Below, one piece after another: positions 1 through 64,000 of a DNA stretch of 64,000 nucleotides (position 1 is the stretch's first letter; every line of letters starts with the position of its first letter). Below the pieces are notes generated by a model. It had not been told where the DNA came from and did not search any database. It worked only from the letters and a program-made list of their open reading frames with translations. The position numbers were made by a program, and so were the translations under genes. This DNA is from Brachyhypopomus gauderio (lineage: Eukaryota > Chordata > Actinopteri > Gymnotiformes > Hypopomidae), in NCBI RefSeq assembly GCF_052324685.1, contig NW_027506901.1, positions 1,156,001 to 1,220,000 of the forward strand. The letters are read 5' to 3'.

Positions 1-323
1 TATGTCTTATCATGCAGTGATGCTGAGTGAGGTGACTTGCACCTGTACCCTTGATTTTGAAAGTTGCATAAGAAAGATCTGCAATCAATAGATCAAACGC
101 CACATCTCACTTTTGATTCACAGAATGCCACGCTTTTGAACACCTGATCACCTGGAGTTGATACCAGCTTGAAGTTAACAGTGAGTAGACTCTTATGGAG
201 ATTCATGTATTTGAATTTACTTCTTAAGCCATTGGCAACTCATAAGCAATCACATCTGTGCACTCCTCCTTGAGCTTGAGGAAGTCAAAGGAATTGATCT
301 CGATTCTACTCCTACACATTTGG

Positions 324-405
324 TCTGCAATGGCCGAGAGGTTAAGGCGTTGGACTTGAAATCCAATGGGGTTTCCCCGCGCAGGTTCGACTCCTGCTTG
401 CAGTG
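324..405 (+). tRNA. tRNA-Ser-TGA: tRNA-Ser(TGA), monomer 1
   Basis: A class II tRNA with the long variable arm (GGGG-TTT-CCCC) that marks serine, and discriminator G73. The anticodon is TGA at 357-359, which would decode UCA (and related UCN codons). It differs from the CGA genes of this array essentially at C34 to T and base 1 G to T, so it looks like a derivative of them rather than an ordinary vertebrate Ser-TGA gene. Base 72 is also T (gcagtg), so the first pair is U1-U72. A and B boxes are intact. Serine charging depends on the long arm and G73, so identity should survive the anticodon change. Whether the unpaired 5' end is processed by RNase P is open. Confidence 0.86.
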
Positions 406-588
406 TAGAGAAGAAAATGTTGTATCCCTTTTTGGATGTGTGGTAAAATAGAGTCTACTCTCCTCATGGTTGCCAGTTTTTAATATGCTTCTCATGCCAT
501 TTGTAAATTTGTGCTGTCAAACTGTAGCAGTCCAGTGGAAAGACTGTCTGGTCACTGGTTTCTCTGCCTTGTGCTTAAAAAGAAAGAA

Positions 589-642
589 CTCCCCGGTCTT
601 CCGCGTGACAGGCAGAGATACTATCCACTATACTAACGAGGA
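589..642 (-). pseudogene. tRNA-Asp-GTC: tRNA-Asp pseudogene, monomer 1 (18-bp deletion)
   Basis: 54 nt instead of 72. Eighteen bases between two CCCC runs are gone, removing the T arm and the B box. C29 is also changed to T. D and anticodon arms remain. No normal transcription or folding is expected. Confidence 0.92.
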
Positions 643-967
643 CGTATGTCTTATCATGCAGTGATGCTGAGTGAGGTGACTTGCACCTGTACCCTTGATT
701 TTGAAAGTTGCATAAAAAAGATCTGCAATCAATAGATCAAACGCCACATCTCACTTTTGATTCACAGAATGCCACGCTTTTGAACACCTGATCACCTGGA
801 GTTGATACCAGCTTGAAGTTAACAGTGAGTAGACTCTTATGGAGATTCATGTATTTGAATTTACTTCTTAAGCCATTGGCAACTCAGAATCAATGACATC
901 TGTGCACTCCTCCTTGAGCTTGAGGAAGTCAAAGGAATTGATCTCGATTCTACTCCTACACATTTGG

Positions 968-1049
968 GCTGCAATGGCCGAGAGGTTAAGGCGTTGGACT
1001 CGAAATCCAATGGGGTTTCCCCGCGCAGGTTCGACTCCTGCTTGCAGCG
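968..1049 (+). tRNA. tRNA-Ser-CGA: tRNA-Ser(CGA), monomer 2
   Basis: Full 82-nt class II serine tRNA. The acceptor stem GCTGCAA/TTGCAGC pairs completely and G73 is the serine discriminator. The anticodon stem is TTGGA/TCCAA, the anticodon CGA (1001-1003) reads UCG, the variable arm is GGGG-TTT-CCCC, and the T arm GCAGG-TTCGACT-CCTGC pairs fully. A box and B box match consensus, and T5 follows at 1073-1077. It differs from the vertebrate Ser-CGA consensus mainly by paired changes in the acceptor stem. No intron. This is the ancestral-looking form of the array and should be functional. Confidence 0.96.
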
Positions 1050-1232
1050 TAGAGAAGAAAATATCGTATCCCTTTTTGGATGTGTGGTAAAATAGAGTCT
1101 ACTCTCCTCATGCTTGCCAGTTTTGAATATGCTTCTCATGCCATTTGTAAATTTGTGCTGTCAAACTGTAGCAGTCCAGTGGAAAGACTGTCTGGTCACT
1201 GGTTTCTCTGCCTTGTGCTTAAAAAGAAAGAA

Positions 1233-1304
1233 CTCCCGGTCGGGGAATCGAACCCCGGTCTTCCGCATGACAGGCGGAGATACTATCCACTATACTAACG
1301 AGGA
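1233..1304 (-). tRNA. tRNA-Asp-GTC: tRNA-Asp(GTC), monomer 2
   Basis: Full length, with C68 in place of G, giving a C5-C68 mismatch in the acceptor stem, and U38 in the anticodon loop. The same pair of changes is in monomers 7, 8, 12 and 15. Confidence 0.87.
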
Positions 1305-1629
1305 CGTATGTCTTACCATGCAGTGATGCTGAGTGAGGTGACTTGCACCTGTACCCTTGATTTTGAAAGTTGCATAAGAAAGATCTGCAATCAATAGATC
1401 AAACGCCACATCTCACTTTTGATTCACAGAATGCCACGCTTTTGAACACCTGATCACCTGGAGTTGATACCAGCTTGAAGTTAACAGTGAGTAGACTCTT
1501 ATGGAGATTCATGTATTTGAATTTACTTCTTAAGCCATTGGCAACTCAGAATCAATGACATCTGTGCACTCCTCCTTGAGCTAGAGGAAGTCAAAGGAAT
1601 TGATCTCGATTCTACTCCTACACATTTGG

Positions 1630-1711
1630 GCTGCAATGGCCGAGAGGTTAAGGCGTTGGACTCGAAATCCAATGGGGTTTCCCCGCGCAGGTTCGACTCC
1701 TGCTTGCAGCG
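1630..1711 (+). tRNA. tRNA-Ser-CGA: tRNA-Ser(CGA), monomer 3
   Basis: Consensus body. Confidence 0.95.
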
Positions 1712-1894
1712 TAGAGAAGAAAATATCGTATCCCTTTTTGGATGTGTGGTAAAATAGAGTCTACTCTCCTCATGCTTGCCAGTTTTGAATATGCTTCTCA
1801 TGCCATTTGTAAATTTGTGCTGTCAAACTGTAGCAGTCCAGTGGAAAGACTGTCTGGTCACTGGTTTCTCTGCCTTGTGCTTAAAAAGAAAGAA

Positions 1895-1966
1895 CTCCCC
1901 GTCGGGGAATCGAACCCCAGTCTTCCGCGTGACAGGCGGAGATACTATCCACTATATTAACGAGGA
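1895..1966 (-). tRNA. tRNA-Asp-GTC: tRNA-Asp(GTC), monomer 3, A box altered
   Basis: G10 is A, which removes an invariant A-box base and a D-stem pair. C49 is T (wobble with G65). Transcription may be weak. Confidence 0.8.
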
Positions 1967-2291
1967 CGTATGTCTTATCATGCAGTGATGCTGAGTGAGG
2001 TGACTTGCACCTGTACCCTTGATTTTGAAAGTTGCATAAGAAAGATCTGCAATCAATAGATCAAACGCCACATCTCACTTTTGATTCACAGAATGCCACG
2101 CTTTTGAACACCTGATCACCTGGAGTTGATACCAGCTTGAAGTTAACAGTGAGTAGACTCTTATGGAGATTCATGTATTTGAATTTACTTCTTAAGCCAT
2201 TGGCAACTCATAAGCAATCACATCTGTGCACTCCTCCTTGAGCTTGAGGAAGTCAAAGGAATTGATCTCGATTCTACTCCTACACATTTGG

Positions 2292-2373
2292 TCTGCAATG
2301 GCCGAGAGGTTAAGGCATTGGACTTGAAATCCAATGGGGTTTCCCCGCGCAGGTTCGACTCCTGCTTGCAGCG
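2292..2373 (+). tRNA. tRNA-Ser-TGA: tRNA-Ser(TGA), monomer 4
   Basis: U1-C72 mismatch; base 26 is A rather than G. Confidence 0.86.
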
Positions 2374-2556
2374 TAGAGAAGAAAATATCGTATCCCTTTT
2401 TGGATGTGTGGTAAAATAGAGTCTACTCTCCTCATGCTTGCCAGTTTTGAATATGCTTCTCATGCCATTTGTAAATTTGTGCTGTCAAACTGTAGCAGTC
2501 CAGTGGAAAGACTGTCTGGTCACTGGTTTCTCTGCCTTGTGCTTAAAAAGAAAGAA

Positions 2557-2628
2557 CTCCCCGTCGGGGAATCGAACCCCGGTCTTCCGCGTGACAGGCG
2601 GAGATACTATCCACTATATTAACGAGGA
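2557..2628 (-). tRNA. tRNA-Asp-GTC: tRNA-Asp(GTC), monomer 4, A box altered
   Basis: Carries the same G10 to A change as monomer 3; otherwise consensus. Confidence 0.82.
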
Positions 2629-2953
2629 CGTATGTCTTATCATGCAGTGATGCTGAGTGAGGTGACTTGCACCTGTACCCTTGATTTTGAAAGTTGCATA
2701 AGAAAGATCTGCAATCAATAGATCAAACGCCACATCTCACTTTTGATTCACAGAATGCCACGCTTTTGAACACCTGATCACCTGGAGTTGATACCAGCTT
2801 GAAGTTAACAGTGAGTAGACTCTTATGGAGATTCATGTATTTGAATTTACTTCTTAAGCCATTGGCAACTCATAAGCAATCACATCTGTGCACTCCTCCT
2901 TGAGCTTGAGGAAGTCAAAGGAATTGATCTCGATTCTACTCCTACACATTTGG

Positions 2954-3035
2954 TCTGCAATGGCCGAGAGGTTAAGGCATTGGACTTGAAATCCAATGGG
3001 GTTTCCCCGCGCAGGTTCTACTCCTGCTTGCAGCG
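2954..3035 (+). tRNA. tRNA-Ser-TGA: tRNA-Ser(TGA), monomer 5, B box altered
   Basis: G57 is T, giving GGTTCTACTCC in place of the B box and losing the invariant T-loop purine. Base 26 is A and the first pair is U1-C72. Probably a weak gene or a pseudogene. Confidence 0.75.
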
Positions 3036-3273
3036 TAGAGAAGAAAATGTTGTATCCCTTTTTGGATGTGTGGTAAAATAGAGTCTACTCTCCTCATGGT
3101 TGCCAGTTTTTAATATGCTTCTCATGCCATTTGTAAATTTGTGCTGTCAAACTGTAGCAGTCCAGTGGAAAGACTGTCTGGTCACTGGTTTCTCTGCCTT
3201 GTGCTTAAAAAGAAAGAACTCCCCGTCGGGGAATCGAACCCCGGTCTTCCGCGTGACAGGCGGAGATACTATC

Positions 3274-3281
3274 CACTATAC
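3274..3281. repeat. hAT target-site duplication, left copy
   Basis: cactatac, from the Asp D arm (+ strand reading), immediately before the transposon; identical to 3587-3594. Confidence 0.95.
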
Positions 3282-3586
3282 CAGGTATCACCAAATGGCG
3301 GACCGCGGTCCGGATCCGGACCCGAACGCCGTCCTGTCCGGACCCAATCACATTCCTGATTAACTGGATACGGACCCAAATGCCAAAAAATTTTTAACGG
3401 GAGACTATATTTTAAACCGGAGAATTTATTTTTCAGACGAGTGTTACGTTCGCACCACCCATTTGAGTGTTACGTTCGCCACCCCCCCCCCGCTCAACAA
3501 CTTTCGTTCGCCACCGCGGACCCGGACCTAAGGTCTGAGCTATCTGCCAAAAATGGACCGCGGAGAGATTTAACTGATTACCCCTG
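3282..3586. mobile_element. Non-autonomous hAT-type transposon (MITE), 305 bp
   Basis: The ends are CAGGTATCACC on the left and, read inward from the right, CAGGGGTAATCA, which are imperfect terminal inverted repeats. The element is flanked by a perfect 8-bp target duplication (cactatac). An 8-bp duplication with CAGG termini is typical of the hAT superfamily. Inside are overlapping perfect palindromes at 3300-3311 and 3307-3322, a direct repeat of gagtgttacgttcgc at 3439-3453 and 3465-3479, and a C10 run at 3482-3491. No transposase frame is present, so it would need transposase supplied elsewhere. It splits the Asp gene of monomer 5 and occurs in only one of 97 monomers, so it arrived after most amplification here. 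Confidence 0.92.
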
Positions 3587-3594
3587 CACTATAC
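3587..3594. repeat. hAT target-site duplication, right copy
   Basis: cactatac, identical to 3274-3281; removing one copy and the element restores the normal 662-bp monomer spacing. Confidence 0.95.
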
Positions 3595-3928
3595 TAACGA
3601 GGACGTATGTCTAATCATGCAGTGATGCTGAGTGAGGTGACTTGCACCTGTACCCTTGATTTTGAAAGTTGCATAAAAAAGATCTGCAATCAATAGATCA
3701 AACGCCACATCTCACTTTTGATTCACAGAATGCCACGCTTTTGAACACCTGATCACCTGGAGTTGATACCAGCTGGAAGTTAACAGTGAGTAGACTCTTA
3801 TGGAGATTCATGTATTTGAATTTACTTCTTAAGCCATTGGCAACTCAGAATCAATGACATATGTGCACTCCTCCTTGAGCTTGAGGAAGTCAAAGGAATT
3901 GATCTCGATTATACTCCTGCACATTTGG

Positions 3929-4010
3929 GCTGCAATGGCCGAGAGGTTAAGGCGTTGGACTCGAAATCCAATGGGGTTTCCCCGCGCAGGTTCGACTCCT
4001 GCTTGCAGCG
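3929..4010 (+). tRNA. tRNA-Ser-CGA: tRNA-Ser(CGA), monomer 6
   Basis: Consensus body. The upstream flank has private changes (ttatactcctgcac). Confidence 0.95.
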
Positions 4011-4193
4011 TAGAGAAGAAAATATCGTATCCCTTTTTGGATGTGTGGTAAAATAGAGTCTACTCTCCTCATGCTTGCCAGTTTTGAATATGCTTCTCAT
4101 GCCATTTGTAAATTTGTGCTGTCAAACTGTAGCAGTCCAGTGGAAAGACTGTCTGGTCACTGGTTTCTCTGCCTTGTGCTTAAAAAGAAAGAA

Positions 4194-4265
4194 CTCCCCG
4201 CCGGGGAATCGAACCCCGGTCTTCCGCATGACAGGCGGAGATACTATCCACTATACTAACGAGGA
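4194..4265 (-). tRNA. tRNA-Asp-GTC: tRNA-Asp(GTC), monomer 6
   Basis: A66 is G (U7-G66 wobble) and base 38 is U; both should be tolerated. Confidence 0.92.
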
Positions 4266-4590
4266 CGTATGTCTTACCATGCAGTGATGCTGAGTGAGGT
4301 GACTTGCACCTGTACCCTTGATTTTGAAAGTTGCATAAGAAAGATCTGCAATCAATAGATCAAACGCCACATCTCACTTTTGATTCACAGAATGCCACGC
4401 TTTTGAACACCTGATCACCTGGAGTTGATACCAGCTTGAAGTTAACAGTGAGTAGACTCTTATGGAGATTCATGTATTTGAATTTACTTCTTAAGCCATT
4501 GGCAACTCAGAATCAATGACATCTGTGCACTCCTCCTTGAGCTAGAGGAAGTCAAAGGAATTGATCTCGATTCTACTCCTACACATTTGG

Positions 4591-4672
4591 GCTGCAATGG
4601 CCGAGAGGTTAAGGCGTTGGACTCGAAATCCAATGGGGTTTCCCCGCGCAGGTTCGACTCCTGCTTGCAGCG
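4591..4672 (+). tRNA. tRNA-Ser-CGA: tRNA-Ser(CGA), monomer 7
   Basis: Consensus body. Confidence 0.95.
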
Positions 4673-4855
4673 TAGAGAAGAAAATATCGTATCCCTTTTT
4701 GGATGTGTGGTAAAATAGAGTCTACTCTCCTCATGCTTGCCAGTTTTGAATATGCTTCTCATGCCATTTGTAAATTTGTGCTGTCAAACTGTAGCAGTCC
4801 AGTGGAAAGACTGTCTGGTCACTGGTTTCTCTGCCTTGTGCTTAAAAAGAAAGAA

Positions 4856-4927
4856 CTCCCGGTCGGGGAATCGAACCCCGGTCTTCCGCATGACAGGCGG
4901 AGATACTATCCACTATACTAACGAGGA
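4856..4927 (-). tRNA. tRNA-Asp-GTC: tRNA-Asp(GTC), monomer 7
   Basis: C5-C68 mismatch and U38, as in monomer 2. Confidence 0.87.
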
Positions 4928-5252
4928 CGTATGTCTTACCATGCAGTGATGCTGAGTGAGGTGACTTGCACCTGTACCCTTGATTTTGAAAGTTGCATAA
5001 GAAAGATCTGCAATCAATAGATCAAACGCCACATCTCACTTTTGATTCACAGAATGCCACGCTTTTGAACACCTGATCACCTGGAGTTGATACCAGCTTG
5101 AAGTTAACAGTGAGTAGACTCTTATGGAGATTCATGTATTTGAATTTACTTCTTAAGCCATTGGCAACTCAGAATCAATGACATCTGTGCACTCCTCCTT
5201 GAGCTAGAGGAAGTCAAAGGAATTGATCTCGATTCTACTCCTACACATTTGG

Positions 5253-5334
5253 GCTGCAATGGCCGAGAGGTTAAGGCGTTGGACTCGAAATCCAATGGGG
5301 TTTCCCCGCGCAGGTTCGACTCCTGCTTGCAGCG
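5253..5334 (+). tRNA. tRNA-Ser-CGA: tRNA-Ser(CGA), monomer 8
   Basis: Consensus body. Confidence 0.95.
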
Positions 5335-5517
5335 TAGAGAAGAAAATATCGTATCCCTTTTTGGATGTGTGGTAAAATAGAGTCTACTCTCCTCATGCTT
5401 GCCAGTTTTGAATATGCTTCTCATGCCATTTGTAAATTTGTGCTGTCAAACTGTAGCAGTCCAGTGGAAAGACTGTCTGGTCACTGGTTTCTCTGCCTTG
5501 TGCTTAAAAAGAAAGAA

Positions 5518-5589
5518 CTCCCGGTCGGGGAATCGAACCCCGGTCTTCCGCATGACAGGCGGAGATACTATCCACTATACTAACGAGGA
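5518..5589 (-). tRNA. tRNA-Asp-GTC: tRNA-Asp(GTC), monomer 8
   Basis: C5-C68 mismatch and U38. Confidence 0.87.
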
Positions 5590-5914
5590 CGTATGTCTTA
5601 CCATGCAGTGATGCTGAGTGAGGTGACTTGCACCTGTACCCTTGATTTTGAAAGTTGCATAAGAAAGATCTGCAATCAATAGATCAAACGCCACATCTCA
5701 CTTTTGATTCACAGAATGCCACGCTTTTGAACACCTGATCACCTGGAGTTGATACCAGCTTGAAGTTAACAGTGAGTAGACTCTTATGGAGATTCATGTA
5801 TTTGAATTTACTTCTTAAGCCATTGGCAACTCAGAATCAATGACATCTGTGCACTCCTCCTTGAGCTAGAGGAAGTCAAAGGAATTGATCTCGATTCTAC
5901 TCCTACACATTTGG

Positions 5915-5996
5915 GCTGCAATGGCCGAGAGGTTAAGGCGTTGGACTCGAAATCCAATGGGGTTTCCCCGCGCAGGTTTGACTCCTGCTTGCAGCG
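5915..5996 (+). tRNA. tRNA-Ser-CGA: tRNA-Ser(CGA), monomer 9, B box altered
   Basis: C56 is T, which breaks the D-loop/T-loop contact (G19-C56) and the B box. A GT pair is missing from the spacer just after the terminator, so the monomer is 660 bp. Confidence 0.82.
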
Positions 5997-6177
5997 TAGA
6001 GAAGAAAATATCGTATCCCTTTTTGGATGTGGTAAAATAGAGTCTACTCTCCTCATGCTTGCCAGTTTTGAATATGCTTCTCATGCCATTTGTAAATTTG
6101 TGCTGTCAAACTGTAGCAGTCCAGTGGAAAGACTGTCTGGTCACTGGTTTCTCTGCCTTGTGCTTAAAAAGGAAGAA

Positions 6178-6249
6178 CTCCCCGTCGGGGAATCGAACCC
6201 CGGTCTTCCGCATGACAGGCGGAGATACTATCCACTATACTAACGAGGA
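6178..6249 (-). tRNA. tRNA-Asp-GTC: tRNA-Asp(GTC), monomer 9
   Basis: Consensus except U38. The 3' flank reads aaaaagg on the + strand; T5 is kept. Confidence 0.94.
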
Positions 6250-6574
6250 CGTATGTCTTATCATGCAGTGATGCTGAGTGAGGTGACTTGCACCTGTACC
6301 CTTGATTTTGAAAGTTGCATAAGAAAGATCTGCAATCAATAGATCAAACGCCACATCTCACTTTTGATTCACAGAATGCCACGCTTTTGAACACCTGATC
6401 ACCTGGAGTTGATACCAGCTTGAAGTTAACAGTGAGTAGACTCTTATGGAGATTCATGTATTTGAATTTACTTCTTAAGCCATTGGCAACTCAGAATCAA
6501 TGACATCTGTGCACTCCTCCTTGAGCTTGAGGAAGTCAAAGGAATTGATCTCGATTCTACTCCTACGCATTTGG

Positions 6575-6656
6575 GCTGCAATGGCCGAGAGGTTAAGGCG
6601 TTGGACTCGAAATCCAATGGGGTTTCCCTGTGCAGGTTCGACTCCTGCTTGCAGCG
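6575..6656 (+). tRNA. tRNA-Ser-CGA: tRNA-Ser(CGA), monomer 10
   Basis: Two CpG changes in the variable region (ccctgtgcagg): one makes a G-U pair in the variable stem, the other is unpaired. Confidence 0.93.
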
Positions 6657-6839
6657 TAGAGAAGAAAATATCGTATCCCTTTTTGGATGTGTGGTAAAAT
6701 AGAGTCTACTCTCCTCATGCTTGCCAGTTTTGAATATGCTTCTCATGCCATTTGTAAATTTGTGCTGTCAAACTGTAGCAGTCCAATGGAAAGACTGTCT
6801 GGTCACTGGTTTCTCTGCCTTGTGCTTAAAAAGAAAGAA

Positions 6840-6911
6840 CTCCCCGTCGGGGAATCGAACCCCGGTCTTCTGCGTGACAGGCGGAGATACTATCCACTAT
6901 ACTAACGAGGA
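6840..6911 (-). tRNA. tRNA-Asp-GTC: tRNA-Asp(GTC), monomer 10
   Basis: G41 is A, a C29-A41 mismatch in the anticodon stem. Confidence 0.86.
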
Positions 6912-7236
6912 CGTATGTCTTACCATGCAGTGATGCTGAGTGAGGTGACTTGCACCTGTACCCTTGATTTTGAAAGTTGCATAAGAAAGATCTGCAATCA
7001 ATAGATCAAACGCCACATCTCACTTTTGATTCACAGAATGCCACGCTTTTGAACACCTGATCACCTGGAGTTGATACCAGCTTGAAGTTAACAGTGAGTA
7101 GACTCTTATGGAGATTCATGTATTTGAATTTACTTCTTAAGCCATTGGCAACTCAGAATCAATGACATCTGTGCACTCCTCCTTGAGCTAGAGGAAGTCA
7201 AAGGAATTGATCTCGATTCTACTCCTACACATTTGG

Positions 7237-7318
7237 GCTGCAATGGCCGAGAGGTTAAGGCGTTGGACTCGAAATCCAATGGGGTTTCCCCGCGCAGGTT
7301 CGACTCCTGCTTGCAGTG
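7237..7318 (+). tRNA. tRNA-Ser-CGA: tRNA-Ser(CGA), monomer 11
   Basis: C72 is T, giving a G1-U72 wobble. Confidence 0.93.
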
Positions 7319-7501
7319 TAGAGAAGAAAATATCGTATCCCTTTTTGGATGTGTGGTAAAATAGAGTCTACTCTCCTCATGCTTGCCAGTTTTGAATATG
7401 CTTCTCATGCCATTTGTAAATTTGTGCTGTCAAACTGTAGCAGTCCAGTGGAAAGACTGTCTGGTCACTGGTTTCTCTGCCTTGTGCTTAAAAAGAAAGA
7501 A

Positions 7502-7573
7502 CTCCCCGTCGGGGAATCGAACCCCGGTCTTCCGCATGACAGGCGGAGATACTATCCACTATACTAACGAGGA
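7502..7573 (-). tRNA. tRNA-Asp-GTC: tRNA-Asp(GTC), monomer 11
   Basis: Consensus except U38. Confidence 0.95.
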
Positions 7574-7898
7574 CGTATGTCTTATCATGCAGTGATGCTG
7601 AGTGAGGTGACTTGCACCTGTACCCTTGATTTTGAAAGTTGCATAAGAAAGATCTGCAATCAATAGATCAAACGCCACATCTCACTTTTGATTCACAGAA
7701 TGCCACGCTTTTGAACACCTGATCACCTGGAGTTGATACCAGCTTGAAGTTAACAGTGAGTAGACTCTTATGGAGATTCATGTATTTGAATTTACTTCTT
7801 AAGCCATTGGCAACTCATAAGCAATCACATCTGTGCACTCCTCCTTGAGCTTGAGGAAGTCAAAGGAATTGATCTCGATTCTACTCCTACACATTTGG

Positions 7899-7980
7899 TC
7901 TGCAATGGCCGAGAGGTTAAGGCGTTGGACTTGAAATCCAATGGGGTTTCCCCGCGCAGGTTCGACTCCTGCTTGCAGCG
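7899..7980 (+). tRNA. tRNA-Ser-TGA: tRNA-Ser(TGA), monomer 12
   Basis: U1-C72 mismatch; otherwise consensus. Confidence 0.88.
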
Positions 7981-8163
7981 TAGAGAAGAAAATGTTGTAT
8001 CCCTTTTTGGATGTGTGGTAAAATAGAGTCTACTCTCCTCATGCTTGCCAGTTTTGAATATGCTTCTCATGCCATTTGTAAATTTGTGCTGTCAAACTGT
8101 AGCAGTCCAGTGGAAAGACTGTCTGGTCACTGGTTTCTCTGCCTTGTGCTTAAAAAGAAAGAA

Positions 8164-8235
8164 CTCCCGGTCGGGGAATCGAACCCCGGTCTTCCGCATG
8201 ACAGGCGGAGATACTATCCACTATACTAACGAGGA
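8164..8235 (-). tRNA. tRNA-Asp-GTC: tRNA-Asp(GTC), monomer 12
   Basis: C5-C68 mismatch and U38. Confidence 0.87.
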
Positions 8236-8560
8236 CGTATGTCTTACCATGCAGTGATGCTGAGTGAGGTGACTTGCACCTGTACCCTTGATTTTGAAAG
8301 TTGCATAAGAAAGATCTGCAATCAATAGATCAAACGCCACATCTCACTTTTGATTCACAGAATGCCACGCTTTTGAACACCTGATCACCTGGAGTTGATA
8401 CCAGCTTGAAGTTAACAGTGAGTAGACTCTTATGGAGATTCATGTATTTGAATTTACTTCTTAAGCCATTGGCAACTCAGAATCAATGACATCTGTGCAC
8501 TCCTCCTTGAGCTTGAGGAAGTCAAAGGAATTGATCTCGATTCTACTCCTACGCATTTGG

Positions 8561-8642
8561 GCTGCAATGGCCGAGAGGTTAAGGCGTTGGACTCGAAATC
8601 CAATGGGGTTTCCCTGTGCAGGTTCGACTCCTGCTTGCAGCG
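8561..8642 (+). tRNA. tRNA-Ser-CGA: tRNA-Ser(CGA), monomer 13
   Basis: Same variable-arm pair of changes as monomer 10, one trimer period (1986 bp) upstream. Confidence 0.93.
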
Positions 8643-8825
8643 TAGAGAAGAAAATATCGTATCCCTTTTTGGATGTGTGGTAAAATAGAGTCTACTCTCC
8701 TCATGCTTGCCAGTTTTGAATATGCTTCTCATGCCATTTGTAAATTTGTGCTGTCAAACTGTAGCAGTCCAGTGGAAAGACTGTCTGGTCACTGGTTTCT
8801 CTGCCTTGTGCTTAAAAAGAAAGAA

Positions 8826-8897
8826 CTCCCCGTCGGGGAATCGAACCCCGGTCTTCTGCGTGACAGGCGGAGATACTATCCACTATACTAACGAGGA
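8826..8897 (-). tRNA. tRNA-Asp-GTC: tRNA-Asp(GTC), monomer 13
   Basis: C29-A41 mismatch, as in monomer 10. Confidence 0.86.
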
Positions 8898-9222
8898 CGT
8901 ATGTCTTACCATGCAGTGATGCTGAGTGAGGTGACTTGCACCTGTACCCTTGATTTTGAAAGTTGCATAAGAAAGATCTGCAATCAATAGATCAAACGCC
9001 ACATCTCACTTTTGATTCACAGAATGCCACGCTTTTGAACACCTGATCACCTGGAGTTGATACCAGCTTGAAGTTAACAGTGAGTAGACTCTTATGGAGA
9101 TTCATGTATTTGAATTTACTTCTTAAGCCATTGGCAACTCAGAATCAATGACATCTGTGCACTCCTCCTTGAGCTAGAGGAAGTCAAAGGAATTGATCTC
9201 GATTCTACTCCTACACATTTGG

Positions 9223-9304
9223 GCTGCAATGGCCGAGAGGTTAAGGCGTTGGACTCGAAATCCAATGGGGTTTCCCCGCGCAGGTTCGACTCCTGCTTGC
9301 AGTG
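9223..9304 (+). tRNA. tRNA-Ser-CGA: tRNA-Ser(CGA), monomer 14
   Basis: G1-U72 wobble, as in monomer 11. Confidence 0.93.
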
Positions 9305-9487
9305 TAGAGAAGAAAATATCGTATCCCTTTTTGGATGTGTGGTAAAATAGAGTCTACTCTCCTCATGCTTGCCAGTTTTGAATATGCTTCTCATGCCATT
9401 TGTAAATTTGTGCTGTCAAACTGTAGCAGTCCAGTGGAAAGACTGTCTGGTCACTGGTTTCTCTGCCTTGTGCTTAAAAAGAAAGAA

Positions 9488-9559
9488 CTCCCCGTCGGGG
9501 AATCGAACCCCGGTCTTCCGCATGACAGGCGGAGATACTATCCACTATACTAACGAGGA
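9488..9559 (-). tRNA. tRNA-Asp-GTC: tRNA-Asp(GTC), monomer 14
   Basis: Consensus except U38. Confidence 0.95.
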
Positions 9560-9884
9560 CGTATGTCTTATCATGCAGTGATGCTGAGTGAGGTGACTTG
9601 CACCTGTACCCTTGATTTTGAAAGTTGCATAAGAAAGATCTGCAATCAATAGATCAAACGCCACATCTCACTTTTGATTCACAGAATGCCACGCTTTTGA
9701 ACACCTGATCACCTGGAGTTGATACCAGCTTGAAGTTAACAGTGAGTAGACTCTTATGGAGATTCATGTATTTGAATTTACTTCTTAAGCCATTGGCAAC
9801 TCATAAGCAATCACATCTGTGCACTCCTCCTTGAGCTTGAGGAAGTCAAAGGAATTGATCTCGATTCTACTCCTACACATTTGG

Positions 9885-9966
9885 TCTGCAATGGCCGAGA
9901 GGTTAAGGCGTTGGACTTGAAATCCAATGGGGTTTCCCCGCGCAGGTTCGACTCCTGCTTGCAGCG
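9885..9966 (+). tRNA. tRNA-Ser-TGA: tRNA-Ser(TGA), monomer 15
   Basis: U1-C72 mismatch; otherwise consensus. Confidence 0.88.
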
Positions 9967-10149
9967 TAGAGAAGAAAATGTTGTATCCCTTTTTGGATGT
10001 GTGGTAAAATAGAGTCTACTCTCCTCATGCTTGCCAGTTTTGAATATGCTTCTCATGCCATTTGTAAATTTGTGCTGTCAAACTGTAGCAGTCCAGTGGA
10101 AAGACTGTCTGGTCACTGGTTTCTCTGCCTTGTGCTTAAAAAGAAAGAA

Positions 10150-10221
10150 CTCCCGGTCGGGGAATCGAACCCCGGTCTTCCGCATGACAGGCGGAGATAC
10201 TATCCACTATACTAACGAGGA
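10150..10221 (-). tRNA. tRNA-Asp-GTC: tRNA-Asp(GTC), monomer 15
   Basis: C5-C68 mismatch and U38. Confidence 0.87.
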
Positions 10222-10546
10222 CGTATGTCTTACCATGCAGTGATGCTGAGTGAGGTGACTTGCACCTGTACCCTTGATTTTGAAAGTTGCATAAGAAAGA
10301 TCTGCAATCAATAGATCAAACGCCACATCTCACTTTTGATTCACAGAATGCCACGCTTTTGAACACCTGATCACCTGGAGTTGATACCAGCTTGAAGTTA
10401 ACAGTGAGTAGACTCTTATGGAGATTCATGTATTTGAATTTACTTCTTAAGCCATTGGCAACTCAGAATCAATGACATCTGTGCACTCCTCCTTGAGCTA
10501 GAGGAAGTCAAAGGAATTGATCTCGATTCTACTCCTACACGTTTGG

Positions 10547-10628
10547 GCTGCAATGGCCGAGAGGTTAAGGCGTTGGACTCGAAATCCAATGGGGTTTCCC
10601 TGCGCAGGTTTGACTCCTGCTTGCAGCG
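10547..10628 (+). tRNA. tRNA-Ser-CGA: tRNA-Ser(CGA), monomer 16, B box altered
   Basis: C56 is T as in monomer 9, and one variable-stem C is T (G-U pair). The same 2-bp spacer deletion follows. Confidence 0.82.
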
Positions 10629-10809
10629 TAGAGAAGAAAATATCGTATCCCTTTTTGGATGTGGTAAAATAGAGTCTACTCTCCTCATGCTTGCCAGTTT
10701 TGAATATGCTTCTCATGCCATTTGTAAATTTGTGCTGTCAAACTGTAGCAGTCCAGTGGAAAGACTGTCTGGTCACTGGTTTCTCTGCCTTGTGCTTAAA
10801 AAGAAAGAA

Positions 10810-10881
10810 CTCCCCGTCGGGGAATCGAACCCCGGTCTTCCGCATGACAGGCGGAGATACTATCCACTATACTAACGAGGA
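10810..10881 (-). tRNA. tRNA-Asp-GTC: tRNA-Asp(GTC), monomer 16
   Basis: Consensus except U38. Confidence 0.95.
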
Positions 10882-11206
10882 CGTATGTCTTATCATGCAG
10901 TGATGCTGAGTGAGGTGACTTGCACCTGTACCCTTGATTTTGAAAGTTGCATAAGAAAGATCTGCAATCAATAGATCAAACGCCACATCTCACTTTTGAT
11001 TCACAGAATGCCACGCTTTTGAACACCTGATCACCTGGAGTTGATACCAGCTTGAAGTTAACAGTGAGTAGACTCTTATGGAGATTCATGTATTTGAATT
11101 TACTTCTTAAGCCATTGGCAACTCAGAATCAATGACATCTGTGCACTCCTCCTTGAGCTTGAGGAAGTCAAAGGAATTGATCTCGATTCTACTCCTACGC
11201 ATTTGG

Positions 11207-11288
11207 GCTGCAATGGCCGAGAGGTTAAGGCGTTGGACTCGAAATCCAATGGGGTTTCCCTGTGCAGGTTCGACTCCTGCTTGCAGCG
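11207..11288 (+). tRNA. tRNA-Ser-CGA: tRNA-Ser(CGA), monomer 17
   Basis: Variable-arm changes of the monomer 10 type. Confidence 0.93.
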
Positions 11289-11471
11289 TAGAGAAGAAAA
11301 TATCGTATCCCTTTTTGGATGTGTGGTAAAATAGAGTCTACTCTCCTCATGCTTGCCAGTTTTGAATATGCTTCTCATGCCATTTGTAAATTTGTGCTGT
11401 CAAACTGTAGCAGTCCAGTGGAAAGACTGTCTGGTCACTGGTTTCTCTGCCTTGTGCTTAAAAAGAAAGAA

Positions 11472-11543
11472 CTCCCCGTCGGGGAATCGAACCCCGGTCT
11501 TCCGCATGACAGGCGGAGATACTATCCACTATACTAACGAGGA
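11472..11543 (-). tRNA. tRNA-Asp-GTC: tRNA-Asp(GTC), monomer 17
   Basis: U38 only. It lacks the A41 change that goes with this Ser type in monomers 10 and 13, so the two halves of the monomer have different histories. Confidence 0.95.
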
Positions 11544-11868
11544 CGTATGTCTTATCATGCAGTGATGCTGAGTGAGGTGACTTGCACCTGTACCCTTGAT
11601 TTTGAAAGTTGCATAAGAAAGATCTGCAATCAATAGATCAAACGCCACATCTCACTTTTGATTCACAGAATGCCACGCTTTTGAACACCTGATCACCTGG
11701 AGTTGATACCAGCTTGAAGTTAACAGTGAGTAGACTCTTATGGAGATTCATGTATTTGAATTTACTTCTTAAGCCATTGGCAACTCATAAGCAATCACAT
11801 CTGTGCACTCCTCCTTGAGCTTGAGGAAGTCAAAGGAATTGATCTCGATTCTACTCCTACACATTTGG

Positions 11869-11950
11869 TCTGCAATGGCCGAGAGGTTAAGGCGTTGGAC
11901 TTGAAATCCAATGGGGTTTCCCCGCGCAGGTTCGACTCCTGCTTGCAGCG
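11869..11950 (+). tRNA. tRNA-Ser-TGA: tRNA-Ser(TGA), monomer 18
   Basis: U1-C72 mismatch; otherwise consensus. Confidence 0.88.
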
Positions 11951-12133
11951 TAGAGAAGAAAATGTTGTATCCCTTTTTGGATGTGTGGTAAAATAGAGTC
12001 TACTCTCCTCATGGTTGCCAGTTTTTAATATGCTTCTCATGCCATTTGTAAATTTGTGCTGTCAAACTGTAGCAGTCCAGTGGAAAGACTGTCTGGTCAC
12101 TGGTTTCTCTGCCTTGTGCTTAAAAAGAAAGAA

Positions 12134-12205
12134 CTCCGCGTCGGGGAACCGAACCCCGGTCTTCCGCGTGACAGGCGGAGATACTATCCACTATACTAAC
12201 GAGGA
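12134..12205 (-). tRNA. tRNA-Asp-GTC: tRNA-Asp(GTC), monomer 18
   Basis: Combines two marks found separately downstream: C69 (U4-C69 mismatch), typical of CGA monomers, and A58G, typical of TGA monomers. Probably a recombinant. Confidence 0.8.
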
Positions 12206-12530
12206 CGTATGTCTTATCATGCAGTGATGCTGAGTGAGGTGACTTGCACCTGTACCCTTGATTTTGAAAGTTGCATAAAAAAGATCTGCAATCAATAGAT
12301 CAAACGCCACATCTCACTTTTGATTCACAGAATGCCACGCTTTTGAACACCTGATCACCTGGAGTTGATACCAGCTTGAAGTTAACAGTGAGTAGACTCT
12401 TATGGAGATTCATGTATTTGAATTTACTTCTTAAGCCATTGGCAACTCAGAATCAATGACATCTGTGCACTCCTCCTTGAGCTTGAGGAAGTCAAAGGAA
12501 TTGATCTCGATTCTACTCCTACACATTTGG
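12206..12530. other. Divergent 325-nt spacer (gene-free), example
   Basis: This lies between the 5' end of one Asp gene and the 5' end of the next Ser gene, so it is the upstream region of both. It is AT-rich, nearly identical in all monomers, and has no open frame, tRNA, snoRNA box pair or clear TATA element that I can support. A useful marker sits 71-83 nt before the Ser gene and has two forms, one beginning cagaatcaatgac and one cataagcaatcac. The forms usually, but not always, track the CGA and TGA Ser genes. Window-edge copies: 1-323 and 63745-64000 (partial). Confidence 0.9.
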
Positions 12531-12537
12531 GCTGCAA

Positions 12538-12548
12538 TGGCCGAGAGG
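12538..12548 (+). promoter_or_regulatory. Ser gene A box, example
   Basis: TGGCCGAGAGG fits the Pol III A-box consensus TRGYNNARNNG. It covers the D arm, 7-17 nt inside the gene, and is unchanged in the monomers read. Confidence 0.9.
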
Positions 12549-12590
12549 TTAAGGCGTTGGACTCGAAATCCAATGGGGTTTCCCCGCGCA

Positions 12591-12601
12591 GGTTCGACTC
12601 C
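12591..12601 (+). promoter_or_regulatory. Ser gene B box, example
   Basis: GGTTCGACTCC fits the B-box consensus GGTTCGANTCC, the main TFIIIC contact. It is altered in monomers 5, 9, 16, 41, 48, 52 and 95. Confidence 0.92.
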
Positions 12602-12635
12602 TGCTTGCAGCGTAGAGAAGAAAATGTTGTATCCC

Positions 12636-12640
12636 TTTTT
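12636..12640 (+). terminator. Ser Pol III terminator (T5), example
   Basis: A run of five T begins 24 nt after the Ser 3' end. The same run is found at this offset in the other monomers (21 nt in monomer 52, which has a 3-bp deletion before it). Confidence 0.9.
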
Positions 12641-12783
12641 GGATGTGTGGTAAAATAGAGTCTACTCTCCTCATGCTTGCCAGTTTTGAATATGCTTCTC
12701 ATGCCATTTGTAAATTTGTGCTGTCAAACTGTAGCAGTCCAGTGGAAAGACTGTCTGGTCACTGGTTTCTCTGCCTTGTGCTT

Positions 12784-12788
12784 AAAAA
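12784..12788 (-). terminator. Asp Pol III terminator (T5 on - strand), example
   Basis: A5 on the + strand is T5 on the Asp transcript, 8-12 nt past its 3' end. It is present in all monomers; in monomer 67 it is cut to T4 (44009-44012). Confidence 0.9.
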
Positions 12789-12806
12789 GAAAGAACTCCC
12801 CGTCGG

Positions 12807-12817
12807 GGAATCGAACC
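12807..12817 (-). promoter_or_regulatory. Asp gene B box, example
   Basis: On the - strand this reads GGTTCGATTCC, a perfect B box. It is changed at A58 or T54/T55 in many other monomers and lost in the four 18-bp deletion copies. Confidence 0.92.
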
Positions 12818-12849
12818 CCGGTCTTCCGCGTGACAGGCGGAGATACTAT

Positions 12850-12860
12850 CCACTATACTA
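12850..12860 (-). promoter_or_regulatory. Asp gene A box, example
   Basis: On the - strand this reads TAGTATAGTGG in the D arm. It is lost in the 13 copies truncated by the 52-bp deletion, interrupted by the transposon in monomer 5, and has G10 changed to A in monomers 3 and 4. Confidence 0.88.
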
Positions 12861-13192
12861 ACGAGGACGTATGTCTTATCATGCAGTGATGCTGAGTGAG
12901 GTGACTTGCACCTGTACCCTTGATTTTGAAAGTTGCATAAGAAAGATCTGCAATCAATAGATCAAACGCCACATCTCACTTTTGATTCACAGAATGCCAC
13001 GCTTTTGAACACCTGATCACCTGGAGTTGATACCAGCTTGAAGTTAACAGTGAGTAGACTCTTATGGAGATTCATGTATTTGAATTTACTTCTTAAGCCA
13101 TTGGCAACTCATAAGCAATCACATCTGTGCACTCCTCCTTGAGCTTGAGGAAGTCAAAGGAATTGATCTCGATTCTACTCCTACACATTTGG

Positions 13193-13274
13193 TCTGCAAT
13201 GGCCGAGAGGTTAAGGCGTTGGACTTGAAATCCAATGGGGTTTCCCCGCGCAGGTTCGACTCCTGCTTGCAGCG
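13193..13274 (+). tRNA. tRNA-Ser-TGA: tRNA-Ser(TGA), monomer 20
   Basis: U1-C72 mismatch; otherwise consensus. Confidence 0.88.
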
Positions 13275-13457
13275 TAGAGAAGAAAATGTTGTATCCCTTT
13301 TTGGATGTGTGGTAAAATAGAGTCTACTCTCCTCATGGTTGCCAGTTTTTAATATGCTTCTCATGCCATTTGTAAATTTGTGCTGTCAAACTGTAGCAGT
13401 CCAGTGGAAAGACTGTCTGGTCACTGGTTTCTCTGCCTTGTGCTTAAAAAGAAAGAA

Positions 13458-13529
13458 CTCCCCGTCGGGGAACCGAACCCCGGTCTTCCGCGTGACAGGC
13501 GGAGATACTATCCACTATACTAACGAGGA
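13458..13529 (-). tRNA. tRNA-Asp-GTC: tRNA-Asp(GTC), monomer 20
   Basis: A58 is G: the T54-A58 pair of the T loop is lost and the B box is changed. Confidence 0.83.
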
Positions 13530-13854
13530 CGTATGTCTTATCATGCAGTGATGCTGAGTGAGGTGACTTGCACCTGTACCCTTGATTTTGAAAGTTGCAT
13601 AAAAAAGATCTGCAATCAATAGATCAAACGCCACATCTCACTTTTGATTCACAGAATGCCACGCTTTTGAACACCTGATCACCTGGAGTTGATACCAGCT
13701 TGAAGTTAACAGTGAGTAGACTCTTATGGAGATTCATGTATTTGAATTTACTTCTTAAGCCATTGGCAACTCAGAATCAATGACATCTGTGCACTCCTCC
13801 TTGAGCTTGAGGAAGTCAAAGGAATTGATCTCGATTCTACTCCTACACATTTGG

Positions 13855-13936
13855 GCTGCAATGGCCGAGAGGTTAAGGCGTTGGACTCGAAATCCAATGG
13901 GGTTTCCCCGCGCAGGTTCGACTCCTGCTTGCAGCG
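13855..13936 (+). tRNA. tRNA-Ser-CGA: tRNA-Ser(CGA), monomer 21
   Basis: Consensus body. Confidence 0.95.
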
Positions 13937-14119
13937 TAGAGAAGAAAATGTTGTATCCCTTTTTGGATGTGTGGTAAAATAGAGTCTACTCTCCTCATGC
14001 TTGCCAGTTTTGAATATGCTTCTCATGCCATTTGTAAATTTGTGCTGTCAAACTGTAGCAGTCCAGTGGAAAGACTGTCTGGTCACTGGTTTCTCTGCCT
14101 TGTGCTTAAAAAGAAAGAA

Positions 14120-14191
14120 CTCCGCGTCGGGGAATCGAACCCCGGTCTTCCGCGTGACAGGCGGAGATACTATCCACTATACTAACGAGGA
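14120..14191 (-). tRNA. tRNA-Asp-GTC: tRNA-Asp(GTC), monomer 21
   Basis: G69 is C: U4-C69 mismatch in the acceptor stem. Confidence 0.87.
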
Positions 14192-14516
14192 CGTATGTCT
14201 TATCATGCAGTGATGCTGAGTGAGGTGACTTGCACCTGTACCCTTGATTTTGAAAGTTGCATAAGAAAGATCTGCAATCAATAGATCAAACGCCACATCT
14301 CACTTTTGATTCACAGAATGCCACGCTTTTGAACACCTGATCACCTGGAGTTGATACCAGCTTGAAGTTAACAGTGAGTAGACTCTTATGGAGATTCATG
14401 TATTTGAATTTACTTCTTAAGCCATTGGCAACTCATAAGCAATCACATCTGTGCACTCCTCCTTGAGCTTGAGGAAGTCAAAGGAATTGATCTCGATTCT
14501 ACTCCTACACATTTGG

Positions 14517-14598
14517 TCTGCAATGGCCGAGAGGTTAAGGCGTTGGACTTGAAATCCAATGGGGTTTCCCCGCGCAGGTTCGACTCCTGCTTGCAGTG
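14517..14598 (+). tRNA. tRNA-Ser-TGA: tRNA-Ser(TGA), monomer 22
   Basis: U1-U72, as in monomer 1. First monomer of the 3954-bp repeat. Confidence 0.85.
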
Positions 14599-14781
14599 TA
14601 GAGAAGAAAATGTTGTATCCCTTTTTGGATGTGTGGTAAAATAGAGTCTACTCTCCTCATGGTTGCCAGTTTTTAATATGCTTCTCATGCCATTTGTAAA
14701 TTTGTGCTGTCAAACTGTAGCAGTCCAGTGGAAAGACTGTCTGGTCACTGGTTTCTCTGCCTTGTGCTTAAAAAGAAAGAA

Positions 14782-14835
14782 CTCCCCGGTCTTCCGCGTG
14801 ACAGGCAGAGATACTATCCACTATACTAACGAGGA
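14782..14835 (-). pseudogene. tRNA-Asp-GTC: tRNA-Asp pseudogene, monomer 22 (18-bp deletion)
   Basis: T arm and B box absent, plus C29 to T; same allele as monomer 1. Confidence 0.92.
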
Positions 14836-15160
14836 CGTATGTCTTATCATGCAGTGATGCTGAGTGAGGTGACTTGCACCTGTACCCTTGATTTTGAAAG
14901 TTGCATAAAAAAGATCTGCAATCAATAGATCAAACGCCACATCTCACTTTTGATTCACAGAATGCCACGCTTTTGAACACCTGATCACCTGGAGTTGATA
15001 CCAGCTTGAAGTTAACAGTGAGTAGACTCTTATGGAGATTCATGTATTTGAATTTACTTCTTAAGCCATTGGCAACTCAGAATCAATGACATCTGTGCAC
15101 TCCTCCTTGAGCTTGAGGAAGTCAAAGGAATTGATCTCGATTCTACTCCTACACATTTGG

Positions 15161-15242
15161 GCTGCAATGGCCGAGAGGTTAAGGCGTTGGACTCGAAATC
15201 CAATGGGGTTTCCCCGCGCAGGTTCGACTCCTGCTTGCAGCG
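15161..15242 (+). tRNA. tRNA-Ser-CGA: tRNA-Ser(CGA), monomer 23
   Basis: Consensus body. Confidence 0.95.
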
Positions 15243-15425
15243 TAGAGAAGAAAATGTTGTATCCCTTTTTGGATGTGTGGTAAAATAGAGTCTACTCTCC
15301 TCATGCTTGCCAGTTTTGAATATGCTTCTCATGCCATTTGTAAATTTGTGCTGTCAAACTGTAGCAGTCCAGTGGAAAGACTGTCTGGTCACTGGTTTCT
15401 CTGCCTTGTGCTTAAAAAGAAAGAA

Positions 15426-15497
15426 CTCCCTGTCGGGGAATCGAACCCCGGTCTTCCGCGTGACAGGCGGAGATACTATCCACTATACTAACGAGGA
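15426..15497 (-). tRNA. tRNA-Asp-GTC: tRNA-Asp(GTC), monomer 23
   Basis: G68 is A: C5-A68 mismatch in the acceptor stem. Confidence 0.87.
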
Positions 15498-15822
15498 CGT
15501 ATGTCTTATCATGCAGTGATGCTGAGTGAGGTGACTTGCACCTGTACCCTTGATTTTGAAAGTTGCATAAGAAAGATCTGCAATCAATAGATCAAACGCC
15601 ACATCTCACTTTTGATTCACAGAATGCCACGCTTTTGAACACCTGATCACCTGGAGTTGATACCAGCTTGAAGTTAACAGTGAGTAGACTCTTATGGAGA
15701 TTCATGTATTTGAATTTACTTCTTAAGCCATTGGCAACTCATAAGCAATCACATCTGTGCACTCCTCCTTGAGCTTGAGGAAGTCAAAGGAATTGATCTC
15801 GATTCTACTCCTACACATTTGG

Positions 15823-15904
15823 TCTGCAATGGCCGAGAGGTTAAGGCGTTGGACTTGAAATCCAATGGGGTTTCCCCGCGCAGGTTCGACTCCTGCTTGC
15901 AGCG
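15823..15904 (+). tRNA. tRNA-Ser-TGA: tRNA-Ser(TGA), monomer 24
   Basis: U1-C72 mismatch; otherwise consensus. Confidence 0.88.
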
Positions 15905-16087
15905 TAGAGAAGAAAATGTTGTATCCCTTTTTGGATGTGTGGTAAAATAGAGTCTACTCTCCTCATGGTTGCCAGTTTTTAATATGCTTCTCATGCCATT
16001 TGTAAATTTGTGCTGTCAAACTGTAGCAGTCCAGTGGAAAGACTGTCTGGTCACTGGTTTCTCTGCCTTGTGCTTAAAAAGAAAGAA

Positions 16088-16159
16088 CTCCCCGTCGGGG
16101 AACCGAACCCCGGTCTTCCGCGTGACAGGCGGAGATACTATCCACTATACTAACGAGGA
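16088..16159 (-). tRNA. tRNA-Asp-GTC: tRNA-Asp(GTC), monomer 24
   Basis: A58G. The upstream flank carries gcaggg in place of gcagtg, a mark seen only here and in monomers 30 and 36. Confidence 0.83.
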
Positions 16160-16484
16160 CGTATGTCTTATCATGCAGGGATGCTGAGTGAGGTGACTTG
16201 CACCTGTACCCTTGATTTTGAAAGTTGCATAAAAAAGATCTGCAATCAATAGATCAAACGCCACATCTCACTTTTGATTCACAGAATGCCACGCTTTTGA
16301 ACACCTGATCACCTGGAGTTGATACCAGCTTGAAGTTAACAGTGAGTAGACTCTTATGGAGATTCATGTATTTGAATTTACTTCTTAAGCCATTGGCAAC
16401 TCAGAATCAATGACATCTGTGCACTCCTCCTTGAGCTTGAGGAAGTCAAAGGAATTGATCTCGATTCTACTCCTACACATTTGG

Positions 16485-16566
16485 GCTGCAATGGCCGAGA
16501 GGTTAAGGCGTTGGACTCGAAATCCAATGGGGTTTCCCCGCGCAGGTTCGACTCCTGCTTGCAGCG
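16485..16566 (+). tRNA. tRNA-Ser-CGA: tRNA-Ser(CGA), monomer 25
   Basis: Consensus body. Confidence 0.95.
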
Positions 16567-16749
16567 TAGAGAAGAAAATGTTGTATCCCTTTTTGGATGT
16601 GTGGTAAAATAGAGTCTACTCTCCTCATGCTTGCCAGTTTTGAATATGCTTCTCATGCCATTTGTAAATTTGTGCTGTCAAACTGTAGCAGTCCAGTGGA
16701 AAGACTGTCTGGTCACTGGTTTCTCTGCCTTGTGCTTAAAAAGAAAGAA

Positions 16750-16821
16750 CTCCGCGTCGGGGAATCGAACCCCGGTCTTCCGCGTGACAGGCGGAGATAC
16801 TATCCACTATACTAACGAGGA
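16750..16821 (-). tRNA. tRNA-Asp-GTC: tRNA-Asp(GTC), monomer 25
   Basis: U4-C69 mismatch. Confidence 0.87.
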
Positions 16822-17146
16822 CGTATGTCTTATCATGCAGTGATGCTGAGTGAGGTGACTTGCACCTGTACCCTTGATTTTGAAAGTTGCATAAGAAAGA
16901 TCTGCAATCAATAGATCAAACGCCACATCTCACTTTTGATTCACAGAATGCCACGCTTTTGAACACCTGATCACCTGGAGTTGATACCAGCTTGAAGTTA
17001 ACAGTGAGTAGACTCTTATGGAGATTCATGTATTTGAATTTACTTCTTAAGCCATTGGCAACTCATAAGCAATCACATCTGTGCACTCCTCCTTGAGCTT
17101 GAGGAAGTCAAAGGAATTGATCTCGATTCTACTCCTACACATTTGG

Positions 17147-17228
17147 TCTGCAATGGCCGAGAGGTTAAGGCGTTGGACTTGAAATCCAATGGGGTTTCCC
17201 CGCGCAGGTTCGACTCCTGCTTGCAGCG
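17147..17228 (+). tRNA. tRNA-Ser-TGA: tRNA-Ser(TGA), monomer 26
   Basis: U1-C72 mismatch; otherwise consensus. Confidence 0.88.
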
Positions 17229-17411
17229 TAGAGAAGAAAATGTTGTATCCCTTTTTGGATGTGTGGTAAAATAGAGTCTACTCTCCTCATGGTTGCCAGT
17301 TTTTAATATGCTTCTCATGCCATTTGTAAATTTGTGCTGTCAAACTGTAGCAGTCCAGTGGAAAGACTGTCTGGTCACTGGTTTCTCTGCCTTGTGCTTA
17401 AAAAGAAAGAA

Positions 17412-17483
17412 CTCCCCGTCGGGGAACCGAACCCCGGTCTTCCGCGTGACAGGCGGAGATACTATCCACTATACTAACGAGGA
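17412..17483 (-). tRNA. tRNA-Asp-GTC: tRNA-Asp(GTC), monomer 26
   Basis: A58G. Confidence 0.83.
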
Positions 17484-17808
17484 CGTATGTCTTATCATGC
17501 AGTGATGCTGAGTGAGGTGACTTGCACCTGTACCCTTGATTTTGAAAGTTGCATAAAAAAGATCTGCAATCAATAGATCAAACGCCACATCTCACTTTTG
17601 ATTCACAGAATGCCACGCTTTTGAACACCTGATCACCTGGAGTTGATACCAGCTTGAAGTTAACAGTGAGTAGACTCTTATGGAGATTCATGTATTTGAA
17701 TTTACTTCTTAAGCCATTGGCAACTCAGAATCAATGACATCTGTGCACTCCTCCTTGAGCTTGAGGAAGTCAAAGGAATTGATCTCGATTCTACTCCTAC
17801 ACATTTGG

Positions 17809-17890
17809 GCTGCAATGGCCGAGAGGTTAAGGCGTTGGACTCGAAATCCAATGGGGTTTCCCCGCGCAGGTTCGACTCCTGCTTGCAGCG
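17809..17890 (+). tRNA. tRNA-Ser-CGA: tRNA-Ser(CGA), monomer 27
   Basis: Consensus body. Confidence 0.95.
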
Positions 17891-18073
17891 TAGAGAAGAA
17901 AATGTTGTATCCCTTTTTGGATGTGTGGTAAAATAGAGTCTACTCTCCTCATGCTTGCCAGTTTTGAATATGCTTCTCATGCCATTTGTAAATTTGTGCT
18001 GTCAAACTGTAGCAGTCCAGTGGAAAGACTGTCTGGTCACTGGTTTCTCTGCCTTGTGCTTAAAAAGAAAGAA

Positions 18074-18145
18074 CTCCGCGTCGGGGAATCGAACCCCGGT
18101 CTTCCGCGTGACAGGCGGAGATACTATCCACTATACTAACGAGGA
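18074..18145 (-). tRNA. tRNA-Asp-GTC: tRNA-Asp(GTC), monomer 27
   Basis: U4-C69 mismatch; last gene of the first 3954-bp repeat. Confidence 0.87.
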
Positions 18146-18470
18146 CGTATGTCTTATCATGCAGTGATGCTGAGTGAGGTGACTTGCACCTGTACCCTTG
18201 ATTTTGAAAGTTGCATAAGAAAGATCTGCAATCAATAGATCAAACGCCACATCTCACTTTTGATTCACAGAATGCCACGCTTTTGAACACCTGATCACCT
18301 GGAGTTGATACCAGCTTGAAGTTAACAGTGAGTAGACTCTTATGGAGATTCATGTATTTGAATTTACTTCTTAAGCCATTGGCAACTCATAAGCAATCAC
18401 ATCTGTGCACTCCTCCTTGAGCTTGAGGAAGTCAAAGGAATTGATCTCGATTCTACTCCTACACATTTGG

Positions 18471-18552
18471 TCTGCAATGGCCGAGAGGTTAAGGCGTTGG
18501 ACTTGAAATCCAATGGGGTTTCCCCGCGCAGGTTCGACTCCTGCTTGCAGTG
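18471..18552 (+). tRNA. tRNA-Ser-TGA: tRNA-Ser(TGA), monomer 28
   Basis: U1-U72; counterpart of monomer 22. Confidence 0.85.
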
Positions 18553-18735
18553 TAGAGAAGAAAATGTTGTATCCCTTTTTGGATGTGTGGTAAAATAGAG
18601 TCTACTCTCCTCATGGTTGCCAGTTTTTAATATGCTTCTCATGCCATTTGTAAATTTGTGCTGTCAAACTGTAGCAGTCCAGTGGAAAGACTGTCTGGTC
18701 ACTGGTTTCTCTGCCTTGTGCTTAAAAAGAAAGAA

Positions 18736-18789
18736 CTCCCCGGTCTTCCGCGTGACAGGCAGAGATACTATCCACTATACTAACGAGGA
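18736..18789 (-). pseudogene. tRNA-Asp-GTC: tRNA-Asp pseudogene, monomer 28 (18-bp deletion)
   Basis: T arm and B box absent; counterpart of monomer 22. Confidence 0.92.
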
Positions 18790-19114
18790 CGTATGTCTTA
18801 TCATGCAGTGATGCTGAGTGAGGTGACTTGCACCTGTACCCTTGATTTTGAAAGTTGCATAAAAAAGATCTGCAATCAATAGATCAAACGCCACATCTCA
18901 CTTTTGATTCACAGAATGCCACGCTTTTGAACACCTGATCACCTGGAGTTGATACCAGCTTGAAGTTAACAGTGAGTAGACTCTTATGGAGATTCATGTA
19001 TTTGAATTTACTTCTTAAGCCATTGGCAACTCAGAATCAATGACATCTGTGCACTCCTCCTTGAGCTTGAGGAAGTCAAAGGAATTGATCTCGATTCTAC
19101 TCCTACACATTTGG

Positions 19115-19196
19115 GCTGCAATGGCCGAGAGGTTAAGGCGTTGGACTCGAAATCCAATGGGGTTTCCCCGCGCAGGTTCGACTCCTGCTTGCAGCG
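19115..19196 (+). tRNA. tRNA-Ser-CGA: tRNA-Ser(CGA), monomer 29
   Basis: Consensus body. Confidence 0.95.
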
Positions 19197-19379
19197 TAGA
19201 GAAGAAAATGTTGTATCCCTTTTTGGATGTGTGGTAAAATAGAGTCTACTCTCCTCATGCTTGCCAGTTTTGAATATGCTTCTCATGCCATTTGTAAATT
19301 TGTGCTGTCAAACTGTAGCAGTCCAGTGGAAAGACTGTCTGGTCACTGGTTTCTCTGCCTTGTGCTTAAAAAGAAAGAA

Positions 19380-19451
19380 CTCCCTGTCGGGGAATCGAAC
19401 CCCGGTCTTCCGCGTGACAGGCGGAGATACTATCCACTATACTAACGAGGA
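19380..19451 (-). tRNA. tRNA-Asp-GTC: tRNA-Asp(GTC), monomer 29
   Basis: C5-A68 mismatch. Confidence 0.87.
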
Positions 19452-19776
19452 CGTATGTCTTATCATGCAGTGATGCTGAGTGAGGTGACTTGCACCTGTA
19501 CCCTTGATTTTGAAAGTTGCATAAGAAAGATCTGCAATCAATAGATCAAACGCCACATCTCACTTTTGATTCACAGAATGCCACGCTTTTGAACACCTGA
19601 TCACCTGGAGTTGATACCAGCTTGAAGTTAACAGTGAGTAGACTCTTATGGAGATTCATGTATTTGAATTTACTTCTTAAGCCATTGGCAACTCATAAGC
19701 AATCACATCTGTGCACTCCTCCTTGAGCTTGAGGAAGTCAAAGGAATTGATCTCGATTCTACTCCTACACATTTGG

Positions 19777-19858
19777 TCTGCAATGGCCGAGAGGTTAAGG
19801 CGTTGGACTTGAAATCCAATGGGGTTTCCCCGCGCAGGTTCGACTCCTGCTTGCAGCG
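19777..19858 (+). tRNA. tRNA-Ser-TGA: tRNA-Ser(TGA), monomer 30
   Basis: U1-C72 mismatch; otherwise consensus. Confidence 0.88.
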
Positions 19859-20041
19859 TAGAGAAGAAAATGTTGTATCCCTTTTTGGATGTGTGGTAAA
19901 ATAGAGTCTACTCTCCTCATGGTTGCCAGTTTTTAATATGCTTCTCATGCCATTTGTAAATTTGTGCTGTCAAACTGTAGCAGTCCAGTGGAAAGACTGT
20001 CTGGTCACTGGTTTCTCTGCCTTGTGCTTAAAAAGAAAGAA

Positions 20042-20113
20042 CTCCCCGTCGGGGAACCGAACCCCGGTCTTCCGCGTGACAGGCGGAGATACTATCCACT
20101 ATACTAACGAGGA
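20042..20113 (-). tRNA. tRNA-Asp-GTC: tRNA-Asp(GTC), monomer 30
   Basis: A58G, with the gcaggg flank mark. Confidence 0.83.
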
Positions 20114-20438
20114 CGTATGTCTTATCATGCAGGGATGCTGAGTGAGGTGACTTGCACCTGTACCCTTGATTTTGAAAGTTGCATAAAAAAGATCTGCAAT
20201 CAATAGATCAAACGCCACATCTCACTTTTGATTCACAGAATGCCACGCTTTTGAACACCTGATCACCTGGAGTTGATACCAGCTTGAAGTTAACAGTGAG
20301 TAGACTCTTATGGAGATTCATGTATTTGAATTTACTTCTTAAGCCATTGGCAACTCAGAATCAATGACATCTGTGCACTCCTCCTTGAGCTTGAGGAAGT
20401 CAAAGGAATTGATCTCGATTCTACTCCTACACATTTGG

Positions 20439-20520
20439 GCTGCAATGGCCGAGAGGTTAAGGCGTTGGACTCGAAATCCAATGGGGTTTCCCCGCGCAGG
20501 TTCGACTCCTGCTTGCAGCG
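20439..20520 (+). tRNA. tRNA-Ser-CGA: tRNA-Ser(CGA), monomer 31
   Basis: Consensus body. Confidence 0.95.
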
Positions 20521-20703
20521 TAGAGAAGAAAATGTTGTATCCCTTTTTGGATGTGTGGTAAAATAGAGTCTACTCTCCTCATGCTTGCCAGTTTTGAATA
20601 TGCTTCTCATGCCATTTGTAAATTTGTGCTGTCAAACTGTAGCAGTCCAGTGGAAAGACTGTCTGGTCACTGGTTTCTCTGCCTTGTGCTTAAAAAGAAA
20701 GAA

Positions 20704-20775
20704 CTCCGCGTCGGGGAAGCGAACCCCGGTCTTCCGCGTGACAGGCGGAGATACTATCCACTATACTAACGAGGA
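20704..20775 (-). tRNA. tRNA-Asp-GTC: tRNA-Asp(GTC), monomer 31
   Basis: U4-C69 mismatch plus A58C, the only copy with C at 58; a private change within the higher-order repeat. Confidence 0.8.
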
Positions 20776-21100
20776 CGTATGTCTTATCATGCAGTGATGC
20801 TGAGTGAGGTGACTTGCACCTGTACCCTTGATTTTGAAAGTTGCATAAGAAAGATCTGCAATCAATAGATCAAACGCCACATCTCACTTTTGATTCACAG
20901 AATGCCACGCTTTTGAACACCTGATCACCTGGAGTTGATACCAGCTTGAAGTTAACAGTGAGTAGACTCTTATGGAGATTCATGTATTTGAATTTACTTC
21001 TTAAGCCATTGGCAACTCATAAGCAATCACATCTGTGCACTCCTCCTTGAGCTTGAGGAAGTCAAAGGAATTGATCTCGATTCTACTCCTACACATTTGG

Positions 21101-21182
21101 TCTGCAATGGCCGAGAGGTTAAGGCGTTGGACTTGAAATCCAATGGGGTTTCCCCGCGCAGGTTCGACTCCTGCTTGCAGCG
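21101..21182 (+). tRNA. tRNA-Ser-TGA: tRNA-Ser(TGA), monomer 32
   Basis: U1-C72 mismatch; otherwise consensus. Confidence 0.88.
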
Positions 21183-21365
21183 TAGAGAAGAAAATGTTGT
21201 ATCCCTTTTTGGATGTGTGGTAAAATAGAGTCTACTCTCCTCATGGTTGCCAGTTTTTAATATGCTTCTCATGCCATTTGTAAATTTGTGCTGTCAAACT
21301 GTAGCAGTCCAGTGGAAAGACTGTCTGGTCACTGGTTTCTCTGCCTTGTGCTTAAAAAGAAAGAA

Positions 21366-21437
21366 CTCCCCGTCGGGGAACCGAACCCCGGTCTTCCGCG
21401 TGACAGGCGGAGATACTATCCACTATACTAACGAGGA
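21366..21437 (-). tRNA. tRNA-Asp-GTC: tRNA-Asp(GTC), monomer 32
   Basis: A58G. Confidence 0.83.
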
Positions 21438-21762
21438 CGTATGTCTTATCATGCAGTGATGCTGAGTGAGGTGACTTGCACCTGTACCCTTGATTTTGAA
21501 AGTTGCATAAAAAAGATCTGCAATCAATAGATCAAACGCCACATCTCACTTTTGATTCACAGAATGCCACGCTTTTGAACACCTGATCACCTGGAGTTGA
21601 TACCAGCTTGAAGTTAACAGTGAGTAGACTCTTATGGAGATTCATGTATTTGAATTTACTTCTTAAGCCATTGGCAACTCAGAATCAATGACATCTGTGC
21701 ACTCCTCCTTGAGCTTGAGGAAGTCAAAGGAATTGATCTCGATTCTACTCCTACACATTTGG

Positions 21763-21844
21763 GCTGCAATGGCCGAGAGGTTAAGGCGTTGGACTCGAAA
21801 TCCAATGGGGTTTCCCCGCGCAGGTTCGACTCCTGCTTGCAGCG
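21763..21844 (+). tRNA. tRNA-Ser-CGA: tRNA-Ser(CGA), monomer 33
   Basis: Consensus body. Confidence 0.95.
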
Positions 21845-22027
21845 TAGAGAAGAAAATGTTGTATCCCTTTTTGGATGTGTGGTAAAATAGAGTCTACTCT
21901 CCTCATGCTTGCCAGTTTTGAATATGCTTCTCATGCCATTTGTAAATTTGTGCTGTCAAACTGTAGCAGTCCAGTGGAAAGACTGTCTGGTCACTGGTTT
22001 CTCTGCCTTGTGCTTAAAAAGAAAGAA

Positions 22028-22099
22028 CTCCGCGTCGGGGAATCGAACCCCGGTCTTCCGCGTGACAGGCGGAGATACTATCCACTATACTAACGAGGA
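22028..22099 (-). tRNA. tRNA-Asp-GTC: tRNA-Asp(GTC), monomer 33
   Basis: U4-C69 mismatch; last gene of the second 3954-bp repeat. Confidence 0.87.
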
Positions 22100-22424
22100 C
22101 GTATGTCTTATCATGCAGTGATGCTGAGTGAGGTGACTTGCACCTGTACCCTTGATTTTGAAAGTTGCATAAGAAAGATCTGCAATCAATAGATCAAACG
22201 CCACATCTCACTTTTGATTCACAGAATGCCACGCTTTTGAACACCTGATCACCTGGAGTTGATACCAGCTTGAAGTTAACAGTGAGTAGACTCTTATGGA
22301 GATTCATGTATTTGAATTTACTTCTTAAGCCATTGGCAACTCATAAGCAATCACATCTGTGCACTCCTCCTTGAGCTTGAGGAAGTCAAAGGAATTGATC
22401 TCGATTCTACTCCTACACATTTGG

Positions 22425-22506
22425 TCTGCAATGGCCGAGAGGTTAAGGCGTTGGACTTGAAATCCAATGGGGTTTCCCCGCGCAGGTTCGACTCCTGCTT
22501 GCAGTG
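22425..22506 (+). tRNA. tRNA-Ser-TGA: tRNA-Ser(TGA), monomer 34
   Basis: U1-U72; counterpart of monomers 22 and 28. Confidence 0.85.
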
Positions 22507-22689
22507 TAGAGAAGAAAATGTTGTATCCCTTTTTGGATGTGTGGTAAAATAGAGTCTACTCTCCTCATGGTTGCCAGTTTTTAATATGCTTCTCATGCCA
22601 TTTGTAAATTTGTGCTGTCAAACTGTAGCAGTCCAGTGGAAAGACTGTCTGGTCACTGGTTTCTCTGCCTTGTGCTTAAAAAGAAAGAA

Positions 22690-22743
22690 CTCCCCGGTCT
22701 TCCGCGTGACAGGCAGAGATACTATCCACTATACTAACGAGGA
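22690..22743 (-). pseudogene. tRNA-Asp-GTC: tRNA-Asp pseudogene, monomer 34 (18-bp deletion)
   Basis: T arm and B box absent; fourth and last copy of this allele in the window. Confidence 0.92.
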
Positions 22744-23068
22744 CGTATGTCTTATCATGCAGTGATGCTGAGTGAGGTGACTTGCACCTGTACCCTTGAT
22801 TTTGAAAGTTGCATAAAAAAGATCTGCAATCAATAGATCAAACGCCACATCTCACTTTTGATTCACAGAATGCCACGCTTTTGAACACCTGATCACCTGG
22901 AGTTGATACCAGCTTGAAGTTAACAGTGAGTAGACTCTTATGGAGATTCATGTATTTGAATTTACTTCTTAAGCCATTGGCAACTCAGAATCAATGACAT
23001 CTGTGCACTCCTCCTTGAGCTTGAGGAAGTCAAAGGAATTGATCTCGATTCTACTCCTACACATTTGG

Positions 23069-23150
23069 GCTGCAATGGCCGAGAGGTTAAGGCGTTGGAC
23101 TCGAAATCCAATGGGGTTTCCCCGCGCAGGTTCGACTCCTGCTTGCAGCG
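23069..23150 (+). tRNA. tRNA-Ser-CGA: tRNA-Ser(CGA), monomer 35
   Basis: Consensus body. Confidence 0.95.
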
Positions 23151-23333
23151 TAGAGAAGAAAATGTTGTATCCCTTTTTGGATGTGTGGTAAAATAGAGTC
23201 TACTCTCCTCATGCTTGCCAGTTTTGAATATGCTTCTCATGCCATTTGTAAATTTGTGCTGTCAAACTGTAGCAGTCCAGTGGAAAGACTGTCTGGTCAC
23301 TGGTTTCTCTGCCTTGTGCTTAAAAAGAAAGAA

Positions 23334-23405
23334 CTCCCTGTCGGGGAATCGAACCCCGGTCTTCCGCGTGACAGGCGGAGATACTATCCACTATACTAAC
23401 GAGGA
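23334..23405 (-). tRNA. tRNA-Asp-GTC: tRNA-Asp(GTC), monomer 35
   Basis: C5-A68 mismatch. Confidence 0.87.
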
Positions 23406-23730
23406 CGTATGTCTTATCATGCAGTGATGCTGAGTGAGGTGACTTGCACCTGTACCCTTGATTTTGAAAGTTGCATAAGAAAGATCTGCAATCAATAGAT
23501 CAAACGCCACATCTCACTTTTGATTCACAGAATGCCACGCTTTTGAACACCTGATCACCTGGAGTTGATACCAGCTTGAAGTTAACAGTGAGTAGACTCT
23601 TATGGAGATTCATGTATTTGAATTTACTTCTTAAGCCATTGGCAACTCATAAGCAATCACATCTGTGCACTCCTCCTTGAGCTTGAGGAAGTCAAAGGAA
23701 TTGATCTCGATTCTACTCCTACACATTTGG

Positions 23731-23812
23731 TCTGCAATGGCCGAGAGGTTAAGGCGTTGGACTTGAAATCCAATGGGGTTTCCCCGCGCAGGTTCGACTC
23801 CTGCTTGCAGCG
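23731..23812 (+). tRNA. tRNA-Ser-TGA: tRNA-Ser(TGA), monomer 36
   Basis: U1-C72 mismatch; otherwise consensus. Confidence 0.88.
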
Positions 23813-23995
23813 TAGAGAAGAAAATGTTGTATCCCTTTTTGGATGTGTGGTAAAATAGAGTCTACTCTCCTCATGGTTGCCAGTTTTTAATATGCTTCTC
23901 ATGCCATTTGTAAATTTGTGCTGTCAAACTGTAGCAGTCCAGTGGAAAGACTGTCTGGTCACTGGTTTCTCTGCCTTGTGCTTAAAAAGAAAGAA

Positions 23996-24067
23996 CTCCC
24001 CGTCGGGGAACCGAACCACGGTCTTCCGCGTGACAGGCGGAGATACTATCCACTATACTAACGAGGA
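23996..24067 (-). tRNA. tRNA-Asp-GTC: tRNA-Asp(GTC), monomer 36
   Basis: A58G plus G51 to T, which opens a T-stem pair (private). gcaggg flank mark. Confidence 0.78.
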
Positions 24068-24392
24068 CGTATGTCTTATCATGCAGGGATGCTGAGTGAG
24101 GTGACTTGCACCTGTACCCTTGATTTTGAAAGTTGCATAAAAAAGATCTGCAATCAATAGATCAAACGCCACATCTCACTTTTGATTCACAGAATGCCAC
24201 GCTTTTGAACACCTGATCACCTGGAGTTGATACCAGCTTGAAGTTAACAGTGAGTAGACTCTTATGGAGATTCATGTATTTGAATTTACTTCTTAAGCCA
24301 TTGGCAACTCAGAATCAATGACATCTGTGCACTCCTCCTTGAGCTTGAGGAAGTCAAAGGAATTGATCTCGATTCTACTCCTACACATTTGG

Positions 24393-24474
24393 GCTGCAAT
24401 GGCCGAGAGGTTAAGGCGTTGGACTCGAAATCCAATGGGGTTTCCCCGCGCAGGTTCGACTCCTGCTTGCAGCG
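24393..24474 (+). tRNA. tRNA-Ser-CGA: tRNA-Ser(CGA), monomer 37
   Basis: Consensus body. Confidence 0.95.
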
Positions 24475-24657
24475 TAGAGAAGAAAATGTTGTATCCCTTT
24501 TTGGATGTGTGGTAAAATAGAGTCTACTCTCCTCATGCTTGCCAGTTTTGAATATGCTTCTCATGCCATTTGTAAATTTGTGCTGTCAAACTGTAGCAGT
24601 CCAGTGGAAAGACTGTCTGGTCACTGGTTTCTCTGCCTTGTGCTTAAAAAGAAAGAA

Positions 24658-24729
24658 CTCCGCGTCGGGGAATCGAACCCCGGTCTTCCGCGTGACAGGC
24701 GGAGATACTATCCACTATACTAACGAGGA
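24658..24729 (-). tRNA. tRNA-Asp-GTC: tRNA-Asp(GTC), monomer 37
   Basis: U4-C69 mismatch; the 3954-bp pattern stops here after four monomers of its third copy. Confidence 0.87.
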
Positions 24730-25054
24730 CGTATGTCTTATCATGCAGTGATGCTGAGTGAGGTGACTTGCACCTGTACCCTTGATTTTGAAAGTTGCAT
24801 AAGAAAGATCTGCAATCAATAGATCAAACGCCACATCTCACTTTTGATTCACAGAATGCCACGCTTTTGAACACCTGATCACCTGGAGTTGATACCAGCT
24901 TGAAGTTAACAGTGAGTAGACTCTTATGGAGATTCATGTATTTGAATTTACTTCTTAAGCCATTGGCAACTCATAAGCAATCACATCTGTGCACTCCTCC
25001 TTGAGCTTGAGGAAGTCAAAGGAATTGATCTCGATTCTACTCCTACACATTTGG

Positions 25055-25136
25055 TCTGCAATGGCCGAGAGGTTAAGGCGTTGGACTTGAAATCCAATGG
25101 GGTTTCCCCGCGCAGGTTCGACTCCTGCTTGCAGCG
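25055..25136 (+). tRNA. tRNA-Ser-TGA: tRNA-Ser(TGA), monomer 38
   Basis: U1-C72 mismatch; otherwise consensus. Confidence 0.88.
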
Positions 25137-25319
25137 TAGAGAAGAAAATGTTGTATCCCTTTTTGGATGTGTGGTAAAATAGAGTCTACTCTCCTCATGG
25201 TTGCCAGTTTTTAATATGCTTCTCATGCCATTTGTAAATTTGTGCTGTCAAACTGTAGCAGTCCAGTGGAAAGACTGTCTGGTCACTGGTTTCTCTGCCT
25301 TGTGCTTAAAAAGAAAGAA

Positions 25320-25367
25320 CTCCCCATCAGAGAATCGAACCCCGGTCTTCCGCATGACAGGCGGAGA
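25320..25367 (-). pseudogene. tRNA-Asp-GTC: tRNA-Asp pseudogene, monomer 38 (5' 24 nt deleted)
   Basis: A 52-bp deletion joins ggcggaga of the anticodon arm to gtgaggtgac of the upstream spacer, removing the 5' acceptor strand, the D arm and the A box. Additional catcagag changes damage the acceptor and T stems. The first of 13 copies of this deletion in the window. Confidence 0.93.
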
Positions 25368-25664
25368 GTGAGGTGACTTGCACCTGTACCCTTGATTTTG
25401 AAAGTCGCATAAAAAAGATCTGCAATCAATAGATCAAACGCCACATCTCAATTTTGATTCACAGAATGCCACGCTTTTGAACACCTGATCACCTGGAGTT
25501 GATACCAGCTGGAAGTTAACAGTGTGTAGACTCTTATGGAGATTCATGTATTTGAATTTACTTCTTAAGCCATTGGCAACTCAGAATCAATGACATATGT
25601 GCACTCCTCCTTGAGCTTGAGGAAGTCAAAGGAATTGATCTCGATTCTACTCCTACACATTTGG

Positions 25665-25746
25665 GCTGCAATGGCCGAGAGGTTAAGGCGTTGGACTCGA
25701 AATCCAATGGGGTTTCCCCGCACAGGTTCGACTCCTGCTTGCAGCG
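25665..25746 (+). tRNA. tRNA-Ser-CGA: tRNA-Ser(CGA), monomer 39
   Basis: G49 is A (ACAGG): A49-C65 mismatch at the base of the T stem. Confidence 0.89.
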
Positions 25747-25929
25747 TAGAGAAGAAAATGTTGTATCCCTTTTTGGATGTGTGGTAAAATAGAGTCTACT
25801 CTCCTCATGCTTGCCAGTTTTGAATATGCTTCTCATGCCATTTGTAAATTTGTGCTGTCAAACTGTAGCAGTCCAGTGGAAAGACTGTCTGGTCACTGGT
25901 TTCTCTGCCTTGTGCTTAAAAAGAAAGAA

Positions 25930-26001
25930 CTCCCCGTCGGGGAATCGGACCCCGGTCTTCCGCGTGACAGGCAGAGATACTATCCACTATACTAACGAGG
26001 A
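25930..26001 (-). tRNA. tRNA-Asp-GTC: tRNA-Asp(GTC), monomer 39
   Basis: T55 is C, changing the pseudouridine site and the B box, and C29 is T (U29-G41 wobble). Confidence 0.8.
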
Positions 26002-26326
26002 CGTATGTTTTATCATGCAGTGATGCTGAGTGAGGTGACTTGCACCTGTACCCTTGATTTTGAAAGTTGCATAAAAAAGATCTGCAATCAATAGATCAAA
26101 CGCCACATCTCACTTTTGATTCACAGAATGCCACGCTTTTGAACACCTGATCACCTGGAGTTGATACCAGCTTGAAGTTAACAGTGAGTAGACTCTTATG
26201 GAGATTCATGTATTTGAATTTACTTCTTAAGCCATTGGCAACTCAGAATCAATGACATCTGTGCACTCCTCCTTGAGCTAGAGGAAGTCAAAGGAATTGA
26301 TCTCGATTCTACTCCTACACATTTGG

Positions 26327-26408
26327 GCTGCAATGGCCGAGAGGTTAAGGCTTTGGACTCGAAATCCAATGGGGTTTCCCCGCGCAGGTTCGACTCCTGC
26401 TTGCAGCG
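26327..26408 (+). tRNA. tRNA-Ser-CGA: tRNA-Ser(CGA), monomer 40
   Basis: Base 26 is T rather than G; all stems are intact. Confidence 0.93.
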
Positions 26409-26591
26409 TAGAGAAGAAAATATCATATCCCTTTTTGGATGTGTGGTAAAATAGAGTCTACTCTCCTCATGCTTGCCAGTTTTGAATATGCTTCTCATGC
26501 CATTTGTAAATTTGTGCTGTCAAACTGTAGCAGTCCAGTGGAAAGACTGTCTGGTCACTGGTTTCTCTGCCTTGTGCTTAAAAAGAAAGAA

Positions 26592-26663
26592 CTCCCCGTC
26601 GGGGAATCGAACCCCGGTCTTCCGCGTGACAGGCGGAGATACTATCCACTATACTAACAAGGA
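26592..26663 (-). tRNA. tRNA-Asp-GTC: tRNA-Asp(GTC), monomer 40
   Basis: C5 is T: U5-G68 wobble in the acceptor stem. Confidence 0.92.
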
Positions 26664-26988
26664 CGTATGTCTTATCATGCAGTGATGCTGAGTGAGGTGA
26701 CTTGCACCTGTACCCTTGATTTTGAAAGTTGCATAAGAGAGATCTGCAATCAATAGATCAAACGCCACATCTCACTTTTGATTCACAGAATGCCACGCTT
26801 TTGAACACCTGATCACCTGGAGTTGATACCAGCTTGAAGTTAACAGTGAGTAGACTCTTATGGAGATTCATGTATTTGAATTTACTTCTTAAGCCATTGG
26901 CAACTCATAAGCAATCACATCTGTGCACTCCTCCTTGAGCTTGAGGAAGTCAAAGGAATTGATCTCGATTCTACTCCTACACATTTGG

Positions 26989-27070
26989 TCTGCAATGGCC
27001 GAGAGGTTAAGGCGTTGGACTTGAAATCCAATGGGGTTTCCCCGCGCAAGTTTGACTCCTGCTTGCAGCG
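26989..27070 (+). pseudogene. tRNA-Ser-TGA: tRNA-Ser(TGA), monomer 41, likely pseudogene
   Basis: G52 is A (A52-C62 mismatch) and C56 is T, so both the T arm and the B box (GAGTTTGACTCC-like) are damaged. U1-C72 as well. Confidence 0.78.
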
Positions 27071-27253
27071 TAGAGAAGAAAATGTTGTATCCCTTTTTGG
27101 ATGTGTGGTAAAATAGAGTCTACTCTCCTCATGGTTGCCAGTTTTTAATATGCTTCTCATGCCATTTGTAAATTTGTGCTGTCAAACTGTAGCAGTCCAG
27201 TGGAAAGACTATCTGGTCACTGGTTTCTCTGCCTTGTGCTTAAAAAGAAAGAA

Positions 27254-27301
27254 CTCCCCGTCGGAGAATCGAACCCCGGTCTTCCGCGTGACAGGCGGAG
27301 A
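27254..27301 (-). pseudogene. tRNA-Asp-GTC: tRNA-Asp pseudogene, monomer 41 (5' 24 nt deleted)
   Basis: Same 52-bp deletion as monomer 38 but with the cggaga form of the T stem (one base changed) instead of catcagag. Confidence 0.93.
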
Positions 27302-27585
27302 GTGAGGTGACTTGCACCTGTACCCTTGATTTTGAAAGTTGCATAAAAAAGATCTGCAATCAATAGATCAAACGCCACATCTCACTTTTGATTCACAGAA
27401 TGCCACGCTTTTGAACACCTGATCACCTGGAGTTGATACCAGCTGGAAGTTAACAGTGAGTAGACTCTTATGGAGATTCATGTATTTGAATTTACTTCTT
27501 AAGCCATTGGCAACTCATAAGCAATCACATCTGTGCACTCCGGAAGTCAAAGGAATTGATCTCGATTCTACTCCTACACATTTGG

Positions 27586-27667
27586 TCTGCAATGGCCGAG
27601 AGGTTAAGGCGTTGGACTTGAAATCCAATGGGGTTTCCCCGCGCAGGTTCGACTCCTGCTTGCAGCG
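27586..27667 (+). tRNA. tRNA-Ser-TGA: tRNA-Ser(TGA), monomer 42
   Basis: U1-C72 mismatch. A 13-bp deletion (tccttgagcttga) lies in the upstream spacer. Confidence 0.87.
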
Positions 27668-27850
27668 TAGAGAAGAAAATGTTGTATCCCTTTTTGGATG
27701 TGTGGTAAAATAGAGTCTACTCTCCTCATGGTTGCCAGTTTTTAATATGCTTCTCATGCCATTTGTAAATTTGTGCTGTCAAACTGTAGCAGTCCAGTGG
27801 AAAGACTGTCTGGTCACTGGTTTCTCTGCCTTGTGCTTAAAAAGAAAGAA

Positions 27851-27898
27851 CTCCCCGTCGGAGAATCGAACCCCGGTCTTCCGCGTGACAGGCGGAGA
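27851..27898 (-). pseudogene. tRNA-Asp-GTC: tRNA-Asp pseudogene, monomer 42 (5' 24 nt deleted)
   Basis: Truncated copy, cggaga form. Two truncated Asp genes in a row. Confidence 0.93.
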
Positions 27899-28195
27899 GT
27901 GAGGTGACTTGCACCTGTACCCTTGATTTTGAAAGTTGCATAAAAAAGATCTGCAATCAATAGATGAAACGCCACATCTCACTTTTGATTCACAGAATGC
28001 CACGCTTTTGAACACCTGATCACCTGGAGTTGATACCAGCTTGAAGTTAACAGTGAGTAGACTCTTATGGAGATTCATGTATTTGAATTTACTTCTTAAG
28101 CCATTGGCAACTCAGAATCAATGACATCTGTGCACTCCTCCTTGAGCTTGAGGAAGTCAAAGGAATTGATCTCGATTCTACTCCTACACATTTGG

Positions 28196-28277
28196 GCTGC
28201 AATGGCCGAGAGGTTAAGGCGTTGGACTCGAAATCCAATGGGGTTTCCCCGCGCAGGTTCGACTCCTGCTTGCAGCG
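28196..28277 (+). tRNA. tRNA-Ser-CGA: tRNA-Ser(CGA), monomer 43
   Basis: Consensus body. Confidence 0.95.
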
Positions 28278-28460
28278 TAGAGAAGAAAATGTTGTATCCC
28301 TTTTTGGATGTGTGGTAAAATAGAGTCTACTCTCCTCATGCTTGCCAGTTTTGAATATGCTTCTCATGCCATTTGTAAATTTGTGCTGTCAAACTGTAGC
28401 AGTCCAGTGGAAAGACTGTCTGGTCACTGGTTTCTCTGCCTTGTGCTTAAAAAGAAAGAA

Positions 28461-28532
28461 CTCCGCGTCGGGGAATCGAACACCGGTCTTCCGCGTGACA
28501 GGCGGAGATACTATCCACTATACTAACGAGGA
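28461..28532 (-). tRNA. tRNA-Asp-GTC: tRNA-Asp(GTC), monomer 43
   Basis: U4-C69 mismatch plus G52 to T in the T stem, opening a second pair. Confidence 0.8.
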
Positions 28533-28857
28533 CGTATGTCTTATCATGCAGTGATGCTGAGTGAGGTGACTTGCACCTGTACCCTTGATTTTGAAAGTTG
28601 CATAAGAAAGATCTGCAATCAATAGATCAAACGCCACATCTCACTTTTGATTCACAGAATGCCACGCTTTTGAACACCTGATCACCTGGAGTTGATACCA
28701 GCTTGAAGTTAACAGTGAGTAGACTCTTATGGAGATTCATGTATTTGAATTTACTTCTTAAGCCATTGGCAACTCATAAGCAATCACATCTGTGCACTCC
28801 TCCTTGAGCTTGAGGAAGTCAAAGGAATTGATCTCGATTCTACTCCTACACATTTGG

Positions 28858-28939
28858 ACTGCAATGGCCGAGAGGTTAAGGCGTTGGACTTGAAATCCAA
28901 TGGGGTTTCCCCGCGCAGGTTCGACTCCTGCTTGCAGCG
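28858..28939 (+). tRNA. tRNA-Ser-TGA: tRNA-Ser(TGA), monomer 44
   Basis: Base 1 is A instead of T or G, giving an A1-C72 mismatch. Shared only with monomer 45. Confidence 0.86.
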
Positions 28940-29122
28940 TAGAGAAGAAAATGTTGTATCCCTTTTTGGATGTGTGGTAAAATAGAGTCTACTCTCCTCA
29001 TGGTTGCCAGTTTTTAATATGCTTCTCATGCCATTTGTAAATTTGTGCTGTCAAACTGTAGCAGTCCAGTGGAAAGACTGTCTGGTCACTGGTTTCTCTG
29101 CCTTGTGCTTAAAAAGAAAGAA

Positions 29123-29194
29123 CTCCCCGTCGGGGAACCGAACCCCGGTCTTCCGCGTGACAGGCGGAGATACTATCCACTATACTAACGAGGA
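29123..29194 (-). tRNA. tRNA-Asp-GTC: tRNA-Asp(GTC), monomer 44
   Basis: A58G. Confidence 0.83.
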
Positions 29195-29519
29195 CGTATG
29201 TCTTATCATGCAGTGATGCTGAGTGAGGTGACTTGCACCTGTACCCTTGATTTTGAAAGTTGCATAAAAAAGATCTGCAATCAATAGATCAAACGCCACA
29301 TCTCACTTTTGATTCACAGAATGCCACGCTTTTGAACACCTGATCACCTGGAGTTGATACCAGCTGGAAGTTAACAGTGAGTAGACTCTTATGGAGATTC
29401 ATGTATTTGAATTTACTTCTTAAGCCATTGGCAACTCATAAGCAATCACATCTGTGCACTCCTCCTTGAGCTTGAGGAAGTCAAAGGAATTGATCTCGAT
29501 TCTACTCCTACACATTTGG

Positions 29520-29601
29520 ACTGCAATGGCCGAGAGGTTAAGGCGTTGGACTTGAAATCCAATGGGGTTTCCCTGCGCAGGTTCGACTCCTGCTTGCAGC
29601 G
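29520..29601 (+). tRNA. tRNA-Ser-TGA: tRNA-Ser(TGA), monomer 45
   Basis: A1-C72 mismatch; one variable-stem C is T (G-U pair). Confidence 0.86.
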
Positions 29602-29784
29602 TAGAGAAGAAAATGTTGTATCCCTTTTTGGATGTGTGGTAAAATAGAGTCTACTCTCCTCATGGTTGCCAGTTTTTAATATGCTTCTCATGCCATTTGT
29701 AAATTTGTGCTGTCAAACTGTAGCAGTCCAGTGGAAAGACTGTCTGGTCACTGGTTTCTCTGCCTTGTGCTTAAAAAGAAAGAA

Positions 29785-29832
29785 CTCCCCATCAGAGAAT
29801 CGAACCCCGGTCTTCCGCATGACAGGCGGAGA
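29785..29832 (-). pseudogene. tRNA-Asp-GTC: tRNA-Asp pseudogene, monomer 45 (5' 24 nt deleted)
   Basis: Truncated copy with the catcagag form, matching monomer 38. Confidence 0.93.
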
Positions 29833-30129
29833 GTGAGGTGACTTGCACCTGTACCCTTGATTTTGAAAGTTGCATAAAAAAGATCTGCAATCAATAGATC
29901 AAACGCCACATCTCACTTTTGATTCACAGAATGCCACGCTTTTGAACACCTGATCACCTGGAGTTGATACCAGCTGGAAGTTAACAGTGTGTAGACTCTT
30001 ATGGAGATTCATGTATTTGAATTTACTTCTTAAGCCATTGGCAACTCAGAATCAATGACATATGTGCACTCCTCCTTGAGCTTGAGGAAGTCAAAGGAAT
30101 TGATCTCGATTCTACTCCTACACATTTGG

Positions 30130-30211
30130 GCTGCAATGGCCGAGAGGTTAAGGCGTTGGACTCGAAATCCAATGGGGTTTCCCCGCACAGGTTCGACTCC
30201 TGCTTGCGGCG
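30130..30211 (+). tRNA. tRNA-Ser-CGA: tRNA-Ser(CGA), monomer 46
   Basis: A49-C65 mismatch as in monomer 39, and A70 is G, making a U3-G70 wobble. Confidence 0.87.
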
Positions 30212-30394
30212 TAGAGAAGAAAATGTTGTATCCCTTTTTGGATGTGTGGTAAAATAGAGTCTACTCTCCTCATGCTTGCCAGTTTTGAATATGCTTCTCA
30301 TGCCATTTGTAAATTTGTGCTGTCAAACTGTAGCAGTCCAGTGGAAAGACTGTCTGGTCACTGGTTTCTCTGCCTTGTGCTTAAAAAGAAAGAA

Positions 30395-30466
30395 CTCCCC
30401 GTCGGGGAATCGAACCCCGGTCTTCCGCGTGACAGGCGGAGATACTATCCACTATACTAACGAGGA
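30395..30466 (-). tRNA. tRNA-Asp-GTC: tRNA-Asp(GTC), monomer 46
   Basis: Consensus; lacks the T55C and C29T of its counterpart in monomer 39. Confidence 0.96.
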
Positions 30467-30791
30467 CGTATGTTTTATCATGCAGTGATGCTGAGTGAGG
30501 TGACTTGCACCTGTACCCTTGATTTTGAAAGTTGCATAAAAAAGATCTGCAATCAATAGATCAAACGCCACATCTCACTTTTGATTCACAGAATGCCACG
30601 CTTTTGAACACCTGATCACCTGGAGTTGATACCAGCTTGAAGTTAACAGTGAGTAGACTCTTATGGAGATTCATGTATTTGAATTTACTTCTTAAGCCAT
30701 TGGCAACTCAGAATCAATGACATCTGTGCACTCCTCCTTGAGCTAGAGGAAGTCAAAGGAATTGATCTCGATTCTACTCCTACACATTTGG

Positions 30792-30873
30792 GCTGCAATG
30801 GCCGAGAGGTTAAGGCTTTGGACTCGAAATCCAATGGGGTTTCCCCGCGCAGGTTCGACTCCTGCTTGCAGCG
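30792..30873 (+). tRNA. tRNA-Ser-CGA: tRNA-Ser(CGA), monomer 47
   Basis: T26, as in monomer 40. Confidence 0.93.
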
Positions 30874-31056
30874 TAGAGAAGAAAATATCATATCCCTTTT
30901 TGGATGTGTGGTAAAATAGAGTCTACTCTCCTCATGCTTGCCAGTTTTGAATATGCTTCTCATGCCATTTGTAAATTTGTGCTGTCAAACTGTAGCAGTC
31001 CAGTGGAAAGACTGTCTGGTCACTGGTTTCTCTGCCTTGTGCTTAAAAAGAAAGAA

Positions 31057-31128
31057 CTCCCTGTCGGGGAATCGAACCCCGGTCTTCCGCGTGACAGGCG
31101 GAGATACTATCCACTATACTAACAAGGA
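31057..31128 (-). tRNA. tRNA-Asp-GTC: tRNA-Asp(GTC), monomer 47
   Basis: C5 is T and G68 is A together, so the acceptor pair is a Watson-Crick U5-A68. All other bases are consensus. Confidence 0.94.
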
Positions 31129-31453
31129 CGTATGTCTTATCATGCAGTGATGCTGAGTGAGGTGACTTGCACCTGTACCCTTGATTTTGAAAGTTGCATA
31201 AGAGAGATCTGCAATCAATAGATCAAACGCCACATCTCACTTTTGATTCACAGAATGCCACGCTTTTGAACACCTGATCACCTGGAGTTGATACCAGCTT
31301 GAAGTTAACAGTGAGTAGACTCTTATGGAGATTCATGTATTTGAATTTACTTCTTAAGCCATTGGCAACTCATAAGCAATCACATCTGTGCACTCCTCCT
31401 TGAGCTTGAGGAAGTCAAAGGAATTGATCTCGATTCTACTCCTACACATTTGG

Positions 31454-31535
31454 TCTGCAATGGCCGAGAGGTTAAGGCGTTGGACTTGAAATCCAATGGG
31501 GTTTCCCCGCGCAAGTTTGACTCCTGCTTGCAGCA
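31454..31535 (+). pseudogene. tRNA-Ser-TGA: tRNA-Ser(TGA), monomer 48, likely pseudogene
   Basis: G52A and C56T as in monomer 41, and discriminator G73 is A, removing a main serine identity base. Confidence 0.82.
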
Positions 31536-31718
31536 TAGAGAAGAAAATGTTGTATCCCTTTTTGGATGTGTGGTAAAATAGAGTCTACTCTCCTCATGGT
31601 TGCCAGTTTTTAATATGCTTCTCATGCCATTTGTAAATTTGTGCTGTCAAACTGTAGCAGTCCAGTGGAAAGACTATCTGGTCACTGGTTTCTCTGCCTT
31701 GTGCTTAAAAAGAAAGAA

Positions 31719-31766
31719 CTCCCCGTCGGAGAATCGAACCCCGGTCTTCCGCGTGACAGGCGGAGA
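31719..31766 (-). pseudogene. tRNA-Asp-GTC: tRNA-Asp pseudogene, monomer 48 (5' 24 nt deleted)
   Basis: Truncated copy, cggaga form; with its Ser partner damaged too, this monomer probably makes no tRNA. Confidence 0.93.
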
Positions 31767-32050
31767 GTGAGGTGACTTGCACCTGTACCCTTGATTTTGA
31801 AAGTTGCATAAAAAAGATCTGCAATCAATAGATCAAACGCCACATCTCACTTTTGATTCACAGAATGCCACGCTTTTGAACACCTGATCACCTGGAGTTG
31901 ATACCAGCTGGAAGTTAACAGTGAGTAGACTCTTATGGAGATTCATGTATTTGAATTTACTTCTTAAGCCATTGGCAACTCATAAGCAATCACATCTGTG
32001 CACTCCGGAAGTCAAAGGAATTGATCTCGATTCTACTCCTACACATTTGG

Positions 32051-32132
32051 TCTGCAATGGCCGAGAGGTTAAGGCGTTGGACTTGAAATCCAATGGGGTT
32101 TCCCCGCGCAGGTTCGACTCCTGCTTGCAGCG
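32051..32132 (+). tRNA. tRNA-Ser-TGA: tRNA-Ser(TGA), monomer 49
   Basis: U1-C72 mismatch; 13-bp upstream spacer deletion as in monomer 42. Confidence 0.87.
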
Positions 32133-32315
32133 TAGAGAAGAAAATGTTGTATCCCTTTTTGGATGTGTGGTAAAATAGAGTCTACTCTCCTCATGGTTGC
32201 CAGTTTTTAATATGCTTCTCATGCCATTTGTAAATTTGTGCTGTCAAACTGTAGCAGTCCAGTGGAAAGACTGTCTGGTCACTGGTTTCTCTGCCTTGTG
32301 CTTAAAAAGAAAGAA

Positions 32316-32363
32316 CTCCCCGTCGGAGAATCGAACCCCGGTCTTCCGCGTGACAGGCGGAGA
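32316..32363 (-). pseudogene. tRNA-Asp-GTC: tRNA-Asp pseudogene, monomer 49 (5' 24 nt deleted)
   Basis: Truncated copy, cggaga form. Confidence 0.93.
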
Positions 32364-32660
32364 GTGAGGTGACTTGCACCTGTACCCTTGATTTTGAAAG
32401 TTGCATAAAAAAGATCTGCAATCAATAGATCAAACGCCACATCTCACTTTTGATTCACAGAATGCCACGCTTTTGAACACCTGATCACCTGGAGTTGATA
32501 CCAGCTGGAAGTTAACAGTGTGTAGACTCTTATGGAGATTCATGTATTTGAATTTACTTCTTAAGCCATTGGCAACTCAGAATCAATGACATATGTGCAC
32601 TCCTCCTTGAGCTTGAGGAAGTCAAAGGAATTGATCTCGATTCTACTCCTACACATTTGG

Positions 32661-32742
32661 GCTGCAATGGCCGAGAGGTTAAGGCGTTGGACTCGAAATC
32701 CAATGGGGTTTCCCCGCGCAGGTTCGACTCCTGCTTGCAGCG
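32661..32742 (+). tRNA. tRNA-Ser-CGA: tRNA-Ser(CGA), monomer 50
   Basis: Consensus body. Confidence 0.95.
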
Positions 32743-32925
32743 TAGAGAAGAAAATGTTGTATCCCTTTTTGGATGTGTGGTAAAATAGAGTCTACTCTCC
32801 TCATGGTTGCCAGTTTTGAATATGTTTCTCATGCCATTTGTAAATTTGTGCTGTCAAACTGTAGCAGTCCAGTGGAAAGACTGTCTGGTCACTGGTTTCT
32901 CTGCCTTGTGCTTAAAAAGAAAGAA

Positions 32926-32997
32926 CTCCCCGTCGGGGAATCGAACCCCGGTCTTCCGCGTGACAGGCGGAGATACTATCCACTATACTAACGAGGA
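32926..32997 (-). tRNA. tRNA-Asp-GTC: tRNA-Asp(GTC), monomer 50
   Basis: Consensus body; followed by the tgtttt flank form. Confidence 0.96.
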
Positions 32998-33322
32998 CGT
33001 ATGTTTTATCATGCAGTGATGCTGAGTGAGGTGACTTGCACCTGTACCCTTGATTTTGAAAGTTGCATTAAAAAGATCTGCAATCAATAGATCAAACGCC
33101 ACATCTCACTTTTGATTCACAGAATGCCACGCTTTTGAACACCTGATCACCTGGAGTTGATACCAGCTTGAAGTTAACAGTGAGTAGACTCTTATGGAGA
33201 TTCATGTATTTGAATTTACTTCTTAAGCCATTGGCAACTCAGAATCAATGACATCTGTGCACTCCTCCTTGAGCTAGAGGAAGTCAAAGGAATTGATCTC
33301 GATTCTACTCCTACACATTTGG

Positions 33323-33404
33323 GCTGCAATGGCCGAGAGGTTAAGGCATTGGACTCGAAATCCAATGGGGTTTCCCCGCGCAGGTTCGACTCCTGCTTGC
33401 AGCG
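33323..33404 (+). tRNA. tRNA-Ser-CGA: tRNA-Ser(CGA), monomer 51
   Basis: Base 26 is A. Confidence 0.93.
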
Positions 33405-33587
33405 TAGAGAAGAAAATATCATATCCCTTTTTGGATGTGTGGTAAAATAGAGTCTACTCTCCTCATGCTTGCCAGTTTTGAATATGCTTCTCATGCCATT
33501 TGTAAATTTGTGCTGTCAAACTGTAGCAGTCCAGTGGAAAGACTGTCTGGTCACTGGTTTCTCTGCCTTGTGCTTAAAAAGAAAGAA

Positions 33588-33659
33588 CTCCCCGTCGGGG
33601 AATCGAACCCCGGTCTTCCGCGTGACAGGCGGAGATACTATCCACTATACTAACAAGGA
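33588..33659 (-). tRNA. tRNA-Asp-GTC: tRNA-Asp(GTC), monomer 51
   Basis: U5-G68 wobble, as in monomer 40. Confidence 0.92.
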
Positions 33660-33984
33660 CGTATGTCTTATCATGCAGTGATGCTGAGTGAGGTGACTTG
33701 CACCTGTACCCTTGATTTTGAAAGTTGCATAAGAGAGATCTGCAATCAATAGATCAAACGCCACATCTCACTTTTGATTCACAGAATGCCACGCTTTTGA
33801 ACACCTGATCACCTGGAGTTGATACCAGCTTGAAGTTAACAGTGAGTAGACTCTTATGGAGATTCATGTATTTGAATTTACTTCTTAAGCCATTGGCAAC
33901 TCATAAGCAATCACATCTGTGCACTCCTCCTTGAGCTTGAGGAAGTCAAAGGAATTGATCTCGATTCTACTCCTACACATTTGG

Positions 33985-34066
33985 TCTGCAATGGCCGAGA
34001 GGTTAAGGCGTTGGACTTGAAATCCAATGGGGTTTCCCCGCGCAAGTTTGACTCCTGCTTGCAGCG
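33985..34066 (+). pseudogene. tRNA-Ser-TGA: tRNA-Ser(TGA), monomer 52, likely pseudogene
   Basis: G52A and C56T. A 3-bp deletion between gene and terminator brings the T5 run to 21 nt. Confidence 0.78.
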
Positions 34067-34246
34067 TAGAGAAGAAAATGTATCCCTTTTTGGATGTGTG
34101 GTAAAATAGAGTCTACTCTCCTCATGGTTGCCAGTTTTTAATATGCTTCTCATGCCATTTGTAAATTTGTGCTGTCAAACTGTAGCAGTCCAGTGGAAAG
34201 ACTATCTGGTCACTGGTTTCTCTGCCTTGTGCTTAAAAAGAAAGAA

Positions 34247-34294
34247 CTCCCCGTCGGAGAATCGAACCCCGGTCTTCCGCGTGACAGGCGGAGA
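34247..34294 (-). pseudogene. tRNA-Asp-GTC: tRNA-Asp pseudogene, monomer 52 (5' 24 nt deleted)
   Basis: Truncated copy, cggaga form. Confidence 0.93.
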
Positions 34295-34591
34295 GTGAGG
34301 TGACTTGCACCTGTACCCTTGATTTTGAACGTTGCATAAAAAAGATCTGCAATCAATAGATCAAACGCCACATCTCACTTTTGATTCACAGAATGCCATG
34401 CTTTTGAACACCTGATCACCTGGAGTTGATACCAGCTGGAAGTTAACAGTGAGTAGACTCTTATGGAGATTCATGTATTTGAATTTACTTCTTAAGCCAT
34501 TGGCAACTCATAAGCAATCACATCTGTGCACTCCTCCTTGAGCTTGAGGAAGTCAAAGGAATTGATCTCGATTCTACTCCTACACATTTGG

Positions 34592-34673
34592 TCTGCAATG
34601 GCCGAGAGGTTAAGGCGTTGGACTTGAAATCCAATGGGGTTTCCCTGCGCAGGTTCGACTCCTGCTTGCAGCG
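34592..34673 (+). tRNA. tRNA-Ser-TGA: tRNA-Ser(TGA), monomer 53
   Basis: U1-C72 mismatch; G-U pair in the variable stem. Confidence 0.87.
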
Positions 34674-34856
34674 TAGAGAAGAAAATGTTGTATCCCTTTT
34701 TGGATGTGTGGTAAAATAGAGTCTACTCTCCTCATGGTTGCCAGTTTTTAATATGCTTCTCATGCCATTTGTAAATTTGTGCTGTCAAACTGTAGCAGTC
34801 CAGTGGAAAGACTGTCTGGTCACTGGTTTCTCTGCCTTGTGCTTAAAAAGAAAGAA

Positions 34857-34904
34857 CTCCCCGTCGGAGAATCGAACCCCGGTCTTCCGCGTGACAGGCG
34901 GAGA
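34857..34904 (-). pseudogene. tRNA-Asp-GTC: tRNA-Asp pseudogene, monomer 53 (5' 24 nt deleted)
   Basis: Truncated copy, cggaga form. Confidence 0.93.
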
Positions 34905-35201
34905 GTGAGGTGACTTGCACCTGTACCCTTGATTTTGAAAGTTGCATAAAAAAGATCTGCAATCAATAGATCAAACGCCACATCTCACTTTTGATTCACA
35001 GAATGCCACGCTTTTGAACACCTGATCACCTGGAGTTGATACCAGCTGGAAGTTAACAGTGTGTAGACTCTTATGGAGATTCATGTATTTGAATTTACTT
35101 CTTAAGCCATTGGCAACTCAGAATCAATGACATATGTGCACTCCTCCTTGAGCTTGAGGAAGTCAAAGGAATTGATCTCGATTCTACTCCTACACATTTG
35201 G

Positions 35202-35283
35202 GCTGCAATGGCCGAGAGGTTAAGGCGTTGGACTCGAAATCCAATGGGGTTTCCCCGCGCAGGTTCGACTCCTGCTTGCAGCG
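35202..35283 (+). tRNA. tRNA-Ser-CGA: tRNA-Ser(CGA), monomer 54
   Basis: Consensus body. Confidence 0.95.
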
Positions 35284-35466
35284 TAGAGAAGAAAATGTTG
35301 TATCCCTTTTTGGATGTGTGGTAAAATAGAGTCTACTCTCCTCATGGTTGCCAGTTTTGAATATGCTTCTCATGCCATTTGTAAATTTGTGCTGTCAAAC
35401 TGTAGCAGTCCAGTGGAAAGACTGTCTGGTCACTGGTTTCTCTGCCTTGTGCTTAAAAAGAAAGAA

Positions 35467-35538
35467 CTCCCCGTCGGGGAATCGAACCCCGGTCTTCCGC
35501 ATGACAGGCGGAGATACTATCCACTATACTAACGAGGA
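35467..35538 (-). tRNA. tRNA-Asp-GTC: tRNA-Asp(GTC), monomer 54
   Basis: Consensus except U38. Confidence 0.95.
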
Positions 35539-35863
35539 CGTATGTTTTATCATGCAGTGATGCTGAGTGAGGTGACTTGCACCTGTACCCTTGATTTTGA
35601 AAGTTGCATTAAAAAGATCTGCAATCAATAGATCAAACGCCACATCTCACTTTTGATTCACAGAATGCCACGCTTTTGAACACCTGATCACCTGGAGTTG
35701 ATACCAGCTTGAAGTTAACAGTGAGTAGACTCTTATGGAGATTCATGTATTTGAATTTACTTCTTAAGCCATTGGCAACTCAGAATCAATGACATCTGTG
35801 CACTCCTCCTTGAGCTTGAGGAAGTCAAAGGAATTGATCTCGATTCTACTCCTACACATTTGG

Positions 35864-35945
35864 GCTGCAATGGCCGAGAGGTTAAGGCGTTGGACTCGAA
35901 ATCCAATGGGGTTTCCCCGCGCAGGTTCGACTCCTGCTTGCAGCG
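35864..35945 (+). tRNA. tRNA-Ser-CGA: tRNA-Ser(CGA), monomer 55
   Basis: Consensus body. Confidence 0.95.
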
Positions 35946-36128
35946 TAGAGAAGAAAATGTTGTATCCCTTTTTGGATGTGTGGTAAAATAGAGTCTACTC
36001 TCCTCATGGTTGCCAGTTTTGAATATGCTTCTCATGCCATTTGTAAATTTGTGCTGTCAAACTGTTGCAGTCCAGTGGAAAGACTGTCTGGTCACTGGTT
36101 TCTCTGCCTTGTGCTTAAAAAGAAAGAA

Positions 36129-36200
36129 CTCCCCGTCGGGGAATCGAACCCCGGTCTTCCGCGTGACAGGCGGAGATACTATCCACTATACTAACGAGGA
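36129..36200 (-). tRNA. tRNA-Asp-GTC: tRNA-Asp(GTC), monomer 55
   Basis: Consensus body; ctgttgcag mark in the convergent spacer. Confidence 0.96.
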
Positions 36201-36525
36201 CGTATGTCTTATCATGCAGTGATGCTGAGTGAGGTGACTTGCACCTGTACCCTTGATTTTGAAAGTTGCATAAAAAAGATCTGCAATCAATAGATCAAAC
36301 GCCACATCTCACTTTTGATTCACAGAATGCCACGCTTTTGAACACCTGATCACCTGGAGTTGATACCAGCTTGAAGTTAACAGTGAGTAGACTCTTATGG
36401 AGATTCATGTATTTGAATTTACTTCTTAAGCCATTGGCAACTCAGAATCAATGACATCTCTGCACTCCTCCTTGAGCTTGAGGAAGTCAAAGGAATTGAT
36501 CTCGATTCTACTCCTACACATTTGG

Positions 36526-36607
36526 GCTGCAATGGCCGAGAGGTTAAGGCGTTGGACTCGAAATCCAATGGGGTTTCCCTGCGCAGGTTCGACTCCTGCT
36601 TGCAGCG
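36526..36607 (+). tRNA. tRNA-Ser-CGA: tRNA-Ser(CGA), monomer 56
   Basis: G-U pair in the variable stem. Confidence 0.94.
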
Positions 36608-36790
36608 TAGAGAAGAAAATGTTGTATCCCTTTTTGGATGTGTGGTAAAATAGAGTCTACTCTCCTCATGGTTGCCAGTTTTGAATATGCTTCTCATGCC
36701 ATTTGTAAATGTGTGCTGTCAAACTGTTGCAGTCCAGTGGAAAGACTGTCTGGTCACTGGTTTCTCTGCCTTGTGCTTAAAAAGAAAGAA

Positions 36791-36862
36791 CTCCCCGTCG
36801 GGGAATCGAACCCCGGTCTTCCGCGTGACAGGCGGAGATACTATCCACTATACTAACGAGGA
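36791..36862 (-). tRNA. tRNA-Asp-GTC: tRNA-Asp(GTC), monomer 56
   Basis: Consensus body. Confidence 0.96.
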
Positions 36863-37187
36863 CGTATGTCTTATCATGCAGTGATGCTGAGTGAGGTGAC
36901 TTGCACCTGTACCCTTGATTTTGAAAGTTGCATAAAAAAGATCTGCAATCAATAGATCAAACGCCACATCTCACTTTTGATTCACAGAATGCCACGCTTT
37001 TGAACACCTGATCACCTGGAGTTGATACCAGCTTGAAGTTAACAGTGAGTAGACTCTTATGGAGATTCATGTATTTGAATTTACTTCTTAAGCCATTGGC
37101 AACTCAGAATCAATGACATCTGTGCACTCCTCCTTGAGCTTGAGGAAGTCAAAGGAATTGATCTCGATTCCACTCCTACACATTTGG

Positions 37188-37269
37188 GCTGCAATGGCCG
37201 AGAGGTTAAGGCATTGGACTCGAAATCTAATGGGGTTTCCCCACGCAGGTTCGACTCCTGCTTGCAGCG
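37188..37269 (+). tRNA. tRNA-Ser-CGA: tRNA-Ser(CGA), monomer 57
   Basis: Three private changes: A26, C41 to T (G29-U41 wobble) and one unpaired G to A after the variable stem. Folding is kept. Confidence 0.9.
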
Positions 37270-37452
37270 TAGAGAAGAAAATGTTGTATCCCTTTTTGGA
37301 TGTGTGGTAAAATAGAGTCTACTCTCCTCATGCTTGCCAGTTTTGAATATGCTTCTCATGCCATTTGTAAATTTGTGCTGTCAAACTGTAGCAGTCCAGT
37401 GGAAAGACTGTCTGGTCACTGGTTTCTCTGCCTTGTGCTTAAAAAGAAAGAA

Positions 37453-37524
37453 CTCCCCGTCGGGGAATCGAACCCCGGTCTTCCGCGTGACAGGCGGAGA
37501 TACTATCCACTATACTAACGAGGA
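37453..37524 (-). tRNA. tRNA-Asp-GTC: tRNA-Asp(GTC), monomer 57
   Basis: Consensus body. Confidence 0.96.
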
Positions 37525-37849
37525 CATATGTCTTATCATGCAGTGATGCTGAGTGAGGTGACTTGCACCTGTACCCTTGATTTTGAAAGTTGCATAAGAA
37601 AGATCTGCAATCAATAGATCAAACGCCACATCTCACTTTTGATTCACAGAATGCCACGCTTTTGAACACCTGATCACCTGGAGTTGATACCAGCTTGAAG
37701 TTAACAGTGAGTAGACTCTTATGGAGATTCATGTATTTGAATTTACTTCTTAAGCCATTGGCAACTCATAAGCAATCACATCTGTGCACTCCTCCTTGAG
37801 CTTGAGGAAGTCAAAGGAATTGATCTCGATTCTACTCCTACACATTTGG

Positions 37850-37931
37850 GCTGCAATGGCCGAGAGGTTAAGGCGTTGGACTCGAAATCCAATGGGGTTT
37901 CCCCGCGCAGGTTCGACTCCTGCTTGCAGCG
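37850..37931 (+). tRNA. tRNA-Ser-CGA: tRNA-Ser(CGA), monomer 58
   Basis: Consensus CGA body on a TGA-type upstream marker (cataagcaatcac): a recombinant monomer. Confidence 0.95.
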
Positions 37932-38114
37932 TAGAGAAGAAAATGTTGTATCCCTTTTTGGATGTGTGGTAAAATAGAGTCTACTCTCCTCATGGTTGCC
38001 AGTTTTGAATATGCTTCTCATGCCATTTGTAAATTTGTGCTGTCAAACTGTAGCAGTCCAGTGGAAAGACTGTCTGGTCACTGGTTTCTCTGCCTTGTGC
38101 TTAAAAAGAAAGAA

Positions 38115-38186
38115 CTCCCCGTCGGGGAATCGAACCCCGGTCTTCCGCGTGACAGGCGGAGATACTATCCACTATACTAACGAGGA
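38115..38186 (-). tRNA. tRNA-Asp-GTC: tRNA-Asp(GTC), monomer 58
   Basis: Consensus body; upstream flank cgtaagcc. Confidence 0.96.
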
Positions 38187-38511
38187 CGTAAGCCTTATCA
38201 TGCAGTGATGCTGAGTGAGGTGACTTGCACCTGTACCCTTGATTTTGAAAGTTGCATAAGAAAGATCTGCAATCAATAGATCAAACGCCACATCTCACTT
38301 TTGATTCACAGAATGCCACGCTTTTGAACACCTGATCACCTGGAGTTGATACCAGCTGGAAGTTAACAGTGTGTAGACTCTTATGGAGATTCATGTATTT
38401 GAATTTACTTCTTAAGCCATTGGCAACTCAGAATCAATGACATATGTGCACTCCTCCTTGAGCTTGAGGAAGTCAAAGGAATTGATCTCGATTCTACTCC
38501 TACACATTTGG

Positions 38512-38593
38512 GCTGCAATGGCCGAGAGGTTAAGGCGTTGGACTCGAAATCCAATGGGGTTTCCCCGCGCAGGTTCGACTCCTGCTTGCAGCG
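38512..38593 (+). tRNA. tRNA-Ser-CGA: tRNA-Ser(CGA), monomer 59
   Basis: Consensus body; the 3' trailer has an A7 run. Confidence 0.95.
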
Positions 38594-38776
38594 TAGAGAA
38601 AAAAATGTTGTATCCCTTTTTGGATGTGTGGTAAAATAGAGTCTACTCTCCTCATGGTTGCCAGTTTTGAATATGCTTCTCATGCCATTTGTAAATTTGT
38701 GCTGTCAAACTGTAGCAGTCCAGTGGAAAGACTGTCTGGTCACTGGTTTCTCTGCCTTGTGCTTAAAAAGAAAGAA

Positions 38777-38848
38777 CTCCCCGTCGGGGAATCGAACCCC
38801 GGTCTTCCGCGTGACAGGCGGAGATACTATCCACTATACTAACGAGGA
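38777..38848 (-). tRNA. tRNA-Asp-GTC: tRNA-Asp(GTC), monomer 59
   Basis: Consensus body; tgtttt flank. Confidence 0.96.
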
Positions 38849-39173
38849 CGTATGTTTTATCATGCAGTGATGCTGAGTGAGGTGACTTGCACCTGTACCC
38901 TTGATTTTGAAAGTTGCATTAAAAAGATCTGCAATCAATAGATCAAACGCCACATCTCACTTTTGATTCACAGAATGCCACGCTTTTGAACACCTGATCA
39001 CCTGGAGTTGATACCAGCTTGAAGTTAACAGTGAGTAGACTCTTATGGAGATTCATGTATTTGAATTTACTTCTTAAGCCATTGGCAACTCATAAGCAAT
39101 CACATCTGTGCACTCCTCCTTGAGCTTGAGGAAGTCAAAGGAATTGATCTCGATTCTACTCCTACACATTTGG

Positions 39174-39255
39174 TCTGCAATGGCCGAGAGGTTAAGGCGT
39201 TGGACTTGAAATCCAATGGGGTTTCCCCGCGCAGGTTCGACTCCTGCTTGCAGCG
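39174..39255 (+). tRNA. tRNA-Ser-TGA: tRNA-Ser(TGA), monomer 60
   Basis: U1-C72 mismatch. The 3' flank is the atatca form otherwise found after CGA genes. Confidence 0.88.
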
Positions 39256-39438
39256 TAGAGAAGAAAATATCATATCCCTTTTTGGATGTGTGGTAAAATA
39301 GAGTCTACTCTCCTCATGCTTGCCAGTTTTGAATATGCTTCTCATGCCATTTGTAAATTTGTGCTGTCAAACTGTAGCAGTCCAGTGGAAAGACTGTCTG
39401 GTCACTGGTTTCTCTGCCTTGTGCTTAAAAAGAAAGAA

Positions 39439-39510
39439 CTCCCCGTCGGGGAATCGAACCCCGGTTTTCCGCGTGACAGGCGGAGATACTATCCACTATA
39501 CTAACGAGGA
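39439..39510 (-). tRNA. tRNA-Asp-GTC: tRNA-Asp(GTC), monomer 60
   Basis: G45 in the variable loop is A; otherwise consensus. Confidence 0.94.
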
Positions 39511-39835
39511 CGTATGTCTTATCATGCAGTGATGCTGAGTGAGGTGACTTGCACCTGTACCCTTGATTTTGAAAGTTGCATAAGAAAGATCTGCAATCAA
39601 TAGATCAAACGCCACATCTCACTTTTGATTCACAGAATGCCACGCTTTTGAACACCTGATCACCTGGAGTTGATACCAGCTTGAAGTTAACAGTGAGTAG
39701 ACTCTTATGGAGATTCATGTATTTGAATTTACTTCTTAAGCCATTGGCAACTCATAAGCAATCACATCTGTGCACTCCTCCTTGAGCTTGAGGAAGTCAA
39801 AGGAATTGATCTCGATTCTACTCCTACACATTTGG

Positions 39836-39917
39836 GCTGCAATGGCCGAGAGGTTAAGGCGTTGGACTCGAAATCCAATGGGGTTTCCCCGCGCAGGTTC
39901 GACTCCTGCTTGCAGCG
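39836..39917 (+). tRNA. tRNA-Ser-CGA: tRNA-Ser(CGA), monomer 61
   Basis: Consensus body on TGA-type upstream marker; counterpart of monomer 58. Confidence 0.95.
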
Positions 39918-40100
39918 TAGAGAAGAAAATGTTGTATCCCTTTTTGGATGTGTGGTAAAATAGAGTCTACTCTCCTCATGGTTGCCAGTTTTGAATATGC
40001 TTCTCATGCCATTTGTAAATTTGTGCTGTCAAACTGTAGCAGTCCAGTGGAAAGACTGTCTGGTCACTGGTTTCTCTGCCTTGTGCTTAAAAAGAAAGAA

Positions 40101-40172
40101 CTCCCCGTCGGGGAATCGAACCCCGGTCTTCCGCGTGACAGGCGGAGATACTATCCACTATACTAACGAGGA
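40101..40172 (-). tRNA. tRNA-Asp-GTC: tRNA-Asp(GTC), monomer 61
   Basis: Consensus body; cgtaagcc flank. Confidence 0.96.
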
Positions 40173-40497
40173 CGTAAGCCTTATCATGCAGTGATGCTGA
40201 GTGAGGTGACTTGCACCTGTACCCTTGATTTTGAAAGTTGCATAAGAAAGATCTGCAATCAATAGATCAAACGCCACATCTCACTTTTGATTCACAGAAT
40301 GCCACGCTTTTGAACACCTGATCACCTGGAGTTGATACCAGCTGGAAGTTAACAGTGTGTAGACTCTTATGGAGATTCATGTATTTGAATTTACTTCTTA
40401 AGCCATTGGCAACTCAGAATCAATGACATATGTGCACTCCTCCTTGAGCTTGAGGAAGTCAAAGGAATTGATCTCGATTCTACTCCTACACATTTGG

Positions 40498-40579
40498 GCT
40501 GCAATGGCCGAGAGGTTAAGGCGTTGGACTCGAAATCCAATGGGGTTTCCCCGCGCAGGTTCGACTCCTGCTTGCAGCG
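40498..40579 (+). tRNA. tRNA-Ser-CGA: tRNA-Ser(CGA), monomer 62
   Basis: Consensus body. Confidence 0.95.
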
Positions 40580-40762
40580 TAGAGAAGAAAATGTTGTATC
40601 CCTTTTTGGATGTGTGGTAAAATAGAGTCTACTCTCCTCATGGTTGCCAGTTTTGAATATGCTTCTCATGCCATTTGTAAATTTGTGCTGTCAAACTGTA
40701 GCAGTCCAGTGGAAAGACTGTCTGGTCACTGGTTTCTCTGCCTTGTGCTTAAAAAGAAAGAA

Positions 40763-40834
40763 CTCCCCGTCGGGGAATCGAACCCCGGTCTTCCGCGTGA
40801 CAGGCGGAGATACTATCCACTATACTAACGAGGA
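40763..40834 (-). tRNA. tRNA-Asp-GTC: tRNA-Asp(GTC), monomer 62
   Basis: Consensus body; tgtttt flank. Confidence 0.96.
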
Positions 40835-41159
40835 CGTATGTTTTATCATGCAGTGATGCTGAGTGAGGTGACTTGCACCTGTACCCTTGATTTTGAAAGT
40901 TGCATTAAAAAGATCTGCAATCAATAGATCAAACGCCACATCTCACTTTTGATTCACAGAATGCCACGCTTTTGAACACCTGATCACCTGGAGTTGATAC
41001 CAGCTTGAAGTTAACAGTGAGTAGACTCTTATGGAGATTCATGTATTTGAATTTACTTCTTAAGCCATTGGCAACTCATAAGCAATCACATCTGTGCACT
41101 CCTCCTTGAGCTTGAGGAAGTCAAAGGAATTGATCTCGATTCTACTCCTACACATTTGG

Positions 41160-41241
41160 TCTGCAATGGCCGAGAGGTTAAGGCGTTGGACTTGAAATCC
41201 AATGGGGTTTCCCCGCGCAGGTTCGACTCCTGCTTGCAGCG
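41160..41241 (+). tRNA. tRNA-Ser-TGA: tRNA-Ser(TGA), monomer 63
   Basis: U1-C72 mismatch; atatca 3' flank. Confidence 0.88.
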
Positions 41242-41424
41242 TAGAGAAGAAAATATCATATCCCTTTTTGGATGTGTGGTAAAATAGAGTCTACTCTCCT
41301 CATGCTTGCCAGTTTTGAATATGCTTCTCATGCCATTTGTAAATTTGTGCTGTCAAACTGTAGCAGTCCAGTGGAAAGACTGTCTGGTCACTGGTTTCTC
41401 TGCCTTGTGCTTAAAAAGAAAGAA

Positions 41425-41496
41425 CTCCCCGTCGGGGAATCGAACCCCGGTCTTCCGCGTGACAGGCGGAGATACTATCCACTATACTAACGAGGA
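41425..41496 (-). tRNA. tRNA-Asp-GTC: tRNA-Asp(GTC), monomer 63
   Basis: Consensus body. Confidence 0.96.
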
Positions 41497-41821
41497 CGTA
41501 TGTCTTATCATGCAGTGATGCTGAGTGAGGTGACTTGCACCTGTACCCTTGATTTTGAAAGTTGCATAAGAAAGATCTGCAATCAATAGATCAAACGCCA
41601 CATCTCACTTTTGATTCACAGAATGCCACGCTTTTGAACACCTGATCACCTGGAGTTGATACCAGCTTGAAGTTAACAGTGAGTAGACTCTTATGGAGAT
41701 TCATGTATTTGAATTTACTTCTTAAGCCATTGGCAACTCATAAGCAATCACATCTGTGCACTCCTCCTTGAGCTTGAGGAAGTCAAAGGAATTGATCTCG
41801 ATTCTACTCCTACACATTTGG

Positions 41822-41903
41822 GCTGCAATGGCCGAGAGGTTAAGGCGTTGGACTCGAAATCCAATGGGGTTTCCCCGCGCAGGTTCGACTCCTGCTTGCA
41901 GCG
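41822..41903 (+). tRNA. tRNA-Ser-CGA: tRNA-Ser(CGA), monomer 64
   Basis: Consensus body on TGA-type upstream marker. Confidence 0.95.
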
Positions 41904-42086
41904 TAGAGAAGAAAATGTTGTATCCCTTTTTGGATGTGTGGTAAAATAGAGTCTACTCTCCTCATGGTTGCCAGTTTTGAATATGCTTCTCATGCCATTT
42001 GTAAATTTGTGCTGTCAAACTGTAGCAGTCCAGTGGAAAGACTGTCTGGTCACTGGTTTCTCTGCCTTGTGCTTAAAAAGAAAGAA

Positions 42087-42158
42087 CTCCCCGTCGGGGA
42101 ATCGAACCCCGGTCTTCCGCGTGACAGGCGGAGATACTATCCACTATACTAACGAGGA
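42087..42158 (-). tRNA. tRNA-Asp-GTC: tRNA-Asp(GTC), monomer 64
   Basis: Consensus body; cgtaagcc flank. Confidence 0.96.
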
Positions 42159-42483
42159 CGTAAGCCTTATCATGCAGTGATGCTGAGTGAGGTGACTTGC
42201 ACCTGTACCCTTGATTTTGAAAGTTGCATAAGAAAGATCTGCAATCAATAGATCAAACGCCACATCTCACTTTTGATTCACAGAATGCCACGCTTTTGAA
42301 CACCTGATCACCTGGAGTTGATACCAGCTGGAAGTTAACAGTGTGTAGACTCTTATGGAGATTCATGTATTTGAATTTACTTCTTAAGCCATTGGCAACT
42401 CAGAATCAATGACATATGTGCACTCCTCCTTGAGCTTGAGGAAGTCAAAGGAATTGATCTCGATTCTACTCCTACACATTTGG

Positions 42484-42565
42484 GCTGCAATGGCCGAGAG
42501 GTTAAGGCGTTGGACTCGAAATCCAATGGGGTTTCCCCGCGCAGGTTCGACTCCTGCTTGCAGCG
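42484..42565 (+). tRNA. tRNA-Ser-CGA: tRNA-Ser(CGA), monomer 65
   Basis: Consensus body. Confidence 0.95.
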
Positions 42566-42748
42566 TAGAGAAGAAAATGTTGTATCCCTTTTTGGATGTG
42601 TGGTAAAATAGAGTCTACTCTCCTCATGGTTGCCAGTTTTGAATATGCTTCTCATGCCATTTGTAAATTTGTGCTGTCAAACTGTAGCAGTCCAGTGGAA
42701 AGACTGTCTGGTCACTGGTTTCTCTGCCTTGTGCTTAAAAAGAAAGAA

Positions 42749-42820
42749 CTCCCCGTCGGGGAATCGAACCCCGGTCTTCCGCGTGACAGGCGGAGATACT
42801 ATCCACTATACTAACGAGGA
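42749..42820 (-). tRNA. tRNA-Asp-GTC: tRNA-Asp(GTC), monomer 65
   Basis: Consensus body; tgtttt flank. Confidence 0.96.
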
Positions 42821-43145
42821 CGTATGTTTTATCATGCAGTGATGCTGAGTGAGGTGACTTGCACCTGTACCCTTGATTTTGAAAGTTGCATTAAAAAGAT
42901 CTGCAATCAATAGATCAAACGCCACATCTCACTTTTGATTCACAGAATGCCACGCTTTTGAACACCTGATCACCTGGAGTTGATACCAGCTTGAAGTTAA
43001 CAGTGAGTAGACTCTTATGGAGATTCATGTATTTGAATTTACTTCTTAAGCCATTGGCAACTCATAAGCAATCACATCTGTGCACTCCTCCTTGAGCTTG
43101 AGGAAGTCAAAGGAATTGATCTCGATTCTACTCCTACACATTTGG

Positions 43146-43227
43146 TCTGCAATGGCCGAGAGGTTAAGGCGTTGGACTTGAAATCCAATGGGGTTTCCCT
43201 GCGCAGGTTCGACTCCTGCTTGCAGCG
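43146..43227 (+). tRNA. tRNA-Ser-TGA: tRNA-Ser(TGA), monomer 66
   Basis: U1-C72 mismatch; G-U in the variable stem. First monomer of the first 3920-type repeat. Confidence 0.87.
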
Positions 43228-43410
43228 TAGAGAAGAAAATGTTGTATCCCTTTTTGGATGTGTGGTAAAATAGAGTCTACTCTCCTCATGGTTGCCAGTT
43301 TTTAATATGCTTCTCATGCCATTTGTAAATTTGTGCTGTCAAACTGTAGCAGTCCAGTGGAAAGACTGTCTGGTCACTGGTTTCTCTGCCTTGTGCTTAA
43401 AAAGAAAGAA

Positions 43411-43458
43411 CTCCCCGTCGGAGAATCGAACCCCGGTCTTCCGCGTGACAGGCGGAGA
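43411..43458 (-). pseudogene. tRNA-Asp-GTC: tRNA-Asp pseudogene, monomer 66 (5' 24 nt deleted)
   Basis: Truncated copy, cggaga form; one such copy per 3920-bp repeat from here on. Confidence 0.93.
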
Positions 43459-43755
43459 GTGAGGTGACTTGCACCTGTACCCTTGATTTTGAAAGTTGCA
43501 TAAAAAAGATCTGCAATCAATAGATCAAACGCCACATCTCACTTTTGATTCACAGAATGCCACGCTTTTGAACACCTGATCACCTGGAGTTGATACCAGC
43601 TGGAAGTTAACAGTGTGTAGACTCTTATGGAGATTCATGTATTTGAATTTACTTCTTAAGCCATTGGCAACTCAGAATCAATGACATATGTGCACTCCTC
43701 CTTGAGCTTGAGGAAGTCAAAGGAATTGATCTCGATTCTACTCCTACACATTTGG

Positions 43756-43837
43756 GCTGCAATGGCCGAGAGGTTAAGGCGTTGGACTCGAAATCCAATG
43801 GGGTTTCCCCGCGCAGGTTCGACTCCTGCTTGCAGCG
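43756..43837 (+). tRNA. tRNA-Ser-CGA: tRNA-Ser(CGA), monomer 67
   Basis: Consensus body. Confidence 0.95.
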
Positions 43838-44020
43838 TAGAGAAGAAAATGTTGTATCCCTTTTTGGATGTGTGGTAAAATAGAGTCTACTCTCCTCATG
43901 GTTGCCAGTTTTGAATATGCTTCTCATGCCATTTGTAAATTTGTGCTGTCAAACTGTAGCAGTCCAGTGGAAAGACTGTCTGGTCACTGGTTTCTCTGCC
44001 TTGTGCTTAAAACGAAAGAA

Positions 44021-44092
44021 CTCCCCGTCGGGGAATCGAACCCCGGTCTTCCGCGTGACAGGCGGAGATACTATCCACTATACTAACGAGGA
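44021..44092 (-). tRNA. tRNA-Asp-GTC: tRNA-Asp(GTC), monomer 67
   Basis: Consensus body, but its terminator is only T4 (44009-44012), near the minimum used by vertebrate Pol III, so some read-through is possible. Confidence 0.95.
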
Positions 44093-44417
44093 CGTATGTT
44101 TTATCATGCAGTGATGCTGAGTGAGGTGACTTGCACCTGTACCCTTGATTTTGAAAGTTGCATTAAAAAGATCTGCAATCAATAGATCAAACGCCACATC
44201 TCACTTTTGATTCACAGAATGCCACGCTTTTGAACACCTGATCACCTGGAGTTGATACCAGCTTGAAGTTAACAGTGAGTAGACTCTTATGGAGATTCAT
44301 GTATTTGAATTTACTTCTTAAGCCATTGGCAACTCAGAATCAATGACATCTGTGCACTCCTCCTTGAGCTTGAGGAAGTCAAAGGAATTGATCTCGATTC
44401 TACTCCTACACATTTGG

Positions 44418-44499
44418 GCTGCAATGGCCGAGAGGTTAAGGCGTTGGACTCGAAATCCAATGGGGTTTCCCCGCGCAGGTTCGACTCCTGCTTGCAGCG
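44418..44499 (+). tRNA. tRNA-Ser-CGA: tRNA-Ser(CGA), monomer 68
   Basis: Consensus body. Confidence 0.95.
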
Positions 44500-44682
44500 T
44501 AGAGAAGAAAATGTTGTATCCCTTTTTGGATGTGTGGTAAAATAGAGTCTACTCTCCTCATGGTTGCCAGTTTTGAATATGCTTCTCATGCCATTTGTAA
44601 ATTTGTGCTGTCAAACTGTTGCAGTCCAGTGGAAAGACTGTCTGGTCACTGGTTTCTCTGCCTTGTGCTTAAAAAGAAAGAA

Positions 44683-44754
44683 CTCCCCGTCGGGGAATCG
44701 AGCCCCGGTCTTCCGCGTGACAGGCGGAGATACTATCCACTATACTAACGAGGA
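44683..44754 (-). tRNA. tRNA-Asp-GTC: tRNA-Asp(GTC), monomer 68
   Basis: T54 is C: the B box becomes GGCTCGATTCC and the T54-A58 pair is lost. Confidence 0.84.
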
Positions 44755-45079
44755 CGTATGTCTTATCATGCAGTGATGCTGAGTGAGGTGACTTGCACCT
44801 GTACCCTTGATTTTGAAAGTTGCATTAAAAAGATCTGCAATCAATAGATCAAACGCCACATCTCACTTTTGATTCACAGAATGCCACGCTTTTGAACACC
44901 TGATCACCTGGAGTTGATACCAGCTTGAAGTTAACAGTGAGTAGACTCTTATGGAGATTCATGTATTTGAATTTACTTCTTAAGCCATTGGCAACTCAGA
45001 ATCAATGACATCTGTGCACTCCTCCTTGAGCTTGAGGAAGTCAAAGGAATTGATCTCGATTCTACTCCTACACATTTGG

Positions 45080-45161
45080 GCTGCAATGGCCGAGAGGTTA
45101 AGGCGTTGGACTCGAAATCCAATGGGGTTTCCCCGCGCAGGTTCGACTCCTGCTTGCAGCG
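45080..45161 (+). tRNA. tRNA-Ser-CGA: tRNA-Ser(CGA), monomer 69
   Basis: Consensus body; this monomer is a tandem copy of monomer 68. Confidence 0.95.
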
Positions 45162-45344
45162 TAGAGAAGAAAATGTTGTATCCCTTTTTGGATGTGTGGT
45201 AAAATAGAGTCTACTCTCCTCATGGTTGCCAGTTTTGAATATGCTTCTCATGCCATTTGTAAATTTGTGCTGTCAAACTGTTGCAGTCCAGTGGAAAGAC
45301 TGTCTGGTCACTGGTTTCTCTGCCTTGTGCTTAAAAAGAAAGAA

Positions 45345-45416
45345 CTCCCCGTCGGGGAATCGAGCCCCGGTCTTCCGCGTGACAGGCGGAGATACTATCC
45401 ACTATACTAACGAGGA
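45345..45416 (-). tRNA. tRNA-Asp-GTC: tRNA-Asp(GTC), monomer 69
   Basis: T54C, as in monomer 68. Confidence 0.84.
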
Positions 45417-45741
45417 CGTATGTCTTATCATGCAGTGATGCTGAGTGAGGTGACTTGCACCTGTACCCTTGATTTTGAAAGTTGCATAAAAAAGATCTGC
45501 AATCAATAGATCAAACGCCACATCTCACTTTTGATTCACAGAATGCCACGCTTTTGAACACCTGATCACCTGGAGTTGATACCAGCTTGAAGTTAACAGT
45601 GAGTAGACTCTTATGGAGATTCATGTATTTGAATTTACTTCTTAAGCCATTGGCAACTCAGAATCAATGACATCTGTGCACTCCTCCTTGAGCTAGAGGA
45701 AGTCAAAGGAATTGATCTCGATTCTACTCCTACACATTTGG

Positions 45742-45823
45742 TCTGCAATGGCCGAGAGGTTAAGGCGTTGGACTTGAAATCCAATGGGGTTTCCCCGCGC
45801 AGGTTCGACTCCTGCTTGCAGCG
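45742..45823 (+). tRNA. tRNA-Ser-TGA: tRNA-Ser(TGA), monomer 70
   Basis: U1-C72 mismatch. A TGA gene on a CGA-type upstream marker (cagaatcaatgac): the reciprocal kind of recombinant to monomer 58. Confidence 0.88.
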
Positions 45824-46006
45824 TAGAGAAGAAAATATCATATCCCTTTTTGGATGTGTGGTAAAATAGAGTCTACTCTCCTCATGCTTGCCAGTTTTGA
45901 ATATGCTTCTCATGCCATTTGTAAATTTGTGCTGTCAAACTGTAGCAGTCCAGTGGAAAGACTGTCTGGTCACTGGTTTCTCTGCCTTGTGCTTAAAAAG
46001 AAAGAA

Positions 46007-46078
46007 CTCCCCGTCGGGGAATCGAACCCCGGTCTTCCGCGTGACAGGCGGAGATACTATCCACTATACTAACGAGGA
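46007..46078 (-). tRNA. tRNA-Asp-GTC: tRNA-Asp(GTC), monomer 70
   Basis: Consensus body. Confidence 0.96.
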
Positions 46079-46403
46079 CGTATGTCTTATCATGCAGTGA
46101 TGCTGAGTGAGGTGACTTGCACCTGTACCCTTGATTTTGAAAGTTGCATAAGAAAGATCTGCAATCAATAGATCAAACGCCACATCTCACTTTTGATTCA
46201 CAGAATGCCACGCTTTTGAACACCTGATCACCTGGAGTTGATACCAGCTTGAAGTTAACAGTGAGTAGACTCTTATGGAGATTCATGTATTTGAATTTAC
46301 TTCTTAAGCCATTGGCAACTCATAAGCAATCACATCTGTGCACTCCTCCTTGAGCTTGAGGAAGTCAAAGGAATTGATCTCGATTCTACTCCTACACATT
46401 TGG

Positions 46404-46485
46404 GCTGCAATGGCCGAGAGGTTAAGGCGTTGGACTCGAAATCCAATGGGGTTTCCCCGCGCAGGTTCGACTCCTGCTTGCAGCG
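46404..46485 (+). tRNA. tRNA-Ser-CGA: tRNA-Ser(CGA), monomer 71
   Basis: Consensus body on TGA-type upstream marker. Confidence 0.95.
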
Positions 46486-46668
46486 TAGAGAAGAAAATGT
46501 TGTATCCCTTTTTGGATGTGTGGTAAAATAGAGTCTACTCTCCTCATGGTTGCCAGTTTTGAATATGCTTCTCATGCCATTTGTAAATTTGTGCTGTCAA
46601 ACTGTAGCAGTCCAGTGGAAAGACTGTCTGGTCACTGGTTTCTCTGCCTTGTGCTTAAAAAGAAAGAA

Positions 46669-46740
46669 CTCCCCGTCGGGGAATCGAACCCCGGTCTTCC
46701 GCGTGACAGGCGGAGATACTATCCACTATACTAACGAGGA
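46669..46740 (-). tRNA. tRNA-Asp-GTC: tRNA-Asp(GTC), monomer 71
   Basis: Consensus body; cgtaagcc flank. Confidence 0.96.
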
Positions 46741-47065
46741 CGTAAGCCTTATCATGCAGTGATGCTGAGTGAGGTGACTTGCACCTGTACCCTTGATTTT
46801 GAAAGTTGCATAAGAAAGATCTGCAATCAATAGATCAAACGCCACATCTCACTTTTGATTCACAGAATGCCACGCTTTTGAACACCTGATCACCTGGAGT
46901 TGATACCAGCTGGAAGTTAACAGTGTGTAGACTCTTATGGAGATTCATGTATTTGAATTTACTTCTTAAGCCATTGGCAACTCAGAATCAATGACATATG
47001 TGCACTCCTCCTTGAGCTTGAGGAAGTCAAAGGAATTGATCTCGATTCTACTCCTACACATTTGG

Positions 47066-47147
47066 GCTGCAATGGCCGAGAGGTTAAGGCGTTGGACTCG
47101 AAATCCAATGGGGTTTCCCCGCGCAGGTTCGACTCCTGCTTGCAGCG
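47066..47147 (+). tRNA. tRNA-Ser-CGA: tRNA-Ser(CGA), monomer 72
   Basis: Consensus body. Confidence 0.95.
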
Positions 47148-47330
47148 TAGAGAAGAAAATGTTGTATCCCTTTTTGGATGTGTGGTAAAATAGAGTCTAC
47201 TCTCCTCATGGTTGCCAGTTTTGAATATGCTTCTCATGCCATTTGTAAATTTGTGCTGTCAAACTGTAGCAGTCCAGTGGAAAGACTGTCTGGTCACTGG
47301 TTTCTCTGCCTTGTGCTTAAAAAGAAAGAA

Positions 47331-47402
47331 CTCCCCGTCGGGGAATCGAACCCCGGTCTTCCGCGTGACAGGCGGAGATACTATCCACTATACTAACGAG
47401 GA
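47331..47402 (-). tRNA. tRNA-Asp-GTC: tRNA-Asp(GTC), monomer 72
   Basis: Consensus body; tgtttt flank. Confidence 0.96.
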
Positions 47403-47727
47403 CGTATGTTTTATCATGCAGTGATGCTGAGTGAGGTGACTTGCACCTGTACCCTTGATTTTGAAAGTTGCATTAAAAAGATCTGCAATCAATAGATCAA
47501 ACGCCACATCTCACTTTTGATTCACAGAATGCCACGCTTTTGAACACCTGATCACCTGGAGTTGATACCAGCTTGAAGTTAACAGTGAGTAGACTCTTAT
47601 GGAGATTCATGTATTTGAATTTACTTCTTAAGCCATTGGCAACTCATAAGCAATCACATCTGTGCACTCCTCCTTGAGCTTGAGGAAGTCAAAGGAATTG
47701 ATCTCGATTCTACTCCTACACATTTGG

Positions 47728-47809
47728 TCTGCAATGGCCGAGAGGTTAAGGCGTTGGACTTGAAATCCAATGGGGTTTCCCTGCGCAGGTTCGACTCCTG
47801 CTTGCAGCG
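47728..47809 (+). tRNA. tRNA-Ser-TGA: tRNA-Ser(TGA), monomer 73
   Basis: U1-C72 mismatch; G-U in the variable stem. Confidence 0.87.
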
Positions 47810-47992
47810 TAGAGAAGAAAATGTTGTATCCCTTTTTGGATGTGTGGTAAAATAGAGTCTACTCTCCTCATGGTTGCCAGTTTTTAATATGCTTCTCATG
47901 CCATTTGTAAATTTGTGCTGTCAAACTGTAGCAGTCCAGTGGAAAGACTGTCTGGTCACTGGTTTCTCTGCCTTGTGCTTAAAAAGAAAGAA

Positions 47993-48040
47993 CTCCCCGT
48001 CGGAGAATCGAACCCCGGTCTTCCGCGTGACAGGCGGAGA
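47993..48040 (-). pseudogene. tRNA-Asp-GTC: tRNA-Asp pseudogene, monomer 73 (5' 24 nt deleted)
   Basis: Truncated copy, cggaga form. Confidence 0.93.
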
Positions 48041-48337
48041 GTGAGGTGACTTGCACCTGTACCCTTGATTTTGAAAGTTGCATAAAAAAGATCTGCAATC
48101 AATAGATCAAACGCCACATCTCACTTTTGATTCACAGAATGCCACGCTTTTGAACACCTGATCACCTGGAGTTGATACCAGCTGGAAGTTAACAGTGTGT
48201 AGACTCTTATGGAGATTCATGTATTTGAATTTACTTCTTAAGCCATTGGCAACTCAGAATCAATGACATATGTGCACTCCTCCTTGAGCTTGAGGAAGTC
48301 AAAGGAATTGATCTCGATTCTACTCCTACACATTTGG

Positions 48338-48419
48338 GCTGCAATGGCCGAGAGGTTAAGGCGTTGGACTCGAAATCCAATGGGGTTTCCCCGCGCAGGT
48401 TCGACTCCTGCTTGCAGTG
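48338..48419 (+). tRNA. tRNA-Ser-CGA: tRNA-Ser(CGA), monomer 74
   Basis: G1-U72 wobble. Confidence 0.93.
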
Positions 48420-48602
48420 TAGAGAAGAAAATGTTGTATCCCTTTTTGGATGTGTGGTAAAATAGAGTCTACTCTCCTCATGGTTGCCAGTTTTGAATAT
48501 GCTTCTCATGCCATTTGTAAATTTGTGCTGTCAAACTGTAGCAGTCCAGTGGAAAGACTGTCTGGTCACTGGTTTCTCTGCCTTGTGCTTAAAAAGAAAG
48601 AA

Positions 48603-48674
48603 CTCCCCGTCGGGGAATCGAACCCCGGTCTTCCGCGTGACAGGCGGAGATACTATCCACTATACTAACGAGGA
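48603..48674 (-). tRNA. tRNA-Asp-GTC: tRNA-Asp(GTC), monomer 74
   Basis: Consensus body. Confidence 0.96.
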
Positions 48675-48999
48675 CGTATGTTTTATCATGCAGTGATGCT
48701 GAGTGAGGTGACTTGCACCTGTACCCTTGATTTTGAAAGTTGCATTAAAAAGATCTGCAATCAATAGATCAAACGCCACATCTCACTTTTGATTCACAGA
48801 ATGCCACGCTTTTGAACACCTGATCACCTGGAGTTGATACCAGCTTGAAGTTAACAGTGAGTAGACTCTTATGGAGATTCATGTATTTGAATTTACTTCT
48901 TAAGCCATTGGCAACTCAGAATCAATGACATCTGTGCACTCCTCCTTGAGCTTGAGGAAGTCAAAGGAATTGATCTCGATTCTACTCCTACACATTTGG

Positions 49000-49081
49000 G
49001 CTGCAATGGCCGAGAGGTTAAGGCGTTGGACTCGAAATCCAATGGGGTTTCCCCGCGCAGGTTCGACTCCTGCTTGCAGCG
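49000..49081 (+). tRNA. tRNA-Ser-CGA: tRNA-Ser(CGA), monomer 75
   Basis: Consensus body. Confidence 0.95.
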
Positions 49082-49264
49082 TAGAGAAGAAAATGTTGTA
49101 TCCCTTTTTGGATGTGTGGTAAAATAGAGTCTACTCTCCTCATGGTTGCCAGTTTTGAATATGCTTCTCATGCCATTTGTAAATTTGTGCTGTCAAACTG
49201 TTGCAGTCCAGTGGAAAGACTGTCTGGTCACTGGTTTCTCTGCCTTGTGCTTAAAAAGAAAGAA

Positions 49265-49336
49265 CTCCCCGTCGGGGAATCGAGCCCCGGTCTTCCGCGT
49301 GACAGGCGGAGATACTATCCACTATACTAACGAGGA
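49265..49336 (-). tRNA. tRNA-Asp-GTC: tRNA-Asp(GTC), monomer 75
   Basis: T54C. Confidence 0.84.
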
Positions 49337-49661
49337 CGTATGTCTTATCATGCAGTGATGCTGAGTGAGGTGACTTGCACCTGTACCCTTGATTTTGAAA
49401 GTTGCATAAAAAAGATCTGCAATCAATAGATCAAACGCCACATCTCACTTTTGATTCACAGAATGCCACGCTTTTGAACACCTGATCACCTGGAGTTGAT
49501 ACCAGCTTGAAGTTAACAGTGAGTAGACTCTTATGGAGATTCATGTATTTGAATTTACTTCTTAAGCCATTGGCAACTCAGAATCAATGACATCTGTGCA
49601 CTCCTCCTTGAGCTAGAGGAAGTCAAAGGAATTGATCTCGATTCTACTCCTACACATTTGG

Positions 49662-49743
49662 TCTGCAATGGCCGAGAGGTTAAGGCGTTGGACTTGAAAT
49701 CCAATGGGGTTTCCCCGCGCAGGTTCGACTCCTGCTTGCAGCG
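49662..49743 (+). tRNA. tRNA-Ser-TGA: tRNA-Ser(TGA), monomer 76
   Basis: U1-C72 mismatch; CGA-type upstream marker. Confidence 0.88.
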
Positions 49744-49926
49744 TAGAGAAGAAAATATCATATCCCTTTTTGGATGTGTGGTAAAATAGAGTCTACTCTC
49801 CTCATGCTTGCCAGTTTTGAATATGCTTCTCATGCCATTTGTAAATTTGTGCTGTCAAACTGTAGCAGTCCAGTGGAAAGACTGTCTGGTCACTGGTTTC
49901 TCTGCCTTGTGCTTAAAAAGAAAGAA

Positions 49927-49998
49927 CTCCCCGTCGGGGAATCGAACCCCGGTCTTCCGCGTGACAGGCGGAGATACTATCCACTATACTAACGAGGA
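49927..49998 (-). tRNA. tRNA-Asp-GTC: tRNA-Asp(GTC), monomer 76
   Basis: Consensus body. Confidence 0.96.
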
Positions 49999-50323
49999 CG
50001 TATGTCTTATCATGCAGTGATGCTGAGTGAGGTGACTTGCACCTGTACCCTTGATTTTGAAAGTTGCATAAGAAAGATCTGCAATCAATAGATCAAACGC
50101 CACATCTCACTTTTGATTCACAGAATGCCACGCTTTTGAACACCTGATCACCTGGAGTTGATACCAGCTTGAAGTTAACAGTGAGTAGACTCTTATGGAG
50201 ATTCATGTATTTGAATTTACTTCTTAAGCCATTGGCAACTCATAAGCAATCACATCTGTGCACTCCTCCTTGAGCTTGAGGAAGTCAAAGGAATTGATCT
50301 CGATTCTACTCCTACACGTTTGG

Positions 50324-50405
50324 GCTGCAATGGCCGAGAGGTTAAGGCGTTGGACTCGAAATCCAATGGGGTTTCCCCGCGCAGGTTCGACTCCTGCTTG
50401 CAGCG
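50324..50405 (+). tRNA. tRNA-Ser-CGA: tRNA-Ser(CGA), monomer 77
   Basis: Consensus body; private A to G seven bases upstream of the gene (cacgtttg). Confidence 0.95.
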
Positions 50406-50588
50406 TAGAGAAGAAAATGTTGTATCCCTTTTTGGATGTGTGGTAAAATAGAGTCTACTCTCCTCATGGTTGCCAGTTTTGAATATGCTTCTCATGCCAT
50501 TTGTAAATTTGTGCTGTCAAACTGTAGCAGTCCAGTGGAAAGACTGTCTGGTCACTGGTTTCTCTGCCTTGTGCTTAAAAAGAAAGAA

Positions 50589-50660
50589 CTCCCCGTCGGG
50601 GAATCGAACCCCGGTCTTCCGCGTGACAGGCGGAGATACTATCCACTATACTAACGAGGA
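50589..50660 (-). tRNA. tRNA-Asp-GTC: tRNA-Asp(GTC), monomer 77
   Basis: Consensus body; cgtaagcc flank. Confidence 0.96.
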
Positions 50661-50985
50661 CGTAAGCCTTATCATGCAGTGATGCTGAGTGAGGTGACTT
50701 GCACCTGTACCCTTGATTTTGAAAGTTGCATAAGAAAGATCTGCAATCAATAGATCAAACGCCACATCTCACTTTTGATTCACAGAATGCCACGCTTTTG
50801 AACACCTGATCACCTGGAGTTGATACCAGCTGGAAGTTAACAGTGTGTAGACTCTTATGGAGATTCATGTATTTGAATTTACTTCTTAAGCCATTGGCAA
50901 CTCAGAATCAATGACATATGTGCACTCCTCCTTGAGCTTGAGGAAGTCAAAGGAATTGATCTCGATTCTACTCCTACACATTTGG

Positions 50986-51067
50986 GCTGCAATGGCCGAG
51001 AGGTTAAGGCGTTGGACTCGAAATCCAATGGGGTTTCCCCGCGCAGGTTCGACTCCTGCTTGCAGCG
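50986..51067 (+). tRNA. tRNA-Ser-CGA: tRNA-Ser(CGA), monomer 78
   Basis: Consensus body. Confidence 0.95.
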
Positions 51068-51250
51068 TAGAGAAGAAAATGTTGTATCCCTTTTTGGATG
51101 TGTGGTAAAATAGAGTCTACTCTCCTCATGGTTGCCAGTTTTGAATATGCTTCTCATGCCATTTGTAAATTTGTGCTGTCAAACTGTAGCAGTCCAGTGG
51201 AAAGACTGTCTGGTCACTGGTTTCTCTGCCTTGTGCTTAAAAAGAAAGAA

Positions 51251-51322
51251 CTCCCCGTCGGGGAATCGAACCCCGGTCTTCCGCGTGACAGGCGGAGATA
51301 CTATCCACTATACTAACGAGGA
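51251..51322 (-). tRNA. tRNA-Asp-GTC: tRNA-Asp(GTC), monomer 78
   Basis: Consensus body; tgtttt flank. Confidence 0.96.
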
Positions 51323-51647
51323 CGTATGTTTTATCATGCAGTGATGCTGAGTGAGGTGACTTGCACCTGTACCCTTGATTTTGAAAGTTGCATTAAAAAG
51401 ATCTGCAATCAATAGATCAAACGCCACATCTCACTTTTGATTCACAGAATGCCACGCTTTTGAACACCTGATCACCTGGAGTTGATACCAGCTTGAAGTT
51501 AACAGTGAGTAGACTCTTATGGAGATTCATGTATTTGAATTTACTTCTTAAGCCATTGGCAACTCATAAGCAATCACATCTGTGCACTCCTCCTTGAGCT
51601 TGAGGAAGTCAAAGGAATTGATCTCGATTCTACTCCTACACATTTGG

Positions 51648-51729
51648 TCTGCAATGGCCGAGAGGTTAAGGCGTTGGACTTGAAATCCAATGGGGTTTCC
51701 CTGCGCAGGTTCGACTCCTGCTTGCAGCG
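51648..51729 (+). tRNA. tRNA-Ser-TGA: tRNA-Ser(TGA), monomer 79
   Basis: U1-C72 mismatch; G-U in the variable stem. Confidence 0.87.
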
Positions 51730-51912
51730 TAGAGAAGAAAATGTTGTATCCCTTTTTGGATGTGTGGTAAAATAGAGTCTACTCTCCTCATGGTTGCCAG
51801 TTTTTAATATGCTTCTCATGCCATTTGTAAATTTGTGCTGTCAAACTGTAGCAGTCCAGTGGAAAGACTGTCTGGTCACTGGTTTCTCTGCCTTGTGCTT
51901 AAAAAGAAAGAA

Positions 51913-51960
51913 CTCCCCGTCGGAGAATCGAACCCCGGTCTTCCGCGTGACAGGCGGAGA
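51913..51960 (-). pseudogene. tRNA-Asp-GTC: tRNA-Asp pseudogene, monomer 79 (5' 24 nt deleted)
   Basis: Truncated copy, cggaga form. Confidence 0.93.
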
Positions 51961-52257
51961 GTGAGGTGACTTGCACCTGTACCCTTGATTTTGAAAGTTG
52001 CATAAAAAAGATCTGCAATCAATAGATCAAACGCCACATCTCACTTTTGATTCACAGAATGCCACGCTTTTGAACACCTGATCACCTGGAGTTGATACCA
52101 GCTGGAAGTTAACAGTGTGTAGACTCTTATGGAGATTCATGTATTTGAATTTACTTCTTAAGCCATTGGCAACTCAGAATCAATGACATATGTGCACTCC
52201 TCCTTGAGCTTGAGGAAGTCAAAGGAATTGATCTCGATTCTACTCCTACACATTTGG

Positions 52258-52339
52258 GCTGCAATGGCCGAGAGGTTAAGGCGTTGGACTCGAAATCCAA
52301 TGGGGTTTCCCCGCGCAGGTTCGACTCCTGCTTGCAGTG
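52258..52339 (+). tRNA. tRNA-Ser-CGA: tRNA-Ser(CGA), monomer 80
   Basis: G1-U72 wobble. Confidence 0.93.
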
Positions 52340-52522
52340 TAGAGAAGAAAATGTTGTATCCCTTTTTGGATGTGTGGTAAAATAGAGTCTACTCTCCTCA
52401 TGGTTGCCAGTTTTGAATATGCTTCTCATGCCATTTGTAAATTTGTGCTGTCAAACTGTAGCAGTCCAGTGGAAAGACTGTCTGGTCACTGGTTTCTCTG
52501 CCTTGTGCTTAAAAAGAAAGAA

Positions 52523-52594
52523 CTCCCCGTCGGGGAATCGAACCCCGGTCTTCCGCGTGACAGGCGGAGATACTATCCACTATACTAACGAGGA
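52523..52594 (-). tRNA. tRNA-Asp-GTC: tRNA-Asp(GTC), monomer 80
   Basis: Consensus body. Confidence 0.96.
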
Positions 52595-52919
52595 CGTATG
52601 TTTTATCATGCAGTGATGCTGAGTGAGGTGACTTGCACCTGTACCCTTGATTTTGAAAGTTGCATTAAAAAGATCTGCAATCAATAGATCAAACGCCACA
52701 TCTCACTTTTGATTCACAGAATGCCACGCTTTTGAACACCTGATCACCTGGAGTTGATACCAGCTTGAAGTTAACAGTGAGTAGACTCTTATGGAGATTC
52801 ATGTATTTGAATTTACTTCTTAAGCCATTGGCAACTCAGAATCAATGACATCTGTGCACTCCTCCTTGAGCTTGAGGAAGTCAAAGGAATTGATCTCGAT
52901 TCTACTCCTACACATTTGG

Positions 52920-53001
52920 GCTGCAATGGCCGAGAGGTTAAGGCGTTGGACTCGAAATCCAATGGGGTTTCCCCGCGCAGGTTCGACTCCTGCTTGCAGC
53001 G
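52920..53001 (+). tRNA. tRNA-Ser-CGA: tRNA-Ser(CGA), monomer 81
   Basis: Consensus body. Confidence 0.95.
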
Positions 53002-53184
53002 TAGAGAAGAAAATGTTGTATCCCTTTTTGGATGTGTGGTAAAATAGAGTCTACTCTCCTCATGGTTGCCAGTTTTGAATATGCTTCTCATGCCATTTGT
53101 AAATTTGTGCTGTCAAACTGTTGCAGTCCAGTGGAAAGACTGTCTGGTCACTGGTTTCTCTGCCTTGTGCTTAAAAAGAAAGAA

Positions 53185-53256
53185 CTCCCCGTCGGGGAAT
53201 CGAGCCCCGGTCTTCCGCGTGACAGGCGGAGATACTATCCACTATACTAACGAGGA
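53185..53256 (-). tRNA. tRNA-Asp-GTC: tRNA-Asp(GTC), monomer 81
   Basis: T54C. Confidence 0.84.
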
Positions 53257-53581
53257 CGTATGTCTTATCATGCAGTGATGCTGAGTGAGGTGACTTGCAC
53301 CTGTACCCTTGATTTTGAAAGTTGCATAAAAAAGATCTGCAATCAATAGATCAAACGCCACATCTCACTTTTGATTCACAGAATGCCACGCTTTTGAACA
53401 CCTGATCACCTGGAGTTGATACCAGCTTGAAGTTAACAGTGAGTAGACTCTTATGGAGATTCATGTATTTGAATTTACTTCTTAAGCCATTGGCAACTCA
53501 GAATCAATGACATCTGTGCACTCCTCCTTGAGCTAGAGGAAGTCAAAGGAATTGATCTCGATTCTACTCCTACACATTTGG

Positions 53582-53663
53582 TCTGCAATGGCCGAGAGGT
53601 TAAGGCGTTGGACTTGAAATCCAATGGGGTTTCCCCGCGCAGGTTCGACTCCTGCTTGCAGCG
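53582..53663 (+). tRNA. tRNA-Ser-TGA: tRNA-Ser(TGA), monomer 82
   Basis: U1-C72 mismatch; CGA-type upstream marker. Confidence 0.88.
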
Positions 53664-53846
53664 TAGAGAAGAAAATATCATATCCCTTTTTGGATGTGTG
53701 GTAAAATAGAGTCTACTCTCCTCATGCTTGCCAGTTTTGAATATGCTTCTCATGCCATTTGTAAATTTGTGCTGTCAAACTGTAGCAGTCCAGTGGAAAG
53801 ACTGTCTGGTCACTGGTTTCTCTGCCTTGTGCTTAAAAAGAAAGAA

Positions 53847-53918
53847 CTCCCCGTCGGGGAATCGAACCCCGGTCTTCCGCGTGACAGGCGGAGATACTAT
53901 CCACTATACTAACGAGGA
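53847..53918 (-). tRNA. tRNA-Asp-GTC: tRNA-Asp(GTC), monomer 82
   Basis: Consensus body. Confidence 0.96.
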
Positions 53919-54243
53919 CGTATGTCTTATCATGCAGTGATGCTGAGTGAGGTGACTTGCACCTGTACCCTTGATTTTGAAAGTTGCATAAGAAAGATCT
54001 GCAATCAATAGATCAAACGCCACATCTCACTTTTGATTCACAGAATGCCACGCTTTTGAACACCTGATCACCTGGAGTTGATACCAGCTTGAAGTTAACA
54101 GTGAGTAGACTCTTATGGAGATTCATGTATTTGAATTTACTTCTTAAGCCATTGGCAACTCATAAGCAATCACATCTGTGCACTCCTCCTTGAGCTTGAG
54201 GAAGTCAAAGGAATTGATCTCGATTCTACTCCTACACATTTGG

Positions 54244-54325
54244 GCTGCAATGGCCGAGAGGTTAAGGCGTTGGACTCGAAATCCAATGGGGTTTCCCCGC
54301 GCAGGTTCGACTCCTGCTTGCAGCG
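54244..54325 (+). tRNA. tRNA-Ser-CGA: tRNA-Ser(CGA), monomer 83
   Basis: Consensus body on TGA-type upstream marker. Confidence 0.95.
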
Positions 54326-54508
54326 TAGAGAAGAAAATGTTGTATCCCTTTTTGGATGTGTGGTAAAATAGAGTCTACTCTCCTCATGGTTGCCAGTTTT
54401 GAATATGCTTCTCATGCCATTTGTAAATTTGTGCTGTCAAACTGTAGCAGTCCAGTGGAAAGACTGTCTGGTCACTGGTTTCTCTGCCTTGTGCTTAAAA
54501 AGAAAGAA

Positions 54509-54580
54509 CTCCCCGTCGGGGAATCGAACCCCGGTCTTCCGCGTGACAGGCGGAGATACTATCCACTATACTAACGAGGA
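54509..54580 (-). tRNA. tRNA-Asp-GTC: tRNA-Asp(GTC), monomer 83
   Basis: Consensus body; cgtaagcc flank. Confidence 0.96.
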
Positions 54581-54905
54581 CGTAAGCCTTATCATGCAGT
54601 GATGCTGAGTGAGGTGACTTGCACCTGTACCCTTGATTTTGAAAGTTGCATAAGAAAGATCTGCAATCAATAGATCAAACGCCACATCTCACTTTTGATT
54701 CACAGAATGCCACGCTTTTGAACACCTGATCACCTGGAGTTGATACCAGCTGGAAGTTAACAGTGTGTAGACTCTTATGGAGATTCATGTATTTGAATTT
54801 ACTTCTTAAGCCATTGGCAACTCAGAATCAATGACATATGTGCACTCCTCCTTGAGCTTGAGGAAGTCAAAGGAATTGATCTCGATTCTACTCCTACACA
54901 TTTGG

Positions 54906-54987
54906 GCTGCAATGGCCGAGAGGTTAAGGCGTTGGACTCGAAATCCAATGGGGTTTCCCCGCGCAGGTTCGACTCCTGCTTGCAGCG
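54906..54987 (+). tRNA. tRNA-Ser-CGA: tRNA-Ser(CGA), monomer 84
   Basis: Consensus body. Confidence 0.95.
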
Positions 54988-55170
54988 TAGAGAAGAAAAT
55001 GTTGTATCCCTTTTTGGATGTGTGGTAAAATAGAGTCTACTCTCCTCATGGTTGCCAGTTTTGAATATGCTTCTCATGCCATTTGTAAATTTGTGCTGTC
55101 AAACTGTAGCAGTCCAGTGGAAAGACTGTCTGGTCACTGGTTTCTCTGCCTTGTGCTTAAAAAGAAAGAA

Positions 55171-55242
55171 CTCCCCGTCGGGGAATCGAACCCCGGTCTT
55201 CCGCGTGACAGGCGGAGATACTATCCACTATACTAACGAGGA
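55171..55242 (-). tRNA. tRNA-Asp-GTC: tRNA-Asp(GTC), monomer 84
   Basis: Consensus body; tgtttt flank. Confidence 0.96.
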
Positions 55243-55567
55243 CGTATGTTTTATCATGCAGTGATGCTGAGTGAGGTGACTTGCACCTGTACCCTTGATT
55301 TTGAAAGTTGCATTAAAAAGATCTGCAATCAATAGATCAAACGCCACATCTCACTTTTGATTCACAGAATGCCACGCTTTTGAACACCTGATCACCTGGA
55401 GTTGATACCAGCTTGAAGTTAACAGTGAGTAGACTCTTATGGAGATTCATGTATTTGAATTTACTTCTTAAGCCATTGGCAACTCATAAGCAATCACATC
55501 TGTGCACTCCTCCTTGAGCTTGAGGAAGTCAAAGGAATTGATCTCGATTCTACTCCTACACATTTGG

Positions 55568-55649
55568 TCTGCAATGGCCGAGAGGTTAAGGCGTTGGACT
55601 TGAAATCCAATGGGGTTTCCCTGCGCAGGTTCGACTCCTGCTTGCAGCG
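55568..55649 (+). tRNA. tRNA-Ser-TGA: tRNA-Ser(TGA), monomer 85
   Basis: U1-C72 mismatch; G-U in the variable stem. Confidence 0.87.
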
Positions 55650-55832
55650 TAGAGAAGAAAATGTTGTATCCCTTTTTGGATGTGTGGTAAAATAGAGTCT
55701 ACTCTCCTCATGGTTGCCAGTTTTTAATATGCTTCTCATGCCATTTGTAAATTTGTGCTGTCAAACTGTAGCAGTCCAGTGGAAAGACTGTCTGGTCACT
55801 GGTTTCTCTGCCTTGTGCTTAAAAAGAAAGAA

Positions 55833-55880
55833 CTCCCCGTCGGAGAATCGAACCCCGGTCTTCCGCGTGACAGGCGGAGA
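55833..55880 (-). pseudogene. tRNA-Asp-GTC: tRNA-Asp pseudogene, monomer 85 (5' 24 nt deleted)
   Basis: Truncated copy, cggaga form. Confidence 0.93.
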
Positions 55881-56177
55881 GTGAGGTGACTTGCACCTGT
55901 ACCCTTGATTTTGAAAGTTGCATAAAAAAGATCTGCAATCAATAGATCAAACGCCACATCTCACTTTTGATTCACAGAATGCCACGCTTTTGAACACCTG
56001 ATCACCTGGAGTTGATACCAGCTGGAAGTTAACAGTGTGTAGACTCTTATGGAGATTCATGTATTTGAATTTACTTCTTAAGCCATTGGCAACTCAGAAT
56101 CAATGACATATGTGCACTCCTCCTTGAGCTTGAGGAAGTCAAAGGAATTGATCTCGATTCTACTCCTACACATTTGG

Positions 56178-56259
56178 GCTGCAATGGCCGAGAGGTTAAG
56201 GCGTTGGACTCGAAATCCAATGGGGTTTCCCCGCGCAGGTTCGACTCCTGCTTGCAGTG
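56178..56259 (+). tRNA. tRNA-Ser-CGA: tRNA-Ser(CGA), monomer 86
   Basis: G1-U72 wobble. Confidence 0.93.
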
Positions 56260-56442
56260 TAGAGAAGAAAATGTTGTATCCCTTTTTGGATGTGTGGTAA
56301 AATAGAGTCTACTCTCCTCATGGTTGCCAGTTTTGAATATGCTTCTCATGCCATTTGTAAATTTGTGCTGTCAAACTGTAGCAGTCCAGTGGAAAGACTG
56401 TCTGGTCACTGGTTTCTCTGCCTTGTGCTTAAAAAGAAAGAA

Positions 56443-56514
56443 CTCCCCGTCGGGGAATCGAACCCCGGTCTTCCGCGTGACAGGCGGAGATACTATCCAC
56501 TATACTAACGAGGA
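56443..56514 (-). tRNA. tRNA-Asp-GTC: tRNA-Asp(GTC), monomer 86
   Basis: Consensus body. Confidence 0.96.
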
Positions 56515-56839
56515 CGTATGTTTTATCATGCAGTGATGCTGAGTGAGGTGACTTGCACCTGTACCCTTGATTTTGAAAGTTGCATTAAAAAGATCTGCAA
56601 TCAATAGATCAAACGCCACATCTCACTTTTGATTCACAGAATGCCACGCTTTTGAACACCTGATCACCTGGAGTTGATACCAGCTTGAAGTTAACAGTGA
56701 GTAGACTCTTATGGAGATTCATGTATTTGAATTTACTTCTTAAGCCATTGGCAACTCAGAATCAATGACATCTGTGCACTCCTCCTTGAGCTTGAGGAAG
56801 TCAAAGGAATTGATCTCGATTCTACTCCTACACATTTGG

Positions 56840-56921
56840 GCTGCAATGGCCGAGAGGTTAAGGCGTTGGACTCGAAATCCAATGGGGTTTCCCCGCGCAG
56901 GTTCGACTCCTGCTTGCAGCG
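56840..56921 (+). tRNA. tRNA-Ser-CGA: tRNA-Ser(CGA), monomer 87
   Basis: Consensus body. Confidence 0.95.
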
Positions 56922-57104
56922 TAGAGAAGAAAATGTTGTATCCCTTTTTGGATGTGTGGTAAAATAGAGTCTACTCTCCTCATGGTTGCCAGTTTTGAAT
57001 ATGCTTCTCATGCCATTTGTAAATTTGTGCTGTCAAACTGTTGCAGTCCAGTGGAAAGACTGTCTGGTCACTGGTTTCTCTGCCTTGTGCTTAAAAAGAA
57101 AGAA

Positions 57105-57176
57105 CTCCCCGTCGGGGAATCGAGCCCCGGTCTTCCGCGTGACAGGCGGAGATACTATCCACTATACTAACGAGGA
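57105..57176 (-). tRNA. tRNA-Asp-GTC: tRNA-Asp(GTC), monomer 87
   Basis: T54C. Confidence 0.84.
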
Positions 57177-57501
57177 CGTATGTCTTATCATGCAGTGATG
57201 CTGAGTGAGGTGACTTGCACCTGTACCCTTGATTTTGAAAGTTGCATAAAAAAGATCTGCAATCAATAGATCAAACGCCACATCTCACTTTTGATTCACA
57301 GAATGCCACGCTTTTGAACACCTGATCACCTGGAGTTGATACCAGCTTGAAGTTAACAGTGAGTAGACTCTTATGGAGATTCATGTATTTGAATTTACTT
57401 CTTAAGCCATTGGCAACTCAGAATCAATGACATCTGTGCACTCCTCCTTGAGCTAGAGGAAGTCAAAGGAATTGATCTCGATTCTACTCCTACACATTTG
57501 G

Positions 57502-57583
57502 TCTGCAATGGCCGAGAGGTTAAGGCGTTGGACTTGAAATCCAATGGGGTTTCCCCGCGCAGGTTCGACTCCTGCTTGCAGCG
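57502..57583 (+). tRNA. tRNA-Ser-TGA: tRNA-Ser(TGA), monomer 88
   Basis: U1-C72 mismatch; CGA-type upstream marker. Confidence 0.88.
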
Positions 57584-57766
57584 TAGAGAAGAAAATATCA
57601 TATCCCTTTTTGGATGTGTGGTAAAATAGAGTCTACTCTCCTCATGCTTGCCAGTTTTGAATATGCTTCTCATGCCATTTGTAAATTTGTGCTGTCAAAC
57701 TGTAGCAGTCCAGTGGAAAGACTGTCTGGTCACTGGTTTCTCTGCCTTGTGCTTAAAAAGAAAGAA

Positions 57767-57838
57767 CTCCCCGTCGGGGAATCGAACCCCGGTCTTCCGC
57801 GTGACAGGCGGAGATACTATCCACTATACTAACGAGGA
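57767..57838 (-). tRNA. tRNA-Asp-GTC: tRNA-Asp(GTC), monomer 88
   Basis: Consensus body. Confidence 0.96.
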
Positions 57839-58163
57839 CGTATGTCTTATCATGCAGTGATGCTGAGTGAGGTGACTTGCACCTGTACCCTTGATTTTGA
57901 AAGTTGCATAAGAAAGATCTGCAATCAATAGATCAAACGCCACATCTCACTTTTGATTCACAGAATGCCACGCTTTTGAACACCTGATCACCTGGAGTTG
58001 ATACCAGCTTGAAGTTAACAGTGAGTAGACTCTTATGGAGATTCATGTATTTGAATTTACTTCTTAAGCCATTGGCAACTCATAAGCAATCACATCTGTG
58101 CACTCCTCCTTGAGCTTGAGGAAGTCAAAGGAATTGATCTCGATTCTACTCCTACACATTTGG

Positions 58164-58245
58164 GCTGCAATGGCCGAGAGGTTAAGGCGTTGGACTCGAA
58201 ATCCAATGGGGTTTCCCCGCGCAGGTTCGACTCCTGCTTGCAGCG
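58164..58245 (+). tRNA. tRNA-Ser-CGA: tRNA-Ser(CGA), monomer 89 (extra monomer)
   Basis: Consensus body on TGA-type upstream marker. This monomer is the additional one in the fourth 3920-type repeat. Confidence 0.95.
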
Positions 58246-58428
58246 TAGAGAAGAAAATGTTGTATCCCTTTTTGGATGTGTGGTAAAATAGAGTCTACTC
58301 TCCTCATGGTTGCCAGTTTTGAATATGCTTCTCATGCCATTTGTAAATTTGTGCTGTCAAACTGTAGCAGTCCAGTGGAAAGACTGTCTGGTCACTGGTT
58401 TCTCTGCCTTGTGCTTAAAAAGAAAGAA

Positions 58429-58500
58429 CTCCCCGTCGGGGAATCGAACCCCGGTCTTCCGCGTGACAGGCGGAGATACTATCCACTATACTAACGAGGA
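58429..58500 (-). tRNA. tRNA-Asp-GTC: tRNA-Asp(GTC), monomer 89
   Basis: Consensus body. The flank is the common tatgtctt, not the cgtaagcc usual in this repeat position, which places the crossover junction downstream of this Ser gene. Confidence 0.96.
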
Positions 58501-58825
58501 CGTATGTCTTATCATGCAGTGATGCTGAGTGAGGTGACTTGCACCTGTACCCTTGATTTTGAAAGTTGCATAAGAAAGATCTGCAATCAATAGATCAAAC
58601 GCCACATCTCACTTTTGATTCACAGAATGCCACGCTTTTGAACACCTGATCACCTGGAGTTGATACCAGCTTGAAGTTAACAGTGAGTAGACTCTTATGG
58701 AGATTCATGTATTTGAATTTACTTCTTAAGCCATTGGCAACTCATAAGCAATCACATCTGTGCACTCCTCCTTGAGCTTGAGGAAGTCAAAGGAATTGAT
58801 CTCGATTCTACTCCTACACATTTGG

Positions 58826-58907
58826 GCTGCAATGGCCGAGAGGTTAAGGCGTTGGACTCGAAATCCAATGGGGTTTCCCCGCGCAGGTTCGACTCCTGCT
58901 TGCAGCG
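58826..58907 (+). tRNA. tRNA-Ser-CGA: tRNA-Ser(CGA), monomer 90
   Basis: Consensus body on TGA-type upstream marker. Confidence 0.95.
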
Positions 58908-59090
58908 TAGAGAAGAAAATGTTGTATCCCTTTTTGGATGTGTGGTAAAATAGAGTCTACTCTCCTCATGGTTGCCAGTTTTGAATATGCTTCTCATGCC
59001 ATTTGTAAATTTGTGCTGTCAAACTGTAGCAGTCCAGTGGAAAGACTGTCTGGTCACTGGTTTCTCTGCCTTGTGCTTAAAAAGAAAGAA

Positions 59091-59162
59091 CTCCCCGTCG
59101 GGGAATCGAACCCCGGTCTTCCGCGTGACAGGCGGAGATACTATCCACTATACTAACGAGGA
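59091..59162 (-). tRNA. tRNA-Asp-GTC: tRNA-Asp(GTC), monomer 90
   Basis: Consensus body; cgtaagcc flank. Confidence 0.96.
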
Positions 59163-59487
59163 CGTAAGCCTTATCATGCAGTGATGCTGAGTGAGGTGAC
59201 TTGCACCTGTACCCTTGATTTTGAAAGTTGCATAAGAAAGATCTGCAATCAATAGATCAAACGCCACATCTCACTTTTGATTCACAGAATGCCACGCTTT
59301 TGAACACCTGATCACCTGGAGTTGATACCAGCTGGAAGTTAACAGTGTGTAGACTCTTATGGAGATTCATGTATTTGAATTTACTTCTTAAGCCATTGGC
59401 AACTCAGAATCAATGACATATGTGCACTCCTCCTTGAGCTTGAGGAAGTCAAAGGAATTGATCTCGATTCTACTCCTACACATTTGG

Positions 59488-59569
59488 GCTGCAATGGCCG
59501 AGAGGTTAAGGCGTTGGACTCGAAATCCAATGGGGTTTCCCCGCGCAGGTTCGACTCCTGCTTGCAGCG
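59488..59569 (+). tRNA. tRNA-Ser-CGA: tRNA-Ser(CGA), monomer 91
   Basis: Consensus body. Confidence 0.95.
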
Positions 59570-59752
59570 TAGAGAAGAAAATGTTGTATCCCTTTTTGGA
59601 TGTGTGGTAAAATAGAGTCTACTCTCCTCATGGTTGCCAGTTTTGAATATGCTTCTCATGCCATTTGTAAATTTGTGCTGTCAAACTGTAGCAGTCCAGT
59701 GGAAAGACTGTCTGGTCACTGGTTTCTCTGCCTTGTGCTTAAAAAGAAAGAA

Positions 59753-59824
59753 CTCCCCGTCGGGGAATCGAACCCCGGTCTTCCGCGTGACAGGCGGAGA
59801 TACTATCCACTATACTAACGAGGA
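59753..59824 (-). tRNA. tRNA-Asp-GTC: tRNA-Asp(GTC), monomer 91
   Basis: Consensus body; tgtttt flank. Confidence 0.96.
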
Positions 59825-60149
59825 CGTATGTTTTATCATGCAGTGATGCTGAGTGAGGTGACTTGCACCTGTACCCTTGATTTTGAAAGTTGCATTAAAA
59901 AGATCTGCAATCAATAGATCAAACGCCACATCTCACTTTTGATTCACAGAATGCCACGCTTTTGAACACCTGATCACCTGGAGTTGATACCAGCTTGAAG
60001 TTAACAGTGAGTAGACTCTTATGGAGATTCATGTATTTGAATTTACTTCTTAAGCCATTGGCAACTCATAAGCAATCACATCTGTGCACTCCTCCTTGAG
60101 CTTGAGGAAGTCAAAGGAATTGATCTCGATTCTACTCCTACACATTTGG

Positions 60150-60231
60150 TCTGCAATGGCCGAGAGGTTAAGGCGTTGGACTTGAAATCCAATGGGGTTT
60201 CCCTGCGCAGGTTCGACTCCTGCTTGCAGCG
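60150..60231 (+). tRNA. tRNA-Ser-TGA: tRNA-Ser(TGA), monomer 92
   Basis: U1-C72 mismatch; G-U in the variable stem. Confidence 0.87.
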
Positions 60232-60414
60232 TAGAGAAGAAAATGTTGTATCCCTTTTTGGATGTGTGGTAAAATAGAGTCTACTCTCCTCATGGTTGCC
60301 AGTTTTTAATATGCTTCTCATGCCATTTGTAAATTTGTGCTGTCAAACTGTAGCAGTCCAGTGGAAAGACTGTCTGGTCACTGGTTTCTCTGCCTTGTGC
60401 TTAAAAAGAAAGAA

Positions 60415-60462
60415 CTCCCCGTCGGAGAATCGAACCCCGGTCTTCCGCGTGACAGGCGGAGA
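60415..60462 (-). pseudogene. tRNA-Asp-GTC: tRNA-Asp pseudogene, monomer 92 (5' 24 nt deleted)
   Basis: Truncated copy, cggaga form; last of the 13. Confidence 0.93.
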
Positions 60463-60759
60463 GTGAGGTGACTTGCACCTGTACCCTTGATTTTGAAAGT
60501 TGCATAAAAAAGATCTGCAATCAATAGATCAAACGCCACATCTCACTTTTGATTCACAGAATGCCACGCTTTTGAACACCTGATCACCTGGAGTTGATAC
60601 CAGCTGGAAGTTAACAGTGTGTAGACTCTTATGGAGATTCATGTATTTGAATTTACTTCTTAAGCCATTGGCAACTCAGAATCAATGACATATGTGCACT
60701 CCTCCTTGAGCTTGAGGAAGTCAAAGGAATTGATCTCGATTCTACTCCTACACATTTGG

Positions 60760-60841
60760 GCTGCAATGGCCGAGAGGTTAAGGCGTTGGACTCGAAATCC
60801 AATGGGGTTTCCCCGCGCAGGTTCGACTCCTGCTTGCAGCG
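60760..60841 (+). tRNA. tRNA-Ser-CGA: tRNA-Ser(CGA), monomer 93
   Basis: Consensus body; lacks the U72 of its counterparts in monomers 74, 80 and 86, resembling monomer 54 instead. Confidence 0.95.
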
Positions 60842-61024
60842 TAGAGAAGAAAATGTTGTATCCCTTTTTGGATGTGTGGTAAAATAGAGTCTACTCTCCT
60901 CATGGTTGCCAGTTTTGAATATGCTTCTCATGCCATTTGTAAATTTGTGCTGTCAAACTGTAGCAGTCCAGTGGAAAGACTGTCTGGTCACTGGTTTCTC
61001 TGCCTTGTGCTTAAAAAGAAAGAA

Positions 61025-61096
61025 CTCCCCGTCGGGGAATCGAACCCCGGTCTTCCGCATGACAGGCGGAGATACTATCCACTATACTAACGAGGA
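61025..61096 (-). tRNA. tRNA-Asp-GTC: tRNA-Asp(GTC), monomer 93
   Basis: Consensus except U38, again like monomer 54. Confidence 0.95.
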
Positions 61097-61421
61097 CGTA
61101 TGTTTTATCATGCAGTGATGCTGAGTGAGGTGACTTGCACCTGTACCCTTGATTTTGAAAGTTGCATTAAAAAGATCTGCAATCAATAGATCAAACGCCA
61201 CATCTCACTTTTGATTCACAGAATGCCACGCTTTTGAACACCTGATCACCTGGAGTTGATACCAGCTTGAAGTTAACAGTGAGTAGACTCTTATGGAGAT
61301 TCATGTATTTGAATTTACTTCTTAAGCCATTGGCAACTCAGAATCAATGACATCTGTGCACTCCTCCTTGAGCTTGAGGAAGTCAAAGGAATTGATCTCG
61401 ATTCTACTCCTACACATTTGG

Positions 61422-61503
61422 GCTGCAATGGCCGAGAGGTTAAGGCGTTGGACTCGAAATCCAATGGGGTTTCCCCGCGCAGGTTCGACTCCTGCTTGCA
61501 GCG
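61422..61503 (+). tRNA. tRNA-Ser-CGA: tRNA-Ser(CGA), monomer 94
   Basis: Consensus body. Confidence 0.95.
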
Positions 61504-61686
61504 TAGAGAAGAAAATGTTGTATCCCTTTTTGGATGTGTGGTAAAATAGAGTCTACTCTCCTCATGGTTGCCAGTTTTGAATATGCTTCTCATGCCATTT
61601 GTAAATTTGTGCTGTCAAACTGTTGCAGTCCAGTGGAAAGACTGTCTGGTCACTGGTTTCTCTGCCTTGTGCTTAAAAAGAAAGAA

Positions 61687-61758
61687 CTCCCCGTCGGGGA
61701 ATCGAGCCCCGGTCTTCCGCGTGACAGGCGGAGATACTATCCACTATACTAACGAGGA
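61687..61758 (-). tRNA. tRNA-Asp-GTC: tRNA-Asp(GTC), monomer 94
   Basis: T54C. Confidence 0.84.
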
Positions 61759-62083
61759 CGTATGTCTTATCATGCAGTGATGCTGAGTGAGGTGACTTGC
61801 ACCTGTACCCTTGATTTTGAAAGTTGCATAAAAAAGATCTGCAATCAATAGATCAAACGCCACATCTCACTTTTGATTCACAGAATGCCACGCTTTTGAA
61901 CACCTGATCACCTGGAGTTGATACCAGCTTGAAGTTAACAGTGAGTAGACTCTTATGGAGATTCATGTATTTGAATTTACTTCTTAAGCCATTGGCAACT
62001 CAGAATCAATGACATCTGTGCACTCCTCCTTGAGCTAGAGGAAGTCAAAGGAATTGATCTCGATTCTACTCCTACACATTTGG

Positions 62084-62165
62084 TCTGCAATGGCCGAGAG
62101 GTTAAGGCGTTGGACTTGAAATCCAATGGGGTTTCCCCGCGCAGGTTTGACTCCTGCTTGCAGCG
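62084..62165 (+). tRNA. tRNA-Ser-TGA: tRNA-Ser(TGA), monomer 95, B box altered
   Basis: C56 is T and U1-C72; CGA-type upstream marker. C56T is private among the counterparts of this repeat position, so it is a young change. Confidence 0.8.
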
Positions 62166-62348
62166 TAGAGAAGAAAATATCATATCCCTTTTTGGATGTG
62201 TGGTAAAATAGAGTCTACTCTCCTCATGCTTGCCAGTTTTGAATATGCTTCTCATGCCATTTGTAAATTTGTGCTGTCAAACTGTAGCAGTCCAGTGGAA
62301 AGACTGTCTGGTCACTGGTTTCTCTGCCTTGTGCTTAAAAAGAAAGAA

Positions 62349-62420
62349 CTCCCCGTCGGGGAATCGAACCCCGGTCTTCCGCGTGACAGGCGGAGATACT
62401 ATCCACTATACTAACGAGGA
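62349..62420 (-). tRNA. tRNA-Asp-GTC: tRNA-Asp(GTC), monomer 95
   Basis: Consensus body. Confidence 0.96.
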
Positions 62421-62745
62421 CGTATGTCTTATCATGCAGTGATGCTGAGTGAGGTGACTTGCACCTGTACCCTTGATTTTGAAAGTTGCATAAGAAAGAT
62501 CTGCAATCAATAGATCAAACGCCACATCTCACTTTTGATTCACAGAATGCCACGCTTTTGAACACCTGATCACCTGGAGTTGATACCAGCTTGAAGTTAA
62601 CAGTGAGTAGACTCTTATGGAGATTCATGTATTTGAATTTACTTCTTAAGCCATTGGCAACTCATAAGCAATCACATCTGTGCACTCCTCCTTGAGCTTG
62701 AGGAAGTCAAAGGAATTGATCTCGATTCTACTCCTACACATTTGG

Positions 62746-62827
62746 GCTGCAATGGCCGAGAGGTTAAGGCGTTGGACTCGAAATCCAATGGGGTTTCCCC
62801 GCGCAGGTTCGACTCCTGCTTGCAGCG
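62746..62827 (+). tRNA. tRNA-Ser-CGA: tRNA-Ser(CGA), monomer 96
   Basis: Consensus body on TGA-type upstream marker. Confidence 0.95.
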
Positions 62828-63010
62828 TAGAGAAGAAAATGTTGTATCCCTTTTTGGATGTGTGGTAAAATAGAGTCTACTCTCCTCATGGTTGCCAGTT
62901 TTGAATATGCTTCTCATGCCATTTGTAAATTTGTGCTGTCAAACTGTAGCAGTCCAGTGGAAAGACTGTCTGGTCACTGGTTTCTCTGCCTTGTGCTTAA
63001 AAAGAAAGAA

Positions 63011-63082
63011 CTCCCCGTCGGGGAATCGAACCCCGGTCTTCCGCGTGACAGGCGGAGATACTATCCACTATACTAACGAGGA
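63011..63082 (-). tRNA. tRNA-Asp-GTC: tRNA-Asp(GTC), monomer 96
   Basis: Consensus body; cgtaagcc flank. Confidence 0.96.
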
Positions 63083-63407
63083 CGTAAGCCTTATCATGCA
63101 GTGATGCTGAGTGAGGTGACTTGCACCTGTACCCTTGATTTTGAAAGTTGCATAAGAAAGATCTGCAATCAATAGATCAAACGCCACATCTCACTTTTGA
63201 TTCACAGAATGCCACGCTTTTGAACACCTGATCACCTGGAGTTGATACCAGCTGGAAGTTAACAGTGTGTAGACTCTTATGGAGATTCATGTATTTGAAT
63301 TTACTTCTTAAGCCATTGGCAACTCAGAATCAATGACATATGTGCACTCCTCCTTGAGCTTGAGGAAGTCAAAGGAATTGATCTCGATTCTACTCCTACA
63401 CATTTGG

Positions 63408-63489
63408 GCTGCAATGGCCGAGAGGTTAAGGCGTTGGACTCGAAATCCAATGGGGTTTCCCCGCGCAGGTTCGACTCCTGCTTGCAGCG
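63408..63489 (+). tRNA. tRNA-Ser-CGA: tRNA-Ser(CGA), monomer 97
   Basis: Consensus body; last complete Ser gene. Confidence 0.95.
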
Positions 63490-63672
63490 TAGAGAAGAAA
63501 ATGTTGTATCCCTTTTTGGATGTGTGGTAAAATAGAGTCTACTCTCCTCATGGTTGCCAGTTTTGAATATGCTTCTCATGCCATTTGTAAATTTGTGCTG
63601 TCAAACTGTAGCAGTCCAGTGGAAAGACTGTCTGGTCACTGGTTTCTCTGCCTTGTGCTTAAAAAGAAAGAA

Positions 63673-63744
63673 CTCCCCGTCGGGGAATCGAACCCCGGTC
63701 TTCCGTGTGACAGGCGGAGATACTATCCACTATACTAACGAGGA
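63673..63744 (-). tRNA. tRNA-Asp-GTC: tRNA-Asp(GTC), monomer 97
   Basis: G39 is A, a C31-A39 mismatch closing the anticodon loop (private CpG change). Confidence 0.86.
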
Positions 63745-64000
63745 CGTATGTTTTATCATGCAGTGATGCTGAGTGAGGTGACTTGCACCTGTACCCTTGA
63801 TTTTGAAAGTTGCATTAAAAAGATCTGCAATCAATAGATCAAACGCCACATCTCACTTTTGATTCACAGAATGCCACGCTTTTGAACACCTGATCACCTG
63901 GAGTTGATACCAGCTTGAAGTTAACAGTGAGTAGACTCTTATGGAGATTCATGTATTTGAATTTACTTCTTAAGCCATTGGCAACTCATAAGCAATCACA
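63745..64000. other. Partial monomer 98 (divergent spacer only)
   Basis: The window ends inside the divergent spacer, which carries the cataagcaatcac marker. By the 3920-bp pattern the next gene should be a Ser(TGA) with a truncated Asp partner (inference). Confidence 0.8.

Follow-up and report, generated by a model that had tools for sequence, protein, structure and literature searches.

A tandem array of convergent tRNA-Ser and tRNA-Asp genes that vary more than their spacers

Introduction

Large clusters or arrays of tRNA genes are on record for zebrafish, Xenopus, newts, Hydractinia, Nematostella and Entamoeba, judging from the excerpts of the literature considered here. In zebrafish embryos at the 1000-cell and germ-ring stages, CpG methylation is near-complete in tRNA genes of the large chromosome 4, 8 and 3 clusters, and according to the excerpted text most predicted tRNA genes either are inactive or contribute little to the early-embryo tRNA pool (PMC11574265). 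The zebrafish isodecoders of the egg and early embryo are encoded in highly repetitive regions and a switch involves Asp-GTC, according to the available sections of another report (PMC11417395). For Xenopus, an excerpted commentary describes tandem tRNA genes specific to the oocyte that carry 5-formylcytosine (PMC11500080). Adjacent tRNA gene pairs in zebrafish and Xenopus are nearly all parallel, the commonest zebrafish pairs being K-N, K-S and R-T (PMC2888827).

We analysed a stretch of 64,000 nt (the window) which consists of one tandem array of tRNA-Ser and tRNA-Asp genes. The array belongs to a known kind, the large tandem tRNA gene clusters. The preliminary description remarked that the copies exceed what translation obviously needs; a high copy number alone is unsurprising, since large tRNA clusters and arrays have already been published. 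As far as the excerpts go, the array resembles the chromosome 4 clusters of zebrafish in being a large and repetitive cluster of tRNA genes (PMC11574265, PMC11075544, PMC11417395). Near-complete CpG methylation, early isodecoders in repeats and Asp-GTC switching are described there, whereas methylation is suggested here by the mutation spectrum. Compared by description, the nearly uniformly parallel zebrafish pairs (PMC2888827) contrast with the convergent Ser/Asp genes in a 662-bp unit found here. Likewise by description, and within the excerpted commentary, the array shares tandem tRNA genes with the oocyte-specific loci of Xenopus, for which the modified cytosines and the egg-embryo transition are particular features (PMC11500080).

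The non-coding RNA arrays of Hydractinia and Nematostella are similar in their roughly even spacing, similar spacers and nearly identical copies, tRNAs included, that number from tens into the hundreds, but a Ser/Asp unit and an analysis of CpG decay do not appear in the portion of the text considered (PMC11067881). Ser and Asp genes do share a tandem unit in the [SD] and [ASD] arrays of Entamoeba. This organism is a protist, and in the excerpt its genes are Ser(GCT) and Ser(TGA) as opposed to CGA and TGA here; short tandem repeats are described in the units of E. histolytica and E. dispar, though not genus-wide, and are absent from the present units (PMC2652664). The SYY cluster of Arabidopsis is a tandem tRNA cluster with Ser genes as well, but belongs to a plant and has a Ser/Tyr/Tyr unit; in the sections available it is methylated and silent in most tissues, and active in root-tip cells despite methylation (PMC12308677). 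The human 1q23.3 repeat also carries several tRNA genes per tandem unit, but the excerpt gives a 7.3-kb, CTCF-bound unit with five tRNA genes and 9-43 units per allele (PMC4041453). No prior report of the Ser/Asp unit was found among titles and abstract openings listed in one open-access library, a search that falls short of proving absence.

Results

Organization of the array

Monomers were delimited from one Ser start to the next. The window contains 97 Ser starts and 96 complete monomers, most of them 662 bp long (76), the others measuring 610 bp (10), 644 bp (4), 660 bp (2), 597 bp (2), 607 bp (1) and 975 bp (1). The earlier claim of 97 consecutive 662-bp monomers was therefore nearly right in number, but 20 of the 96 complete monomers differ in length. 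Pairwise identity without gaps averages 98.4% (minimum 96.2%). ARAGORN identified 177 tRNA genes, 97 Ser on the forward and 80 Asp on the reverse strand, and the Rfam tRNA model likewise recognised 177 genes in the window (87 + 90). A head-to-tail unit in many copies, with tRNA genes recognised by tRNA models, identifies the locus as a tandem tRNA gene array, and the initial picture, a satellite built from tRNA-Ser and tRNA-Asp genes in convergent orientation, fits the sequence well. The tRNA bodies are vertebrate-like, which together with the CpG depletion of the spacer would suit a vertebrate genome. Tandem Repeats Finder did not detect the array in the window because its longest period was 500 bp. 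Representative features are listed in Table 1.

Table 1. Positions of the array and of representative features in the window
Feature	Position	Strand	Support or remark
Tandem array, 96 complete monomers	1..64000	.	Runs off both window ends
Example tRNA-Ser(TGA), anticodon CpG transition and G1>T, first acceptor pair mismatched	324..405	+	
Representative 662-bp monomer, delimited by two consecutive Ser starts	968..1629	+	tRNA calls and Ser-start anchoring
tRNA-Ser(CGA), 82 nt, long variable arm	968..1049	+	Rfam 63.9 bits
T5 run, likely Pol III terminator of Ser gene	1073..1077	+	TTTTT in 96/96 monomers
T5 run (AAAAA on +), likely Pol III terminator of convergent Asp gene	1221..1225	-	Kept in 95/96 monomers
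tRNA-Asp(GTC), 72 nt	1233..1304	-	Rfam 51.5 bits; best copies reach 57.5
hAT-like non-autonomous insertion, 305 bp, ends CAGG...CCTG, inside Asp gene	3282..3586	.	Flanked by 8-bp direct copies
Two successive 6-monomer higher-order repeats, 3954 bp each	14517..22424	+	Mutual identity 99.97%
Representative 610-bp monomer lacking 52 bp (monomer positions 312-363)	25055..25664	+	5' part of Asp gene lost
Two successive 6-monomer higher-order repeats, 3920 bp each	47728..55567	+	Mutual identity 99.97%

Integrity of the tRNA genes

Most copies should still fold, as had been proposed: all pairs in the scored stems are standard in 58 of 96 Ser genes and in 60 of 96 Asp genes, the latter count including the copy split by the insertion, which is complete only by alignment. 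The Ser pair 13:22 is already non-standard in the consensus and was omitted from this count. Among CGA Ser genes, 58 of 60 have no broken pair in the scored stems. The Ser A-box region is identical in all 96 monomers and the Ser B box has the consensus sequence in 89, with a variant in the remaining 7. Of the Asp genes, 17 of 96 are truncated; the 79 full-length genes all carry the anticodon GTC, and 17 of them have a variant B box. The 52-bp deletion shown in Table 1 is present in 13 of the 96 monomers. Both genes are complete, with standard pairs in the scored stems and consensus B boxes, in 35 of 96 monomers. Judged by these motifs and the T5 runs, the predicted Pol III promoters and terminators are preserved in most copies.

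Variation in genes and spacers

Variable sites were counted with insertions and gap positions omitted. Purifying selection on the genes was the first expectation; the tRNA genes are instead more variable than the spacer (32/154 versus 41/508 sites; odds ratio 3.0, p = 5e-5), an observation that is new, and CpG decay accounts for most of the excess. Within genes, 18 of 30 CpG positions vary compared to 14 of 124 other positions (odds ratio 11.8, p = 9e-8). Changes of C>T or G>A occur at 17 of 30 CpG and 6 of 61 non-CpG C/G positions (p = 3e-6), and the bias persists among variants seen only once (6/29 at CpG, p = 0.004). In the spacer, CpG is depleted (observed/expected 0.19) while TpG (1.63) and CpA (1.27) are enriched, and none of 2000 mononucleotide shuffles had a CpG count as low. 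The proportion of variable CpG sites does not differ significantly between genes (18/30) and spacer (2/8; p = 0.12).

At non-CpG sites, genes (14/124) and spacer (39/500) vary to a similar extent (p = 0.21; 95% interval of the odds ratio 0.79-2.87), and little constraint on individual copies is visible. The two genes differ in this respect, with 4 of 68 non-CpG sites variable in Ser and 10 of 56 in Asp (p = 0.047), and some constraint on the Ser genes is conceivable. Because the non-CpG sites of Asp also vary more than those of the spacer (p = 0.02), CpG decay leaves part of the variability of the Asp genes unexplained. Transcription-associated mutation is not favoured as a general cause, since the non-CpG gene sites taken together are not significantly above the spacer; it might contribute in the Asp genes, where the excess of 10/56 over 39/500 sites would fit. 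Gene conversion from dispersed tRNA genes into the array could also have played a part.

Higher-order repeats and damaged copies

Blocks of several monomers are more alike than neighbouring monomers, which is how higher-order repeats of satellites are recognised. This pattern is clearest in monomers 17-37 and was not seen in monomers 1-16. Each 3954-bp repeat contains three UGA Ser copies and one truncated Asp gene, and each 3920-bp repeat two UGA copies and one truncated Asp gene, so that damaged copies were found in all four six-monomer blocks checked.

Interpretation of the array

With a probability of roughly 0.58, we regard the locus as a tandem tRNA array that is methylated in the germ line, belongs to the maternal type known from zebrafish and Xenopus and is homogenised by unequal exchange; its genome would be CpG-methylating and probably vertebrate. 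The array would consist of genuine Pol III tRNA genes and, as the CpG decay spectrum suggests, would spend much of the germ line methylated; its gene CpGs would therefore mutate to TpG or CpA faster than other sites. Unequal exchange, to which the observed repeats point, would copy blocks of several monomers and so make the array both grow and homogenise. Damaged copies would escape removal one by one and be carried along with whole ones. By analogy with maternal (oocyte) clusters, the array would be silent and methylated in most cells and possibly serve in bulk stocking of the egg, and a cluster of this type is the most likely biological role. The convergent orientation, so unlike the zebrafish and Xenopus pairs, weighs against this reading, as do the lack of a significant CpG difference between genes and spacer and the Asp variability that CpG decay does not account for. 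The array would then offer a readout, obtained from DNA sequence alone, of a large tRNA array that is apparently methylated, recombining and free to gather damaged copies. Counts of tRNA genes, even when supported by models, can overstate the working set.

The preliminary description offered three options: a multi-copy tRNA locus, a selfish satellite or a structural chromatin element. Our reading mixes the first two, as promoters and terminators are kept in most copies, yet CpG decay dominates the variation in the genes and damaged copies recur. That the locus is simply a selfish or neutral satellite, with incidental tRNA genes whose transcription is irrelevant to its upkeep, seems unlikely, though it has points in its favour: constraint per copy is not detectable, higher-order repeats up to 99.97% identical are what satellites have, and damaged copies are carried along in them. 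The inactive or minor tRNA genes of the zebrafish early embryo, as given in the excerpt, would fit a silent satellite too (PMC11574265). The 35 monomers with both genes intact and the almost invariant T5 runs speak against it, although recent homogenisation alone could explain both. The preserved Ser A-box region, T5 runs and Asp GTC anticodon would be expected of a constitutive multi-copy locus that supplies Ser and Asp tRNA to all tissues and whose copies are kept by selection, and so would the unbroken stems of 58 of 60 CGA Ser genes and the low variability of Ser non-CpG sites (4/68). We nevertheless consider a locus of this kind improbable, since non-CpG gene sites are about as variable as the spacer (14/124 and 39/500), gene CpGs decay, and the higher-order repeats repeatedly contain UGA copies whose first pair is mismatched, together with truncated Asp copies. 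Least of all do we expect a structural element like the one suggested for the human 1q23.3 tRNA repeat, where TFIIIC/Pol III binding would create a barrier or a site of clustering. The A and B boxes are regularly spaced and barrier activity of tRNA genes has been described, in the text excerpted (PMC4041453), but nothing in the present results specifically supports such a role and the B box varies in 7 of 96 Ser and 17 of 79 full-length Asp genes.

Anticodon classes of the tRNA-Ser genes

The 97 Ser genes comprise 61 with the anticodon CGA and 36 with TGA, and UGA corresponds to a CpG transition of CGA. G1 is absent from all 36 UGA copies, leaving their first acceptor pair mismatched, and is kept in all 60 CGA copies of complete monomers. 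A UGA gene adjoins each of the 17 truncated Asp genes. Apart from position 34, 23 variants are shared by the two anticodon classes, and 14 of these lie in the spacer; recurrent CpG mutation is indistinguishable from exchange between the classes. In the germline-methylated array that we favour, a single CpG mutation would have converted the serine anticodon CGA to UGA. More tentatively, methyl-CpG decay in silent tandem tRNA arrays may be a standing source of anticodon change, in which one CpG transition turns CGA into UGA and unequal exchange, unchecked by selection on single copies, multiplies the new isoacceptor, here to about one third of the array. If so, the same route of decay would affect every CpG-containing anticodon, and the array would present a specific case in which CpG decay may have switched an anticodon and unequal exchange may have spread the change.

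A hAT-like insertion in one tRNA-Asp gene

Exact matches to the Asp gene, the Ser gene and the core of the insertion were absent from a viral contig collection, as were exact matches to one spacer 25-mer from a collection of prokaryotic genome contigs, both being little informative here. Tandem Repeats Finder reported no short tandem repeats between the genes of the window, its sole row being a 43-bp stretch inside the insertion. The insertion is the only foreign DNA seen, in line with the earlier mention of one small transposon as the sole other content. Its putative inverted termini, CAGG and CCTG, were recognised by eye, and a repeat finder placed inverted pairs near, not at, these ends. 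The flanking direct copies, CACTATAC at 3274-3281 and 3587-3594, have the form of a target-site duplication, and 8 bp is presumably the length that hAT elements produce.

A tandem array of convergent tRNA-Ser and tRNA-Asp genes

We identified a single tandem array which occupies the whole window and continues past both of its ends. The 97 Ser starts in the window delimit 96 complete monomers, each running from one Ser start to the next; 76 of these are 662 bp long and the others measure 610 (10), 644 (4), 660 (2), 597 (2), 607 (1) or 975 bp (1). Each monomer carries a tRNA-Ser gene on the plus strand and a tRNA-Asp(GTC) gene on the minus strand, which face each other. ARAGORN predicted 177 tRNA genes, of which 97 are Ser and 80 are Asp. 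The same total came from the Rfam tRNA model (87 plus 90), with every hit at or above the gathering score. The anticodon of the Ser genes is CGA in 61 copies and TGA (UGA in RNA) in 36. Pairwise identity among the 96 monomers is 98.4% on average and at least 96.2%, with gaps left out.

The A-box region of the Ser gene is identical in all 96 monomers and its B box is unchanged in 89/96. A TTTTT run, the likely Pol III terminator, starts 24 nt beyond the end of the Ser gene and is kept in 96/96 monomers; the minus-strand run of the Asp gene starts 8 nt beyond the gene end and is kept in 95/96. The consensus B box is present in 62 of the 79 non-truncated Asp genes.

Damaged copies and serine anticodon classes

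Based on stem pairs and the B box, the Ser gene is free of visible damage in 56, the Asp gene in 46 and both genes in 35 of the 96 monomers. Truncated Asp genes (17/96) have either a common 52-bp deletion (13) or a common 18-bp deletion (4), and each of the 17 adjoins a UGA Ser gene. One further Asp gene is interrupted by a 305-bp insertion with 8-bp copies of CACTATAC on either side, a length of flanking copy which we take to mark the hAT type, and the insertion fits a hAT-type non-autonomous transposon. Its high CpG content and short internal repeats (see the table) suggest that it may be young.

When stems were scored, 58 of the 60 CGA Ser genes in complete monomers were without a broken pair, and all 60 kept G as first nucleotide (G1). 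The first acceptor pair is non-standard in all 36 UGA copies (T:C in 30, T:T in 4 and A:C in 2). Ser positions 1 and 34 are perfectly associated over 96 copies (G1/C34 in 60, T1/T34 in 34 and A1/T34 in 2), and the UGA class therefore looks like a single lineage. Position 34 is a C within a CpG, so that the CGA to TGA change, present in 36/97 Ser copies, is one of the CpG transitions. We favour this direction since CGA copies have a standard 1:72 pair; the reverse is possible in principle.

Variation and CpG decay

The 96 monomers were aligned to their consensus and 77 distinct substitutions were catalogued. Sites tally distinct variants, and p values are guides only because the monomer copies share descent. 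Variable sites were more frequent in the tRNA genes (32/154) than in the spacers (41/508; odds ratio 3.0, p = 5e-5), which is the opposite of the expectation under per-gene selection. CpG accounts for most of the excess: within the genes, 18/30 CpG positions were variable versus 14/124 non-CpG positions (odds ratio 11.8, p = 9e-8), and non-CpG sites of genes (14/124) and spacer (39/500) did not differ significantly (odds ratio 1.5, 95% interval 0.79 to 2.87, p = 0.21). For Ser alone, 4/68 non-CpG sites were variable, similar to the spacer (p = 0.81); for Asp alone the count was 10/56, above the spacer (p = 0.02), so that CpG explains the Asp variation only in part. Within the genes, C>T or G>A changes were found at 17/30 CpG positions versus 6/61 C/G positions outside CpG (p = 3e-6). 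The CpG bias persisted among variants seen once (6/29 at CpG, p = 0.004). Variability at gene CpG versus spacer CpG was not significantly different (18/30 versus 2/8, p = 0.12); the consensus spacer has only 4 CpGs.

Relative to expectation, the spacer contains CpG at 0.19, TpG at 1.63 and CpA at 1.27, and none of 2000 mononucleotide shuffles reached such low CpG. CpG loss with an excess of TpG and CpA is what the decay of methylated cytosines typically leaves behind. Thirteen of the 15 gene CpGs are each lost in 1 to 36 copies; the two never lost are listed in the table.

Higher-order repeats and growth

In monomers 17-37 the mean difference is 0.8 at a distance of six monomers versus 10.5 to 10.9 at odd distances. 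Periods are weaker in monomers 38-55 (lowest mean difference 5.6, at distance 11) and 56-96 (5.2 at distance 6 and 5.0 at distance 13). In monomers 1-16 no higher-order period stood out at distances of 1 to 13, as if this stretch were older or closer to an array edge. Leader clustering yielded 37 monomer types in recurring six-letter patterns. Four blocks were checked (monomers 22-27, 28-33, 73-78 and 79-84); each contains 2 or 3 UGA copies and one truncated Asp gene, and damaged copies have therefore been multiplied together with the others. The array could be an assembly artefact, but blocks are distinguished by linked substitutions and deletions, which speak for a real array and make an artefact the less probable explanation.

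The two spacers have a diverged segment of ~63 bp in common (local score 20; best mononucleotide shuffle 19, with 0/500 reaching 20), possibly the remnant of an earlier duplication.

Positions of features in the window and in the monomer (counted from the Ser start)
Feature	Window	Monomer	Description
Monomers 1-16	324-11206		
Insertion	3282-3586		CpG-rich (observed/expected 1.26), unlike surrounding spacer; short internal repeats
3954-bp block	from 14517		99.97% identical to following block; 2600 bp of third 99.9%
3920-bp block	from 47728		99.97% identical to next; next versus third only 99.5%
Ser CpG		12-13	Never lost (0/96 copies); A-box region
Asp CpG		282-283	Never lost (0/92 copies); T loop
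Shared spacer segment, first copy	1088-1150	121-183	
Shared spacer segment, second copy	1482-1544	515-577	
Inverted repeat in shared segment	1094-1104/1489-1499		Perfect, 11 bp

Likely role and relation to known arrays

The array itself, its damaged copies, the CpG spectrum and the higher-order repeats are directly observed; from them we infer that the array is methylated in the germline and that unequal exchange has taken place between monomers. A maternal-type, otherwise silent array is the best reading, to which, as a whole statement, we assign a probability of nearly 0.6; the maternal role and a vertebrate host are proposed by analogy. In zebrafish embryos, nearly full CpG methylation is described for tRNA genes that lie in the large clusters of chromosomes 4, 8 and 3 (PMC11574265). 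Egg and early-embryo isodecoders are attributed to highly repetitive regions and later-rising ones to scattered genes, with Asp-GTC among the switching tRNAs (PMC11417395). The zebrafish clusters are a close parallel to the array. As a counterpoint to the maternal reading, most predicted zebrafish tRNA genes are reported to be inactive or minor contributors to early tRNA pools (PMC11574265).

Tandem tRNA arrays as a kind are already known, with descriptions from Entamoeba, including Ser-Asp units (PMC2652664), Hydractinia and Nematostella (PMC11067881), human 1q23.3 (PMC4041453) and Arabidopsis (PMC12308677). Listings from searches of one open-access library showed no description of the Ser/Asp unit, and none of CpG decay inside a tandem tRNA array. 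The Ser and Asp genes are convergent here, whereas zebrafish and Xenopus pairs are nearly all parallel as described in PMC2888827.
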